A model generated the notes under the pieces. The model was given only the letters and a program-made list of their open reading frames with translations, made no database searches and had not been told where the DNA came from. Of a stretch of 64,000 bases of DNA, positions 1 to 64,000 are shown one piece after another. The translations under genes and the position numbers were made by a program. The stretch is from Gongronella butleri (lineage: Eukaryota > Mucoromycota > Mucoromycetes > Mucorales > Cunninghamellaceae), in NCBI GenBank assembly GCA_025201375.1, contig JAIWZP010000034.1, positions 1 through 64,000 of the forward strand, written 5' to 3'. Within the stretch, counting starts at the first letter, position 1, and each line of letters starts with the position of its first letter.

Positions 1-3000
1 GGCCGCAATCTCGTAACAAAGCGACTGCAGAGCATTTTTAGGCCGGATCGGCTTCATGGTGGGCTTGACCTCGGCCAGCTGTCGCTGTAAATCGACATAC
101 TGTCGCTGCGCAAACGTCAACGTCGTAATGCCGCTGCGCTGCTTGAACTTCTCCATGATCACCTGCACAAAAAAAAAAAAAAAAAAAAATCAGAATACTC
201 CCTATTTTTTTGCTTTCCCCCGCAAAATGAACTTACACCAACAAAGAGCTGGACGGTGCCGTGTGAAATGATCATAAAGGCCACATAGTAGATGGAATGG
301 TACACATAGGGCGAATCCCAGCTAAAGACGGGCTGCGTGTCGTTTTCTGCGGGTGTGCTCATGGCATAAAAGAGCGAGCTGACCCAACCCTCTGTGGACG
401 TGAGCGAAAAGAGCTGGCGCAGTGCGAGCGGGAAGCTGTCAAACGAGTAGAGATTCATGCCTGGATTTTCCCAGACGCGCGGAATCAATAGAGGCAGGTC
501 GTAGCCATCCAAGCTGCCAACATTGAGCACAACCTCGTTGACGCAATCTGTGCGGCCACCGACGGCCACGTCGTTGCACGTCCAAAAGCGGCCACCAAAG
601 ATATTGACGCCATAGATCGAAAAGGGTATCATGACCAAAAACGTGAGCAGCATGGCATCCATCATGAGCGGGAACGCGTGGAACAAATCAATAAACACGT
701 CGCGCATGCCACCAAAGTAGCGGATCAGGCGCAAGATACGCATGCTGCGCACGGTGCCGAGAGCGCGTGGCAATTGGTCATTGTTGGCAAAGAGTGTGCC
801 GAAATTGAGCAAGATGACGACGAAATCGAGCCTGTTCCACGCATGTCGGAGGTACGCGCGTGGCGTGAGCAGCAGACCATCGGCAATCACGCGCAGCAGC
901 AATTCAATCATAAACACGAAACCCAGAACGAGGTCAATCGTGTCAAACACATCGGATCGCTGTGTGCTCATGTCGTCCATTTTGCGCGTCGAAGGCTCGT
1001 CCAGAATCACCACAAGAATACTCAACAAAACGCACAGCATCATCACCCAATTGAACACGTTTTGGCGCTCGGACCGCCCGTCCTTGCACGAGCCAACCAG
1101 ACGCTTGCAAAACCGCCGCAAACGATTGTCCTCGGAGAACAAAAACAGCGATTTCACAGGCTGACGCGTCGCCTTGTCCTGCTGCATCGCGCGATTGTTC
1201 TCCTCGGCCACCACAAGATCGTAATCCTCGTCGTCCATGTCCTCGGCATTCGTGCCCCGTGTAATACCCTCATTTCTATCCCAAGAAAAAAAAACATGAA
1301 TTGAGGGGTGAGTTTGTCTTTCTTTTTTCTCTCCTTCTCCCTCATCCCCTTTTATAAAGATCTTACAGCTTGGAAATGTGCACGTCATCGGTCTCTGGGA
1401 AAAGAACGTTGCCGATGAAGCGCGAAAGCTTTTTTGGCACGAGGGGCTTGGATTTTGGCTTGCCATTGGCGTCTGTGCCAGATTGAGAATCACTTTCAAG
1501 GTGGTCATGGTGCTCTTTTGCGCGCTTTTCATCCATGAATGACGGGCTGGGTGGCGCGAGAAGCGCAACCAATTCGTTTTTGGACAATCCGGCGGTTAAA
1601 TGCGCGGGGAGTCGCGCAATTTGGACGTCGGCGGCGGGCTGCCCAGCGGACGCGCTGCTTTCTTTGCCATACACGAGACGGTCCACAAGATTGTCGTACA
1701 AATTCTGGCCCGAGATCTTGGTGTTCTGCATGCGCTCGCGGATAAATTGCTGAATCTGGTATTGTCGAATGTACACGTCGTCCAATTCAAAGTTCTCCAA
1801 AATGACCGCAATGTACAGACCAGACATGATGTCTACGAATGAAAAAAAAAAACAGTGCAAAAAGCACGCGTCAAAAGCTGACAATGGGCTGATTTTCCAC
1901 CAAAAAAAAAAGGGGGGATTGCTTACAGCGCGCGTAATAAAAGTACAGACTCGTGGCCAATGCTGCATAAATGGCGCCGCCATTCGTCTGGCTCGACATG
2001 GTATCGTACAGCGTGCCTGTCCATGTCTCGCTCGTGTAAATCTATAAAAAAAAAAAGGGAGAGGATGGTGAGAAACACGTGCCAGAGGCAACTATCTCGA
2101 GAATCAAAATGTATCTTACCATGATGAGCGTCAAAAACGACTGCCAAAAGGTGTCAAAGCGCAGCTCAGGGTCATTATCTTCCATGATGTAGGAGAAATC
2201 GCCTCCAAACAGCTGCATAAAGATGGGCGAGAACAGTGCCGTCGACAGAAGCAGAAAGATCATGACATTGATCACGCTCTCGCCGGTGCCCAAGGCAGCA
2301 AACTGGTAAAAAAAAAAAAAACATATTCATGTCAGACCATTTTGCGATTTTTGCGATATTTTTTTTGAAAAAAAAATATTACCAAGAGTTTTTCCAAGCG
2401 CGGGATGCACATGAACAAGCGGTAGAGACGGAGCACCTGGAAGATGGTCAAGTACCTGTACATGGGGCTGTCCTGGATGGTGGGCAGCTGGATCACGCAC
2501 GTGACAATCACCAATGCGAGATCAATGCGATTGCGCGTCGACAGCCAGAAATCCATCCAATGCAGCGTGCCCAGCATGCGAATCAGGATCTCAATGGCAA
2601 AAATAAACGTAAATGCCGTCTCCACATTGTCTATTTCAAATGAAAAAAAATGGAGAAAATGGAGAAAAATGAGTCTTTTTTTCTTTTTTTTGCCCGTGAT
2701 TGCGCGCTCTTTTTTTTTTTACCAAGAAATTCCAACAATGGCTCTGTGGCGTACACGGACCGCAGGCACATGAACAGACCATCGACAAAGACGAGGAACC
2801 CGCCGGCGTAAAAGAAGGCGCGGCTGCTGACGATACGCACAAGTCGGCGTTTCCACCTGACGAGGCGATATTTGGCGTCCCACGGCGCATCCGCATCCGC
2901 CGCCGCAGCGGCAGCAGCGGCAGCAGCTGCATTGGCGCGGCCCGTGGATGTGGCGTGGTGCACGTCGTCTTCGGGCGGGTAGAGCAATTGCAAGATGTGA

Positions 3001-5469
3001 TGATGTTTCATGGATGCAGCCGATCGCGATGCTTTGCTGGAGGTGAAGGCGCTGGAGGAGCTGGAGGTGGCGCGAACGCGTGCAAAGGCGGAGGTGATGA
3101 CGGCGAGCAGCAGATACACGAGGATGAAGCCAATGATGTAGATCCCTAGGCAGAAATACAGGGCGGCTAGGCGCGAGTCGGCATCCATGGCAATGTACAT
3201 CATGTCGGTCCATAGCTCCATCGACACAAACGTGTACACGTTCAAAAACGCGGCAAAGATCATGTCGTAATTCATGTACCCGTCGTCGGGATTCAGCGCC
3301 GTGTTGGCAATACACATTTGCCCCGACTGACAAATCCGCCCCTGCCGCCCAGCAAAGCCGTTCTTTTGCAGAACAATATCAAAGGGGCCCACCACGTCCG
3401 TCCCATTGTAATAACCAGAGCAGAATTGCGTCGGATACACAGGCACAGCTAAAAAAGAAAAATCAAAAAAAGGAGAATTTGGTCAGAAAAAAAAAAAGGT
3501 GCCATTCCTTCTCCCCCCCCTTTTGTTTCCCTTGGCTTACGTTGATTCGGTCCATTTGGAAAGTAATGGCATTGCCTCGAATAGACGCCACCAAAGGTGA
3601 CAAGGCCAACGACGGCAAACAAGAATAAAAAGAAGAACAGGAACCCCGAGACATCCAGCATCAAATCCCAGCCTGCTTCCAGGGATTTCAAAATGACCTA
3701 AAAGGAGAAAAAAAAAAAAAAAAAAAAAAAGGACATGAATTCATTGTTTCACATTTTTTTTTTCTGCTTCATGCCGATCCAGGGGGAAAATGGAGCCCCT
3801 GATTCCCCCCTCTTTTTTTTCGCTTTTGATGCCAACTTACGGCCGTGCCGGGTAGAATGCTAAGGAGACGTAAAGGCTTGGCGGCGCCCATGGCCTTGAA
3901 GACGGAGATGGAGGTATAATTGTTCCACATGAGGCCAAAATCGATCCAGTAGCAGATGATGGAGGCCAAATCGAGGCAATTGCCAAAAGAATTGAGGTAT
4001 GCCTTGTGGTAAACAGCGTGTTGCTGGACTTTGGGGGTCGTGGTATCATGTTGCTGCTGTTGCTGCGGCGGCTGGGAGGAGGAAGAAGGTTGGTACCTGA
4101 ATTTCTTCCATGGGCGGATCAAGCTGGCGACCAATGGCTGGACGAGCAATTGATAACCTGTCTTTTGATTGTCTGCAGGCGGGATCCAAAGGCCGTAGAC
4201 GATGATCTTGGCGAAGCAATCGAGTGTGTACAATGTCTGAATGGCCAAATACAGGTATTCGTGCCAATGGCCATGGAATTCTGTCTTGTCACTGGGCTCG
4301 AGGATCGGGTGTGTGGCCAGCAGCAGCCAGTGCAGTAGCAATACACACAGCATGAATAATTCGTAGAGACGTGAGCGCACCAGGTAGCGCCAAAGCCCCA
4401 TTCGCCATGGATTGGAGGGGGTAAAAAGGCGCAATGTCTTGCCCTGCAAGATTTCTGGCGGCGCAGATGATGGTGATGGTGGTGTTGGTGGTGTTGGTGA
4501 TGACGGTGGTGGTGGAAGAGTGGTGGCATTGGCGGCGGCAGGATGGGTATCGGCGGCCATGGGTTTTTCCTTGGATTCGTTCATATAGAGATGGTGCTGT
4601 GTTTGCTGCAGTAAGAGGTCATGGGCGGGTGCACGGGCCATGGCGGCGGACTCTGGGGCGCGTGCATGGACGACGCGTGCAGCGGCATGCAGCCACCAGT
4701 AAAAGTAGCGACGCGTCAGGGACGCGTGGCGCGGGTATGATGAATGATGGGAAGAAGGATGATGATGAGCGTGATGATTGGCAGCGCCGGGAAGAAGCAT
4801 GTTTGGCGCATTTCCCGCGTGTTTCGCGAGCGATGGGTAAGATTTCTTTGCAGGGCGCATGTAATGATGGTCGGCGGCGGCCGGTGGTGGCGGCAATGGC
4901 GTCTTTTTCATCGTCGATTGATATTTGCCATAATCTGGAAGATCCATGATATGATGCGGCGACCAAGGCGGCAATGGTGGCATCACGGACGATGCTTGGT
5001 TCATAAACGAGGCCGACGACGATACAAACGAATCGCGGTCCGATACAGACGCCGTGGCCGATGAGCATGATGTGGTCCGATTGCCTGCCGATTTGCTGTT
5101 GGACGGTGTATACAGCCGGATCTGCGGCACAGACTCTGGAGCATCATTCAATCGTGATGGTTGGCTCAATTGGCTCATTTGCCCGCCGTCCATGCCCTCG
5201 AGACGATCCATCCGGTTCTTCCGCCTTAATAAATCTCGTGTCAAGGGCAATGGTGACGCCGACGACCCTGCCGGCACCGCAATGTTCAATGGCGGGGGCC
5301 GTGGCCGCCGCCGCTTCGGCTTGGGCGTCGCAACGTCGCCATCCAGAGCCGCACCCGTCGCCATGGTCTGCCCTGTGTCTGCATGTGTCAGCGTGATCTG
5401 AGGAATGGAGCCTATCAGCGAGGAACCCTCAGCTGGCACCGGCTCGTGTCCTTCACCTGGAGTCCCCAT
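1..5469 (-). CDS. CCH1: Voltage-gated calcium channel, Cch1 type (3' end beyond window)
   Basis: Alpha-1-type cation channel subunit, expected to admit calcium across the plasma membrane with a Mid1-like partner. Exons: 3841-5469, 3541-3697, 2723-3448, 2383-2630, 2120-2302, 1927-2041, 1367-1832, 237-1275, 1-162; 1,575 residues are visible. A disordered, Pro/Ser/His-rich N-terminus (about 1-340) precedes three six-helix repeats. Repeat I starts near residue 344 and runs into exon 3; repeats II and III follow, and repeat IV lies off the left edge. Pore loops hold one Glu each: SMELWTD (I), YTSETWTG (II), TSTEGWVS (III), as in calcium-selective channels. S4 of repeat III (RSMRILRLIRYF) is richly basic, whereas S4 of repeat I is poor in charge. 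The start is the first Met of the long first ORF; a shorter N-terminus is possible. The gene lies downstream of HRD1 on the same strand. Confidence 0.92.
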
Positions 5470-5952
5470 GCACTATCAAACAAAAGCAAAAAAAAAGAAA
5501 AAGGGAGAGGGAGGGGAAGGAGAACAGGAAAAAGAAGGTGAAAAAAAAAAAGTGTAAAAAAAAAAAGATCAGGGAAGGAAAAAGAGGGGGTCGAAAATGC
5601 CTTCTTTGGGCTTTTTTTATTTTTTTTTCTTTGTTCCCCCGCTCACTAGCAGGCAGCAATTGCAGCCTTCCAGTGCCATTCCCGCTTGCCCAGAACGCAA
5701 TTGATGAATGGACAGACGCATGAACGTTTTAACAACCTTTTACATGCTCAAACACCCCTTTGGCCGCTACCATGGCCCTACTTGTGGCACTCCAAGACCA
5801 TGAGCGGAGTATGAACTGACATAAATGAAGTGGATTGTACGAAAAAAAAAAAAAAAAAAAAAAGTCAAATTTGCGGACAAGATTGCCCTTTTTTCATTTT
5901 TAAGGGGGGACAAGACAAGGGAAATCTACAACAAGGGCGCTAAAACGAGGAT
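5470..5952. other. Intergenic spacer between HRD1 and CCH1
   Basis: No gene seen. It serves as 3' flank of HRD1 and 5' flank of CCH1, both minus strand. The CCH1-proximal part is purine-rich on the plus strand, with repeated A-runs, so on the coding strand it is a pyrimidine-rich leader ahead of the ATG. An A-run of about 22 nt lies near 5,842-5,863. Confidence 0.6.
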
Positions 5953-8400
5953 CTAAAGCTCACTGTCGTCCATGACGCGCATCTTGCCCTTGTCCTTGCG
6001 CGAGACAAGCTCGGTGTCAGGCGACTCGGGAGCCGATGGGCTGCAATGCCTTAGGATTTCGTCGTCCGACGACGACAGGGGCTCAAAAGGGGTATTGTTG
6101 GTGGTGGTGGTGGTTGTGGTGGTGATGGGTGGCGACACGGGCCGCTGCGTGCCGTCTGAGGCTGACGATGACGGAGACGACGACGATGGCACCGCCAAAT
6201 GGGCCAATTGTGCACTTTTATCGAGATTTTCTTGGTTTTGTTCCTGGAGTTGGTCGTTTTGGTCGCTTTGATGCTGGACGGGATCGTTTTGAGGCTGAGG
6301 CGCCGGCAGCATGCTGATTGCGCGCGACAAGAACTGCATCGAGTCAAAGATTTGTCGTTGGACGGTGTCCAGCACGCGCAATCGCTCTTCCATTGCCTGA
6401 CGCGTTTCATTGGACAGCGCGTCCAGTTGCTCGCGCGTCAATTGTGGCGCTTCTGCGGTGCCCGCCGAATGTTGCTCAAGCAGCTGCAAATGTGGCAAAT
6501 TGGCGCGGAAATCAACGGGTGCCAAAGGGATCAAACCTGGAATGGCAGGCGGCACAGACATGCCGGCCGGCCAATGGCCTGCCTGCAATGGAAACATCGT
6601 CGACGACGACGACGTGGCCACGTTGCTACTGCTGCTGCTGCTGCCACCTCCCATGGACAGCGGCGTGGGGGTGCCTGCCGCCGTCGCCGCCGTACCAGAC
6701 ATCGAATTCGCATCCGTCAACCCAGTCGCAGGCGGCATCCATACACGCGGTTGATGTAGTGGCTGCTGCGCATGTTGCGGCTGCTGATGTGCCTGGAAAG
6801 GTGGATGTTGCGGCTGCTGAGGAGCTTGTTGAAGGGGCTGCTGAGGAACCTGCTGAGGAGCGGCCGCTGGAGGTGCCTGGGGCGGTGCGGCCGCAGGTGT
6901 CGGCGTCGGCGCAGGTGTGTCGCCAAGCACAGAGCGTCGACTGGCAAAAACAAAAGAGAGAGAGAGAAAATGAGATTTTTGTCCCCCAATATCATCTTTT
7001 TCTCTTTTTTTTTTTTTTGTTTTACCATGTGGGGCATGTTTGTTGTCGCTCGAGCCAGCTGCGCAGGCAGTGAAAGTGGAAGATATGGCCACACGGCAGC
7101 TTTTTGGGCTGGTCGTAATTTTGCTGGTGTTGACCGTGGTGAGGAGGAGGCGCCGCCGCAGCATCGTCGCCATTGGCGTCTGCATCAGGCGCGTGTGCGT
7201 GCATGTCCTCTCGACAGATGATGCACGTGCTGTCACTCGACTGCGCAAGATCCTGGGCCGTCGCATTCGGGTACAATTGGTCCATGTTGCGCGTTGCGCG
7301 TCGATAGCGGTACAAATCGCGGCATTTCTGCACAAACGACCGGAACGTGACATACACATCGCGCACAATGTGCAACGGCAGCTGATAGTAGATGCAAATG
7401 ATCACAAAGAAACCCACATACGCCACCAATTTCATGAAATCTATTCAAAAAAAAAAAACGCTTAATCGTCCGTTTTGTCCCCCTGGCCTCCCTTCTTTTT
7501 TTTTTTTTTCTTCTTCTCCACCTTACCAGTGATCAAGTCGATGAAAAAGACATACATCGATTTGCCCTCCCATGGCTCCTCGGACTGCCAGTCAATCGTA
7601 TTGAGGATGTACTTGGCAATGATCGAAATCAAGTTGCAAAACATGATGGTGTACTAAAAAAAAAAAAATTAAATAATCACACGTCAACGAGAGAGCCATT
7701 GAGCTTTTGATGGCGCGTACCTCGAATCCAAACATGATCATCATGCTCGGTTTCTTCTCCCAGATACTATAGATGCCGCTGGACGCAAGATAGTAATCAA
7801 TGACAAAGAGCACCGTCATCAGATGCGCCATGCGCAAGTGGAACAAGAGCCGGTCATTGGGCGCCTGCTCCATGAATTCGACGCGGTCGTGGCACAGCCA
7901 GTGGAAAATCTTGAGAAACAAAAGCATCGTAAACAGCACCACAAAGTGAAGATTGAATTCGTCGCGAAAAATCGTCATGGCAAGACACGTCTCCGATACC
8001 GCGTACCACGAGCGCTCGTATAGATGCTAGGGAGAACAGAGCGAGACCGTGAGCGCGCGCGCTCGCGTGTCGCAATTGCCGCAATTGCCCTTCTTTTTTT
8101 TTTGTTACCTCAACTTCAATGGCGCGCAGCTGTCCAAAGAAGATTGCCTGCATCAGCTTGCCCGTAAGAATAGCCACAAAGAAGCCCATGTTTAACAGAA
8201 TCTAGCACGGTGAAAAGGACAAATGAGCAAAAAGGACCCAGAAAGAGTATAAAAAAAGGGGGGTTTCTTACCATCATACACAGATTCGACTTGGCAAGAT
8301 GGACGCATGCTGCATAGTAATTGACGCGCTGCGTAAATGCTGAAAACACGACCCAGCAGGCTAGGGTCGTGGACACTGTTCCATAGACCGCCAACCGCAT
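5953..8400 (-). CDS. HRD1: ERAD E3 ubiquitin ligase HRD1/synoviolin
   Basis: Polytopic ER-membrane RING ligase of ER-associated degradation. Exons: 8272-8400, 8109-8201, 7721-8026, 7527-7653, 7026-7440, 5953-6940; 685 aa, all phases consistent. The first ~240 residues form the hydrophobic multi-span domain with family signatures such as MRLAVYGTVS at the start, LYERSWYAVSETCLAMTIFR and FGFEYTIMFCNL. A RING-H2 finger spans about residues 291-357 (CIIC, then CGHIFHFHC, then CPTC); the last Cys codon is split by the 7,025/6,941 intron. The long C-terminus is low-complexity, with Pro/Ala/Gln repeats (CAG/CAA-rich), then a Ser/Thr-rich tail, and it ends DDSEL. Start chosen at 8400 because the family begins MRL directly before TM1. 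Its usual partner would be Hrd3/SEL1L, which is not in the window. Confidence 0.95.
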
Positions 8401-8533
8401 GATAGTCTCGTCGAGGGGCAAGGCAGCAAAATGGGACGAAACGAAAGAAGAAAAAAAAAAAAGTGGGAAATAGAAAGAAGCAGAAATGGCGGGGTGAAAC
8501 CAACGTGTCGCCACCATCTTTGCAGCAGCGTTT

Positions 8534-8547
8534 CAGCCAATCAGAGC
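8534..8547. promoter_or_regulatory. CCAAT box upstream of HRD1
   Basis: AGCCAATCAGAGCA lies about 135 bp upstream of the HRD1 start codon (ATTGG on the gene's strand). The identical 14-mer occurs ahead of beta-tubulin near 32,227. HAP/NF-Y binding is inferred from the CCAAT core only. Confidence 0.4.
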
Positions 8548-8703
8548 AAAGTGGTCACCACATATTATTTTACGCGCACTCCAAACTCTGCCGGTCACGA
8601 AACGCGCTTTCGTCCTTCATTTGATGGGAAATGGGCCCTCAATCGATGGAGAATGACGTCAAATCGAGCACCCGCGAGAAAAAAAGTCAAAATGTTGTCA
8701 AAA

Positions 8704-8706
<3 letters not shown>

Positions 8707-8744
<38 letters not shown>
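8707..8744. repeat. A38 homopolymer
   Basis: An uninterrupted run of 38 A on the plus strand, the longest homopolymer I see in the window, at the edge of the first repeat block. It could be a poly(A) relic of a retroposed sequence or a slippage tract; its exact length may be unreliable in an assembly. Confidence 0.8.
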
Positions 8745-8746
<2 letters not shown>

Positions 8747-11256
8747 GCGCATTTGAGGGGCACTGACGTACTCGAGACTGGCAAAAACGTCAGCATAGAA
8801 AGCCACACGTGAGAGCATGATTTGACCTCTGTGTTGACGCGCTACCAGATAAAGATCAATATGCGTGCAAAAGAAAAAGAGACAACCAATTGTTTTAAAA
8901 CACGAATTGCGCAAAAACAGCTTTAATAAAACTTGGTGCTTATTGTGTCAAAAAACGCAGAAATTCGCGTTTGCGCTCAACAAAGCAGAATCACCAAGAT
9001 CTAATGTAAATGGGTGAAATGGTATCAGCTAACTTAAGAGATATCTTGCCATTTCAATTTATCAGGCATTAATGCCTCTTGGCAATCATCGATAAAGCTT
9101 TATATGATAATCGTCGAGCGAGTTTTAGCCTGAAAAAGCATCTACTTCAAACTTGAGGCCATTTAAACACGTTCCCAGGTCAGAGTACCAAAAGCTGATT
9201 TTCAGCCATGGCCGGGCCCAAAAACCAAAATCAAAAAAATTAGGTCTCCACAATTGCGCAAAATTCACACACCAGAAAAGCTGCAACGAGAAATGAATAA
9301 AAGCCTCTTAAAAAGCGAGGTGCGTGCATCTGGTAGCAGAGGAGCAATGAGCAATTTTCGATTTTTCTTTCAGTGTGAATAGCACCCGAAGGACACGCCG
9401 CAGAAGAGCCGCGCTATAAATGCATCAAAAAGTTATGATAGAGACGCGCCAGATACAGTACGTGAATTTGATGAAAGTCTCGAGCAGCTAACACGGCGGC
9501 TGTGGAGCGAGCCATCATCCATCCAAAAAAGTGACATTCCGTAGTCTTTTTGGAAAGCGCCTACTCTGACAGAATTCATCTATCATATTTATTTTACAGA
9601 TCACCTACTACTGTACATAATACTGTACAGTACGTACATCCATTATTGATGCAACCGATCTTCTTGCTCTTTGCCTCTTTCTGATGAGCCTTGCTTTACA
9701 GTAAGGCGCTGCAGCAGATCTTCGTCGAGTTACTGTAGCCTTGGGTTGAAAATAAAGTCAAAAACACGCGCATTTTCCGCCAAAATCCAATAATCGACCC
9801 CAGGGTTTTTTTACGGCATTGCCCTCGGTTACTGTAACAGCATGCGTTTATTTATCTTATTACTGTAGACGTGAATGACGTGGCGATTTAGCAAACTAAA
9901 TTCCACCGCTTGAAAATTGGTCATCGAAGCATCTGAACCCATTCAATTTGGCCTCTCTCTTTTCAGAACAAACGTAAAAACTGGAGGTCTATCGAGCCGT
10001 TAACGACAAAATCGACATTTATCCATAAATTTACGTTTCCGGCCGCGGCGCACTAAAAATTTCCTCGATCGGGCTCAAACCTTCCTGTGTGGCACGATAC
10101 ACGCATGGGGACCATTTTGCCTCCGCCCAACAAAGTGGATGCGTGATCTTTGTACCCTTGCACGATGCAATCAAAAATTTCATGCCCGAATTTCTCGACA
10201 GCGAGCAAATCAAAACACAACGCGCTGCAGCGACAAAAGAAATAGAATTTGATGCTCTGTCAAATGAGCCCAGTTTTACCGTCGTGCAACCAAAACTGAT
10301 AGAGAAACGCAAATTTCTAGAATTTGAATTTAACTGCATGCCTTTTTCTCGAGAACCAACAAGTCGACCCCCGATTTTTATTGCATATTTGCTTAGCAAG
10401 AGGGGGCCAATGCATCTGATTCCATGATCTCCAAGCGCTGATGTGCAGGTTGCCAAACGGATTTGGGTTTTCTGTCTGTGCTTGAACCTCTCAAGCGGGG
10501 GACCCTCCAGATCCATTTTGACCTGACCAACTTTTTTTCATAAAATTCGAAAAAAAATATTTCACCACCAAGACTTCATTGCATCATTGCCATGAAACTT
10601 TGTCACTTATAGGATTTACAGTACGTTAACCTTCTCCTCTTTTTTTTATGTGTGCCATTCGAGACACAATCGTATTTTCCTTACAATATGGTGCATCTCA
10701 ACTAAAACCGCCACCATTTTTGCCATTTTTGGGAGGCGACCGGGCAAAAACATTTGTAAATCCCAAAAATTTTTGTCCATTGCTTGTCCCAGTGTCTATG
10801 ATTTTCCGATAAAAATGGGGGGTGACGAAGTGGGGCAATCCCCCTAATAGTTCGCCACCCCCTGTGGTGGAGAGCTATGATTTCCGTGGCCCCACTCATC
10901 CAATCGACCTAATACTATCAAGAGTTTATTAAAAGTCTACCTGAAAATGCCACAAACATGGAATTCTGACCGTCCTCCGGAGCTAATGGCTCAAAATTTT
11001 CTCCTTTTTTTAAAAAATCGAAGCCGTAAATATGAAAGAGTGGGTCGTGAGGAACATTTACCTATTACTGATCAGATTGTCTCTACGACCACCATTAAAT
11101 TGAACGCCATAAGCGATCAAAGTTCGGGGGTCGGGGACCTTTAAGCGGGGAGCCTCAGCAAATTGGACCTCATGTGGTGACCGGCTAATCTTTTCGGCAC
11201 CGGAAAAATGTTTTTCCGTGATGATTGATCAGTCATCTTATTTTTTTGCGTCCAGA
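8745..11256. other. AT-rich gene-poor block, left part
   Basis: No coding gene supported. ORFs here are short and lack recognisable domains. The block holds a copy of dispersed repeat family A (about 9,950-10,430) and many TACTGTA/TACAGTA heptamers (for example near 9,606-9,640, 9,698, 9,731, 9,829, 9,859, 10,617). Confidence 0.6.
9950..10430 (+). repeat. Dispersed repeat family A, partial copy
   Basis: This stretch aligns by eye with 18,340-18,950 and 37,890-38,100. Shared landmarks in the same order are an 'aaaactggaggtctatcgag'-like start, a 'tttctcgacagcga' block, 'agtcgacccccgattttta' and then 'agcaagaggg...aagcatct'-like sequence. Divergence is high and no conserved ORF runs through the copies, so it looks like an old non-coding repeat. 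Confidence 0.55.
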
Positions 11257-11340
11257 AATGAATTTGTAGCGCAGTGGCAAGAAACAGGGATGCCGCCGCA
11301 AAGTCAAGAGTTCGAATCTCTCTTGAATTTTTATTTTTTT
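11257..11340 (+). ncRNA. tRNA-like Pol III cassette (SINE head or tRNA relic)
   Basis: TAGCGCAGTGG at about 11,266 matches an A box (TRGYNNARNNG) and GAGTTCGAATCTC at about 11,309 matches a B box, at tRNA-like spacing. A T-run that could end Pol III transcription follows at about 11,328-11,340. The flanks do not form a 7-bp acceptor stem and the D arm does not fold, so this is not a functional tRNA by eye. It is better read as a tRNA-derived SINE head or a decayed tRNA. Confidence 0.35.
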
Positions 11341-12928
11341 TGCATTTTTAGAATTGGTCACTCCTTTTTTGGTATTTGCGTTAGAATTCGTCAATTTTCA
11401 AATTGGTCCCCCTGTGGCGGTTCTAGCTGAGATGCACCATAATACTCATAATCCACTTCCATGTCATCGGCGTCAGGCAGCGTTGGAACTGCCGGCAAAC
11501 TCGTCAACAAACGAGTGGCCTGTGAGGTCCGAGCCATGGTGGACGTTCGCGGCACGTGCGGTGGGGGCGCGATTGTCTAATTTGCGGTGAGGCGAAGGAT
11601 GGTGATGGGTTGCAGGTGGCGTCGCACGCATGATGGCGTCACAAACGTGTGTCGTCACCATATCGAAATTGGCTGGCGCCGTGCGCAAGCAATGCTTGCA
11701 AGTTTGCGTCGCTGCGGAGGGCTTGTTGAACTGAGCTTTCTTGGCGTGCACCACCTGCTGACCAGTCTTTTGCCATTGCTGGCGAGGTACAAATTGGTTT
11801 TGGTCCTTGGGCTTGGCATGATACGGAGCACCATTGCCATTGTTGCCGGACTGGCCAGATGATTGAGGGAGATGACTTTTGCCCGGAATTGGGCTGCTTG
11901 TTCTTCTTTTTGACCGCCTTGCCGCCACCGCCAGGTGCCGATTGAGAAGAGCCTTGATTCGCCGGGATTTTTTGCTTGTCATCGAGTGATTGGCCATCGT
12001 GGTAGATCTCTTGGTAAAAGTATCCCTTGGCCTCATCTTGGGCTGCCTGTGCAACCTCCAAAAATGATGGAGGTTGGTTGCTAGCACCGCGACGCGAAAA
12101 CTTGCGTGAAAATGTGTAAGCTCACGATTGGCCTTCAAAGACGCAACAAAGCGCAAACCAAGGTGATCATCATTGAGTTTGTTTGCCTTTTCCGCGAGAT
12201 CACGGTAATAGTGCAAATATTCGAGCAAATGTTGCTTTTTGCCGATTTTTGCACGGTCTAGCATTTGGGCGTAACGCAATGACGTGGCAGCGTGCCCGAA
12301 CAGTTCGAGGAGGATCGGTTTGACATCCTTTTCCCAAGACTTTACGGGTTGGTCTTGGACACGCACGAGCCTTATATTGCTCGCGTTGGGCCTGTGTGAA
12401 AGCCGTGTAGAGCACTTGGCTATGCCACACCAGGTCCAGGTTCAAGCCTGCGCGTGCGATGACAACCTCAAGCTCACGCATCCAATCCTCGACCGAATGA
12501 TAAATGGTGACTTGTTTTCCGGATGATGGAGAAACAGCACTATGCCAAGGAAAAAGTAACAAAGGCGTGTCAGTGGGCAAACGATATTGCTGCTTTGGGG
12601 GAACCACCCCATCCGTGGACGTCGTCACACTACCAGCCGATGTGTGCGCTGATTGACCCCCGATGGAGGTCGATTTGGCGTCATCTGGATGCAAAATGAC
12701 AAACAAGAGCCTGCAAATTGAGCTGAATCTGCTCAATGAGCTTGCGACGTTTTGCACACTCTGCATCGATTTGGCCTATGGCCACTTCATCACCGTGGCT
12801 CTGAGCCAACAGCAATTGGCGCATTAAAGCCTTCAAATGCTTTTGATGCGTCGCGAGCATGTCTCGTGCCACATCCTCCACCGACGTGGCATCCTCGTCA
12901 ACCTCCATGCTCGAAAACCCTGACACTA

Positions 12929-13129
12929 CAGTAGTACCTCGTTATAACGCACCTCATTATAGTGAAATCCTCATTCTAACGTAGTAAATTGAAATTTTCA
13001 TTTGGCTGTGTGTAACGAAAAAAGTCATGTGTGAGAGATTTTATAGCGTAATTTTGCTGTGGTTTTTATAACGTACTGTAGTCTATCATTTTCAAAATTT
13101 TTGAATTACGTTATAACGAGGTACTACTG
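12929..13129. mobile_element. 201-bp Tc1/mariner (pogo-like) MITE
   Basis: Terminal inverted repeats begin CAGTAGTACCTCGTTATAACG and end in the reverse complement (CGTTATAACGAGGTACTACTG). TA dinucleotides flank both ends (12,927-12,928 and 13,130-13,131), as expected for a TA target-site duplication. There is no ORF. The termini resemble pogo/Tigger-class ends known from fungi. Its right TA is also the left TA of the next element. Confidence 0.85.
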
Positions 13130-13131
13130 TA

Positions 13132-14137
13132 CAGTGCCCGGACAAAAAAAAGTTTCGCTGTGCATGATTCTCTGCAGTGCAAGGTATCAATTAATCGCGT
13201 TAATCTCTGCTGTATTGATCAATAATGGCTCCAGTGATATGAAATTTTGCAGGAACAATGATTTAAAAGTAAAAAAACAATTCTAAAATTATGAAATGGC
13301 TATGCCAAGCCGGTATTGAAATAGATCAAAAAAGGGATACCTGACGCGTCACGCGACGCGACGCGTGCCTACGCGTATACAATGGCCTGTGGAGATGAAT
13401 TGGCGTTATGAACACCATCTCCAATTTTTTTTTGCAACGAGTGCAATGGTGCCTGATTGTATTTTAAGAATCAATTCCATGTTACATGCATTGCATCGGT
13501 GCTGTGATCGAATAATGTAAAATCATCATGTGACACGCGTCACGCGTCAGACGCGCCAAAAGTCGCGATTTCCTTCGTAACATGGTCGTAGTGCTCCTAC
13601 TGGTCAACCAATCGATAACAGTCTATTCTAGTTCTTTAAATTAAATAAGTACAATGGTTTTAAGCCAACTAAGGATTAAAATTAGATAACAGAGATGGCA
13701 ATTGTTATTCCAGATGCAACTGACGCGTGACGCGTGTCACATGATGATTTTACATTATTCGATCACAGCACCGATGCAATGCAAGTAACATGGAATTGAT
13801 TCTTAAAATACAATCAGGCACCATTGCACTCGTTGCAAAAAAAATTGGAGATGGTGTTCATAACGTCAATTCATCTCCACAGGCCATTGTATACGCGTAG
13901 GCACGCGTCGCGTCGCGTGACGCGTCAGGTATCCCTTTTTTGATCTATTTCAATACCGGCTTGGCATAGCCATTTCATAATTTTAGAATTGTTTTTTTAC
14001 TTTTAAATCATTGTTCCTGCAAAATTTCATATCACTGGAGCCATTATTGATCAATACAGCAGAGATTAACGCGATTAATTGATACCTTGCACTGCAGAGA
14101 ATTATGCACAGCGAAACTTTTTTTTGTCCGGGCACTG
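13132..14137. mobile_element. 1,006-bp foldback MITE with CAGT ends and ~419-bp arms
   Basis: Starts CAGTGCCCGGACAAAAAAAA and ends with the inverse, TTTTTTTTGTCCGGGCACTG, flanked by TA on both sides (13,130-13,131 and 14,138-14,139). The inverted arms are 13,132-13,550 and 13,720-14,137, near-identical over their full length, around a 169-bp spacer. There is no transposase ORF. The arms contain dense ACGCGT/GACGCG motifs. The near-perfect arms suggest recent activity or gene conversion. It sits inside the gag pseudogene beside a second MITE. Confidence 0.88.
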
Positions 14138-14399
14138 TACTGTAGAGACTGCTCGGCAGTGTTAGTGACGCTTGCCACCGAGGCAGCACCCTCAATGGGC
14201 GGCTCGGCAGTAGTCTGCAAAGGGTTTGCCACAAGGGCATCATGTGCAATCGCACCATCTTGCGATGGGCGGTGCATTTCCTCAGCCGTAGTGCCCTCAA
14301 GAGCAGCGGCAGGAACAGAGACCGATGCCTCAGATGGAACCGAAGGCGATTGGCTCACTGAGTTGCGAGTTTGAACCATACAAAATGAGTTAAAAAACG

Positions 14400-15130
14400 A
14401 GCAGCAACAAGAAACGATTGGTTTGCTTAATGAAAGAAAAACTTTTCACTCCTACAAACAAAAGAACTCTGCGAGAGAGAGACAAAAAGGTACAAAAAAA
14501 TAAATGTACCAGAAAAAGAGGGAATTGTGCACAGACGTCAAAACTGACAGGTACAGTACTGTACTGTATCTGACACCTGAGTCACAAGTTGTGTTACACG
14601 AGTGACAACGAGTGACAAAATCACAGCCAAATTTTAGCCCAGTGACAGCGGCCATTTGTCGGGGTCACAAGAAAATGGCACAATACATAATGTATTGTAC
14701 CATGTCTCGCCTCATTTTTGTCAAGTACACAATGTACGTGACATTTTCTGAGTGACACGGCTCTGAGGTTCCGGACCATGATATTGTAGTGACCTTTTTT
14801 TTTTGCGCGTGGATGGATGGGCTCAATGTGGTGACCTTTTTTTTTTTTTTTTTTTTTGCGCGTGGATGGATGGGCTCAATGTGGTGACCTTTTTTTTTTT
14901 TTTGCGCGTGGATGGATGGGCTCAATGTGGTGACCTTTTTTTTTTTTTTTTTTTTGCGCGTGGATGGATGGCTCAGTGTGGTGACCTTTTTTTTTTGCAC
15001 GTGGATGGATGGGTTCAATGCAGCATAATGTACGCTAGCATGATGGTACACATGGAAAAAAAGTGCAACTACCCCTTTTTTTCTGTTTTCGGCGCGCCTC
15101 TGGACGCGTCGTTTTATAAAAAGAATATTT
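14400..15130. other. Non-coding stretch with chained TACAGTA motifs and a minisatellite
   Basis: Between the gag start and the Crypton gene. Near 14,550-14,572 TACAGTACTGTACTGTA chains three TA-(CAG/CTG)-TA steps. The 14,580-14,680 stretch repeats GAGTGACA/GTCAC-type words. The minisatellite at 14,787-15,022 is listed separately. No gene is supported; ORFs through the minisatellite are repeat artefacts. Confidence 0.6.
14787..15022. repeat. Minisatellite, five units of about 42-53 bp
   Basis: Five tandem copies of a unit reading GTGACC, T-run, GCGCGTGGATGGATGG, GCTCAATGTG. Unit length varies mainly because the T-run ranges from about 10 to 21. The fourth and fifth units carry substitutions (GCTCAGTG, GCACGTGG), consistent with decay from the edge. 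Confidence 0.85.
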
Positions 15131-15153
15131 AATATCATTTTTTTTCGTAAAAA

Positions 15154-17407
15154 CTACTCATTGGAAGAATTTTTGAGTGCGTGCGTCATGAACTTGCTCA
15201 ATGTCCAATTTTTTTGTTTTCTCTCTTTGTCCAATCTTGCAGCAATGTCATATACCGACACACCATCAGATGCTGCCAGGCGCTCAATTTGGCTGATCAC
15301 TCGCTGGCGGCGAGAATAGAATTGTCGCTCTGTATACAATAAAATAAAAAAAAATATCATAAATCAACAATATTCTTGTCACAGAATTCAGCACGTTTTA
15401 CCTTTATGATCACTCCTCCAAGAGGAACCAAACTCGGCATTCAAACTAACCACGGATGGCTTGCTTGGCGGAAGTCCATCGAACCATTCCTTCACAAGAT
15501 CGGCCAAGCTTTGCACATTTCTATCAAGGCGATAGGTAGATGTTGTGGCTGCATGGTCTTGTTCATTGTTGTTTCTTGGAGCACCTGCATTGGGAACCAT
15601 TGTTGCGCTGTGAGGATTCACAAAGTACGCGCAGGCTAATTTCAGGTGTTCCAGGTGATTTTTGACAACACCGACATCTTGCTGGACACTGGAGATCTGA
15701 GCAGAATCAGCACTCGTTGTCGCTTGCTGCTGAGATATCATGCTCCTAATAATCGCTTGGTTGCTGTCGATTTTGTTGCTCAAGTTCTGCAATTGCTCGC
15801 TGACCACGGGCAAGGCTCGGCGAACAAGAAGGTCTTGAGGTTCTTCCGCTGTGTTGATGGCAGAAAGCAATTGTTGCTCAAATGTGATGAATTCAGGGTC
15901 GCTGAAAACATCGTGCCAAAACAAGGGATGGTCAGGGTGGTCAACGCGGTGCAGCACGGAATCTTGCAGAAACACGCGGCGCATTGTCGCCAGAAGGTTG
16001 AGAAACGCTTCCGCGCAAATGGAATATTCTGTTCCATCGAGTTTGCGCGTGACCTTGTTGAGCCATTCTTCAACTTGCGGAAAGATTTTCTTTTGCAGCG
16101 ACTCGGGGGGGTCCAAATTTGCTCGGGGCAGCCAGTAAAATCCCTTTTCCGAGGAAAACCCATTGATGATGCGAATGGATTTGCGAGGGAGAGCAAGCAG
16201 GTAGCACTTTTCCATGCTTCCAGTTTCCCAACGACCGTGGCGGCGCAGGTCTTCTTCCGTCGCACCATCGATTTCCGCCAATTGGGCACCACTTCCACGG
16301 CCAGAATGTGTTTTCTTGGAAATGCGAATGTTCAAGGCCTCAAACACGCGATTCACAGCCCTAAGCTGCGTTCGATAGGTCATTGCATTTTCCGGGTGGC
16401 CATTCTTGAATGCTTTGACATCGAACCAAGTCGCGTTCTTCTCAAAATTTGGAAATTCTTCGCCTGAGATGTGCCATCGATAAAAAAAGTACTGTGCAAG
16501 GGCACCAAACGCACACACACGGTGGTCCTTGTGTCGGATGGCGCCACCGAACTCAACCTTGCCGAACTTGTTAGTTTTTCCATGGTCGAGACGAACCACC
16601 AACGCAGGACATTCGCTGAATCCTTCATCAGGGAAGACCACCTTGCAAAGATCCGCCAAATCAATGTCGCGCGAGCTTTCGCTTCGCAACAGCATCATAT
16701 GCTGGAGCAGAAACCAAGCACGATCCCTGAGCGAGATCTCTTTTTTTTGGCCAAACAAGAACATCGAGACTTGCACAAGCTGTTCAGCAGAGTAGCCGTC
16801 TTGGGCAGAATGCGCACCACGATCCACATACTCTTCTCGCTTGCGTTTGTGCTCCGCAATGCGCTTGTTCTTCAACCAGGCTTGCAATGCCGTGCCTCGA
16901 ATCTTCCCAGGTTCAGCGATTCTGTCAATGACTTGCGTGGAATGCAAATCAATCAGCGCCTTCACCTCCATTGAATACGATTCGAAGGATAAATCGCAAG
17001 GCATGCCGTCTTCGCGTTTTTTGTGTTGGTGGCCACGGCGAGACACGACATCCTCCAGATACACCAAGATCTTTTCCTCCGTGACTGCTGGACCATCAGC
17101 ATATTGTCTTTCGGCACAGAATTTCTATACAAAACATTCAATTAGGCCTCAAATACGCTCTTTTACTGCAATTGTCCTCGCTGCGCAGCTATTCATGGCT
17201 TACACTGAATTTCTCTTGTCTTGTTTTATAGCTAGCATGCGTGTTTGCTGGTCTCACTTCTTGGGTGAAAGTATTCATTGTCTGGCGCACGACTTCCTTG
17301 CCACGCTCCGTGTTTCTATCATAAGCAGCAGATGTGCTGCTGCTAGCAATCACACGTGACGCAGATCGATTTCGTGTAGAGGGCATAATAAAGAGGATTT
17401 TCTGCAA
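15154..17407 (-). mobile_element. Intact Crypton-type tyrosine recombinase gene
   Basis: Encodes a 700-aa DNA recombinase of the fungal Crypton class, a DNA transposon moving through tyrosine-recombinase strand exchange. Exons: 17204-17407, 15402-17124, 15154-15329; phases consistent, no stops. The catalytic set is visible: Arg215 in LLRSES, His341-x-x-Arg344 in THSGRGS, His364/Trp367 in RRHGRW and the nucleophile Tyr376 in EKCYLL. A coiled, Gln-rich linker follows. The third exon completes a GCR1_C-like DNA-binding domain ending WTLSKFMTHALKN. The overall architecture matches the Ndc10-like plus GCR1_C arrangement of fungal Cryptons. No terminal inverted repeats are expected for the class; I could not fix the element's outer ends. 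Confidence 0.85.
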
Positions 17408-20400
17408 ACAAAAAAAGGCAAAGGGTGGAATTGATCCCCTTTTTACCCCCTTTTTTATATCATCGTTTTAGATCCCCGCAGCAACATGCAGCCAAAAAAG
17501 GTATTTGCCATCGGTGACATTCAGTGACAGATAGGCCGGTGACACATTTGTCACTGAGCTTAAACTTTTGGCACATACCTTCACTGTACAGTACTGTAAC
17601 ACAACAAAAAAATGCAAGAAGCGGGGGTTTGTATAGCAATCAAAAGAGCGAGAGATGAATCGAATCCACTTAAAAAATGTAAACTTTGCGAATAAGTGAG
17701 ACAAAAGAAGATGGGGTTTTTAATCTGAAAACAGGGTGAAAAGAAAAGGAAAAGGGGAAATCTAAACAAGGTGGGATTTTATAGGCGAAAAAATGGGTGT
17801 GTGGCAGATTCACCGGCCGACACCGGACTCTCAGCTCGGTCTGAGCTCAAGCGCTAGGCACGTTGGTGCGGTGCCCTGTCCACAATGCACACAATGTGCA
17901 TTGACGCGCCTAGCACCCCACAATTGGCGTGCCTGGCTGATTGAGCTCATTGCTCTCGTTGTTCACAAAGGGCATTGATGGATGCATCACGTATTGAGCG
18001 CGTACAATTCAATGTGAGAGCATAGAGGATGATAAAGGTGCGCATTCTTCCTTATTTTGGGCATGCATCATGATTACTGTACAATGCGATGCGGATGACG
18101 GCCCGACAGCGGCCTGAGCGAGAGCGGGGAATCAAACCCCAGATTTGGAAGGAGCGTCGGAGCGACGTGTGCGGCAATTGCCTTTCTTTTCAACACTGGT
18201 AAAATACAAGGTACTATGCGCCATTGCGCGTCTAAACAACTTGATCGCGTATGCTCTGAGGACGGCAAATACAACAGACTGGATCAATTTCAAAACCATG
18301 TCATTTGTTCAGTTCCATCAATTTCTTTTTAAAAATCATTAAAAACCAGAGGTCAATCAGGTCGTTGCCGACAACTTTGAAATTTTGGCACTTTTTCCCA
18401 ATTCCAGTCTTGCAAACCACAAACCAAGGTTGAATCACCTCCAAAACTTTGCAGTAAGGGTTTTCTGCGGGGCTTTTTCAACAAGCCGTTCAAAACTTGA
18501 GATCGATTGGGTTGTTGTGCAGATGAATCCAAAATATTGACATTTTCAGAATTTCGGGCGTCAGTCGCCAAAATATTTTTATCACCCTCATAAAACTTGC
18601 ATCATTAGAAAGAGACGATATCAAACGTCGCTTTAGGATTATTTGCAGCCAAGATGGACGACATTTGTACGCTTGCAAAATACGATCAAACATTTGATTT
18701 AATTTTAAATTCCATTTTCTCGACAGCGAAAGAACAACCCGCGGCACTTTTAACGTAGCGTAAGCATCTGGTCAATCTGTACCAAATGAAACCAGTTTCA
18801 TCGATGGATGGCCAAAACTCGCAGAAAAATTCCACTTTTTCATCGAAATCTTTGATCGCAATTTGCCCGACAATGGTCTCATAAACCTGTGATTTTTATT
18901 CCAGTTTTACTAACAAACACGGGTGCAAAGCATCTAATGGGGTGACTTGCAGTGCGTTAGCTTGAGTTTTGCTTTTTGGATCGGTCATTTCACGAGGCTG
19001 CAGCCCACTCAGCGCATAAAAATGTGCAAAAATAAAAAATAAAAAATAAGAAAAACTAAAATATTCCATGCATTCCACGCACCTTAATTTGGAAGTGTCA
19101 AACCTTAAATTTTTGCAAAAAAAATCTTGATCAAAGTAGGCAATTTTTCTCGGTCGATCGCCGTTCATGCGTCTCTCTTTGAGCGTTTTTCTTACTTGGG
19201 GGCGACTTGTCATTTTGTCTGCCAATAGCAAATCGTCGGAGTTACCTGTTTGGGATGCATTGATCACTCGGAGTTCAAATTTTCCTAAATTTGGCATCTT
19301 CTGAGATTGAAATGTGTGACCCCTGAATGACCCCTGAGTGACCCCTGAATTTTTCAAAAGTGATCGTAGCGCATTGGGGGTTTAAGCTTTTTTGTTGCAA
19401 ATTTTGCGCTGAAATCGATGCGGCTATTTTTGAACAGGGTTGACCATTCAGATGACCAGATAAATGCAACAAAATAGAGAAAATTGAATGCTTTTGGAAT
19501 TTGTAGGCTCAAAAAAAATCGGGCGGACCCGTCGCGAACGCTGGGCGGTAGCTCGTGCTGTGTAGCGATTTTCATCGGCGGGCAGGTAGACTGTAAAAAA
19601 ATTTCTGGAGGCACAGCAAGCCGTCAAAGTCGGAAAAACACGCATTGTCGTTTTGCAACGGCAAACATGTGCGTTTTTGTACAGTGTAGAGCGCTTGTTG
19701 CAGGCATTTAACCAACAGCACGCGTCAAATTCTCTCCATTGCAATTAAAAATGCAAGGATCAAACGCTTTATTTTTGGTGTGCAGCTTCTTCTTCATGAA
19801 ATCCCAAGATTACAGTATGAAAATCGAAATGCTTTTGTGCAATTTCTCGGGTGCTGACCAAAATATTTTTTGAAACAATGACACGATGATGCGCACCACA
19901 CTTGCCAAAAAAAGCCTTCAAAAAAGCTTTCTCAGAGCTCCAAAATAATGCCCATGCGCAAGGTTTACTCGCTCTTTTTAGTTTTTACAGTTTGTGGTGC
20001 CGATCACTGTGCATGATAGATACAGTACTCTCAAATTCCTAGGTGCAACCGGTACTCTTTTAATTTGTTGCCCAAAATGCAAACTTTTATATTTTATTAT
20101 ACTGTACTCGTTACTGTATTCACCTTTTTTTCACCGGTCGTAGCGTTGTTTTTAAACGCATAGTGGTGGCTCTCCGATTGTTTGATTTCGCGTCTGTCGC
20201 GACGACAATCGAATAAAGGCAATGGCATGCAAATGGTAAAAATAGAAATGAAAGAACGTCAGTCAGCACGTCATACGTAAAAGAACGCGGTGTCGGATCA
20301 GTGCGCAGTTTCAATTGCAAATTCAGGGGATTTGCGTGTTCTCATTTTGGGGAGGAGAGGAGCCCATTTTGTTTCGCCTTTTTTTTTTTTTCTCTCGTTT

Positions 20401-20418
20401 TCTCGACGTTTTGTGGTC
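17408..20418. other. Gene-poor block with repeat family A
   Basis: No gene supported. It holds GTGAC-rich sequence near 17,510-17,570, chained footprints near 17,585-17,597 (TACAGTACTGTA), a long copy of repeat family A (18,340-19,790), and further TACTGTA/TACAGTA words at about 18,075, 19,812, 20,022, 20,098 and 20,110. A T-arm-like palindrome near 18,128-18,145 (GGGGTTTGATTCCCC on the minus strand) has no matching tRNA body. Confidence 0.6.
18340..19790 (+). repeat. Dispersed repeat family A, longest copy
   Basis: Non-coding repeat shared with 44,920-45,840 (same strand), 42,200-42,545 (inverted), 37,880-38,320 and 9,950-10,430. Landmarks in order are 'aagcatctaatggggtgac', 'cattttgtctgccaatagca', 'cctgtttgggatgcattgat', 'aatgtgtgacccctgaat', 'agcttttttgttgcaaattt' and 'ttctggaggcac'. 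Two extra short 'tgacccctgag' units occur near 19,318-19,345. No ORF is preserved between copies. Confidence 0.75.
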
Positions 20419-21343
20419 ATGGAACGACGAACAGTGGTACTTTGGTACATGCAGCAGTGCATGGCGACGTTTTACCTGCATACAGAAAAGACCAAAAAGA
20501 CGGAGGGGTCGGTCAGCTTCTCGCAAAAGGCTTTTTTGGCTCATCGTGATCTAGATGCGATTGTGAGTTAATAGAAAAGACGATCTATTGCACGCTGACG
20601 TATGATTTTTTTTGTTTTCATAGACGATCGCGGCGCCCGTGTCGTACTTTGGCCTGTTGACAAGCGTGTCGCTGCAACACAACCGGCTGACGGATTTGCC
20701 TGCCGCGCTTTGGCAATTGAGCCGGCTGGAAGAGCTGAATTTGGGACACAACGCGCTGCGCGTCCTTCCGAGCCAGGTGGGCCAGCTCCGACGGTTGCGG
20801 CGGCTTTACGTGCACGACAATCAGCTTTCAGAGCTGCCACGGTCAATGGGTGCCCTTGCTCAGTTATGTGTGCTGGATCTCACGGGCAATCAGCTGGCCT
20901 GGCTGCCAAGCGAGCTTGCGCAGCTGCATGCGATTGAGCAGCTGTGGATCGAGCACAACCCATGTCACGACCGCGCACCACGCGTCACGGCGTGTGTCGT
21001 GCCGTCATTGCGCGATCTATGCTTCCAGCTGGCCGGGCCAACTCTCAAAAAGCACGATTTGCCCGATTTGCTCTTTGAAACGTACGCGTCGCGCCAGCCA
21101 AATGGAGAATTGGACGACGATGACGACAATGGCAATGGCAATGGAAATGACGATGCCGAACAGGATGGAAAGCGTGGTGCACGCTGCGCGGTGTGCCAAT
21201 GCAAGCTCTACTTTCCTGGGATCGCCTTGCTAGACCACAGCGCGTCGGCGCGTGTCGCGAACATTCACGTGCCCCTGCTGTACCACGTCTGCAGCCAGGC
21301 GTGCCGCGCGCAGTGGCTCTCAACGCATGTCATGCCATCATAG
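20419..21343 (+). CDS. Leucine-rich-repeat protein with C-terminal Cys motif (LRRC58-like)
   Basis: Exons 20419-20562 and 20624-21343 (donor GTGAGT, acceptor TTTTCATAG), 287 aa. At least four LRRs of the LxxLxLxxNxLxxLP type lie at about residues 55-150. An Asp/Asn/Gly-rich low-complexity stretch (DDDDDNGNGNGN) follows. The C-terminus has a CAVC...C...CSQAC arrangement with LPLLYHVCS-like context, resembling the Cys-rich end of animal LRRC58. The biochemical role is unknown; LRRs suggest protein binding. The start is the weak point: the same frame is open upstream to 20,290, and I chose 20,419 as the last Met giving a sensible exon 1. Confidence 0.7.
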
Positions 21344-22536
21344 TTGCCATCCATAATTTCCCTCCATTTGCATGATACCCCTCCATAAATGAATGAATTT
21401 TCGCTGTTTTAGCCGTTTGCACGACCAAGGGAGGGCAAGTGTGTGTTTTGTTGACATGACGGCAACAACAAAGCCTTTTTTTCTCCTGAAACAGAAGGAT
21501 TGTTGCCCGTATTTGGGCACGGGTTCAAGGACGATCGCGGGTTCACGTGCGCATGGGCGCGGTGCAGAAAAATCGCAAGGCAAAACAAAAAAGCGCAGAG
21601 AGGGCGGGCGAGATGGACGCGCGGTCACGAGCAACATCTAGTGCCTGATCCTTGGAGCAGCGGCAAGCAAAAAAAAAAAAAGGACCCAATTGCTCCGTGA
21701 GAAAAGAAAACAGGTACACAAGGCACAGGGTCATGCGTGGTCTGCAATTGCCGTTGCTCGCGAAAAAAGAGGATAGTCTCGTTTTTACGTACGGGGCAAA
21801 GCTGGGCAAGGAGGGGGGGCATTGGGGGGATGGGTCAGGATGACCAATGATGGCGCTTGTCTTTTGACGCGCCTGACCGGGGAGCGCTCCCCCCTCTTTT
21901 ATCTTTTTTTCCTTAGTCTCTCCCCCCTTTTTCGTGTCGTCTCCCTATAAATGCTCGACGTCATTGTGCTGCATTGGCTTTTGAGAGGAGCACGAACCTT
22001 GTCCCCCCCCTCTTGAACAGAAAAATAAAAAAGTTTCAATAAAAGTCACTAAGGATATGCCAGGGCTTACTTTTTTCTTACCGCAAAACACGAAAAGATG
22101 GGGCGCCAAGCCCGCTTTTTTTTTTTTTAAATTTTTTTTTTAGCTGCCTGGGCCCATCAAAATAAAAAAGATGAGGGGGACCGTGTCAACAAGGTACGGT
22201 TGCAGGGTGAAAATGGAAAAAAGGTTGGCGGAATTTGAAACGAACGGGGCTAAATCCATTCTGAAAGGGCAGAATTTTTTTTTTTTTCTCTTTGTTTCCT
22301 CTCTCTTTTCTCTCTCTTGATTTTTCTGCATATCCATATTTCTCCTCTTTCGTTGGGCTGTGCACCCTCATCACACCCTTACACACTACCACCACACGCT
22401 GCAGGTTCGCTTGTTTCTTCCTTGTAAATAGAAGCGTCGCCTTTCTTCCTCATTCGTTTGTGGACCTTGCCAAGGGCTCCATTCTTGTTTTATCTTTGTG
22501 CGTGTGTCACCTTGACTTGTTTTTGCCCGCTTTGCC
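21344..22536. other. Intergenic region and OGT leader
   Basis: No gene seen. CTATAAATG near 21,945-21,953 could be a TATA element for the OGT gene. The sequence to 22,140 is rich in C- and T-runs, and a pyrimidine-AG at about 22,130-22,142 could end a 5'-UTR intron. This cannot be settled without transcripts. Confidence 0.4.
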
Positions 22537-22753
22537 ATGTTTTACCAGCAGCAGCAGCGTTATCCTGAGCCTGCTCTTGGGGCTCATCACGTATACCAAC
22601 AGCCTCATCCTTCGTACACCACGCCCTATGGGTCTCATCAGTTGCCATTGCAGCAAGTGGACCCGGCGTCGCAACAGCAAAATTCAGTCTTGGTAAAAAA
22701 AAAAAAAAAAAAAAAAAAACACGCGCTTCTTTTTCTTTTTTTTTTTGACGCCT

Positions 22754-22801
<48 letters not shown>

Positions 22802-25800
22802 ATCTCTATATCTCTCCCTTCCTTTTTTTTTTTTGTTGGGTAGGTCTCGATGGAATACACACCCTATTATCATGACGATCCGGCGGCATTTGCGTATTTT
22901 CAGCAAGAATTATCATCGCCACGGCTGCAGGGGACGATGATGCGTGCACCACGGCGGTCGTTCCAGCAGACGGACATGCTGCCGCATGGGCATGCGGCCA
23001 TGGACATACAGCCAGAGTTCCATCATCAACAACAACAGCAGCAGCAGCCACAGCCGCATGCAGCGCGTCCTCCTCCTCCGCCACTCGCTCCTCCGCTTCT
23101 CCAGCAGCAATCACAGCAGCCACAGCCACCACCAAATCAACCGCGACCAACGACGTATCTGCCGTCCATCATGGTGCCGCCGCAATCGCCGACATTGGCG
23201 ACATATTATTATGAAGGGACGAACAACTGGGTGCAGCACTATTACGATCCGACACGACATCATCTTTCGCCTCGCGTGCAGACGGACGTGCATGTGTACC
23301 ATCCTGCGAATGTATCGAATCATGCCATGGACGCGTCGTCGATGCAATATTCACAAGAATTGTCGATGGCCATGATGCAGCAACAACAGCAACAACAACA
23401 GCAGCATCAGCATCAATTGCATCAGCAGCACTTTGTCCACCCGTCGTACGCGGCCGTCGACCCGTCTCAGACCATGGATCCATCGCAGGCCGCGTATTTG
23501 GCGTCCTTTGCAGGTGCATCGCCGGGAATTCAGCTGCCACCACGATCAGGGGGTGCTGCGGCCGCCGCCGCGGCTGCTGCTGCTACTGGCCTCTTGTCCC
23601 CGAGGACCACGGCACTGAACCAATTGAACCATCTCATGTCCACGGTCACCTCTTCTAATATGCTTCCGACATCGACAGCGGCCGCGGTCAATCACGCACT
23701 CGTGCTCCCGCCTTTTGCATCGCCAGAATATCACGAGGAATGGCGCGAGAACATTCTGCAATACGCACACACGCTGTATGGCGCGTCGCCACAGAGTCCA
23801 TTGCTGCTCACCATCTTGCACGCCTTGCACGAATCCTTTCCGCGCCATTTGCCCACATTGCTCCTACTTGCGTGCGTCTATTATACCCACCAGGACTACC
23901 AGGCGTCGCTCACCTACAACCAGCTCATTCTCAAATACGATCCAAATTACGTCGAGGCCATGAGCAACATTGGCACCACATTGCGCAGTCTCGGACGCAC
24001 GCAAGAGGCCGAGCGCTGGTGGTACAAGGCCGTCGAACTACGCCCTGGCTACTGGGACGCCGTCGAGAATCTTGTGGGCGTCCTCTGCTCCCCAGATACC
24101 TCGCGAAAGCCAGACGACATGACCAAGGTAAAAAAAAAAAAAAAAAAAAAGAGAAAAAGAGAAAAAAGAGGGACAATTGAAGAAAAAAAAAAGGATGAGG
24201 AAAAAGGGAGGTATCATGGAATTACGAACCATCTGACGCACCGTTTTTATTTTTTATTTTTTTTAATTAGGAAAAGGGGATGACACCGCGGTTCACCGAG
24301 GCGCTAAGCGTGTGCGAGTACGTGGAGCAACACTTTTTGCAGGGCAGTCAGCAGCGGCCGATCCAATTGCCAGCGCAGCTGCCTGTGCACCAACTACCAC
24401 GGCTGCAGAACCTGTTTTACGCCATGGGGAACCTCAAATATGCGCTTGGCGATATCTTGGGTGCGAAGCAAGAGTACGAAAAGGGCCTTGATCTCGTGTT
24501 CAGCGGTCTGGACTGGGCCACGGTGGTGCGACGACTCGCCATGGTGTGCAATGGGACGGCGGCGTCGGTCACGTCGGTGGTGCCAGGGTCGGACCACAAG
24601 GACGGCGCAGCAGCTGGCAACAATGCGACGATTCCGCTGATTTTGCTCCAACCCGAGCAAACAATGAGCCTGATGAACATGGCGTTCTCGTCGTCGGGCG
24701 GATTGCTGCCAGGGCTGACGAATGCCACGGCATCGCACGCTCATTCGGCGTCGCATCGGCGCAAACACACGCATCCAAACAATACAAACACCAATCAGGC
24801 CAGCTCGTCCAACATTGTGCAGCAGGCCAACCAGACAACGTCCACCATCATGCTCACGCTTGCCAAGCTGTTCCAGGACCTGATCCACCCGTCGTCACCG
24901 CCATTGGCTGCCGCAGCGTCGCAACTCGGCAACAATGCGCCCACATTGGCCCTTTTGCTGCCTTTGTACTATCTGAGTCTCGCCCTCCACCCCTCACCTT
25001 CGACGGCCAACAATCTAGGCATCATCCTCAGCAATTTATCCGGCTCGGTCACGAGTCAAGCCATTCGCATCCTGCCCACCAATAGCAATAACAATCATCA
25101 TGCCGCCGCGGCCGCCGCCACCATCTCAGGCACCATGCTTGCCATGCAATACTACATGTATGGGTTGCAATTGGACAACAAGCATCCACATTTGTATACA
25201 AATCTCGGTTCGCTGCTCAAGGACATGGGTCATTTGAACGAAGCTGTGTCCATGTACGAAAAGGCCGTCGAATACAATCCCAAATTCGACGTAGCTCTTG
25301 CGAATTTGGGTAATGCTATCAAGGACATGGGTCGCGTCCAGGATTCGGTACAATGGTACCGACGCGCTGTCGACGTGAATCCGAATTTCGTGGATGCCGT
25401 CTGTGGTCTGATCAATGCATTGTGTGGTGTATGCGACTGGCGCGCACGTGGTTATGCGTGGCTGCCTGCCACGCCTCTTGCGCCAAAGGGCGTGGCGGTC
25501 ACACCGAGTCGCGACCTCGGGTACGTCGATTCGTACGGCCAATGGCAGTTGTTGCTCGATTCGCCGACCATGACACAAGGCACGGGATGGATGGCGCGAC
25601 TTGTGTCCATTGTAGACCAGCAATTGCACGAGGGTAGCACCTGGGGTGCTGGATGGCTTGTCAAACAAAAGCAACAGGTGGCCATGACACATCCACATCG
25701 CAATACCACCCTGCATGTGCTCAATGACCTTGTTTTGCGCATGTACCATGCATTGGTCGCGTCTAACCAACCATGCAACGATGCCAATGTGCCTCGTGCC

Positions 25801-27997
25801 TTTATCGAAACATGGGAAAAGCGGCTGGCCGCCATGGAATCGCCGAAAAAGAACCAAGGTGGCTGGTTGGTCCGTGTGGTCGAAAGGCTGACGCGTCGTT
25901 TGCAACGTCAATGGTACGTTGCCACCTTTGGACCCACATTGGTCAATGACGAAGCCACGCGCCAACCGCCCATTGTTGTCACCGCACAGCATGCAAAGAC
26001 ATACGCGCGGCCCATCCTGCACCACGACGTGTCGTCTGCGCCGCCCGTCCCCACCGTCTTACCCTTCCACACCTTCACCTACCCATTGACCGCGCGCCAG
26101 GTGCGTCTGATCTCCCATCGCAATGCATTGCGCATCTCGCATGCAACCCTCGCGTCCTCCTGGCTGCCCAATCACGTGTACCCACCTCCACCACCACCAT
26201 CGCCCCGCCTAAAGATCGGCTACGTGTCCTCGGACTTTAACAACCACCCACTCGCCCATCTGATGCAATCCGTCTTTGGCTTCCACGACCGCACGCGCTG
26301 CGAGGTGTTTTGCTACGCGACCACGGCCTCCGACCAATCCCCTTACCGCCGCAAAATCGAAAAGGGCAGCGAGCACTTTTTAGATGTCAGCACATGGTCT
26401 AACCAGCAGGTCGTCGACCAAATTCTGCGCGACGGCATCCATGTCCTCGTCAATCTCAATGGATACACAAAGGGCGCACGCAACGAGATCTTTGCCGCAC
26501 GCCCATGCCCCGTCCAATGCTCCTTCATGGGCTTTGCAGGCACCCTCGGCGGCGGATGGTGCGATTGGATCATTGCCGACCCCGTTGTGTGCCCGCCATC
26601 CATGGTCTCGTCTGAAAAATGGCGCCAACAATACCACGATCACGCCAATGCTGGACCCTTGGCTCAGGTAAGGACAAAAAAAAATGAGAGATGGGCAAGA
26701 GGGAAAAAGAGAGAAAAAAAAATGACAAACACTCATTATTTTCTCCTCTTGCAAAACTCATTCTTAGCATCAAAACGGGGATTTGGAGGGCGATTTGGAC
26801 CCGGAATCGGAGCGCGACGACTTTGTGTACACGGAAAAGTTCATTTACATGCCGCACTCGTACTTTGTCAATGACCACAAGCAGGGTTTCCGCGAGCAAG
26901 ACGACGATACCCAGGGCAATGGCCATGGCGCCCATACAAACACGCCACCACAGCAGCAACAACAGCAGCAATTACATCAACAACAGGTTCCACGCCTTCT
27001 CAATGGCCATGGCATGAATGGCGGCGCCACTCACAGCCCGGGGCATGCTACTAGCAATAGCAATAGCAATAGCAACAGCAACAGCAATAGTAGCACGCCT
27101 CTCGGCGGTGAGACAAAAATGTTTGCGAATTTGAGCGTGACAGATGGCCTTCCTCACCATGCGACGAGCAATGAGGACCGATGGCGTGCTGAAGAGGCCA
27201 AGCGGTGGAAGATGCGACGCGAATTGTTCCCCGACATCCACGAGGACACAGTCATCTTTGCCAATTTCAATCAATTGTACAAATTGGACCCGTCCACGTT
27301 CCGTCTGTGGCTGCGCATCCTCGCACGCGTGCCAAACAGCATCTTGTGGCTCCTGCGCTTTCCCCCGGCCGGCGAGACACACCTGAGGCATTTTGCCACC
27401 ACTTGGGCGGGCCCAGAAGTCGCCAATCGCGTCATTTTTACAGATGTCGCGCCAAAACACGTCCACATTCACCGTGGCCGCGTCGCCGACATCTTTCTCG
27501 ATACCCCCGAGTGCAACGCCCACACCACCGCCGCAGACATCCTGTGGTCCGGCACCCCCATTGTCACCTACCCAAAGTACGAGCATAAAATGTGCTCACG
27601 CGTCGGCGCAAGCATCGCGTATGCCACGGGCTTTGGCCAGCAGATGGTTGTCTACGACGAAGCCGCATACGAGGACAAGGTCGTCCATTGGGCACAGTCC
27701 ATCTCTTATTACAACGACCCAACCACAGGCACAAGGCGCGGCATCGGCACACTCATGCACCTGCGCAAGCAACTCTTCCTTACTCGCGAGGACAGCCGCC
27801 TCTTTGATACCCACCGATGGACACGCAACCTCGAACAAGGCTACATTGAGGCTTGGCGACGATGGGTCCATGGCTACGAATTCGAAGATTGGCTCAACCT
27901 GTCGCCCACCAACATCCACATGGCAGAAAATGACAAGCAGCAGCTCGCCGCTTCCGGATGCATCTGGATCAAGGACGACGATGATGACAAAAAATAA
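22537..27997 (+). CDS. OGT: O-GlcNAc transferase / SPINDLY-type TPR glycosyltransferase (GT41)
   Basis: Nucleocytoplasmic enzyme expected to transfer GlcNAc (or fucose, SPY-like) from a nucleotide sugar to Ser/Thr. Exons: 22537-22692, 22844-24127, 24271-26667, 26768-27997; 1,688 aa. A Gln/His/Pro-rich N-terminus is followed by TPRs at the end of exon 2 (YVEAMSNIGTTLRSLGRTQ) and in exon 3 (HPHLYTNLGSLLKDMGHLNE; FDVALANLGNAIKDMGRVQD). The GT41 catalytic region begins LKIGYVSSDFNNHPLAHLMQ (the HP motif holds the conserved active-site His). Exon 4 carries the UDP-sugar region: FANFNQLYKLDPSTFRLWLR and then DTPECNAHTTAADILWSGTP. Large low-complexity inserts interrupt both the TPR and the catalytic parts, including Gln and Ser-Asn repeats at about 26,950-27,095. 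It is longer than animal OGT mainly because of these inserts. Confidence 0.93.
22757..22801. repeat. Compound (TC)n(AC)n microsatellite in OGT intron 1
   Basis: About 13 TC units run directly into about 9 AC units inside the first OGT intron (22,693-22,843), between the donor-side A-run and the acceptor-side T-run. Confidence 0.9.
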
Positions 27998-28313
27998 CAC
28001 AAGCCCATACCCCACTCTCCCACTTTTTAACTTTTTCTTTTGATTATACTTTTTTTTTCTTGTTTTCCTGGATTTATTGTCACCCCCTTCTCGCCTTTTC
28101 CCCTCAATCACCTTTCCGTGCACTGCTGTTCTTGTTGTTTCCTTTGCTTTCCCTTTTTATGAATTACATCTTCTTTAAAACAATTAAAAAAAGCCGTCAG
28201 GCGCCTCGGTCGCGACGCGACACTTCATTTTCACGCGACATTTTTTTTTTCGTGATGTGCTTTGCATTTCTAAAGTCATCTTCATGAATTCATTCGCATC
28301 GGTGTATCATAAG

Positions 28314-28347
<34 letters not shown>

Positions 28348-29835
28348 AGGTGTCTTTTTTGGCCGAAAAAGCAACATCTCGTGTGTCTGAGCCGCTTCTG
28401 CTTCGATTTGTTTTGCCATGCTGACTACCACGACGCGATTCTGAGCCCCCGGTTTCGTCAAAATCTGCTGTCTTGACATGCAAATCCAAGAAAAAAAAAG
28501 AACAAATTGCAATTTAAAAGAGAAGCGTGCCATTTTTGCCAATTGCTTGTGAATGAATCAAGGTAAAAGGTGTCAAAATGAACGGTAGGCTTTTTTTGAG
28601 CACTTGCTTGTCTACCTGTGCGCAAGCCGGCAAGGTTTACTTGTTTGAAACGTGGCGCGCAGCCATGCTCGTGACGCGACGATTTTTACAAAAAAATAAG
28701 CAGTGTCTCAGATCATCCCCAAACTTGAAGGGCCGGAGGGTTGCCAAAGGGTAATAGCAGCAAGGCAAGTTTCACGAGATTCTACTTTGTGGATTTGGAG
28801 AAAATCGCGGTTTCGTGAGCTGGTGGCCTCTGTTTCAAATGCTCATCCTTTGACGACGAAACGCATTAGAGCCGATCTGTCGACATTTCCTTGGAGAGAA
28901 GCACCCAGTTGTTCATATGTATGCATTGTGCCGCTGTGACGATTTGTACAATCCAGAATATCGACGCGTCGAAAATCACCTTTGAAAAGCGCGGTTTCGA
29001 CGCGTCGCCATTCACGCGCAAAACGTGTTGACTCGCCATCACCGACAACCACGTGTTCGCACGATCCATATGCGCGAGACATGTGCATTTCAGGCCGCTA
29101 TACGCACGGGTTGATCCATGGCATCGAGTTGAAAATTGGGTGATTTTCGTGCTCTTTTGTCGATTTTCTCTCCAACCGGCTTTACAGTGCTTGACCTTCC
29201 CCACACAAAAATTGAAGAGGGCGGGGCGTTTCTGCTACTCTCACAAGTTTCGCAGCAGTGCAGAGACCTTTTTGGTTTTTTGAAAATTGGCAAGGGGGTC
29301 ATCCACGGATTTTGGCCATTTTTGATTTCGGCGTGTTGCTCGTCACCAACTCGGTATACAGACACGAGCGTTGGCGCAAATGAAAGATCTTGATTGCCCC
29401 GATTCACTCTGCAGCAAAAAAAATACATCTATGTTGCTTTTGCTACGGTGCCATGACCATGGACAACCGTGAAAATGCATTTTTCCTGTATTTTCTTTGT
29501 GTCTGCCGCCAATAATCGCCACACAAACGCTTTGAACAATGACCCACTGGATCCTCGAATTGAATGAGGTCATTCAGGGCTCATTGCGGTGCCATGGTGG
29601 CTGTCCATGTCAAAAATGTCAGAAAACAATGAAAAAAAGGACAACACCACGCGCAGCAAAAGAAACTAAGCGATTTGATTGGTTGATCGAGATCCCGAGA
29701 CCTGTCGGCGAATGAATTGAACCGCTCACACAAGGGGGCTCGCCGATAAATGTGGGCTGTTGCCAATTTTTCTTCTTTTTCTCCCTCACACTCCCTTTTT
29801 TTTATAAAAAAAAAAAACCGTTTGCCCCCCCCACA
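27998..29835. other. Intergenic region, no gene seen
   Basis: Between OGT and the RRM gene. It contains an A-run of about 30 at 28,316-28,345, paired T/A-rich tails typical of 3' flanks, and several ACGCG/GACGCGTC words near 28,964-29,000. The only open frames are short and unconserved in composition. Unlike the two large blocks, it shows no TACTGTA/TACAGTA heptamers. A reversed CCAAT (GATTGGTTG) lies at about 29,678, 160 bp before the next ATG. Confidence 0.6.
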
Positions 29836-32093
29836 ATGTCGGATGACTATGATGATGAGCTGTATGCGGTGTATGACGACGCCACGGACCAAGCGCCCAA
29901 TGTGAATGACCACTTTGAGGATGATCTTGCGCTGGACAACAACCTGGACGAGCCGCCTGCGGATCAAGGCGGCGATGACAAAGACGGCGGCAAGCATGAC
30001 CATCCGCGCGAGTCGTCGTCGTCGGCGGCGGCGCGACGTGGATCGTCACCGGATGCGTCGCATTCGCGGTCGCCGCAGCAGCAGAACCAATCGCGGCATC
30101 GCGGCTCGCCGCGCAATCCTCATCAGGCGCAACAAGCGCAGCCCATGATGAACAACATGTACCAGGCCATGGCCATGATGGCGTACCAGCAGCAGATGCA
30201 GCAGCTAATGGCCACGAATCCCATGCAGTATCAAATGTTCCAGCAGCAAATGCAGCAACAGATGCTCCAGCAGCAGATGCAGCAGCAACAACAACAACAA
30301 CAGACGCAGCGCTACCAGCCGGATCAAGCACGCCGACGACAGCAAGACACGGGCTCGCAGCAGCCGAGACAGCAGCAAGATCAAGGTGATACTCAAGGGT
30401 AAGCGCTTGTTTTTTTTTTGGCTAGTTTTTTTGCAATTCTGTCCTTGTCAGAGGCCCCCTCCCCTCCTCCCCCCTAGAGTCGTGTGAGAGGTGGATATTA
30501 GGTTAGATTTGGATTCGTAGAAACAACGTAGGTACTGCTTCTTCCCCTCTGCACCTTTTTTTCGCCAATTGGGCGTACGTGCAGCTTTTTTTTTTCTCTT
30601 GTCATTTTGCATAGTAGATCTCTTGTAGCCATCGCAATGTGTAGATCCCGCTGTCATTTAGTGAGTGTGATTTGTCTATTGGCAAATCACGTAAAAGAAA
30701 AAAAAAAAAGAGAAAACGAGCAAAACAATGAATTAAACCCTTATTTTTGACACTTTTTTTTTTTGATTGGGGAGAGAGAGAGACCATAACGATTTACACA
30801 CATGGCGGGCATTGGGAGGCAAAAGGGGGCAGTCGTAATGGGGGAATTGACCTGCCACACGAAAAAAAAAATTCGCGCATCTCATTGTCTTTTCTCACAC
30901 TTTTCCATAGAAAAATGTTCATTGGTGGCCTGAGCTGGGAGACCACGGAGGGTAAGACAAGCAAATGGCAATGGCACGTTGGGCCCATAACACATTTTTG
31001 TCATTTTTCTTTTTTTTTTCGATTTTTAGAAAGGCTCAAGGACTATTTTTCCAAGTTTGGTGATGTTGACAGCTGTGTGATCATGAAGGACCAGACGACG
31101 GGTAATTCGCGTGGATTTGGGTTCCTGACCATGTCGAATCCGTCGGATGTGGATCGTGTGCTCGATGAACGCGAGCATATTCTTGATGGCAAGCGCATTG
31201 ACCCGAAGCGAGCTGTTCCGCGCGGCGATAGCGAGCAGAGCGACAAGGTGTTTGTGGGCGGGATTGCGCCTGATGTGGAGCAAGACGAGCTGCGTGACTT
31301 TTTTGAGCAATTCGGGACGGTGACCGAGTGCAATTTGATGATGGATCGCGCGACGGGGCAGAATCGCGGATATGGGTTCATCACGTTTGGTGATGTGCAA
31401 GCGGCCGACCGCGCATTGGCTGCACCGGAGCTGATGCTGCGTGACCGGCCTGTGCAGGTGCGCAAGGCGACGCCCAAGAACCGACGACAGCAACAACCCG
31501 GCGCCAGCATGCCTCAACAGGCCAATTCGCGGTACATGGGCGCCGCTGCCGCCATGATGCCCGGCGGTGTGATGCGTCCAGGTGGCCCCGCCGCAGCTGG
31601 CATGCCCTCGTCGTACAATAACATGATGGCTGCCGCCGCCATGGCCGCCTATTATCAACAAAATCGTGCAAATCCCGACCAGCAAGGTGGCTATTCATCT
31701 TCGCCATCCACCGGCGGTGGCGCTAGCTATCGATCGCGCGATCGCGATTACGCGCAGCAACAGCAACAGCAGCATCATCATCATGACCATTATGCCAGCG
31801 GCGGTGGCGCCAGCAGTGGCAGTGGAAGTGGCAGCAGCAGCCGTGCGCCTTATCGTCGCCGCGACAGCCGCGATGACCGCGAAACCGGACGCGATCGCGA
31901 CGCGGGACGCGACCGTGACCGCGACAGTGGCCGTGAAAGAGATCACAGCCACAGCCGCGATAGGGATTATGGCCGTGATTACCACCGCTCAAGCAGCAGC
32001 CGCCATCATCGCCATTACGACGACCGGCCCAGCGGCGGCGCTGTCCATGCCTCCTCCAGTCGCAGCTCCTCGTCTTCGTACCGCCCTTATTAA
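29836..32093 (+). CDS. HRP1: HRP1/DAZAP1-like RNA-binding protein, two RRMs
   Basis: hnRNP-type protein; by family resemblance to yeast Hrp1 it may act in mRNA 3'-end processing or export. Exons: 29836-30398, 30911-30951, 31030-32093; 555 aa. Exon 1 is an acidic then Met/Gln-rich low-complexity segment. The GG|A codon junction across the 512-nt intron yields GKMFIGGLSWETTE, the start of RRM1, showing that exon 1 belongs to this gene. RRM1 has RNP1 SRGFGFLTM and the Hrp1-like ILDGKRIDPKRAVPR linker; RRM2 has KVFVGGI and RNP1 NRGYGFITF. The C-terminus is Gly/Ala/Gln-rich and ends with Arg/Asp/Ser dipeptides. The first intron is the longest that I placed in the window. Confidence 0.9.
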
Positions 32094-32576
32094 AGAAATG
32101 GAGCGGCAAAATCACCTCAAAAATAAAATAAAAAAAAAAAATCATCCGAGCATCTTCCCCTTTTTTTATCTTTTTGCGCGTGGAATGGCCAGTCGTTGCA
32201 CAAAGGAGTCCCGTCAATATGGCAGGAGCCAATCAGAGCATCGACGCGGGTCAGGTCCAGCTCGACGCGCCTGAGTTTTAATTCTTTTTTTTTCTTTTTC
32301 AGCGTGCGCGGCCCTTGTCCAAATACAACAAAAAAAAAAAAAGGGGGACCGAGAGCCTATTTGTATCTTGCGAGAATTTTTTTATTCTTTTGTTTCTCTT
32401 CTTCTTCTTTTTTTTTTTTTTACTTGTTTCTATTCCAGGACAACCCACCTTTTTTTTCTCCTTAAAAAGTACAACACGTTTGTTTCATCTTGGTGCGCGT
32501 GTATTCATCTTGTTTTTCTTTCTTGTTTTGCCCTCTAGGACAAGCCATCCCCCCCCCCTTTTTTTTACCTTTTGCA
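32094..32576. promoter_or_regulatory. Beta-tubulin upstream region with CCAAT box
   Basis: No gene. AGCCAATCAGAGCA at about 32,226-32,239 is identical to the motif ahead of HRD1. Long T- and C-rich tracts fill the 280 bp before the ATG, consistent with a pyrimidine-rich promoter or leader of a highly expressed fungal gene. CTCTAG at about 32,532 could be an acceptor of a 5'-UTR intron (uncertain). Confidence 0.4.
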
Positions 32577-34383
32577 ATGAGAGAAATTATTCACGTTCAA
32601 GCCGGTAAGTCACGCAAAACGCCCATCTTTCCGACTTGTTTCTCATATTTTGCGGTTTTTTTCTCTTTTTTTTCAGGTCAATGCGGTAACCAAGTAAGAC
32701 GGAAAGGGAGTTTTGCACGTGGTGGTGGTCCTGAAACTGACGCACGTTTTTTATGGTTGGGACTCTTTTTATAGATTGGTCAAAAGTTTTGGGAAACGAT
32801 CTCGCAAGAGCACGGTCTCGACGCCGACGGTATTTACCAAGGCCAAAACGATCTTGAGCTCGAACGTATCAACGTGTTTTACAACGAGGGCTTCCAAGGC
32901 AAATATGTGCCCAGGTAACCCATTGGCGGAAAAAGAGAGCGAGAGCGTGCAATTGGGCCATTTTTAGGGCAAGGCACTCACCCATTTTTTTTGGTTTTTC
33001 TATTTTTTTCTTTTTTTTTTTAGAGCTGTGTTGGTGGACTTGGAGCCTGCGACGATGGACGCGATCCGCTCCAGCACGTATGGCAAGATTTTCCGCCCTG
33101 ACAACTTCATCCACGCGCAATCTGGTGCGGGCAATTCGTGGGCCAAGGGCTATTACACGGAAGGCGCTGAATTGGTCGAGTCGATCATGGATGTGATCCG
33201 CAAGGAGGCCGAGAACACTGACTGCCTGCAAGGTTTCCAGTTGGCGCACTCGCTGGGCGGTGGCACCGGCTCGGGTCTCGGCTCGCTCTTGTTGTCCAAG
33301 ATCCGTGAGGAGTACCCCGACCGCATCCTGTCCACTTACTCGGTCGTGCCCTCGCCCAAGGTCTCGGACACTGTCGTCGAGCCCTACAATGCCGTCCTCT
33401 CCGTCCACCAATTGGTCGAGAATTGCGATGCCACCTTCTGTATCGACAATGAGGCCCTCTATGACATTTGCTTCCGCACCCTCAAGCTCACCAACCCTGG
33501 CTACGGCGACCTCAACCAGCTCGTCTCCGCCGTCATGTCCGGTGTCTCCACCTCGCTCCGCTTCCCTGGCCAGCTCAATTCCGACATGCGCAAGCTCTGC
33601 GTCAACATGGGTAAAAAAAAAAAAAAAATGAAAAAAATGAAAAAAAAATTATAAAAAAAACGTCGCGTCATGGATCTCCATTCCTCATCCTCATCACTTT
33701 TTGATAGTGCCCTTCCCCCGTCTCCATTTCTTCATGGTCGGTGTCGCGCCCTTGACGGCGTTTGGCTCGCAGCAATACCGCAACTTGTCTGTCCCCGAGT
33801 TGACCGCGCAAATGTTTGACGCGCGCAACATGATGGCCGCCTCGGACCCCCGCCACGGTCGCTACTTGACCGCCGCCACCATCTTCCGTGGCAAATTGTC
33901 CACCAAGGAGGTCGAGAACCAGATGCTTGCCGTCCAACAAAAGAACTCGTCGTACTTTGTCGAATGGATCCCCAATTCCGTCAAGACCTCGCTCTGCGAC
34001 ATCCCCCCCGTCGGCCTCCAGATGAGCGGCACCTTCATTGGCAACACCACCGCCATCCAAGACCTCTTCAAGCGCGTCAACGAGCAATTCACCGCCATGT
34101 TCCGACGAAAGGCCTTTTTGCACTGGTTCACCTCCGAGGGCATGGACGGTAAGTTTTTTTTTTTTTTGGGGGGGGGGAAAGAAAATGACGACTTGGCCCT
34201 GACCTGACCCTTGATTTCCCATCTTTTCTTTTTACAGAGATGGAATTCACCGAAAGCGAAAGCAACATGCAAGACTTGGTCTCCGAGTACCAACAGTACC
34301 AAGAAGCGACCGCCGAGGACGAGTACGGGGATGAGGAATTGGAGGACGCCGAGCACTACGACCAGGAGCCCATGGAGGAGTAA
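32577..34383 (+). CDS. TUB2: Beta-tubulin with Tyr167 and Ala198
   Basis: GTP-binding beta subunit of the microtubule dimer. Exons: 32577-32604, 32677-32693, 32775-32914, 33024-33610, 33708-34148, 34238-34383; 452 aa, phases consistent. It starts [11 protein letters not shown] (the MREI autoregulatory tetrapeptide), carries the tubulin signature GGGTGSG and ends in an acidic tail, YDQEPMEE. Exon 2 is only 17 nt. Counting codons puts Tyr at 167 (TAC, 33,337-33,339), Ala at 198 (GCC, 33,430-33,432) and Phe at 200. Most fungi have Phe167 and Glu198; changes there are classical benzimidazole-resistance states. Convergent with RIT1, 372 bp between stops. Confidence 0.97.
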
Positions 34384-34755
34384 ATGGTGCCCCCCTCTTT
34401 GTCGCTCTGTTTCGCTCTCTTTCTCTCTCTTTGCCTCTTTTTTCACCCCCTTTGTGCCCTGGACTTTTCTCTTTAGTAGCGTGCGCCTCCCCTCTTTTTC
34501 CCCTCTCCCCGCGAGTCTGAACCAACTCTCTCATTTTCTTTTCTCCCCCTTTTTTTATTTGTCTATCTGAATTTTATTTTGTTTTTTTTTCTATTTTTTT
34601 ATTTTTCTCTCTCCCCCTCACCCAAACCTCCCTTGTCACCGTCCCTTCGCCTTCCATTATGATTATTTAATACGCGCCGCGGTAGATGTCTCCAATTAAA
34701 AAAAAAGTGCTCTTTGCATGGTTCAGACCCCAAGCTTGCTGTTGTTTCTATCCAT
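34384..34755. other. Shared 3' region of convergent TUB2 and RIT1
   Basis: T/C-rich 3' flank of beta-tubulin followed by the RIT1 3' flank. No gene. The very long pyrimidine tracts on the plus strand may serve termination for the forward gene. Confidence 0.5.
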
Positions 34756-36663
34756 TTATTGGTTGGGTGACAAGAAAAAGGTATTGACGCGTCGGAGCGT
34801 GACACGAGACGGCGCGGCCTTGCATGAAAAATAAAAAAAATGTTAGCTGCATGCGCCCCTTGGTCCCTTGCTTCGTGGGGTATACCTGCGGATGGCTGGC
34901 CAGCAGCTGCACAAGGCGCAGACGGATCGTCTCCTTGGAAAGCGTCGCCATGCGCGGCGCCGTCAACTGCCACCCACCTACAAACCAATGGAGAGGAAAT
35001 ACCAAGGTGAGCATCTCATTTTGTCAAAAAAAAAATCATTTTTACCTTGTTCATCATAGAAGCGGACAAAGAGGGCAAGCGCAATGCCCACGGCACGGTC
35101 CTTGCCATCGACACTAAATACAAGGACGCGCTTGCCTTGTGCGAGGAATGGCTGGGCAAACGCAATGGCCGTGGGGATCGCCTTTTCCAGGACGTGCTGG
35201 CCGCGCTTGCCCTCGGGGATCGCCAAATCAAGACTCCGTGCCCGCGTCGCGTCGTCATGCGCCAACACGTCGTCCATGGCACAGCAACGGATCACCGCGT
35301 CGTACGATTGCCACCATTGCCGCGCCGACGCAGCGTCGCCAATGACAATGCCCGTCTTTTGAATCGCGTGCGCCACCCCACCCGCCGTGGCGCTTACTTG
35401 TCCTTGTCGCTGCCGAGCTTCTTGCTCCTGCAACACAACGGCACGCACCGTCTCCTCACACGTGCTCACGTGCGCCACAATCGACGATGCATGCCGCCAA
35501 AACAAACGCGCCGAAAGTCCCTAAAATCGCAAAAAAATTGAAAAACAACGCGTTAAACTTAAAATTTCCTTAACCTTGCACCAATTTGCCCATGACTTGC
35601 CATGCTCCACTCCTCGTGGTCATCGCCGGATCCCTGCACGTAGAGATACCCCGCAGGGCGCACCTGGCACCCGCCATCTTGGATGAATTGCGACGCACTC
35701 ACGCAAAACACAGGATACGCGTCGGGAATCTCGATCGCACACGCCAAATTCGACTCGGGCGTCAACCAAAACGGACGCATCGGCTTGCGCAGCTGCCGCT
35801 CAAGCAACGCAAGATCCACACCATATGTCTAATTGAAGAAAAAGTTAAATTTAGACAAATAAAAAAATAAACGCGTGGTTTCGCTTGGCCTACCCATAGT
35901 TTTTCCACAAAGGCGTCGATGCGGGTCTCGATTTGCGCATGCTCGGACCGTGATACAGCAGATGGCTGCGTGTAAAACGCGTCATCCCAGGGCTCCTCCC
36001 AGGAAATGCCGTTTTGCTGCCTGTACCGCTGCACGGCGCGATTGAGCGTGCAGCACCAGATCGGGATGGTTTTGGCGAGCGCGTCGGGGATCCGCTTGCC
36101 CCGCCGCGTCGAATCGACAATCAGCGCGCCCCCGTGCTGCACAATCACACCCACAAGCGGCAAATTCGCGCGACGCACGCTGAAATCCCACTGCCCCATG
36201 TGTCCATCCGTCGATTTAAAGTACGCCGAGCCTGCTTGCGGGTGCTACATGATAAAACAAATAAAAAAAAAAGATTGGTACCTTACACAATAGACGCGCT
36301 CAATTTTCGCCTACTTTTTCGTGATTGATGTACCACGAGCCGCAGCGCTCATTGGCTACACATAAAAAAGATAACAAAGGGGGCAGAGCGAGCCATTGAG
36401 CACTCGCGCCTAATGTTTAAATCATGCATGGCGCTTTACCAATGATCGCCAGGCCAGGATACGTGTCGGCCACCTCGTCTACAAAGGCCGCGTCCTCCTG
36501 GATCGACTTTAGCCGGTTGAATCTAAAAAGGCGCAGCAAGCAGCGTAAAAAAGAGAGCTCGTCTGTAAGTTTGAGGCTAAAATACACTTGCTACACCACA
36601 CACAACGCACATTTTCTTATGGTCCTTGCTAATAGCATCAAGCTCGTGGCCAAAACGGTGCAT
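34756..36663 (-). CDS. RIT1: Initiator tRNA 2'-O-ribosyl phosphate transferase (Rit1)
   Basis: Modifies A64 of initiator tRNA-Met with a ribosyl-phosphate, keeping it out of elongation (fungi and plants). Exons: 36611-36663, 36440-36522, 36315-36355, 35894-36244, 35601-35828, 35046-35520, 34886-34977, 34756-34818; 461 aa. Family landmarks in order: FNRLKSIQEDA, ANERCGSWY, YFKSTDGHMGQWDFSVRRAN, STRRGKRIPDALAKTIPIWC, GSGDDHEEWSM|GLSARLFWRH, the DGKDRAVGIAL phosphatase-like loop, SKETIRLRL and the ending VTLRRVNTFF. The intron 35,521-35,600 must use a GC donor (ATG|GCAAGT): only this joins the two family blocks in frame. Divergent from SRR1. Confidence 0.9.
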
Positions 36664-36799
36664 ACAACGAAAAAGAGAGTGACAGGTGAAGGGGAATAGA
36701 CGAAAGAGTGGCAAAATAAAGACGAGCTCCGCCCATTTTGAATGTTTTTTTTGCCCCCTTTTCCTACTTTTTCCTCCATTTTTCTTGAGCTGTCCGATC
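36664..36799. promoter_or_regulatory. Shared divergent promoter of RIT1 and SRR1-like gene
   Basis: Only 136 bp separate the two start codons, so both promoters must lie here (unless they extend into the genes). Poly-T stretches precede the SRR1 ATG. No clear TATA or CCAAT box. Confidence 0.5.
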
Positions 36800-37739
36800 A
36801 TGCCAGACAATGACGACAATGACGGCTTCACAACCGTGTCCTTCAAGTACCGCAAGCCGCCCACTGGCGCCAAAAAGAAAAAGGGCAAGGCAGGCAAGCT
36901 AAAGTACACACAACAGGGCAAAGAATACACAAAAGACGATCTGCTCAAGTTGCTGCAGCGATACAGGTACCCAAAATTCGGCAAAAAAGTAAAGACAACG
37001 AGGTGCAACGCAATTGATTCTTTTATTGTTTTCTGTAGGGACACGCTAACAGACTGTGCATTCTATGAAAAGACGCTGCCTCTTATCGAGGAGCGCGTGG
37101 CAACGCGCGAAATCAAGGACATTGTTTGCTATGGCATCGGCTCCATGGAAGATTCCATCCCCGCACGCTATCAATTCATGCTCATCTTGCTGCTGCAGGA
37201 CAAAATCAAGGTAAAACAATAAAAATAAAAAATAAAAATAAAAAATCAATGATTTTAACGCGTTTTGCGGCTAGCACACGGGCGCGATCTACATTTTTGA
37301 CCCTGTGATGACGGCTGCAGACAAGGAAGTGTGCGCGCACTATGGGCTGCAAGTCATTGACACGAACGAGGACTGCAAGCGGCGCGTCGACTGCGCCACC
37401 CTGTTTTACATGCCGCATTGCACGCGCGAGCATTACAACAACGTGCTGGCGGCCAATTGGGAACCTGAGCTGCTTGCCCACATCACACTCATTGGCAACG
37501 ACCTCACCGACATGTACGTCACCAGCCAGTCTGACCGCGTCTTGCGCGAAAAATGCCCCTTTTTGCTTCCCGCGTCCGCCATCCTGCAGAGTATACCCTT
37601 CCCCGCCCACCTCTTCGACATCAACAACGTCTTTAATAATACGTCCATTCAATTCTTCCCGACACCCATCAAACCTGAGCTCCTCAAGACCCCTTCTATG
37701 CACGAAACCAAGGAAAACGGTGACAATGAGTCCAAATAG
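36800..37739 (+). CDS. SRR1: SRR1-domain protein (SRR1/Ber1 family)
   Basis: Exons: 36800-36966, 37039-37210, 37275-37739; 267 aa. A basic, low-complexity N-terminus (residues about 10-40) is followed by an SRR1-like domain: IKDIVCYGIGSMEDS...YQFMLILLLQDKI, AIYIFDPVMTAADKEVC, and FYMPHCTREHYNNVLAANWE. Plant SRR1 acts in circadian/light signalling, and the yeast relative Ber1 is linked to microtubule and proteasome phenotypes; no enzymatic activity is established. The C-terminus is a short polar tail. Confidence 0.85.
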
Positions 37740-37879
37740 ATGCTCGTGGGGACCCGCCACCCGCAGCAAACTGTACAAAGGTGCCCAAATTTCAAATAAA
37801 AAAGTGACAAATCAAAATGAATCGACGCAAAATATCATCATATGATGAAGCGCTCTTACGTAAAATCTAGGGGTCAGTC

Positions 37880-38320
37880 TTTTGAACGATATGATACGTA
37901 CAGGCGCTTTTAACGTATCAAAAGCACCTGTTGAATTTCTATCTAATGAGACTAGTTTCACAGATGGATGGCTACTGTAAAACTTGCAGAGAAAATTCAA
38001 AATCTTTGATCGCGATTTGCTCGACAACAATCTAGTCGACTCCCGATTTTTATTAAATTTTTACTAACAAAGAGGGGGGCAAAGCATCCAATTGAAAAAC
38101 TTGCAGCGTGCTATCATACTGTTACTAGGTTAAGTTTGAACATTTTTCATCGATCGTTTCTGCAGGTTGCAGTCCACCAGTGCACAAAAATACAGTATGC
38201 GCGTTCATGCGTCACTCTTTGCTGCAGGGTATTTTTCTTTCAGTATTTTTGGGCGAGCGACTTTCCATTTTGTGCGCCAGTAGTACATCGTCGGATTTAA
38301 CATGATACTGTAAACAAACC
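37880..38320 (+). repeat. Dispersed repeat family A, partial copy
   Basis: Shares 'agtttcacagatggatggc', 'aatctttgatcgcgatttg', 'tagtcgactcccgattttta', 'ttactaacaaagagg' and 'cattttgtgcgccagtag' with the 18.3-19.8 kb copy, in the same order. Truncated before the distal half. Confidence 0.65.
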
Positions 38321-38479
38321 ATCATTTTACAATAAAAAATAAAGGAACACCGAGAAATACAGTAGAATTGGTCTCATTTGAAATAAAGTGGCTGGGTTCA
38401 TCTCTTCATCATCATGCCGCGTTGACCCCATCATTTGCAATGATGAAACGTGCTTGTTTATTGAAAACTAAGTAAAAAC

Positions 38480-38972
38480 CGAGGGTGTCAGACTCTGCCC
38501 TGCAGGCCTGGCATTGATCGCCAATCCGCAGCAAATGCTGCGGCAAAATGTCAAAATCCAATCTAAAAATATCCAACGCGCTTAGGAGCGCGTCTCAAAT
38601 CAAATGCATCCGATCTGCAAGAGCGGATGTTCACCAATTAGTCAAGGCTCCTCAATCTGCACCTCTCTATCGCAAGCTTTCTCTCTTTTACATCTCGTGT
38701 CAAGCCAACAATCTTGTTTCCCCTCTCTGTGGCCTCTCCTCGTTGCAAGTTCCTCGTGTCCCCCGTCAATGCATGTCCAATGCTCAGTCAGCTCCTTTTC
38801 CTTTGTCAGCTCCTTTTATTACTAATGCAGTCCTCGATTAGTGAGCATTGGAAGGAGGTCAAGGACCAATGGGCCTCGACCTCAAGCCCCTTTCTGGTTT
38901 TCCAGGGCAGATGCCTTTCAAATATAAATAGTCTCATACTGTAATTCTCATAAGAAATAAAGGCATCTGCCT
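38480..38972 (+). repeat. Possible solo-LTR-like sequence
   Basis: Contains a TATA-like TATAAATAG (about 38,922), an AATAAA (about 38,955) some 33 bp downstream, and a short inverted pair, GGCAGATGCCTTTC / AAAGGCATCTGCC. The order TATA then AATAAA over a short span resembles an LTR promoter/poly(A) module. Ends and target duplications could not be fixed, so this is tentative. Confidence 0.25.
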
Positions 38973-39798
38973 CAAAAGCAAAAAATTATCAAGAGGACGC
39001 GCAGGACAAAAAAAAGGTACGGTACTGTACCATACACGCACGGCGGGCAACAATGATGGCGGCGCCTCTTTTTAGAGCTCGCTCTGCGGCCGCAAGCGTG
39101 GCGCGCAACTCATCTTGCGCGGTGATGATGGCCTCCATCCATCCAGTTAACTGCCACTGGTCCGGGTGGGCCATCAGCTTTCGCAGCAGCTAGATGCCGA
39201 CTTTGAATTTTGGGGTACGATTTATCCTTTTTTGGTGTCCTCCCCTTTTTTTATGCCGTCGTTCCCCACCATGTACAGTATTTTATTCTCTTTTTTTTCT
39301 TTTGTTTTTTTTTTGCAAGTTTGCATGCACAGATCTTCCTCCTCATGGATGGAGACAGAAGTGAGCAGTCGTCGTGTTTTACTTTAGTTGCAAAGCTGGT
39401 GCACTTCTTTATGTTTCTGTGAAAGCGTCTGACGTTGTTTGACCATACACTCCACTTCTTAGAACGCATCGCACCAAACAACGACATGTCACAAGAGAGA
39501 AAAGAGACGTGCGAGAGAGGGCTAGAAAAAAAGTCGCAACAACTACAGTATTGAATGAGTGACGACGAGCGACTGTGCTTGTGAGAAGCCGTTCTACTGA
39601 ACAAATTAGAGCAAGAGAGACAAACCGTAATATCATAAAAAGATACGTAAAAACTATTGCTGTTGGTCGATCTAAGGACCGAGCACGCAAAAAAAAGGGA
39701 GGACTCCAAAAAAGGATAAATCTTACCCTAAAATTCAAAATTGCCCAGGTAGATCTTCTTCCGTCTATGATAATCACGTTCTGCCTAATGGGCCTATG

Positions 39799-40344
39799 TT
39801 GAATTTTCCGGGATCAAATACTTGGCTGGTAAAGACGTTTTAATCTCTTGCTAGACGCCTAGGAAGTGCACTTAGAGGCTACAACGCGATGCCTCTGGAT
39901 GTAAAATTTGATTTGGAATCGAATGGTGTTACTTTCGAGCCATGCTCTCTTAGTAAAAACGTGAAAAAATCGCACATTTACCGCCAAAAATCAAAATCGG
40001 CCAAAATGTCGTAAATTGCAATTATCTCGAAATTTTACTAAGTTAACGGACACCGTGTGAGAACTTTATTCGATTCTAAATTAAATTTTACATCGAACTC
40101 GTGTGACAAAATAGCGATTTAAGCAGGTTTTGAGGTACTTCCATTAGAGCAAACCGCAGCATTTGAGCCAAATCTCTAAGTACTCAAAACCCAGCAAATA
40201 GACATGTAATTTAAACACCGCCATGAGTTTCTACGACCTTGAAAACATATAAAACGGCAAAACAACTCCATTTGCAGCTTCATCGTGATTGGCCAAAACC
40301 TGGGTGTAGCTGGGGTCGGGGGTATTTGATCCCGGAAAATTCAA
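39799..40344. mobile_element. 546-bp TIR element with internal palindrome
   Basis: Perfect 23-bp terminal inverted repeats: TTGAATTTTCCGGGATCAAA... at 39,799-39,821 and its complement at 40,322-40,344. A second inverted pair lies inside (GTAAAATTTGATTTGGAATC / GATTCTAAATTAAATTTTAC). There is no ORF. A 9-bp GCCTAATGG occurs just outside both ends but not abutting the TIRs. Superfamily unknown. Confidence 0.75.
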
Positions 40345-40570
40345 CGTACGCGCCTAATGGCGTCCAGAGAGCGAGATCGTTGTTGACGAGGTAAAGACCT
40401 CATAATAATATTCGTCGGACAGAATGGACGCCGACGTGACCACGGAGGAGGTGGGGGCAGCAGTGTTGTTGAGGAGGGGAGAAGTAGAATGTTGCATTTC
40501 TAAAAAAAGAAAAAAAATAAAAGAAAAATGTTTTTTATACCGTACTGTACGGTATCTGCCTCAATCTGTT

Positions 40571-40722
40571 AGGTCCCAGCGCATAATCACACTCTAAAAC
40601 GTAAAACACCCAAATGGCTCTAGGAAAGCAATTTTTCTCCCGGTAAGATCACTTTCCTAGAGCCATTTGGGTGTTTTACGTTTTAGAGTGTGATTACAGT
40701 ACTGTATTATGCGCTGGGACCT
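40571..40722. repeat. Foldback repeat with a 13-nt insertion in one arm
   Basis: Left arm 40,571-40,628 and right arm 40,652-40,722 are inverse copies around a ~23-bp loop. The right arm is identical except for an added 13 nt containing TACAGTACTGTA (about 40,695-40,707). Just left of it lies another near-palindrome, ATACCGTACTGTACGGTAT (about 40,539-40,557). Confidence 0.9.
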
Positions 40723-41802
40723 ATCACAACAGAGGGTTACAGCAGTAGTAATCGAGCCGGTGACAAGAAAATCGATGATATTTCTCCAGCACTTACTGCA
40801 ACAACAACGTATGTTCTACAGAGAGGAAGAAGGAAGATTCGCCGATGATGAAATGCTTAATGCGGCGGGGCGTCGTCGACTTCCCGCGGACGGACAGCAA
40901 ATGTGGTACTGTTGTACATACTGTATCTTCCACGGAAAGATGTGGAGAAAGCTGCTACCGTATCATACATGACCCAGCTGCTTACGTACTGTATGATACC
41001 GACGACAAGCAAAAAAGCATTTGTGTACTACTGTATGACGAAGTATTGGTGATATGATAATTTTTTAAAAAAACACAATTTGGGAGCGCGCGCACTGGAG
41101 CTAAATTTTTTATTTCACGCATTATTATTTTATTAGTCCGTCCTCCTCCAATTGTCCATTTCGGCGGATTGGTTCCAAGACTTCAAGCAGCGTCAGAGCT
41201 ACAGTAAGGGAAAAAGAAAGGACATGCGCTGTGCGGATGTCCTTTTACAGTATACTCTAAGGATCAAGGGAAAATAGCGGGGGTCGTATCGTCAAGGTGA
41301 TGGATCCTTCGGATCCATCAGTAAGAAGGGGATTTAACGCCATGTTAAGGGTCAATTGCATGTTAGGAGGTTGGGTCATCATGCATTATTGGTGCTGGCC
41401 ATCAGGAATTAATTAGGGGCTGAGAGCGGTCGCGCGAAGGGGACAGCCTTGACGAGGGATGGCTGTGACGATCCGGGCACGGACCGACACGTCGAGGTCC
41501 CCAATTGCGAGGGGGCGAAGGCGACCAGTGATCCGTGCGCGCGCCGCTTCGCGGCGCGCGCTTATATCGGGGCTTCTTGGATTGACGCGCCACAAAAGCC
41601 GGCTGGTAACGCCCACGGGAACACTTGGCAAGTTGAGGAGTAACCATTGTTGGAGCCAGAGTTTAATAACAAGAAAGGGGATAAGAGTGTGTGTGTGTTG
41701 TATTCAGTGGGGAAAAACTAATTGAGTGTCCGGAAGAAGGGGATACTGTATACAGTATATAAGAGAGAGAAGGGGACGATGAAACGCTGGTTGACTAGTA
41801 GG
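40723..41802. other. Gene-poor stretch with GC-rich hairpin island
   Basis: No gene supported. AT-rich flanks enclose a GC-rich island at about 41,400-41,640. Two perfect hairpins share the loop TTC: 41,298-41,320 (10-bp stem TGATGGATCC) and 41,537-41,561 (11-bp stem GCGCGCGCCGC). Palindromic ATACTGTATACAGTAT lies at about 41,743-41,758. A weak 87-codon frame at 40,709-40,972 shows no known domain. Confidence 0.6.
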
Positions 41803-43055
41803 ATGTTACCGGGGGGAAAATTGGTATTTCCTTTTTAGGAAATAATTTCTGAATTCTATTAAAAAATACGAATTTTCCAGAAATGGTAATTTCACGTTAC
41901 ACATGGATTATCTCGGCCCACAGACGTCGTACAGGCTCCGCGAAACATGTATTCGAATCGCTGACATCGTGGCTTTCCGATGGTAGTAGTTTCAAAGTCC
42001 GATGGCTAGTGGATGGATAGATATTTACGTTTGCAATTTCTCGCTCCACAACGGCATTATTAATGTGCAATTTTTTTGAATCCCGCACTAATTAAACCGG
42101 GGTCAAAACATCTGAAAATGCGTTTTTTGGAATTTTAAAATTGGCTTTTTCTACAGTAATGCCATTTTTTCTATTTTGCATTTTTCTCGCCATCTAATTG
42201 GCTGACCCTACTCAAAGACGGCTGCATCGCATTCAACGCAAAATTTGCAACAAAAAAGCTTAAACCCCCAAAGCGCTACGATCACTTTGAAAATTTCAGG
42301 GGTCACATATTTTAATCTCAGAAAATGCCAAACTTGGGGAATTTCTAACTCCGAGTGAAATGCATCCCAAACAGGTAACTCCGACAATTTGCTATTGGCA
42401 GACAAAATGACAGGTCGCCCACCCTAAGAAAAAGGCGCAAAGACCAAAGAGTGATGCATGAACGGCGATCGACTGGGAAAATTGCTTACTTTGGGTGCAA
42501 AAATTTAAGGTTTGACACTTCCAAATTTAGGTGGTGGATTGCATAGATCTTTTCTTTTTTTACTGTATTTTTTTTATTTTAGATTTTGTTGTACTGTACA
42601 CGGCTTGAGTGGCACTTGGGTGGAATCGCGGATGCAAAATTTTCAAACGCACTCTACTGTAGCATCGTGAAAGTGGTCCCATTACATGCTTCAACCCCTT
42701 ATTTGTAAGTAAATATGGAATAAAAATTGCGTTGTTAAATCAATGCCATTGTCGAGAAAAATAAGTCATATTATTGGGGGTTAATTCAAAAAACAAAAAA
42801 TATTTATTGGGGCACAACATAATCAGGATCAATATTTTCGTCAGCATTGTCTTCGTCATCCGTGTCATCGGAGGATTCAATGGCCACAAAATCGCCATCT
42901 GCTGCTGCATCACCATCCGCGGAGCCTGTACGACGTCTGTGGGCCGAGATAATCCATGTGTAACGTGAAATTCCATATCTGGAAATTTCGCATTTTCTAA
43001 TAGAATTCAGAAATTATTTCCTAAAAAGGAAATACCAATTTTCCCCCGGTAACAT
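41803..43055. mobile_element. 1.25-kb TIR element enclosing an inverted copy of repeat family A
   Basis: Inverted arms of about 140 bp (41,803-41,942) and 137 bp (42,919-43,055), starting ATGTTACCGGG...AAAATTGGTA and ending ...ACAGGCTCCGCG, with a few mismatches. The ~975-bp interior lacks a transposase ORF and carries an antisense copy of family A at 42,200-42,545. It looks like a non-autonomous DNA transposon or MITE that captured, or was invaded by, another repeat. Confidence 0.8.
42200..42545 (-). repeat. Dispersed repeat family A, inverted copy
   Basis: Reverse complement of the 18.97-19.42 kb segment: 'aaatttgcaacaaaaaagct', 'agcgctacgatcactttgaa', 'aggggtcacat', 'catcccaaacaggtaactcc', 'ttgctattggcagacaaaat'. 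It lies between the arms of the 41,803-43,055 element. Confidence 0.8.
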
Positions 43056-43112
43056 TATGGACAAGCTCCACGCTTCGGAGAAAGCGCCGAGGAAGTGTTT
43101 GTACAAACAACA

Positions 43113-43230
43113 GTATGCATGCACGCCACGCTGGTCCAGATGGGAATAATAAATACGCATGCACGCCACGTTGGTTCAATTGACAATAATAATATGCATG
43201 CACGCCACATCAATTCAGATGATAAGGATG
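43113..43230. repeat. Three tandem ~40-bp units
   Basis: Three units headed TATGCATGCACGCCAC (second TACGCATGCACGCCAC), spaced about 40 and 39 bp, with diverging tails. They lie between the TIR element and the transposase fragment. Confidence 0.8.
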
Positions 43231-43359
43231 CTAGCATGCCGAGTTGATCTTGCTAGGGCATGGCCATTGTTTGCCAAAGGCATGGCCATGACAATGGCAC
43301 AAGAGCGCGTAAGAAAAAGGTAATCCAGAAAAAAATGCATGGCGTGAATCTTGGCTTTG

Positions 43360-43810
43360 CGGGCATACTGTAACAGTCGGTGCTATTGTCCTGATAATCA
43401 ACAACATCCCACGACAGTGGCGATTTGCAGACGACAATGTCATTTTGGTCGGCATGATGCCAGGCTGCGGCAAGGAGCCCAAAGCCAGACAAGATGAACG
43501 CATTCCTATCTCCGCTTGTCGACGAGCTCAAGGACTTGTACCGACGAGGTGTCGAGATGCACATTGACCCAGACATGTCCCAGCCGCGTCGACGCGTCAG
43601 AGCTGCGCTTTTAGCCGTCGTGCCGATGACTTGCTTGCTGCCTGCCGCGCGCAAGATTACCGGTTTTGTCCATGACGTCGGAAAAAAGGGGTTGTCACAA
43701 CAAATGCGACGACGCATCATTTCTTCGATCTGTACGACATCCAGGAATGCCTCCTGTGGCCCGTGTTTCCTACAGTATGTTGGCTTCCGCGCGCGCCGCG
43801 ACCACGACAA
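43360..43810 (+). pseudogene. CACTA/Plavaka-like (KDZ) transposase fragment
   Basis: The plus strand reads INNIPRQWRFADDNVILVGM then, after at least one frame change near 43,460, MNAFLSPLVDELKDLYRRGV and VRAALLAVVPMTCLLPAARK. This order (NLPRxxR..N.ILVGIIPG, then PLVDEL, then RAAL....D.PA.RK.CGF) is that of tnp2/Plavaka-type transposases in fungi. Only the middle of the protein is present; the frameshift and missing N- and C-terminal parts mark a decayed fragment. Confidence 0.55.
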
Positions 43811-44919
43811 TTATTGACCTCCAAATACTGTATGATACCAACAAAATTAACAGAGACCATGCCAAGAAGGCATTCCAAGAAGGGTTGTTGCCGACACCGG
43901 AATCATGTAATCGCTCTTTCACATGGACGTGTCCATTGTGATTTTTAATTAAAAATATCACGCTCTGCGAGCAGCAAACACAACATTTCCTCCATCTGCC
44001 TTAACATCGTGTCCCTTTTATTTATCATCATTTCTTGTCTATCATACGGTATCAATAATAATAAAAAACCAAAAAATCAATGGCGGCTGCCAATCACTCA
44101 TGGTTTTTTCCCCTACTACTGTACCCGCATCCTATGGGGCTCGAGCCCTAACAATTGTCGCAAAAGAAAATGAACCTCTGCCCAAGGACGACGTGCTGCA
44201 AGCGCAATTCGAGTGCCGCAAAGCAACGAAGTTGCCAAGTGGTGACTACGAGATGATGCTGAAAAAACCACAGGAGTAGTACTACTGTACTCATTACTTG
44301 GTTCCGCTTCTGCGCATCCACTCCTCCATTGCAGCAACAACGTACAACATGGATACCCGCAACAACCTCCTCATGATCAACCTCCCATACCGGTAAGAAG
44401 AATCATCCTGCACATGTAAAACAAAACGTCGTCCATTTTTGATTTGGTAATTTTTCACACAATAATGTTGCTTCTTATTATTAGGGCGAATAACAACCTG
44501 ACTCTTTTTTTTCAACAAGCTACAGTACCATAAATCTCTTGCCGCCATCATTCCCTTCACTCATCAAAAAAGTCTTCGCTGCCAACCAAAAAATCGCTGT
44601 ATATTATGTCATCTCCAATTTCCGCCGCCTTTTTTTGGTATTACTGTATATCATAATAATGCATTTGCGATCTCGCTGCTGCTCGCCAACAAAGGCACAT
44701 CATCTGACCTTTTTTTGTGATTTCAAGCCATCTTTTGCCGCCGTCCCCCGTCGCCCAGCGAAAACAACGTCATCGCCGCCCATCAAGCAAAAAGTCGCTG
44801 TCATGTCCAACTTCGGTCACTTTTGGTAATAATGCATTTGCTTTATCGCTCGCAATAATCGCCTGGCTATTTTTTCTTTGTGATTACACTCGCAGATTCA
44901 CTGGTGGCGAGCGACCTGT

Positions 44920-45840
44920 CATATCGTATGGTGATGCCATCTTTAATTATTTATTGAGATTTGATCGACAACGGTCTAGTCGATCTCCGATTTTTATTGT
45001 GAGTTTACTAACAAAAAATTGGGTGCAAAGAAGCATCTACTGTAATCTTCTAATGGGATGACTTGCAGCGCGTTAACTTCTTGGGTTTGAATGAACATTT
45101 TGCATCGGCCATACAGTATCTGCAGGCTGCAGAGCACATGCAGTCCACCAGTGTACACAAATAAGTTGCTATTTTGGGAAGGAGTCAAACATGAATTGGC
45201 GAAAAAAATCTTGACCAAAGCAGGCACTTTTTTCAGTCGATTGGCGTTCATGGGTCACTCTTTGGGCGACCTGCCATTTTGTGTGCCATTGGCAAATCAT
45301 CGAACTTACCTGTTTGGGATGCATTGATCACTCGGAGGTCGAAATTGACCGTTTTTGGGATTTAAATGTGTGACCCCTGAATTTTTAAAAAGTGATCGTA
45401 GCGCTTTGAGACTTTAAGCTTTTTTGTTGCAAATTTTGCGCCGAGTACGATGCACGTATTTTGAGCGGGGTCGACCATGCAGACTGCCAGATAAATGCAA
45501 AACAGTACGCATACCGTATGATGTTTTTGCGGCATTTTTGAGTCCAAAAAAATCGGGCGGGTCCGGCTTGAGTGCTGAGCCGTAGCCCGTAGACTACTGT
45601 ATGTCGTGACGCATTTTTCATTAGCGGGCCAGTGGGCTGTAAAAAAAATTCTGGAGGCACTGCAGGCCTGCAAAGTCTGAAAAATGCGCTCTTTGGTTTT
45701 TAAAAGGTAGATGAATACGATTTTGTGCAGTGTAGCGTAATTCTTTAGGAAATGAAATGAAAGTACACGTCAGTTTCTGTCCACTGTAATAAAAAAAGGG
45801 CGGATCAAACACGTTTTTCTGTGCAAAAATCCAACAAAAC
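44920..45840 (+). repeat. Dispersed repeat family A, long copy
   Basis: Co-linear with 18,880-19,790: 'ttactaacaaaaaattgggt', 'gcaggcacttttttcagtcg', 'cctgtttgggatgcattgat', 'aatgtgtgacccctgaattt', 'agcttttttgttgcaaattt', 'ccagtgggctgtaaaaaaaa'. Divergence includes indels, among them inserted TACTGTA (about 45,041 and 45,595) and TACAGTA (about 45,109) heptamers absent from the other copy. Confidence 0.78.
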
Positions 45841-46163
45841 GGATGAAAAAATGGTGTTTTGTGTATTTTCTGAGGCACTTGATTACTGAGTTTTTTTTTA
45901 AAGAGACAGGACACACTTGCAGCAGCTCCCTCTCCAAATTTAAGTGCACGAGCGCAGATTCAGCGTTGTGGAACAAAAAGTTAATTTTTTTCAAAAGTTG
46001 GTATCTAGCTACGGTACAATACTGTATCATACATTCTTAAAGCTCTTGCCTAATACCGTATCCATCTAAGGGCATCCTGATCAAGCTCAAATTTCATCTG
46101 CATTTTTCGCAACAATCGCCGATTCTGACAGGTGGCTTCTACAGAATCGCATGCAATCCGTAC

Positions 46164-46167
<4 letters not shown>

Positions 46168-46216
<49 letters not shown>
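46168..46216. repeat. (TA)n microsatellite
   Basis: About 24 uninterrupted TA dinucleotides, able to extrude a cruciform. Confidence 0.95.
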
Positions 46217-46218
<2 letters not shown>

Positions 46219-46692
46219 CATTTTTAAGAAACAAAAAGGGAATTTGAGGCACATGCACTACGCGACTCAAGGACTAAAGTGATATGCAGGTACGATACAG
46301 TAAACTGTAACATAATTGGACCCACACTATCGCGATTTCAGCAATGGCAATCATTCGCATTTGTAAAATCATCAAATTAGGGATCCACCATTGCTTTCAT
46401 GTGCGTCTAGAGGAAAGGAGCAGCTGATTATGCGGGTCACAACGGCTGTGATGATTGTGGACAACGTGCAAAGGCTTCAAGAAGCAACAATACCAGATGA
46501 GAAAAGAAAAGTCATGAAAAAAGAAGTCAAAAATGTATTTTGCCACTGCACGGATCAAGGCGTACGCGATTTTTTTTTTTGGGTTTCTGGGGGTGGCGGC
46601 GGACTGCAAAATAAAGGCGGCAAGCAGGCCGCCCCAGATTTTGTGTCGCCTCTCTTTCGCGCTTTTTATTACTTTTTTTTTTTTTTTTTTTC

Positions 46693-48349
46693 ATGGACCA
46701 GTCGACGTTGGACCTATTTGATGCAGTGGGCTCGCCGCCTCTGGCGCAAGCTCAGCGGCACATCCCGTCCCCGATCCCTGCCAACGTGGACACGGACTCG
46801 TTTAGCTCGTCGCCGCTGCGTCTGTCGACATCCACGACGCCATCGCTGCATTCGACGCTCGCGACGCTCGGCCCGGCCCTCACAAGCAATGCCTCATTCT
46901 ACGATATCCCGGTGGTAATGCACCAAGGGCGAGCGCAGGGTAGTGGAATGGATGCTTATACACGTCTTTTCATGCATTTTATTTTAATAGACGGACGCGC
47001 TCACGGACCTGTTAGAGCGCTATGTGCCGCCTGACCAGCGCCCTGAGCGGCCAGGCACGCAGCAGCAGCTGTTGGCCATCGACGAGGATACGTTGCAATC
47101 ACTCGTGGTAGGCATTATTCTCCATTTCATTGCAATTGACGCCGACAAGCGCTCAATCTTTTTTTTTGCATTCGATAGGCAAAGAACCATTGGCGCGGTG
47201 TCGCGCGATACGCCAAGCAGAAGCTCCTCCAGACGCCACCCACGGATATGGCCACTATCTTGCAGGTAAGAGGCAAAAATAGGGGCCCTGAAAAAAAATC
47301 TCACTTTTACTTGTTAAAAGCTATGGCATACGCGTCTCCTTGCGCTGTATAAGCTGGCGTTTTACCAGCTTGCTGCTGCGGAATTCGAAAAATTGGGGGA
47401 TTTGCTGTCGAGCACGGCGCTCGCTGACGACGACGAGGACCTTGTGCCATTTGAAATGCGCGTCTTGTGGGCTCTTTTGCCCAACAAGTTGCAGCACGCG
47501 GTGGTGGCGCTGGAGCGGCTGGCGACACTGATGATTCAATGCCAGCGGCGGCGCCATGCGCAGCGCGAACGCCAGGTCGCGCTGCTGCTCGTGTCCCAGT
47601 GGATCCACATGAACGACATGGTTGCAGCCTCAAAGACACTCCACGAAATGGTCCAAAAATATACAAGCGACGCCGCGCCAAACCTCGACCTTCTCTCCAG
47701 CCTCGGCAGACTCTATCTTCAGGTACAATGCCCGCCAAAAAAAACGAAGAAGAGTATGAATTGACGCGTATTTTTTTTATTATTGCAGCTGGGTGACTTG
47801 CAGCGTGCCGAGGACATGTTCAACAAAGTGGAACAGGGCATGGACACCGCCAGTAACAAGTCATGGCTACAAGAAAATATCAACATGAACAAGTAAGCGT
47901 GGAATGAAAAATAAAGAAAGCAAAAACCTCATGATTTTACTTTTCAGATCCATGATGGCGACAGCGCGTGGCGACTGGACCATGTCGAGGCAGATCCTCG
48001 AACAGCTCTTGGAACAGAACAGCAATAATGTCGTGGTAAGGATCGTGGTTTGATGTATCAAATGTCGAAATTCATTATTTTCTTCTCTTTTGCGCTATAG
48101 GCCGCGAGCAATCTTGCGGTTTGCATGCTTTACCAGGGACAGCTAACAGAGGCGATCCAATTGCTTGAGCGGCTGATCCAGCAGCACCCGGATAAGGCGG
48201 GCACGAGCGAGATTTGCATCTTAAACTTGTGCACGCTGTACGAGCTACGATACCAGGGCGATACCACGACACAAAAAAAGGTCGACGTCACCAAATTCAT
48301 CACGCGATGGGTGGGCGACTCGTTCAACACTCAATGTCTCAAGCTGTAA
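46693..48349 (+). CDS. TRAPPC12: TRAPP complex subunit TRAPPC12-like
   Basis: Membrane-traffic tether subunit of the TRAPPIII-type complex. Exons: 46693-46914, 46991-47107, 47179-47265, 47321-47722, 47789-47892, 47948-48035, 48101-48349; 422 aa. The N-terminus is Ser/Thr/Pro-rich and probably disordered. The rest is helical TPR-like repeats, for example DLLSSLGRLYLQLGDLQRAE and AASNLAVCMLYQGQLTEAIQ, and the family-typical ILNLCTLYELRYQ near the C-terminus. It is shorter than animal TRAPPC12 (N-terminal region reduced). It lies 141 bp upstream of METTL16 on the same strand. Confidence 0.88.
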
Positions 48350-48490
48350 AAATAAAAAATGGGGCTAAAATGTCCTTTTTTATGCTAGTTTGTCCTTGAC
48401 GACGCGCTGTCGGACACGGAAATTTTAAAAAAGGGGAGCGGGCGCTGCTCGTTTTGACGTCTTTTTTTCTTCCCTCACTTTTCCATTCGT

Positions 48491-50431
48491 ATGAGCAAAC
48501 GATCGCACGCGGAAACAGAGGAAGGCGACGTACACGCCTCCGAGGATATTCTGCACCCTCGCAACAAATATTACAACAACCCGCCCGACTTTGAGGTGCT
48601 GGCGCTCGACTACCCGTCGTTCCGGCCCTTGCAAGTGCCTGTGCTTTGCAAATGGGATCGTGCTGCTTACCCTTTTTTTATTTTATTTTATTTTTCTCTT
48701 GCTATTTAGTGTGTTGGAGCACGGTGGAATTGATTTTAAGAACGCCGAGGCAGTCAGGTAAAAAAAAAAAAAAAAAAATGGCAAGGGGAGAAACGAGGGC
48801 AATGGATGCTCATTTTTTTTTTTTTCCAAGGGAGCTGACGGTATGCTTGCTCAAGCGCGATTTTGATCTGACAGTGGATTTGCCGCTGACGCGATTGATC
48901 CCGCCCATTCCCAATCGTCTCAATTACATTCTGTGGATTGAAGACCTGCTGATGGAGACGCTCGATAATGCAGACACGCGCCGCGTGCATGGTATTGACA
49001 TGTAGGGTGCGTCATTTTCCATTGAGCGCGCTCCCTTTTTCGAAATGTCTGACTCAAAAGGGTTCATGTTTCCCTCTTTCTTTCATGCAATAGAGGCGTC
49101 GGCGCAAGCTGCATTTATCCATTGCTGGGGTGCCAGACGAATGCCAATTGGGACTTTTTGGGCACTGGTAAGCTTAGCGCACATCCTATAAACGTCCATT
49201 GAGCGCCGTGATCGCGTCCTTATATCCCTTTATATTCATTAGAAATCGACGAGGACTCGTTACATTATGCGCAGCGCAACGTGTCGGCGAATCAGCTAGA
49301 CGCGCGCATCTCGCTGGTGCTGAATAACGACCCGTATCGCATTTTCCTGTTGGACGACAGGGTCCGCACGTACGATTTCTGCATGTGCAATCCGCCGTTC
49401 TTTGCCTCTGAAGAGGAGGTGCGCGAGGGCGAGATCAACAAGGAATTGGAGCCGTCCGCGGTAAGAAATCACAGAAAAATAGGAGAAAAAAAAGAGCCTT
49501 TTGACGCGTTTCCCCCCCCCTTTTTCTTTTGGCAGGTGTGCACGGGCTCGACGTCGGAAATGATCACGGATGGCGGCGAGGTCGCGTTCATTCGGCGCAT
49601 GATCCTCGAGAGCCTGCGGTATCGTGAGCGGATCCGCTGGTACAGCAGCATGATCGGGCTTAAGCGGTCGATTCGGCCCATCACCCAGATGCTCAAGGAA
49701 CACAAGGTAAAAAAAAAAAAGAGTAGCTTCACGTCATGTTTTCTGATCGTTTCTTGTTTTTGTAGATCAACAACTATGTTGTGACGGAATTTTGCCAGGG
49801 CCGAACCAAGCGATGGGGCATTGCATGGTCATTTCGGTCTGCGCGCGTGGTAAAATTGCGAAAAAAAAAGGGGCCATCTGTTGCACCAAGCTCATACTTG
49901 TTCCTTCTTTTTTTACTTGCTGCACAACAGGTGAAAGCCAGGTCGCTCGAGTCATACCGACCGAAAACGCAATTTGAGACGGATTTACCCATATCGCTGG
50001 AGGTCGCCGAAGCGCAATTGCTTAGTATCCTTCAGGATTTATGTATTGTTGTGCCGAGCGGGCAATTCAGCGTCGAGGAGCACGCGCACGGTGCACCGGG
50101 CAAACGTCTCGCGCTTGAAATCCGGCCGACAAAGAACACGTGGGCGCGCGCGGCGCGAAGATTGCTCAAGCGCCAACGTGTCGCAGCAAAAGATGACCCG
50201 TCGCAGCAAGGGGAGCCATCTGACTCGACGACCGCGCTGGCATCGTTGCCGTCAATCTCACTGGCCGTGGAATTGACACTTATGGCTCGAAAACACGACT
50301 CACATTGCACATTGCAGGCCAGCTGGCTGCATGGGCAAGACCGTGATGTGTTTGAGAGCTTTTGGAATCATTTGAAGAAGCGCATGGAGGACGCGGCAGG
50401 CATTGGCCAGGGATCGGCTTTCAAAGGTTGA
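48491..50431 (+). CDS. METTL16: METTL16-type RNA N6-adenosine methyltransferase
   Basis: S-adenosylmethionine-dependent m6A writer; the family modifies U6 snRNA. Exons: 48491-48630, 48710-48757, 48831-49001, 49094-49167, 49243-49460, 49536-49706, 49766-49849, 49931-50431; 468 aa. Landmarks: NKYYNNPPDFEVLA, GIDIGVGASCIYPLLG (SAM loop), catalytic NPPF at residues 194-197, TEIM-like TSEMITDGGEVAFIRRM, WYSSMIG, and EFCQGRTKRWGIAWSF. Intron 1 needs a GC donor (CCCTT|GCAAGT); this alone gives FRPFVLEHGGIDFKN in frame. The intron after residue 144 removes an in-frame TAG. The C-terminal ~170 residues fit the position of the vertebrate-conserved region but are poorly conserved. Confidence 0.9.
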
Positions 50432-50514
50432 AACTATTGCGATTTATTTCGTGGTATCATGCGAATAATAAAAAAAAGAAAGAAAAGAAATAAAAAATCA
50501 CGGCCGAGGATCCA

Positions 50515-51058
50515 TCACAAGGATTGGTCCATATCCATGGACGCGCCGGCGGGCGCGGTCTGCGCATTGGCGGCGGCTGCAGACTCTTCGGGTGGGTTGC
50601 GCAAGAATTTCCAATGGTAGAATTGCAGGCGATGCAGCTCTTGGGTATTTTCGGACGTGCTGATGAACTCGCGGAATTGAGGCGATTGCAGCAGATCCAA
50701 GAAATGCAGCGCGTGCGGGTACCTGGACAAAAAAGGGTATGAGCCATCATAAACACGCGCGTTTGTATAAAAAAGACGCAGCTTGACGCGCTTTTCCACA
50801 TGCTTACATGACAAATCGCGCATATTCCGGCTTTTTCCAATACAGCAGATACTCGAGGTAGTTGATGAACTCCGGGTCTTTGAAATACTGTTGTTGTGCG
50901 AGGTCTGCAAAAAAAAGAGAGAAAGTGACGCAAGAATGAGTCAAATGTCTATTTTGGAAGCTTCATAGCCCCTTACTATTAAGATACCATGGATTGGACA
51001 GGCATTGGATGAATTCGAGCTCTATCTGGAAGCGATTCTTCTCTTGATCGGCCAACAT
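50515..51058 (-). CDS. MED31: Mediator complex subunit 31 (Soh1)
   Basis: Middle-module Mediator subunit linking activators to RNA polymerase II. Exons: 50977-51058, 50808-50904, 50515-50722; 128 aa. The sequence follows the family: NRFQIELEFIQCLSNPWYLN, LAQQQYFKDPEFINYLEYLL, YWKKPEYARFVMYPHALHFL, ending in a short Ala/Asp/Met-rich tail. Stops of MED31 and METTL16 are 83 bp apart (convergent); MED31 and EMC1 are divergent. Confidence 0.95.
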
Positions 51059-51240
51059 GGAGAAAAGCAAGCAAAATGGGAACAAAGAAAAGCGGAAAAG
51101 AGGAGAAACTGAACAGCAAAGAGAGCGGAAAGGATATTTAAAAGTGCGCCGAATTTTGCCATTGTAAACGCTTCTCTTTCGCGTTTCTCTCTCTTTTTTT
51201 TTGACCCCTTCACACAACAACAGGCCCTCTTGTTCTTGCA
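51059..51240. promoter_or_regulatory. Shared divergent promoter of MED31 and EMC1
   Basis: 182 bp between start codons. It includes ATATTTAAAAG near 51,133, a possible TATA-like element for either gene, and a T/C-rich tract ahead of the EMC1 start. Confidence 0.45.
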
Positions 51241-54200
51241 ATGCAGTTGCTCCTTGGCCTTGTTGTTCTTTGTGCCGCTCTTCTTCACGTATCGGCTGTG
51301 TATGAGTCACAGGCCGGCGTCATCGACTGGTAAAGATAAAAGAAAAGAAAAAGGCGCGGATGGGACTCCATTTGACACGTTTTTTTTTTTTTTTTTTTTT
51401 GCTTAGGCATCATACCTGGGTCGGCAAACCTCTTTGGATAGGCAACTATGACAGCGATCGTGTGCCTCGTCTGCTTGTTTCCACGGAGCGCAATGTGCTC
51501 GCCTCGCTTAATTTTGCCACGGGCAGCCTTCGTAAGGAAAAAGATATGGAAACTGGGGGTCAATTTGCCCGCTCATCCCGTTTTTTTTTTTTTTTTTTCT
51601 TTTTCTTTTTTGTGCCTTAGAATGGCGCCAGCAGCTGGACCACGCGATTGCCACGCCCCAATGGACCGAGTCAGGTACCAGTGACCTTTTTACGAGGGTG
51701 ATGGACGCGTAAAATTCACATTTTTTTTTTCTAGGTGCGCTGACGGTCGCCAACACGGGCGATGCCGTGGTGCAGCATTGGGATGTGCGATCGGGTGCCC
51801 TCCTGTGGCAGCATACGTTTGATTCGAGTGAATCTTCGGGTAATGTGGTGCGCGTCTTGAACGATGGAAAGCATGCTGTGGTCGCATTTGGCCTGGGCAT
51901 GGCGCAAATCGAGCTTGCGACGGGCCAAATTACATGGACCACGCTCGTCGACGGTGGCCACGCGTGCCATGCTCTGCACCAAGCTGACAATGTCATCTAT
52001 GCTGCCTGTTCGTCCATTGCCGACAAGCCCATCTTGCATTTGACTGGATTCGATATCGCGTCCGGCAAAATCGTCGCCAAACAGAGCACCCTCGCGTCCT
52101 CTGGCCACAACAATGTGCTCCTCCAGGGCGAATGGCTCGTCTGGACAGAGGGCGCCACCATCAAATGGAAACAGATGGGCTCTGGAAGGAGCTACAGCGC
52201 GGCTGCCAAGGTAATTCTTTTTTTTCGGCATTATTGCTTTTGCTAATTTGTTTTCTAGTCAACCCTCGGCCCCGCTGCGTCGTTCCAAGGCGCGGCGCTC
52301 GATCACATCAAACTGCAGCAAGGCGATGGCTCGAATCTCGTTATTTCCGCCCTCGTCGCTCTTGAAGACCAAGAAGCCATGGCTGTTGCCGTCATTTCCC
52401 TCGACAAGGCGTCGCTGACCGTCAAGCAAGATCTGGGTCTCTGGGTAATTTTTTTTTGTTCTAGCCATTGAGATGATTCGACACGCGCTTTTTTTCAATT
52501 TTTCTCAATTTTTCTTTTTTTTTCCGCACCGTTTTTAGCCATCGATTGGCGCATCTGCCGTGGTGTCTGGTGCGAGTGGCGACGATGCAAGCTTGATGCA
52601 TATTGGGATCCGATCAACAGACATGCTGACGATGCACGAAATTGGCGAGAATGTAGCCAAGCACGATTTGCTGTTTTCCGATGCGGAGCTGGTGGGTGGA
52701 GTGGACCTGGCGCACGTAGCTACTCTTGACGATCCTTTGCAGCCGCGCACGACGCTGTTCTTTGTGTCTGCAAGCGGGTCATTGTATGCGTACGACATTA
52801 CCAAGCAATCCATTTTGTGGTCGCGCGAGGAGGCGCTGGCACACACGTCTGATGCTGTGTGGGTGGATCTCCCTGAAAAGCAGACGTGGACCAAGGTGGA
52901 TGAAGAAGAGGAAGAACATGAAGAAGAACAGGGCATGTCGGTGATTGCGTCGCGTTATTGGCGCCGATTGGCGACACATGCGGCGGCATTGCATGAATTG
53001 CCCGTTTGGTTGGTGCATCATGTCCTTGGCATGGCCAGCACGTCGTCCACAAAGGCCAATGACCTCGACAAGTGGCAATCGCAACAGTGTTGGTCGCGCG
53101 ACGACGTTTCGACAATGGAATGGTTGCAACGCGATAGCTTTGGGATTCGAAAACTGATTGTGTCGGTGACGTCGACGGGCAAGATCATTGCGCAGGACAC
53201 GGGACGTCATGGCAAGATTGTGTGGACGCGCGTGATGCATGGCGTGCAATTGAAACAGGTCTTTGTTGTCCGCGCCGCTGCCAACAAGCTTGCGCCTGTG
53301 TTGGTGGCCGTCGGTTTCTCGGACAATGGCGAAACGACGCATTTGTTCCGTTTGGATGGCTGGACGGGCCAAGATTACGTGGCGCAGCATTCTTCGCCCG
53401 ACGCGTTTGATCCCGAGGTGGTGACGGCAACAGGCATTGACAAGATCATGTTGCTCCCTGTGGAAGAATCCGAAGAACACACGCGCCTCCTCGCCCTGTA
53501 CGACGCAGCAACAACACGCACATACATTTACCCAGATTCTGAAAACGCACGCACCGCCGCCGCCGCCCTGTGGCCCTCGTTTTACTTCCAATTCCCCAAA
53601 ACCAAAGGCAAAAGCCAAGAATGGCGCGGCTTTGTCGTCAAAGAAGGCTATCGCGGCAGCCTGACCGCCGAGCCTGTCTGGCGCTGGGCCCTGCCCGCCT
53701 CGGAGCAACTCGTCGCTACAGCAGCCCCTGCGCATGGTGATAAAATCGCCTCCATTGGCCGCGTTCTTGGCAATCGCAATGTCTACTACAAATACATCAA
53801 TCCCAACCTCATGACCGTCGCTTCCATCCATCCCGAGCGCAACACTCTCGCCATCCGCCTTGTCGACGCCGTCACGGGCGCCGTCCTTTATGATGTCACA
53901 CACGACCACGTCCCAATCGCCGCAAACGATTCAGTCCACATTGTCCAGGCCGAAAACTGGGTCGTCTATACCTTTTGGAGCAACGATGGCCCCCGCACAG
54001 GCTTCCAGGTCGTCGTCCTCGAGCTTTTCGAAGGCATCGATCAAAACGAACGCCACAAGGGGTACGACACAAACAATTGGGGAGGGAAAAAAAAAGGGAA
54101 TGACCAGCCATTGACGCGTCGCTTTTTTATATTTTGCCTTTTTAGCGTCAATTTCACTTCGTACGACGGCATCCAGCCGCATGTCCAGGCCGCTAGCTTT

Positions 54201-54865
54201 GCATTCCCTTATGCTGTGCGTGCCATGGGCATCTCGCGCACGCGCAATGGCGTGACCACCAAGGATATTTTGTGTAAATGTCAATTCTACACGCGTATCG
54301 TGTCGTTCCCTCGTTGCTGACGCGTCCTTTCTTTTTTTTTTTCTTTCTCCACGCTAGTTGCCACCAAGGCCAACCAGATTGTCGCCGTGAACAAGCGTTA
54401 CCTTGACCCCCGTCGCCCCGAGGGTAAGCCCACACCGGAAGACCAAGAAGAAGGCTTGTTCCCCTACGCCCCCATCCCTGAAGAGCGCAAGATGATCCTC
54501 ACCTACAACCTGGAGGTAAAAAAAAAAAAACATTTGCTTCTTTATTCGTGATCAATGGCTCACACCCACATGTTTTTTCCAATCTTCTTTTTTTCTTTTT
54601 CCCTTTTTGTCCCCTTTTCTTCTTGTAGGTCCTTGGTATCGACAAGATTATTGCGTCCCCCGCGCAGCTAGAGTCGACGTCGCTGGTATTTGCCTTTGGC
54701 CTCGACGCATACATGACGCGCGTGTCGCCCAGCCGCCAATTCGACGTCCTGAGCGAGGCATTCAACAAATCGCAGCTCCTGCTCACCATTGTCGCTCTCA
54801 GCGTCGGTGTCATCATGACGGGACCCATTGTGCGCCGCAAACAGGTCAATGCCCTGTGGAAATAA
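51241..54865 (+). CDS. EMC1: ER membrane protein complex subunit 1
   Basis: Large lumenal subunit of the EMC insertase. Exons: 51241-51329, 51407-51531, 51621-51674, 51735-52210, 52259-52444, 52539-54061, 54146-54273, 54358-54515, 54629-54865; 991 aa, matching the family's usual ~990. Signal peptide at residues 1-19 (MQLLLGLVVLCAALLHVSA) and then the EMC1 start DWHHTWVGKP. WD/PQQ-type propeller repeats follow, and a C-terminal DUF1620 region includes NKRYLDPRRP, VFAFGLDAYMTRVSPSRQFD and one TM helix (LLLTIVALSVGVIMTG) followed by a short basic cytosolic tail. An acidic EEEEEHEEE insert lies near 52,900-52,930. Confidence 0.96.
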
Positions 54866-55217
54866 GGCCACTGACTTGCAGTCTTAACTTTTTTTTTTGT
54901 GTGTTTCGTTTATTTTTCGTTTATTTTTCTTCATTTTTTTTTTTTTTTGTAAATGTGCATTGCCTGTTTTAACTTCTAGAATCCTTTTAAATAAAAAAAA
55001 AAATAGTAAAAGGTCCTCACAGGGTGCCATTAGATGTGATGGAACGCGTAAACACTCGTTTTGTCTTTTTTTCACCACGCTGACGCGTCATTCGTTTGAG
55101 TTTCGCGCCATTGACGCGTCTGGTCGTCGTTTTTTTTAAAGGGGGTGTGTTCAAAAAAGGGCTTTTAATAAGCAATTAGAGTGAATGAGAGGAGAAAAAA
55201 AATAGACGTTAAAAAAG
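54866..55217. other. Convergent 3' region between EMC1 and DUF3512-like gene
   Basis: No gene. T-rich 3' flank of EMC1 and repeated TGACGCGTC/TTGACGCGTC words near 55,080-55,120. Confidence 0.55.
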
Positions 55218-56775
55218 CTAACGAGCAGTGTGGACACCCTCGGAGGGCCGCGCGTCCGGCATGCGCCACCGTTCCTTGCTGTAGGTTGGCGTGATGTTGG
55301 TATAAGGTGGCGGCACGGTCGCGTCGAGCGTGTCGGATGACGGCAATGCAAACAGCCTGTTGGGCGGCAGCGATCCGCGGTACGTCGACACATAATGCGT
55401 TTGCCGCGCCATGGCCGCCTCCACTTGCTCGCTGTCCACCACATCCTGTGGCGCTATCCTTCCAACAAGCGCATTCAGCTGCTCTTGCAATTGCGATGCT
55501 AGAATAAAAAAGAATAGAAATTGAGCGCCAATTGTCCCTTTTTTTTTCTCTCTTTTTTTACTTTTTTTTTTTTTTTTTTTTTACCTGTGGAGGACTCGGC
55601 GTCATTGATGTCGTGCTCGTCATTGGCAAAGCGATGTTCCTGGTAAGCAATCAGTTTGTCAATGAGATCTTGGTTGGCACCGAGATTGGGTGATGCAACA
55701 TGTCGCTCGATAGCCTGCGCATCCAAGCCCTGGGACGCGAGCCATGCATGGTCGAGATCAACCTCCATCGCGCCGTCCTTGTCCTGTTCGTCGTCAGGGT
55801 GGTCGCCCTTGCCGCAGAACCGCGCCTTGGCACTCAATTCGCTCTTTTTCGCCGTCACGCCGCCAAAACTCGCGTCGTAGCTCACATTGCTATTTGTCGA
55901 GTCGTACACAGGCGCAAAAGACGAAAACGCCCCATAATCAAGCCATTGCACTGCAGTCATCGCGTGAAAAAAAAAGAAGAAAAAAATGAGATCATGTGCC
56001 TCTTTGCTTTTTTCTTTTTTTTCGTGTTTTTTTTTTACCAGGCAAAATTGGATTGTCCTTGGTGACCGAGGGCCGTTTTGTGTCTGGCAACGCGGGCAGC
56101 AGGGTTTCCTTGAAGCTTGGGGCATCAAAGGACGTGGAAGGGTGCACTGCAATGGTTTGCATGTGTGGCGCGACAACAGACTGGTCCGCAGGGATCCGCG
56201 CGCTCGCGTCGCTAAAGAGGAACCCATCAATCGCGGGCCGGAACAGCGCAACGCGCACAGGTGCAACCGGCGGCAGCGTCACGTCCAACAATGACCGCAC
56301 CTCAAGCGACACGCTGTTCAAAACAGCAACATATACCTGCTCCACCGTTGCCTCGTCGCACGCACGCGATTGCCGACGCAAAACACGAAACAGCTCGTCA
56401 ACATCCGTCTAAAAAAGAAAAAAAAAGGCGTCCATTAAAAAAAAAAAAAAAGCGCTTCGACATGTATCGCCTTTTCTCTTTTTTTTTTTTTTTTTTTAGC
56501 TGGCTTTCGCGCTCTTTTTGTACCTTGAACTGGCCGACACACGTGTACGCCTGTTTGGCGATCTTCTCGGCGATCTGCCCGTGCTGGTCCAGCGACAAAA
56601 GATCAACCTTGCCTAATGGATACCTACGAGTGTTGACAAAATATAAGTTTTGAGTAAAAAAAAAAAATCGCCCGTTTGGTTAATGAACTGACCCTTGGAG
56701 CACGTCCATCACATTCTGCAGCAATGGGCACAGCTCTGACGCTTCAAATTGCCGCTCTAGATCGTCGGTCTCCAT
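55218..56775 (-). CDS. DUF3512-like protein (resembles C-terminal half of BRD7/BRD9), no bromodomain
   Basis: Exons: 56693-56775, 56524-56623, 56039-56408, 55585-55950, 55218-55498; 399 aa, phases consistent. VQWLDYGAFSSFAPVYDSTN and the later LQEQLNALVGRIAPQDVVDS resemble, in order, the DYGPFSSFAPxYDST and TPGDIVS blocks of the DUF3512 region of BRD7/BRD9, subunits of SWI/SNF-type remodellers. The N-terminal third (METDDLERQFEASELCPLLQ) is helical and shows no bromodomain signature. A chromatin-remodelling role is inferred. The link rests on short blocks, so treat it as provisional; the gene structure itself is well supported. Confidence 0.6.
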
Positions 56776-58514
56776 AGCAACAGCGACAAAAAAAAAAAGG
56801 AGCGAAGCAGGAAAGAAAGGAAAACGTACCAAGCGGGCTCCTCTGGCCTGTTTTTCGCGGCCTTTATTATTTCAAAATCCGCCACGCGAAGTGCTCTTGC
56901 CACTGCCGAGGCTGAAATTCATGCACCTTTGTGTTCAAGCCGAAAGCTGGATCGTCAGATATAAAAACCCAAAACAATCATGCGTAAAACGCGTGAGCAG
57001 GCCCATGCAACGCCTACAACTGGTGCCACTTTTTTTGGAGCATGCCTTTTGTATCATAGAGTGAAGGTTGCGATCCGCACACGCTCCACCGACAATTTCA
57101 CAAGTCTAGATGCGCAAATTTCTTTCTTTTCATTATTGAGCTCTTGTTTTTTATAACTGTAAACACCCAGATAAGACACTGCAGATCTATTTCAATGAAT
57201 CTTGGTGCATGCAGCTTTTAATACTCATGTTAGACTGCAAAAATGAGGACTTGCACGCTTGATCAAAAAATTAACATCAAATCGCAATGACACACGTTTC
57301 TCGGTGCAATATGCTTGCATCTCCAAAGAAGGATGCTTGCATTTTGTTACAATCATTAACTGTTTAATCATGGGGTTGTTTGCAAAAATTCCCAAGGAGT
57401 TGCTTTATAAGCAATCGTTGTTTTGTGCAAATCTGGGCACAACTCGCCCAGAGAGGCACTGCAAAGCCTCGCTACGTGTCTCATATTGAAACGACAGGTT
57501 GAAAACATATGCCGGGACGTCGCTTGTGATCACCAAATGTCGTTGGAGCGCCCCAAACGCAAATTGAAAAAACAGTGATGGCAAGGCCTCGAACAGAAAT
57601 TAAAAATCCAGATTCTCGGAATGACGCCAAAATGGTACACGAGATGAATCCCATGGGGAAACCACGGAAAAGACAAAAAGGACTGCGATCCGTCTGTGGG
57701 TTGATGAGTGTTTATCGATTTTGGTTTAAACTTTGAAGGCGAATTGCGGGAGAAGAACGCGTCCCAAAGGCCACGCCGGCGCGTCCACTGGCTAGATATG
57801 GTCCAGGCGCATGAATTGGAATAGGAAGAGGCGCGTGTAACTCGACACTAGACGCGGTTTAACACGCGTCAAAAATTGTATATGATTTTGAAATCGTGTT
57901 TAAAATGCCAAAAATTCACATTTTTCATTGATCATCAATGTCCACGTACGCAGCAAGCCAAGGCTTTTCTGATGGTGCGTGTTTCTCGAAGATACATGTA
58001 ATTTTCGTTGAGATGACCTTGTGTCGAAAATAAGACCTAAAACGCATTTTACGCCAAAACCGGTCAGTGAACCCTCGCTTTTTATTGCATTTCTGACGGT
58101 GATCTTGATGCATTGACCATATGGGTGCTATGGCGTGGCAACCCGAGGATTTAAAATTCTCCATTTTCAACTCCTCGACTCTACCCCTTGGAAAATCAGT
58201 GGTTTTTGAATATCGCTATTGAGCGCCAACGGGAGGCCGCAGAGCCTTGGGAGTGGGCTCGTTTGAACGAGAAAGCGTAGAATAGTCGGATCAAAGAGTT
58301 TACTTGTTTGTAAACTGTAAACTTATTGACAAGCGACCAAAATACGATAAAGAAGTATCAATCGCCCAGATGTGTAGGATCTTGTCGCATGACGTGATGG
58401 AAAAAAGTAATCGGGATACGTGGGATCCCTGTCTAAATGATTGACACTATCCGAGTGGGCACAATGTAGCAATGTGCGGCAACAATGAGCCGCTTTTCTT
58501 TATTTTAAACATTC
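56776..58514. other. Intergenic region, no gene seen
   Basis: AT-rich with mixed composition and no recognisable domain in any frame. ACGCG words occur near 57,770-57,870. Unlike the two large blocks, it shows no TACTGTA/TACAGTA heptamers. An 81-codon minus-strand frame at 57,925-58,170 is probably chance. Confidence 0.6.
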
Positions 58515-60870
58515 TTATTGAATCTTCTTGCTCTTGCCCTTCCAAAGCTCGTTTCTGAGGATATATTTTTGCACTTTGCCCGTCCTGCAAAAGAGAGAAA
58601 TCAGGTCAGTTTAGGAGCCCTTGGCCACTCGCTCAAAAAAACTCAAAATGTATTGTTTCTTACCCAGTCTTTGGGATCTCCGTGACAAAAGACACCTTGG
58701 CGGGACACTGACACGAATTAAAAAAAGGGGGGTGAGCTGGCGCCTTTTCACGAGCTGGTCGTTACTAATTGTACCTTGTAGCCTGCCAGATGCTGGCGAC
58801 AAAAAGCGATCACTTGGTCCTGTGTCAGGCTTTGGCCTTGCTTGAGCACAATGAATGCATGGGGCCGCTCGCCCCATTTGTCATCCGGTGCGCCGACAAT
58901 CGCACTGTAGAGCAACAAAAAGAAAAGGGGGGTGTCAATCGCGTTTTTTTTTTTTTTAGCCCTTTTGCCCCTTTTCACACGTTTCTTTTTTGTTTTCGGC
59001 GCGCATCCAACGCGTTCATGAGTCTCTATGTTGACCTTACCACTCAAACACCTCATTCATCTCGGCCAAGACGCTCTCGACCTCGATGGAGCTGATGTTT
59101 TCACCGCCAGAGATGATGACGTCCTTGCTGCGATCGACAATCTCGATGACGCCGTCCGGGTGCCTGACCGCGAGATCGCCGCTCCAAAAGTAGCCATAAC
59201 GGAAAGAGTCGGCGGTCTGCTCGGGCTGGTTGTAGTAGCCCTTCATGTTGGCATTGCCGGAAAAGCACACCTCGCCAATGGCTTGCCCATTGCTGGGCAC
59301 ATCCTTGCCCGTTTGCGGGTCAAGCACGCGCACCTCGTCGGCAATCAGCGCATTCCACCCCTGGCGCGCAAGCATCTCGTGCTGCTTTTCCACATTGCCC
59401 GGGTAATACAATTCTTGATGATAGGGCTCGTATGTGAACGTCTGCGCACCATGCACTTCCGTCAGGCCATAAATTTGCGTCGGATGCATGTTCAGGGACT
59501 TTAGTTTCTTGATCAGCACGCTGCTCAACGCAGATCCGCCGCTCATGATCTTGATGGGCGTCGCAAGACGCGCAGCATCAGGGTGATTACAAATCTCGTT
59601 TTGCACCGTCGGTGCGCCATTGAAATGCGTCACGCCCTTTTCCTTGAAACACTTCCAGATGTACGTGTAGTCCATCTTACTAAGCATCAAGTGTTTGCCT
59701 ACAAAAAACAAAAAAAAAGTGGATTTTTTTTGTCGTCAGCATACGTTTTTTTTTTTTTTTTTTTGTTCGTTTCTGCGTGTACCTCCGACAGCCGTAATGG
59801 AGTAGGGGAAGCACCAGCCATTGCAATGGAACAGAGGGAGCTGGAAAAAACAAATTGCAATGGGTGAGTCGCGTCAATTGTCGCTCATTCCGCGTTTTAT
59901 CTTTTTTTTTTTGGAATCCATACCAGCCAAAAGTAGACGCTCGAAGAATTGAGGCTATCCTGGATGCAGTGGTTCAGTGCCGTCAGGTACACGCCACGGT
60001 ACGTCGCCATGACACCCTAAAAATTATACAAAAATCCGGGATCAGTTGCCTTTTTCCTTTTATTGCAACTCTTTTCTTTTTTTTTTTACCTTGGGTCGCC
60101 CTGTGGAACCAGAGGTATAGTTGATGGAGATGACGGCGTCCTCGTCGTTGACAAGAGGCATTTGTTTCCAAGGGCGCGCGTTTGCGTGTTTGTCGAGGAA
60201 TTGCTCGTATGGATCGGCATTGGGCGTCTCGGCCTGGTCGGTGACGTGCAGCATCTTGACCTTGGCGCAAACAGCGTCGGTCACCTGAGGCAGCAGGGTG
60301 TCCTGGACGAGCAACACGGAGCAGCCGGCGTGATCGATGATGTACTCGATTTCGGCGGGCGCCAGGCGCGCGTTCAATGGCACCATGATGGCACCCGCGG
60401 CAGGCACGGCAAAATGCGCCTCCAAAAAGGCGGGGATGTTGTTGCAAAGAATGCCCACACGTTCGCCCTTCTGAACACCATAATCGACCAACAGGCCGTG
60501 CGCAAGCCGCTGCACGCGTGCCGCAAACTCGCGGTACGTCCATTCCATGCCACGGTGCTCAATGGCCACCTTTTCCGCATACACCATCGCCGCTCGAAGC
60601 AAAAAGCGCAGCGGATCCAAAGGCGACTTGTACGGTACCTGGTCAGGGGTTCGATCCAGTCGTACTACACCCACAGGTTACACCAGCCAACCAAACACGA
60701 AAGGATCAGCAATCATCATGTCTTTTTTCGAGCACATGAAATCAAAGACAACGGTAAAATTGAAAAAAGTCTCACTTACACACGTCAAACGGCGCCGACG
60801 TCTCTAAATGCGACGCCACGCTCGCCAAGCGCCGCTGAGCCTTGTCGCGGTTGGAAGACGGCTCGGTCAT
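58515..60870 (-). CDS. AMP-dependent acyl-CoA synthetase (ANL superfamily), copy 1
   Basis: Activates a carboxylic acid through an acyl-adenylate to acyl-CoA. Exons: 60780-60870, 60090-60664, 59924-60016, 59783-59840, 59041-59698, 58775-58904, 58664-58707, 58515-58584; 572 aa. ANL motifs are present: P-loop INYTSGSTGRPK, QIYGLTEVHG, GYFWSGDLAVRHPDG, DRSKDVIISGGENISSIEVE and the catalytic-Lys motif PKTGTGKVQKYIL. C-terminus KKIQ is not a peroxisomal PTS1; no signal peptide, so probably cytosolic. The substrate cannot be read from sequence; the family includes medium/long-chain and aromatic acid ligases. A diverged paralog follows on the same strand. Confidence 0.92.
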
Positions 60871-62557
60871 GATTTTTGGAACAAAAAAAAAAGGAGAGGA
60901 AAAGGGTGAAGAGAGGGCGAGATAAAGAAAAAAAATAAAAGGTCTATGAAAAAAATCTAGAAAGAGAAAAAAAAAGTAGAAGAAAAAGGGGTTGCGTTGG
61001 CGCTCGCACCGTCCTTTATAGCCCTCCCCAATTAGGGGAGGAGAGGGATGCACGGTGGGAAAATTAAAGTCGCCTCGCCCAAAAAAAGAGAAACACTCAC
61101 TTGTCATCAAGGCCGCACTCGGCAAATGGCGGCAATTCATGGAGCGCACCCTTTTCAATGCCCGCCTGCATAAACGAGCGTTGCACACATCGATCAGACC
61201 CCTTTTGCTCGCTTGGAAGGGCACTCCCTCATGGAGCAGCCACCCGCATAAACGCCTCCTTGCTACTTTTAAGCATTTTGCCTTTTTTTTTTTTTCTCTC
61301 TTTTGCAGTCCCGGCATGCGTGCCGCGAGACACACCACACTTGCTTCATGATCATCATGATAATTCGTCCATTGGAAACTTTTTCTTTGCCCGGTCGTGT
61401 GGCCCAAAAAAGCAAAATTGGCTCAATATCAATTCAAAGCCCGGAAAATGACATTAGATCGCCCACGAAATTTGAAGGACAAGAGGAAAATATGGCCCTT
61501 ATCCATTCAGCCTATGGCAAAGACGAGCATTGTTCAACTCTTGGCGAGAAAATGGCCCATGGAGGCATGAAATCCATTTTTTTTTTTGATTTGATGGCGC
61601 ATAATTGACAGTGCATCTCTCGTAGCCTGATACCAACGCATTTTGCGCATAAATGCGACTATGCGCACGCGTTGGTTGCTGGCGATCACATGAAAATGCG
61701 CGCTGCACGTGCCACAAGACATGTCAAACAGGGTCCATTACCATGTTTTAAATGCGTCGACGCGCGCGTTTTTATAATGCCCAGGGAACGTCAATGTTTT
61801 TTCGTCTCGAGCACGCGTCCTGGTCAAATGAAAGCATTGATTCACTAAATTGCTGTTTTCTCGGCATCCGTAAAGCAAATGTCCCCGGAACGAGCCTTGC
61901 TGTGTAATTCTGTTGGTACGCCAGAACCCTGGCTTTATTTTCACCTTGTCGCTCCAAAGGATTCCGTCGCGATCTCGGGCAGCTTTTTCATAAAAATTGC
62001 ATAATTTTAGTACCCATCACAAAAATGTACAAAGCGAATGGATACAAAACTTTGTAAACATCAGGGCAATGCCCCAATCCTCCACTGGCTTGAATTTGAG
62101 GCTGCTTGCACAAGTTTCACTTGTCATTGCAGAGAAATACGAAAAAAACGAGAAAAAATGATCAAACAAGGATTTTATTGCGATCTCTCGACAGATATCC
62201 ATTTAATCCCTCTTTTTTATTGAATAGTACGCGATTCACGTGCTAAAAGCGCATATACTGTAATATGCAGTACATATGAAAATGATACAAAAACAACTCA
62301 AAGCAATGTATAGCAACGCGCCAAAAAAATAAAAGCCCATATCCAAGAATTCTGGCAATACAATGGTTTGATCTCTGCCAGACTTGGACCTGTTGATCCC
62401 TCATAGACGCCATGAAAAAAAAAACCTATTAGGCAATATCAAGATTTGTCCATTAAAAGAGATGAAAAAATAAAATAAATCGAGTTTTTGTGACGAATGT
62501 GCGCCGTCGTCGCAAGAATGATATGATAATAATATACACGTGTGTCTATCCGTTTAT
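60871..62557. other. Spacer between the two acyl-CoA synthetase genes
   Basis: No gene seen. Minus-strand TATA-like CTATAAAGG at about 61,014-61,022 lies ~145 bp upstream of the copy-1 ATG. One TACTGTA is present near 62,257. The remainder is AT-rich without repeats that I could match elsewhere. Confidence 0.5.
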
Positions 62558-64000
62558 TTATTGAATCCTCTTGGACCGGCCCTTCCACAATTCATTGCGC
62601 AAAATGTACTTTTGCACCTTGCCCGTGCTATTAAAAGAAAAGTATAAGGGTTTGTTGGAAATCAATTCTTTTTTTAAAAAATGTTTTTATGCTGTCTTAC
62701 CTTGTCTTTGGGATGCTGTCAACAAAGATTACTTTAGCGGGACACTGCAAGATTGGAAAAAAGGGAGGGGGGCGTCAGCACGCCCATTTCACATGGAGAA
62801 TTGCATGAAAATAGGTGACATGATTACCTTGTACCCTGCGAGATTCTTTCGGCAATGCGCAATGACCTGCTCTTGCGTGAGAGACGCGTTTTGCTTCAAG
62901 ACAATAAACGCCACCGGCCGCTCGCCCCACTTTTCATCAGGACCACCAACGATTGTGCTATAAAAAAAAAACGGACAATTAAATGAGATGGCCTCTTTTT
63001 TTTTTTACATTTTCGCATTTTTTTTTCTTTCTCTCTCTCTCGAGGGGATGGGTGACTTACCATTCAAAGACTTCATTGATTTGCACGAGAACGCTCTCGA
63101 CCTCGATGGAGCTGATATTTTCGCCACCAGAGATGATGACATCCTTGCTACGATCGACAATCTCAATGACGCCGTCCTTGTGCCTGACGGCAAGGTCGCC
63201 GGTCCAAAAGTAGCCGAATCGGAACGCCTTGGCGGTTTCTTCGGGGGCATTGTAGTAGCCCTTCATGTTCGTATTGCCTGAAAAGCAGATTTCGCCGATG
63301 GTCTGGCCATTGCTGGGCACATCCTTACCGGTGTCGGGATCCAAGACACGGATCTCGTCGGTGACAATCGTATTGTACCCTTGCAGCGCCATCATCTTGT
63401 ATTGCGCGTCGCGATCACCCGGGTATCGCTGCTCCAAGTGCCACTCGTCATATGACACCGTGTTGGGTCCATAAGTCTCGGTGAGCCCATACGCCTGCAC
63501 AGGGCACAAATTCAGGTCGTTCATCCGCTTGATCAGCGACGCAGGCAGCGCCGCGCCGCCCGTCATGATGCGAACCGGCTTTGGCAAACGTGTCGCCAAC
63601 GGATGGTTGCAAATCTCATTGTGGATGGTCGGCGCGCCATTATAATGCGTCACCCCCTCCTCCTTGAGACACCGCCAAATGTACCCGTAGTCCATCTTGC
63701 CAAGCATCAGCTGCTTGCCTAAAAAATAATAGAATAATAAAAAAAAGGTAAAAACCAGCCCATTGAGCCTCATTGTCTCTCCTGTGCTCCTGCTCCAGAT
63801 AGAAGCTTACCGCCGATGGCGACCATAGCCCAAATGAAACCCCAATCTGAAAGAAAAGAAAAAAAAGAATTGAATGCGTCATTAATACCATCAAAGGACC
63901 AAAATATGAACTTACTATTGCAGTGGAAGCCAGGGAGTGTCATCAGCATGACACTAGCGGACGTCAGGCTGCCTTGGATGCAGTCATTGAGCGCTGTCAA
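62558..64000 (-). CDS. AMP-dependent acyl-CoA synthetase, copy 2 (5' end beyond window)
   Basis: Paralog of the neighbouring gene. Exons in window: 63916-64000 (continues), 63811-63846, 63061-63718, 62828-62957, 62701-62744, 62558-62627. It carries QAYGLTETYG, GYFWTGDLAVRHKDG, DRSKDVIISGGENISSIEVE and PKTSTGKVQKYIL, ending RSKRIQ. The last four exons have exactly the same lengths as in copy 1, but upstream the intron pattern differs: copy 2 has one intron (HCN|NWGF) where copy 1 has two nearby. The N-terminal half, including the P-loop, lies off the right edge. Confidence 0.9.

What the first reader, a model, noticed from the sequence alone, without database searches (positions are those of the whole stretch)
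8900..46310. About fifty TACTGTA/TACAGTA heptamers look like Tc1/mariner excision footprints
By eye, TA-CTG-TA and TA-CAG-TA occur about fifty times in 8.9-20.2 kb and 37.9-46.3 kb, and almost nowhere in the gene islands (one near 62,257). Established: cut-and-paste Tc1/mariner elements with CAGT ends leave TAC(A/T)GTA as their canonical footprint, and two such elements with TA duplications sit at 12,929-14,137. Chained forms such as TACAGTACTGTACTGTA (14,555) or TACTGTATACAGTA (41,744) read as repeated insertion and excision at the same TA. The inference is that these blocks record a burst of MITE mobility whose elements have mostly left.
Basis: partly seen in the sequence, partly recalled or inferred. 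Interest (0 to 1): 0.8.

Follow-up and report, generated by a model that had tools for sequence, protein, structure and literature searches.

The report
Thousands of jumping-gene exit scars
Two gene-poor stretches of a fungal genome are dotted with 5-base scars left where cut-and-paste jumping genes moved out, and counts of the same short words over the whole genome suggest that such exits have happened many thousands of times.

Summary
In detail: TACTGTA/TACAGTA occurs 58 times in the window against 1.55 expected, 57 in the two named blocks. The 33.0-Mb genome has 16,213, against 554 for the equal-composition TAGACTA/TAGTCTA. The excision-footprint reading is well supported. Between paralogous repeats, 53 of 88 well-flanked 5-bp gaps are plain TA against TA-X-TA, X being only CAG/CTG, TCA/TGA or CCG/CGG. 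Two window heptamers have an empty-TA paralog in the sequence in hand. On the repeat RepA, TA is the commonest state and the scar sits in one or two copies. Resident Tc1 elements have matching ends: CAGTGCCC (65 ends per strand; a DD34E transposase like Sleeping Beauty's) and CCGTGGC. Chain lengths fit random re-insertion into any nearby TA. Readable scars look younger than the repeats carrying them (about 3% against 10% divergence). The kind is known; the density is unusual.

The parts
8900..20300 (.). block 1: 23 TACWGTA heptamers (9,454 to 20,112), with TATSATA at 9,103, 9,434, 9,581, 15,355 and 17,317
37900..46400 (.). block 2: 34 TACWGTA heptamers (37,973 to 46,296), 10 TATSATA and 8 TACSGTA
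37973..37979 (+). TACTGTA footprint in a RepA copy; empty TA in paralogs L019 (2 mismatches in the joined flanks), L014 (3) and L037 (5)
39274..39280 (-). TACAGTA footprint in a ~550-bp repeat (39,195-39,743); empty TA with identical 15-base flanks in the 93%-identical copy in L020
14552..14568 (.). chain of three footprints TACAGTACTGTACTGTA
40538..40554 (.). mixed chain TACCGTACTGTACGGTA: CCG, CTG and CGG scars on consecutive TAs
41744..41757 (.). two footprints on adjacent TAs, TACTGTATACAGTA
12927..13131 (.). 201-bp non-autonomous element, TIR CAGTAGTACCTCGTTATAACG, TA duplicated; its two ends account for 2 of the 58 heptamers
   Evidence: TIR resembles the Tigger-like MITE ends tabulated in PMC4678618 (passage); 7 other places in the genome
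13130..14139 (.). 1,006-bp non-autonomous Tc1-type element, TIR CAGTGCCCGGACAAAA, TA duplicated; one of the short members of a 65-ends-per-strand family
41807..43051 (.). third TA-flanked inverted-repeat element, 1,245 bp with both TAs; ends CCGGGGGG and CCGGGGG differ by one G; holds a RepA fragment and 4 heptamers (42,152; 42,561; 42,592; 42,655)
18743..19700 (+). RepA copy, a high-copy diverged repeat used as substrate for the allele comparison; this copy holds no footprint heptamer
   Evidence: 1,161 first-look candidates, 40 scored; 39 other places at 79-84% identity

Best explanation
The heptamers are excision footprints of cut-and-paste Tc1/mariner and pogo transposons. An element sits in a TA, which is duplicated on insertion. 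On excision three bases of the element's tip stay on the flanks as overhangs (established for Sleeping Beauty); end joining of these leaves TA-XXX-TA, a gain of 5 bp. Tips CAG leave TA-C(A/T)G-TA, tips CCG leave TA-C(C/G)G-TA, and tips TCA or TGA leave TA-T(C/G)A-TA. In all three classes bases 1 and 3 are complementary, so the two overhangs can pair around one central mismatch, which would explain the odd-palindrome form. Each footprint adds a TA, and re-insertion there makes chains. Shown here: enrichment; exact 5-bp TA against TA-X-TA alleles in paralogs; minority state of the scar in one repeat family; resident elements with CAG and CCG tips, TA duplications and open transposase frames; chain statistics. 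Inferred: the repair pathway and the overhang rule, the number of independent events, the recency, and the identity of the element that made any given scar.
For: enrichment in the window; 16,213 against 554 for TAGACTA/TAGTCTA in the genome; 5-bp gaps: 53 of 88, about 27 of 46 distinct sites, are TA duplications with X limited to CAG/CTG, TCA/TGA, CCG/CGG; joined 15-base flanks with a plain TA found elsewhere for 16 of 355 CAG/CTG, 3 of 148 TCA/TGA, 1 of 41 CCG/CGG, against 1 of 267 other TA-NNN-TA words, at up to 5 mismatches; five RepA sites with TA commonest; chains; elements with CAG and CCG ends in duplicated TA; Tc1 transposases, one related to SB100X at 3.4e-29 with a DD34E layout. Papers, passages only: PMC3432063, PMC7827188, PMC4378557.
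Against: No sister strain or second haplotype was available. No filled allele at a scarred site was found (0 of 9 joined-flank probes). 43 of 58 window heptamers have no paralog in the sequence in hand, so for them the reading is by analogy. The TCA/TGA source element was not found. Only 5 of the 35 TA positions scored on RepA show a footprint. The reversed word ATGTCAT, a poorer control because its dinucleotides differ, occurs 6,355 times. The sample behind the gap counts was partly picked for heptamer clusters.
Confidence: 0.93

Rival explanations
1. They are footprints, but from few independent events: scars were copied along with amplified repeats and segments.
For: RepA has 1,161 first-look candidates (40 scored), and at one RepA site 2 of 16 segments carry the same CTG footprint.
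Against: At 4 of the 5 footprint sites on RepA only one segment carries it; 43 of 58 window heptamers are in sequence with no paralog in hand; heptamers have decayed less than RepA.
Confidence: 0.12
2. The heptamer is a protein-binding or regulatory motif kept in clusters by selection.
For: Near-palindromic, clustered, little decayed.
Against: Paralogs differ by whole 5-bp gains at TA rather than by substitutions, and two other TA-NNN-TA classes behave alike; chains fit random TA insertion.
Confidence: 0.02
3. The heptamers are the termini of resident elements whose TIR begins CAGTA.
For: 12,927 and 13,125 are such ends; pogo-type ends begin CAGTAG.
Against: 2 of 58 in the window; the first element has only 7 other places in the genome, and the pogo-type end pattern has 21 matches, far too few for 16,213.
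Confidence: 0.02
4. A pentanucleotide microsatellite or AT-rich composition effect.
For: Chains have a 5-base period.
Against: Shuffles give 1.55; 301 of 366 runs are single units and longer runs mix CAG, CTG, TCA, TGA, CCG and CGG.
Confidence: 0.01

Closest known systems
Sleeping Beauty excision footprint TAC(A/T)GTA (PMC3432063 and PMC7827188, passages)
   Same: Identical heptamer; TA target; 3-nt overhang left at the donor site; a resident transposase is related to SB100X
   Different: Natural, dense in the genome, with two further footprint classes; the excision itself was not observed
Excision sites of DNA transposons in Asian against African rice (PMC4423477, abstract and passages)
   Same: Natural excisions read from genome comparison
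   Different: There 94 putative excisions, 8 of them perfect, the rest with deletions or filler; here one short scar form makes up most of the 5-bp gaps examined. The present method looks only for small gaps and would miss large deletions
Stowaway (Tc1/mariner-type MITE) excision footprints in Triticeae (PMC1925063, abstract and passages)
   Same: Short TIR fragments between duplicated TAs, several losses and gains at one place
   Different: One locus across species; here many sites within one genome
Passer, a pogo-superfamily element (PMC9976928, passages)
   Same: pogo-type elements also leave short footprints, 0-4 bp there
   Different: Assayed in cells; here pogo-type elements are only candidate contributors

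Membership tests
Tc1/mariner-type excision footprint | TA duplicated around a short remnant, plain TA in the empty allele | tested here: met
   53 of 88 well-flanked 5-bp gaps between paralogs; dinucleotide control; 2 window sites
Tc1/mariner-type excision footprint | remnant equals the terminal three bases of a resident element | tested here: met
   CAG; CCG. Not met for TCA/TGA: no source found
Tc1/mariner-type excision footprint | element-filled allele at the same site | tested here: inconclusive
   0 of 9 joined-flank probes found a spanning match in about 0.23 Mb
Tc1/mariner-type excision footprint | excision observed | not testable with these tools
   needs an assay or strain comparison
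Tc1 transposon (CAGTGCCC family, L021:4056-5392) | TIRs, TA duplication, HTH plus DD34E transposase | tested here: met
   (34 residues between the second D and the E in the alignment to 5cr4; which residues are catalytic is recalled)
pogo/Tigger-type MITE (window 12,927-13,131) | TA-flanked TIR of pogo/Tigger type without coding capacity | tested here: met
   similarity of the TIR to Tigger-like MITE ends in PMC4678618 (passage) judged by eye
pogo/Tigger-type MITE (window 12,927-13,131) | mobilised by a resident pogo transposase | tested here: inconclusive
   3 DDE_1 matches, each with stops inside

The most novel reading that the evidence does not exclude
This genome keeps a readable ledger of very many (order 10^4) cut-and-paste excisions, repaired mainly by pairing of self-complementary 3-nt overhangs, so that clean scars come only from elements whose tips have complementary bases 1 and 3 (CAG, TCA, CCG). 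Scars outnumber the identified resident source elements by about two orders of magnitude and are younger than the repeats they sit in, which makes transposition rate, target choice and repair outcome measurable from a single assembly.
Probability: 0.5. Interest if true: 0.75.

Novelty: new member of a known kind. Interest (0 to 1): 0.58.

Why it matters
Excision footprints are usually seen one locus at a time or in cell assays. A genome in which they are dense and little decayed would let one count transposition events, tell element families apart by their scar, test whether insertion is random over TAs, and estimate repair outcomes in nature. It also warns that 5-bp indels of this form between strains or paralogs are transposon scars, and that such heptamer clusters should not be annotated as regulatory motifs.

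Tried and rejected
Motif-array, microsatellite, element-terminus and copied-scar readings were considered (see rivals). Looking for the TCA/TGA-ended source: TIR scans of the sequence in hand and of transposase loci found none; L025-L028, L030 and L038-L041 gave no convincing TIR inside the fetched 1.6-3.5 kb. A joined-flank search for empty sites of element insertions (9 probes, among them two boundary choices for one L029 element, one probe over both elements at 12,927-14,139 and one with a wrong left boundary in L023) gave no spanning match. A first flank search (CAG/CTG 51 of 363, TCA/TGA 16 of 150, CCG/CGG 5 of 42, others 21 of 329) counted self-matches and controls that touch footprints, so I replaced it. 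Reversed patterns as controls are poor because dinucleotides change (TATGATA 9,529 against 1,031; TACCGTA 1,999 against 9,577); I rest on resampling. The heptamer age (p 0.025-0.036, Markov order 1 and 2) leans to young scars and should be read as a lower bound; an earlier version on dense bins only gave 0.026.

Rows dropped before counts: alignments wholly within L010/L011, a tandem array; gaps with fewer than 8 of 10 matching bases on either flank; also gaps with a further gap nearby (86 instead of 88); low-complexity flanks; only TAs present in the query copy were scored, and the query itself counts as one TA row. In one search, copies that do not reach a position count as empty there.

Paper searches bearing on novelty: (open-licence PMC only). 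Their listings showed no report of a genome-scale natural footprint deposit in a fungus; that is weak evidence of absence. Beyond listings I saw passages only of PMC3432063, PMC7913693, PMC9976928, PMC4678618, PMC4423477, PMC7928374, PMC1925063, PMC2874221, PMC7827188, PMC4378557 and PMC10512250.
Full report
Observation. TACTGTA/TACAGTA occurs 58 times in the window against 1.55 expected in dinucleotide-preserving shuffles; 23 lie in the first block, 34 in the second, 1 at 62,256. By Markov-1 resampling the blocks hold 57 against 0.9 and the remaining 44.1 kb 1 against 0.65. The window is C39:1-64000 of an unnamed 33.0-Mb genome in 110 contigs with 16,213 heptamers on both strands, clustered in the positions listed for contig C1. 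TAGACTA/TAGTCTA, of the same composition and with the same TA borders, has 554; the reversed word ATGTCAT, a poorer control, has 6,355. The host looks like a fungus near Mucorales, judged from one protein only: the GT41 transferase at 24,280-26,874 has Circinella, Apophysomyces and Radiomyces as its best named hits at 55-58% identity.

Other scars. In 194 kb (the window plus 13 samples of 10 kb, 11 of them from contig C1 and most of those picked because they held heptamers) the 731 TA-NNN-TA words are led by CAG/CTG 282, TCA/TGA 136, AAA/TTT 54 and CCG/CGG 35; AAA/TTT I put down to AT richness, though in the blocks it too is above resampling (11 against 3.78). Genome-wide, TATGATA has 9,529 matches and TACCGTA 1,999; part is background, which I did not measure genome-wide.

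Empty against footprint. All-against-all alignment of the 194 kb gave 424 paralog alignments. Of well-flanked 5-bp gaps, 53 of 88 are plain TA in one copy and TA-X-TA in the other, and X is only CAG/CTG (42), TCA/TGA (8) or CCG/CGG (3). The same form makes up 14 of 166 3-bp, 13 of 87 4-bp, 10 of 28 6-bp and 0 of 43 7-bp gaps. Counted by approximate distinct site, 27 of 46 5-bp gap sites duplicate TA; AC follows with 8, which I read as an alignment-shift effect of TACTGTAC, and each other dinucleotide has 0-3. Alignments share copies, so site counts are safer. In the window, 39,274 has an empty counterpart with identical joined flanks in L020, and 37,973 has empty counterparts in L019, L014 and L037.

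Direction. RepA (window 18,743-19,700) is a high-copy repeat: 1,161 first-look candidates, 40 scored, the 39 other than the query at 79-84% identity. Of the 35 TA positions scored on this copy, five show a footprint in some segment; there TA is found in 10 of 16, 10 of 16, 7 of 15, 15 of 19 and 11 of 19 segments and the footprint in 2, 1, 1, 1 and 1. In a 16-copy alignment at least 9 of the 45 listed 5-base insertions form the heptamer (counted by me from the listing), and 13-15 of the 15 other copies lack each; copies not reaching the position count as lacking it. The change therefore reads as a gain.

Sources. The end TACAGTGCCCGGACAAA occurs 65 times on each strand. Of the 100 ends listed, 98 form 49 pairs, 8 of about 1,337 bp and 41 of about 1.01 kb, and 2 are single (pairs counted by me). 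Window 13,130-14,139 is a short one. L021:4056-5392 is a long one with a 383-aa frame carrying HTH_Tnp_Tc3_2 and DDE_3; it matches SB100X at 3.4e-29, with the D, D and E positions aligned and 34 residues between the last two. TACCGTGGCTCTCAAAAG occurs 21 times, in 10 pairs of about 1.63 kb and one single; L012:6703-8336 is one, with a 339-aa Tc1-type frame. The window holds another TA-flanked element with CCGG tips at 41,807-43,051. pogo-type elements with CAGTAG ends exist (L022:236-3134; 21 ends), but the 3 DDE_1 matches contain stops. DDE_3 gives 74 matches, some of them pieces of one gene. Mucorales are reported to hold more than 200 Tc1/Mariner copies per genome (PMC7928374, passage).

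Mechanism. For Sleeping Beauty, cleavage leaves 3-nt 3' overhangs on the flanks and end joining leaves them as the footprint (PMC7827188, passages); TAC(A/T)GTA is its typical footprint (PMC3432063, passages). My inference: CAG with CAG can pair at both outer bases around a mismatched centre, and so can TCA and CCG; repair to either strand gives exactly TACWGTA, TATSATA and TACSGTA. A resident element with CAC tips (L021:5403-6789), which could not pair so, has no matching excess in the sample (CAC/GTG 9). This is a rule suggested by few families and still to be tested.

Chains. Dropping the same number of footprints per 500-bp bin at random on the available TAs reproduces the run lengths: 301/48/13/3/1 observed, 310.8/48.1/9.0/2.2/0.5 simulated. 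No preference for old scars is needed.

Age. Single-base neighbours of the heptamer exceed background only slightly, giving about 2.5-3.6% change per site for recognisable scars, against a mean of 10.1% (7.3-14.1%) for 16 RepA copies to their majority sequence. The estimate leans to young scars and depends on the background model, so 'recent or continuing' is likely rather than shown.

Limits and comparison. No sister strain; filled alleles not found; TCA/TGA source unknown; 43 of 58 window heptamers lack a paralog in the sequence in hand. Rice gave 94 putative excisions, 8 perfect (PMC4423477, abstract and passages). The mouse genome holds over 300,000 of the two heptamers (PMC4378557, passage), which with a recalled size of about 2.7 Gb is roughly four times sparser than here.

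Verdict. The kind is known; the density, the three parallel classes and the fit of chains to random re-insertion are the notable parts.

Noticed in passing
window 15388-17067 (-): 559-aa open frame with NDC10_II (1.1e-52) and GCR1_C (1e-7) domains inside the transposon-rich block; that this pair recalls Crypton-type tyrosine recombinases is from memory, not tested.
   Followed up: no
window 9944-10617: Repeat family with at least 39 other places at 68-75% identity; an open frame at 10031-10516 (-) has no Pfam match.
   Followed up: partly
window 39195-39743; L020:4976-5510: A ~550-bp repeat, 93% identical between the two places; in L020 it interrupts RepA relative to other copies (gap 552-556), so it is probably mobile.
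   Followed up: partly
L029:194-1567: Tc1-type locus whose two ends both read ATACTGTACCGTACCCTAC: the terminal repeat itself looks like a chain of TA-XXX-TA units. Unexplained.
   Followed up: no
L010:7158-10000 and L011:1-2331: Tandem array with a period of about 195 bp on contig C1 near 17-22 kb (self-alignment offsets); excluded from the gap counts.
   Followed up: no
window 39795-40031; L022:1-237: 237 bp identical between the window and the left flank of a pogo element on the same contig, ending exactly at the TA where the pogo element begins.
   Followed up: partly
window 10687-11441: TA-flanked inverted repeat TGGTGCATCTCA, 751 bp, one mismatch in 16.
   Followed up: no
literature, PMC2874221: This review prints the Sleeping Beauty footprint as TAG(T/A)CTA (passage), unlike PMC3432063 and PMC4378557; that word has only 554 matches in this genome.
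   Followed up: yes
194-kb sample: Smaller gap classes of the same TA-X-TA form: X = CG (10 gaps), CCGG (4), TGAA (4); CG and CCGG could be one or two bases kept from each element tip.
   Followed up: partly
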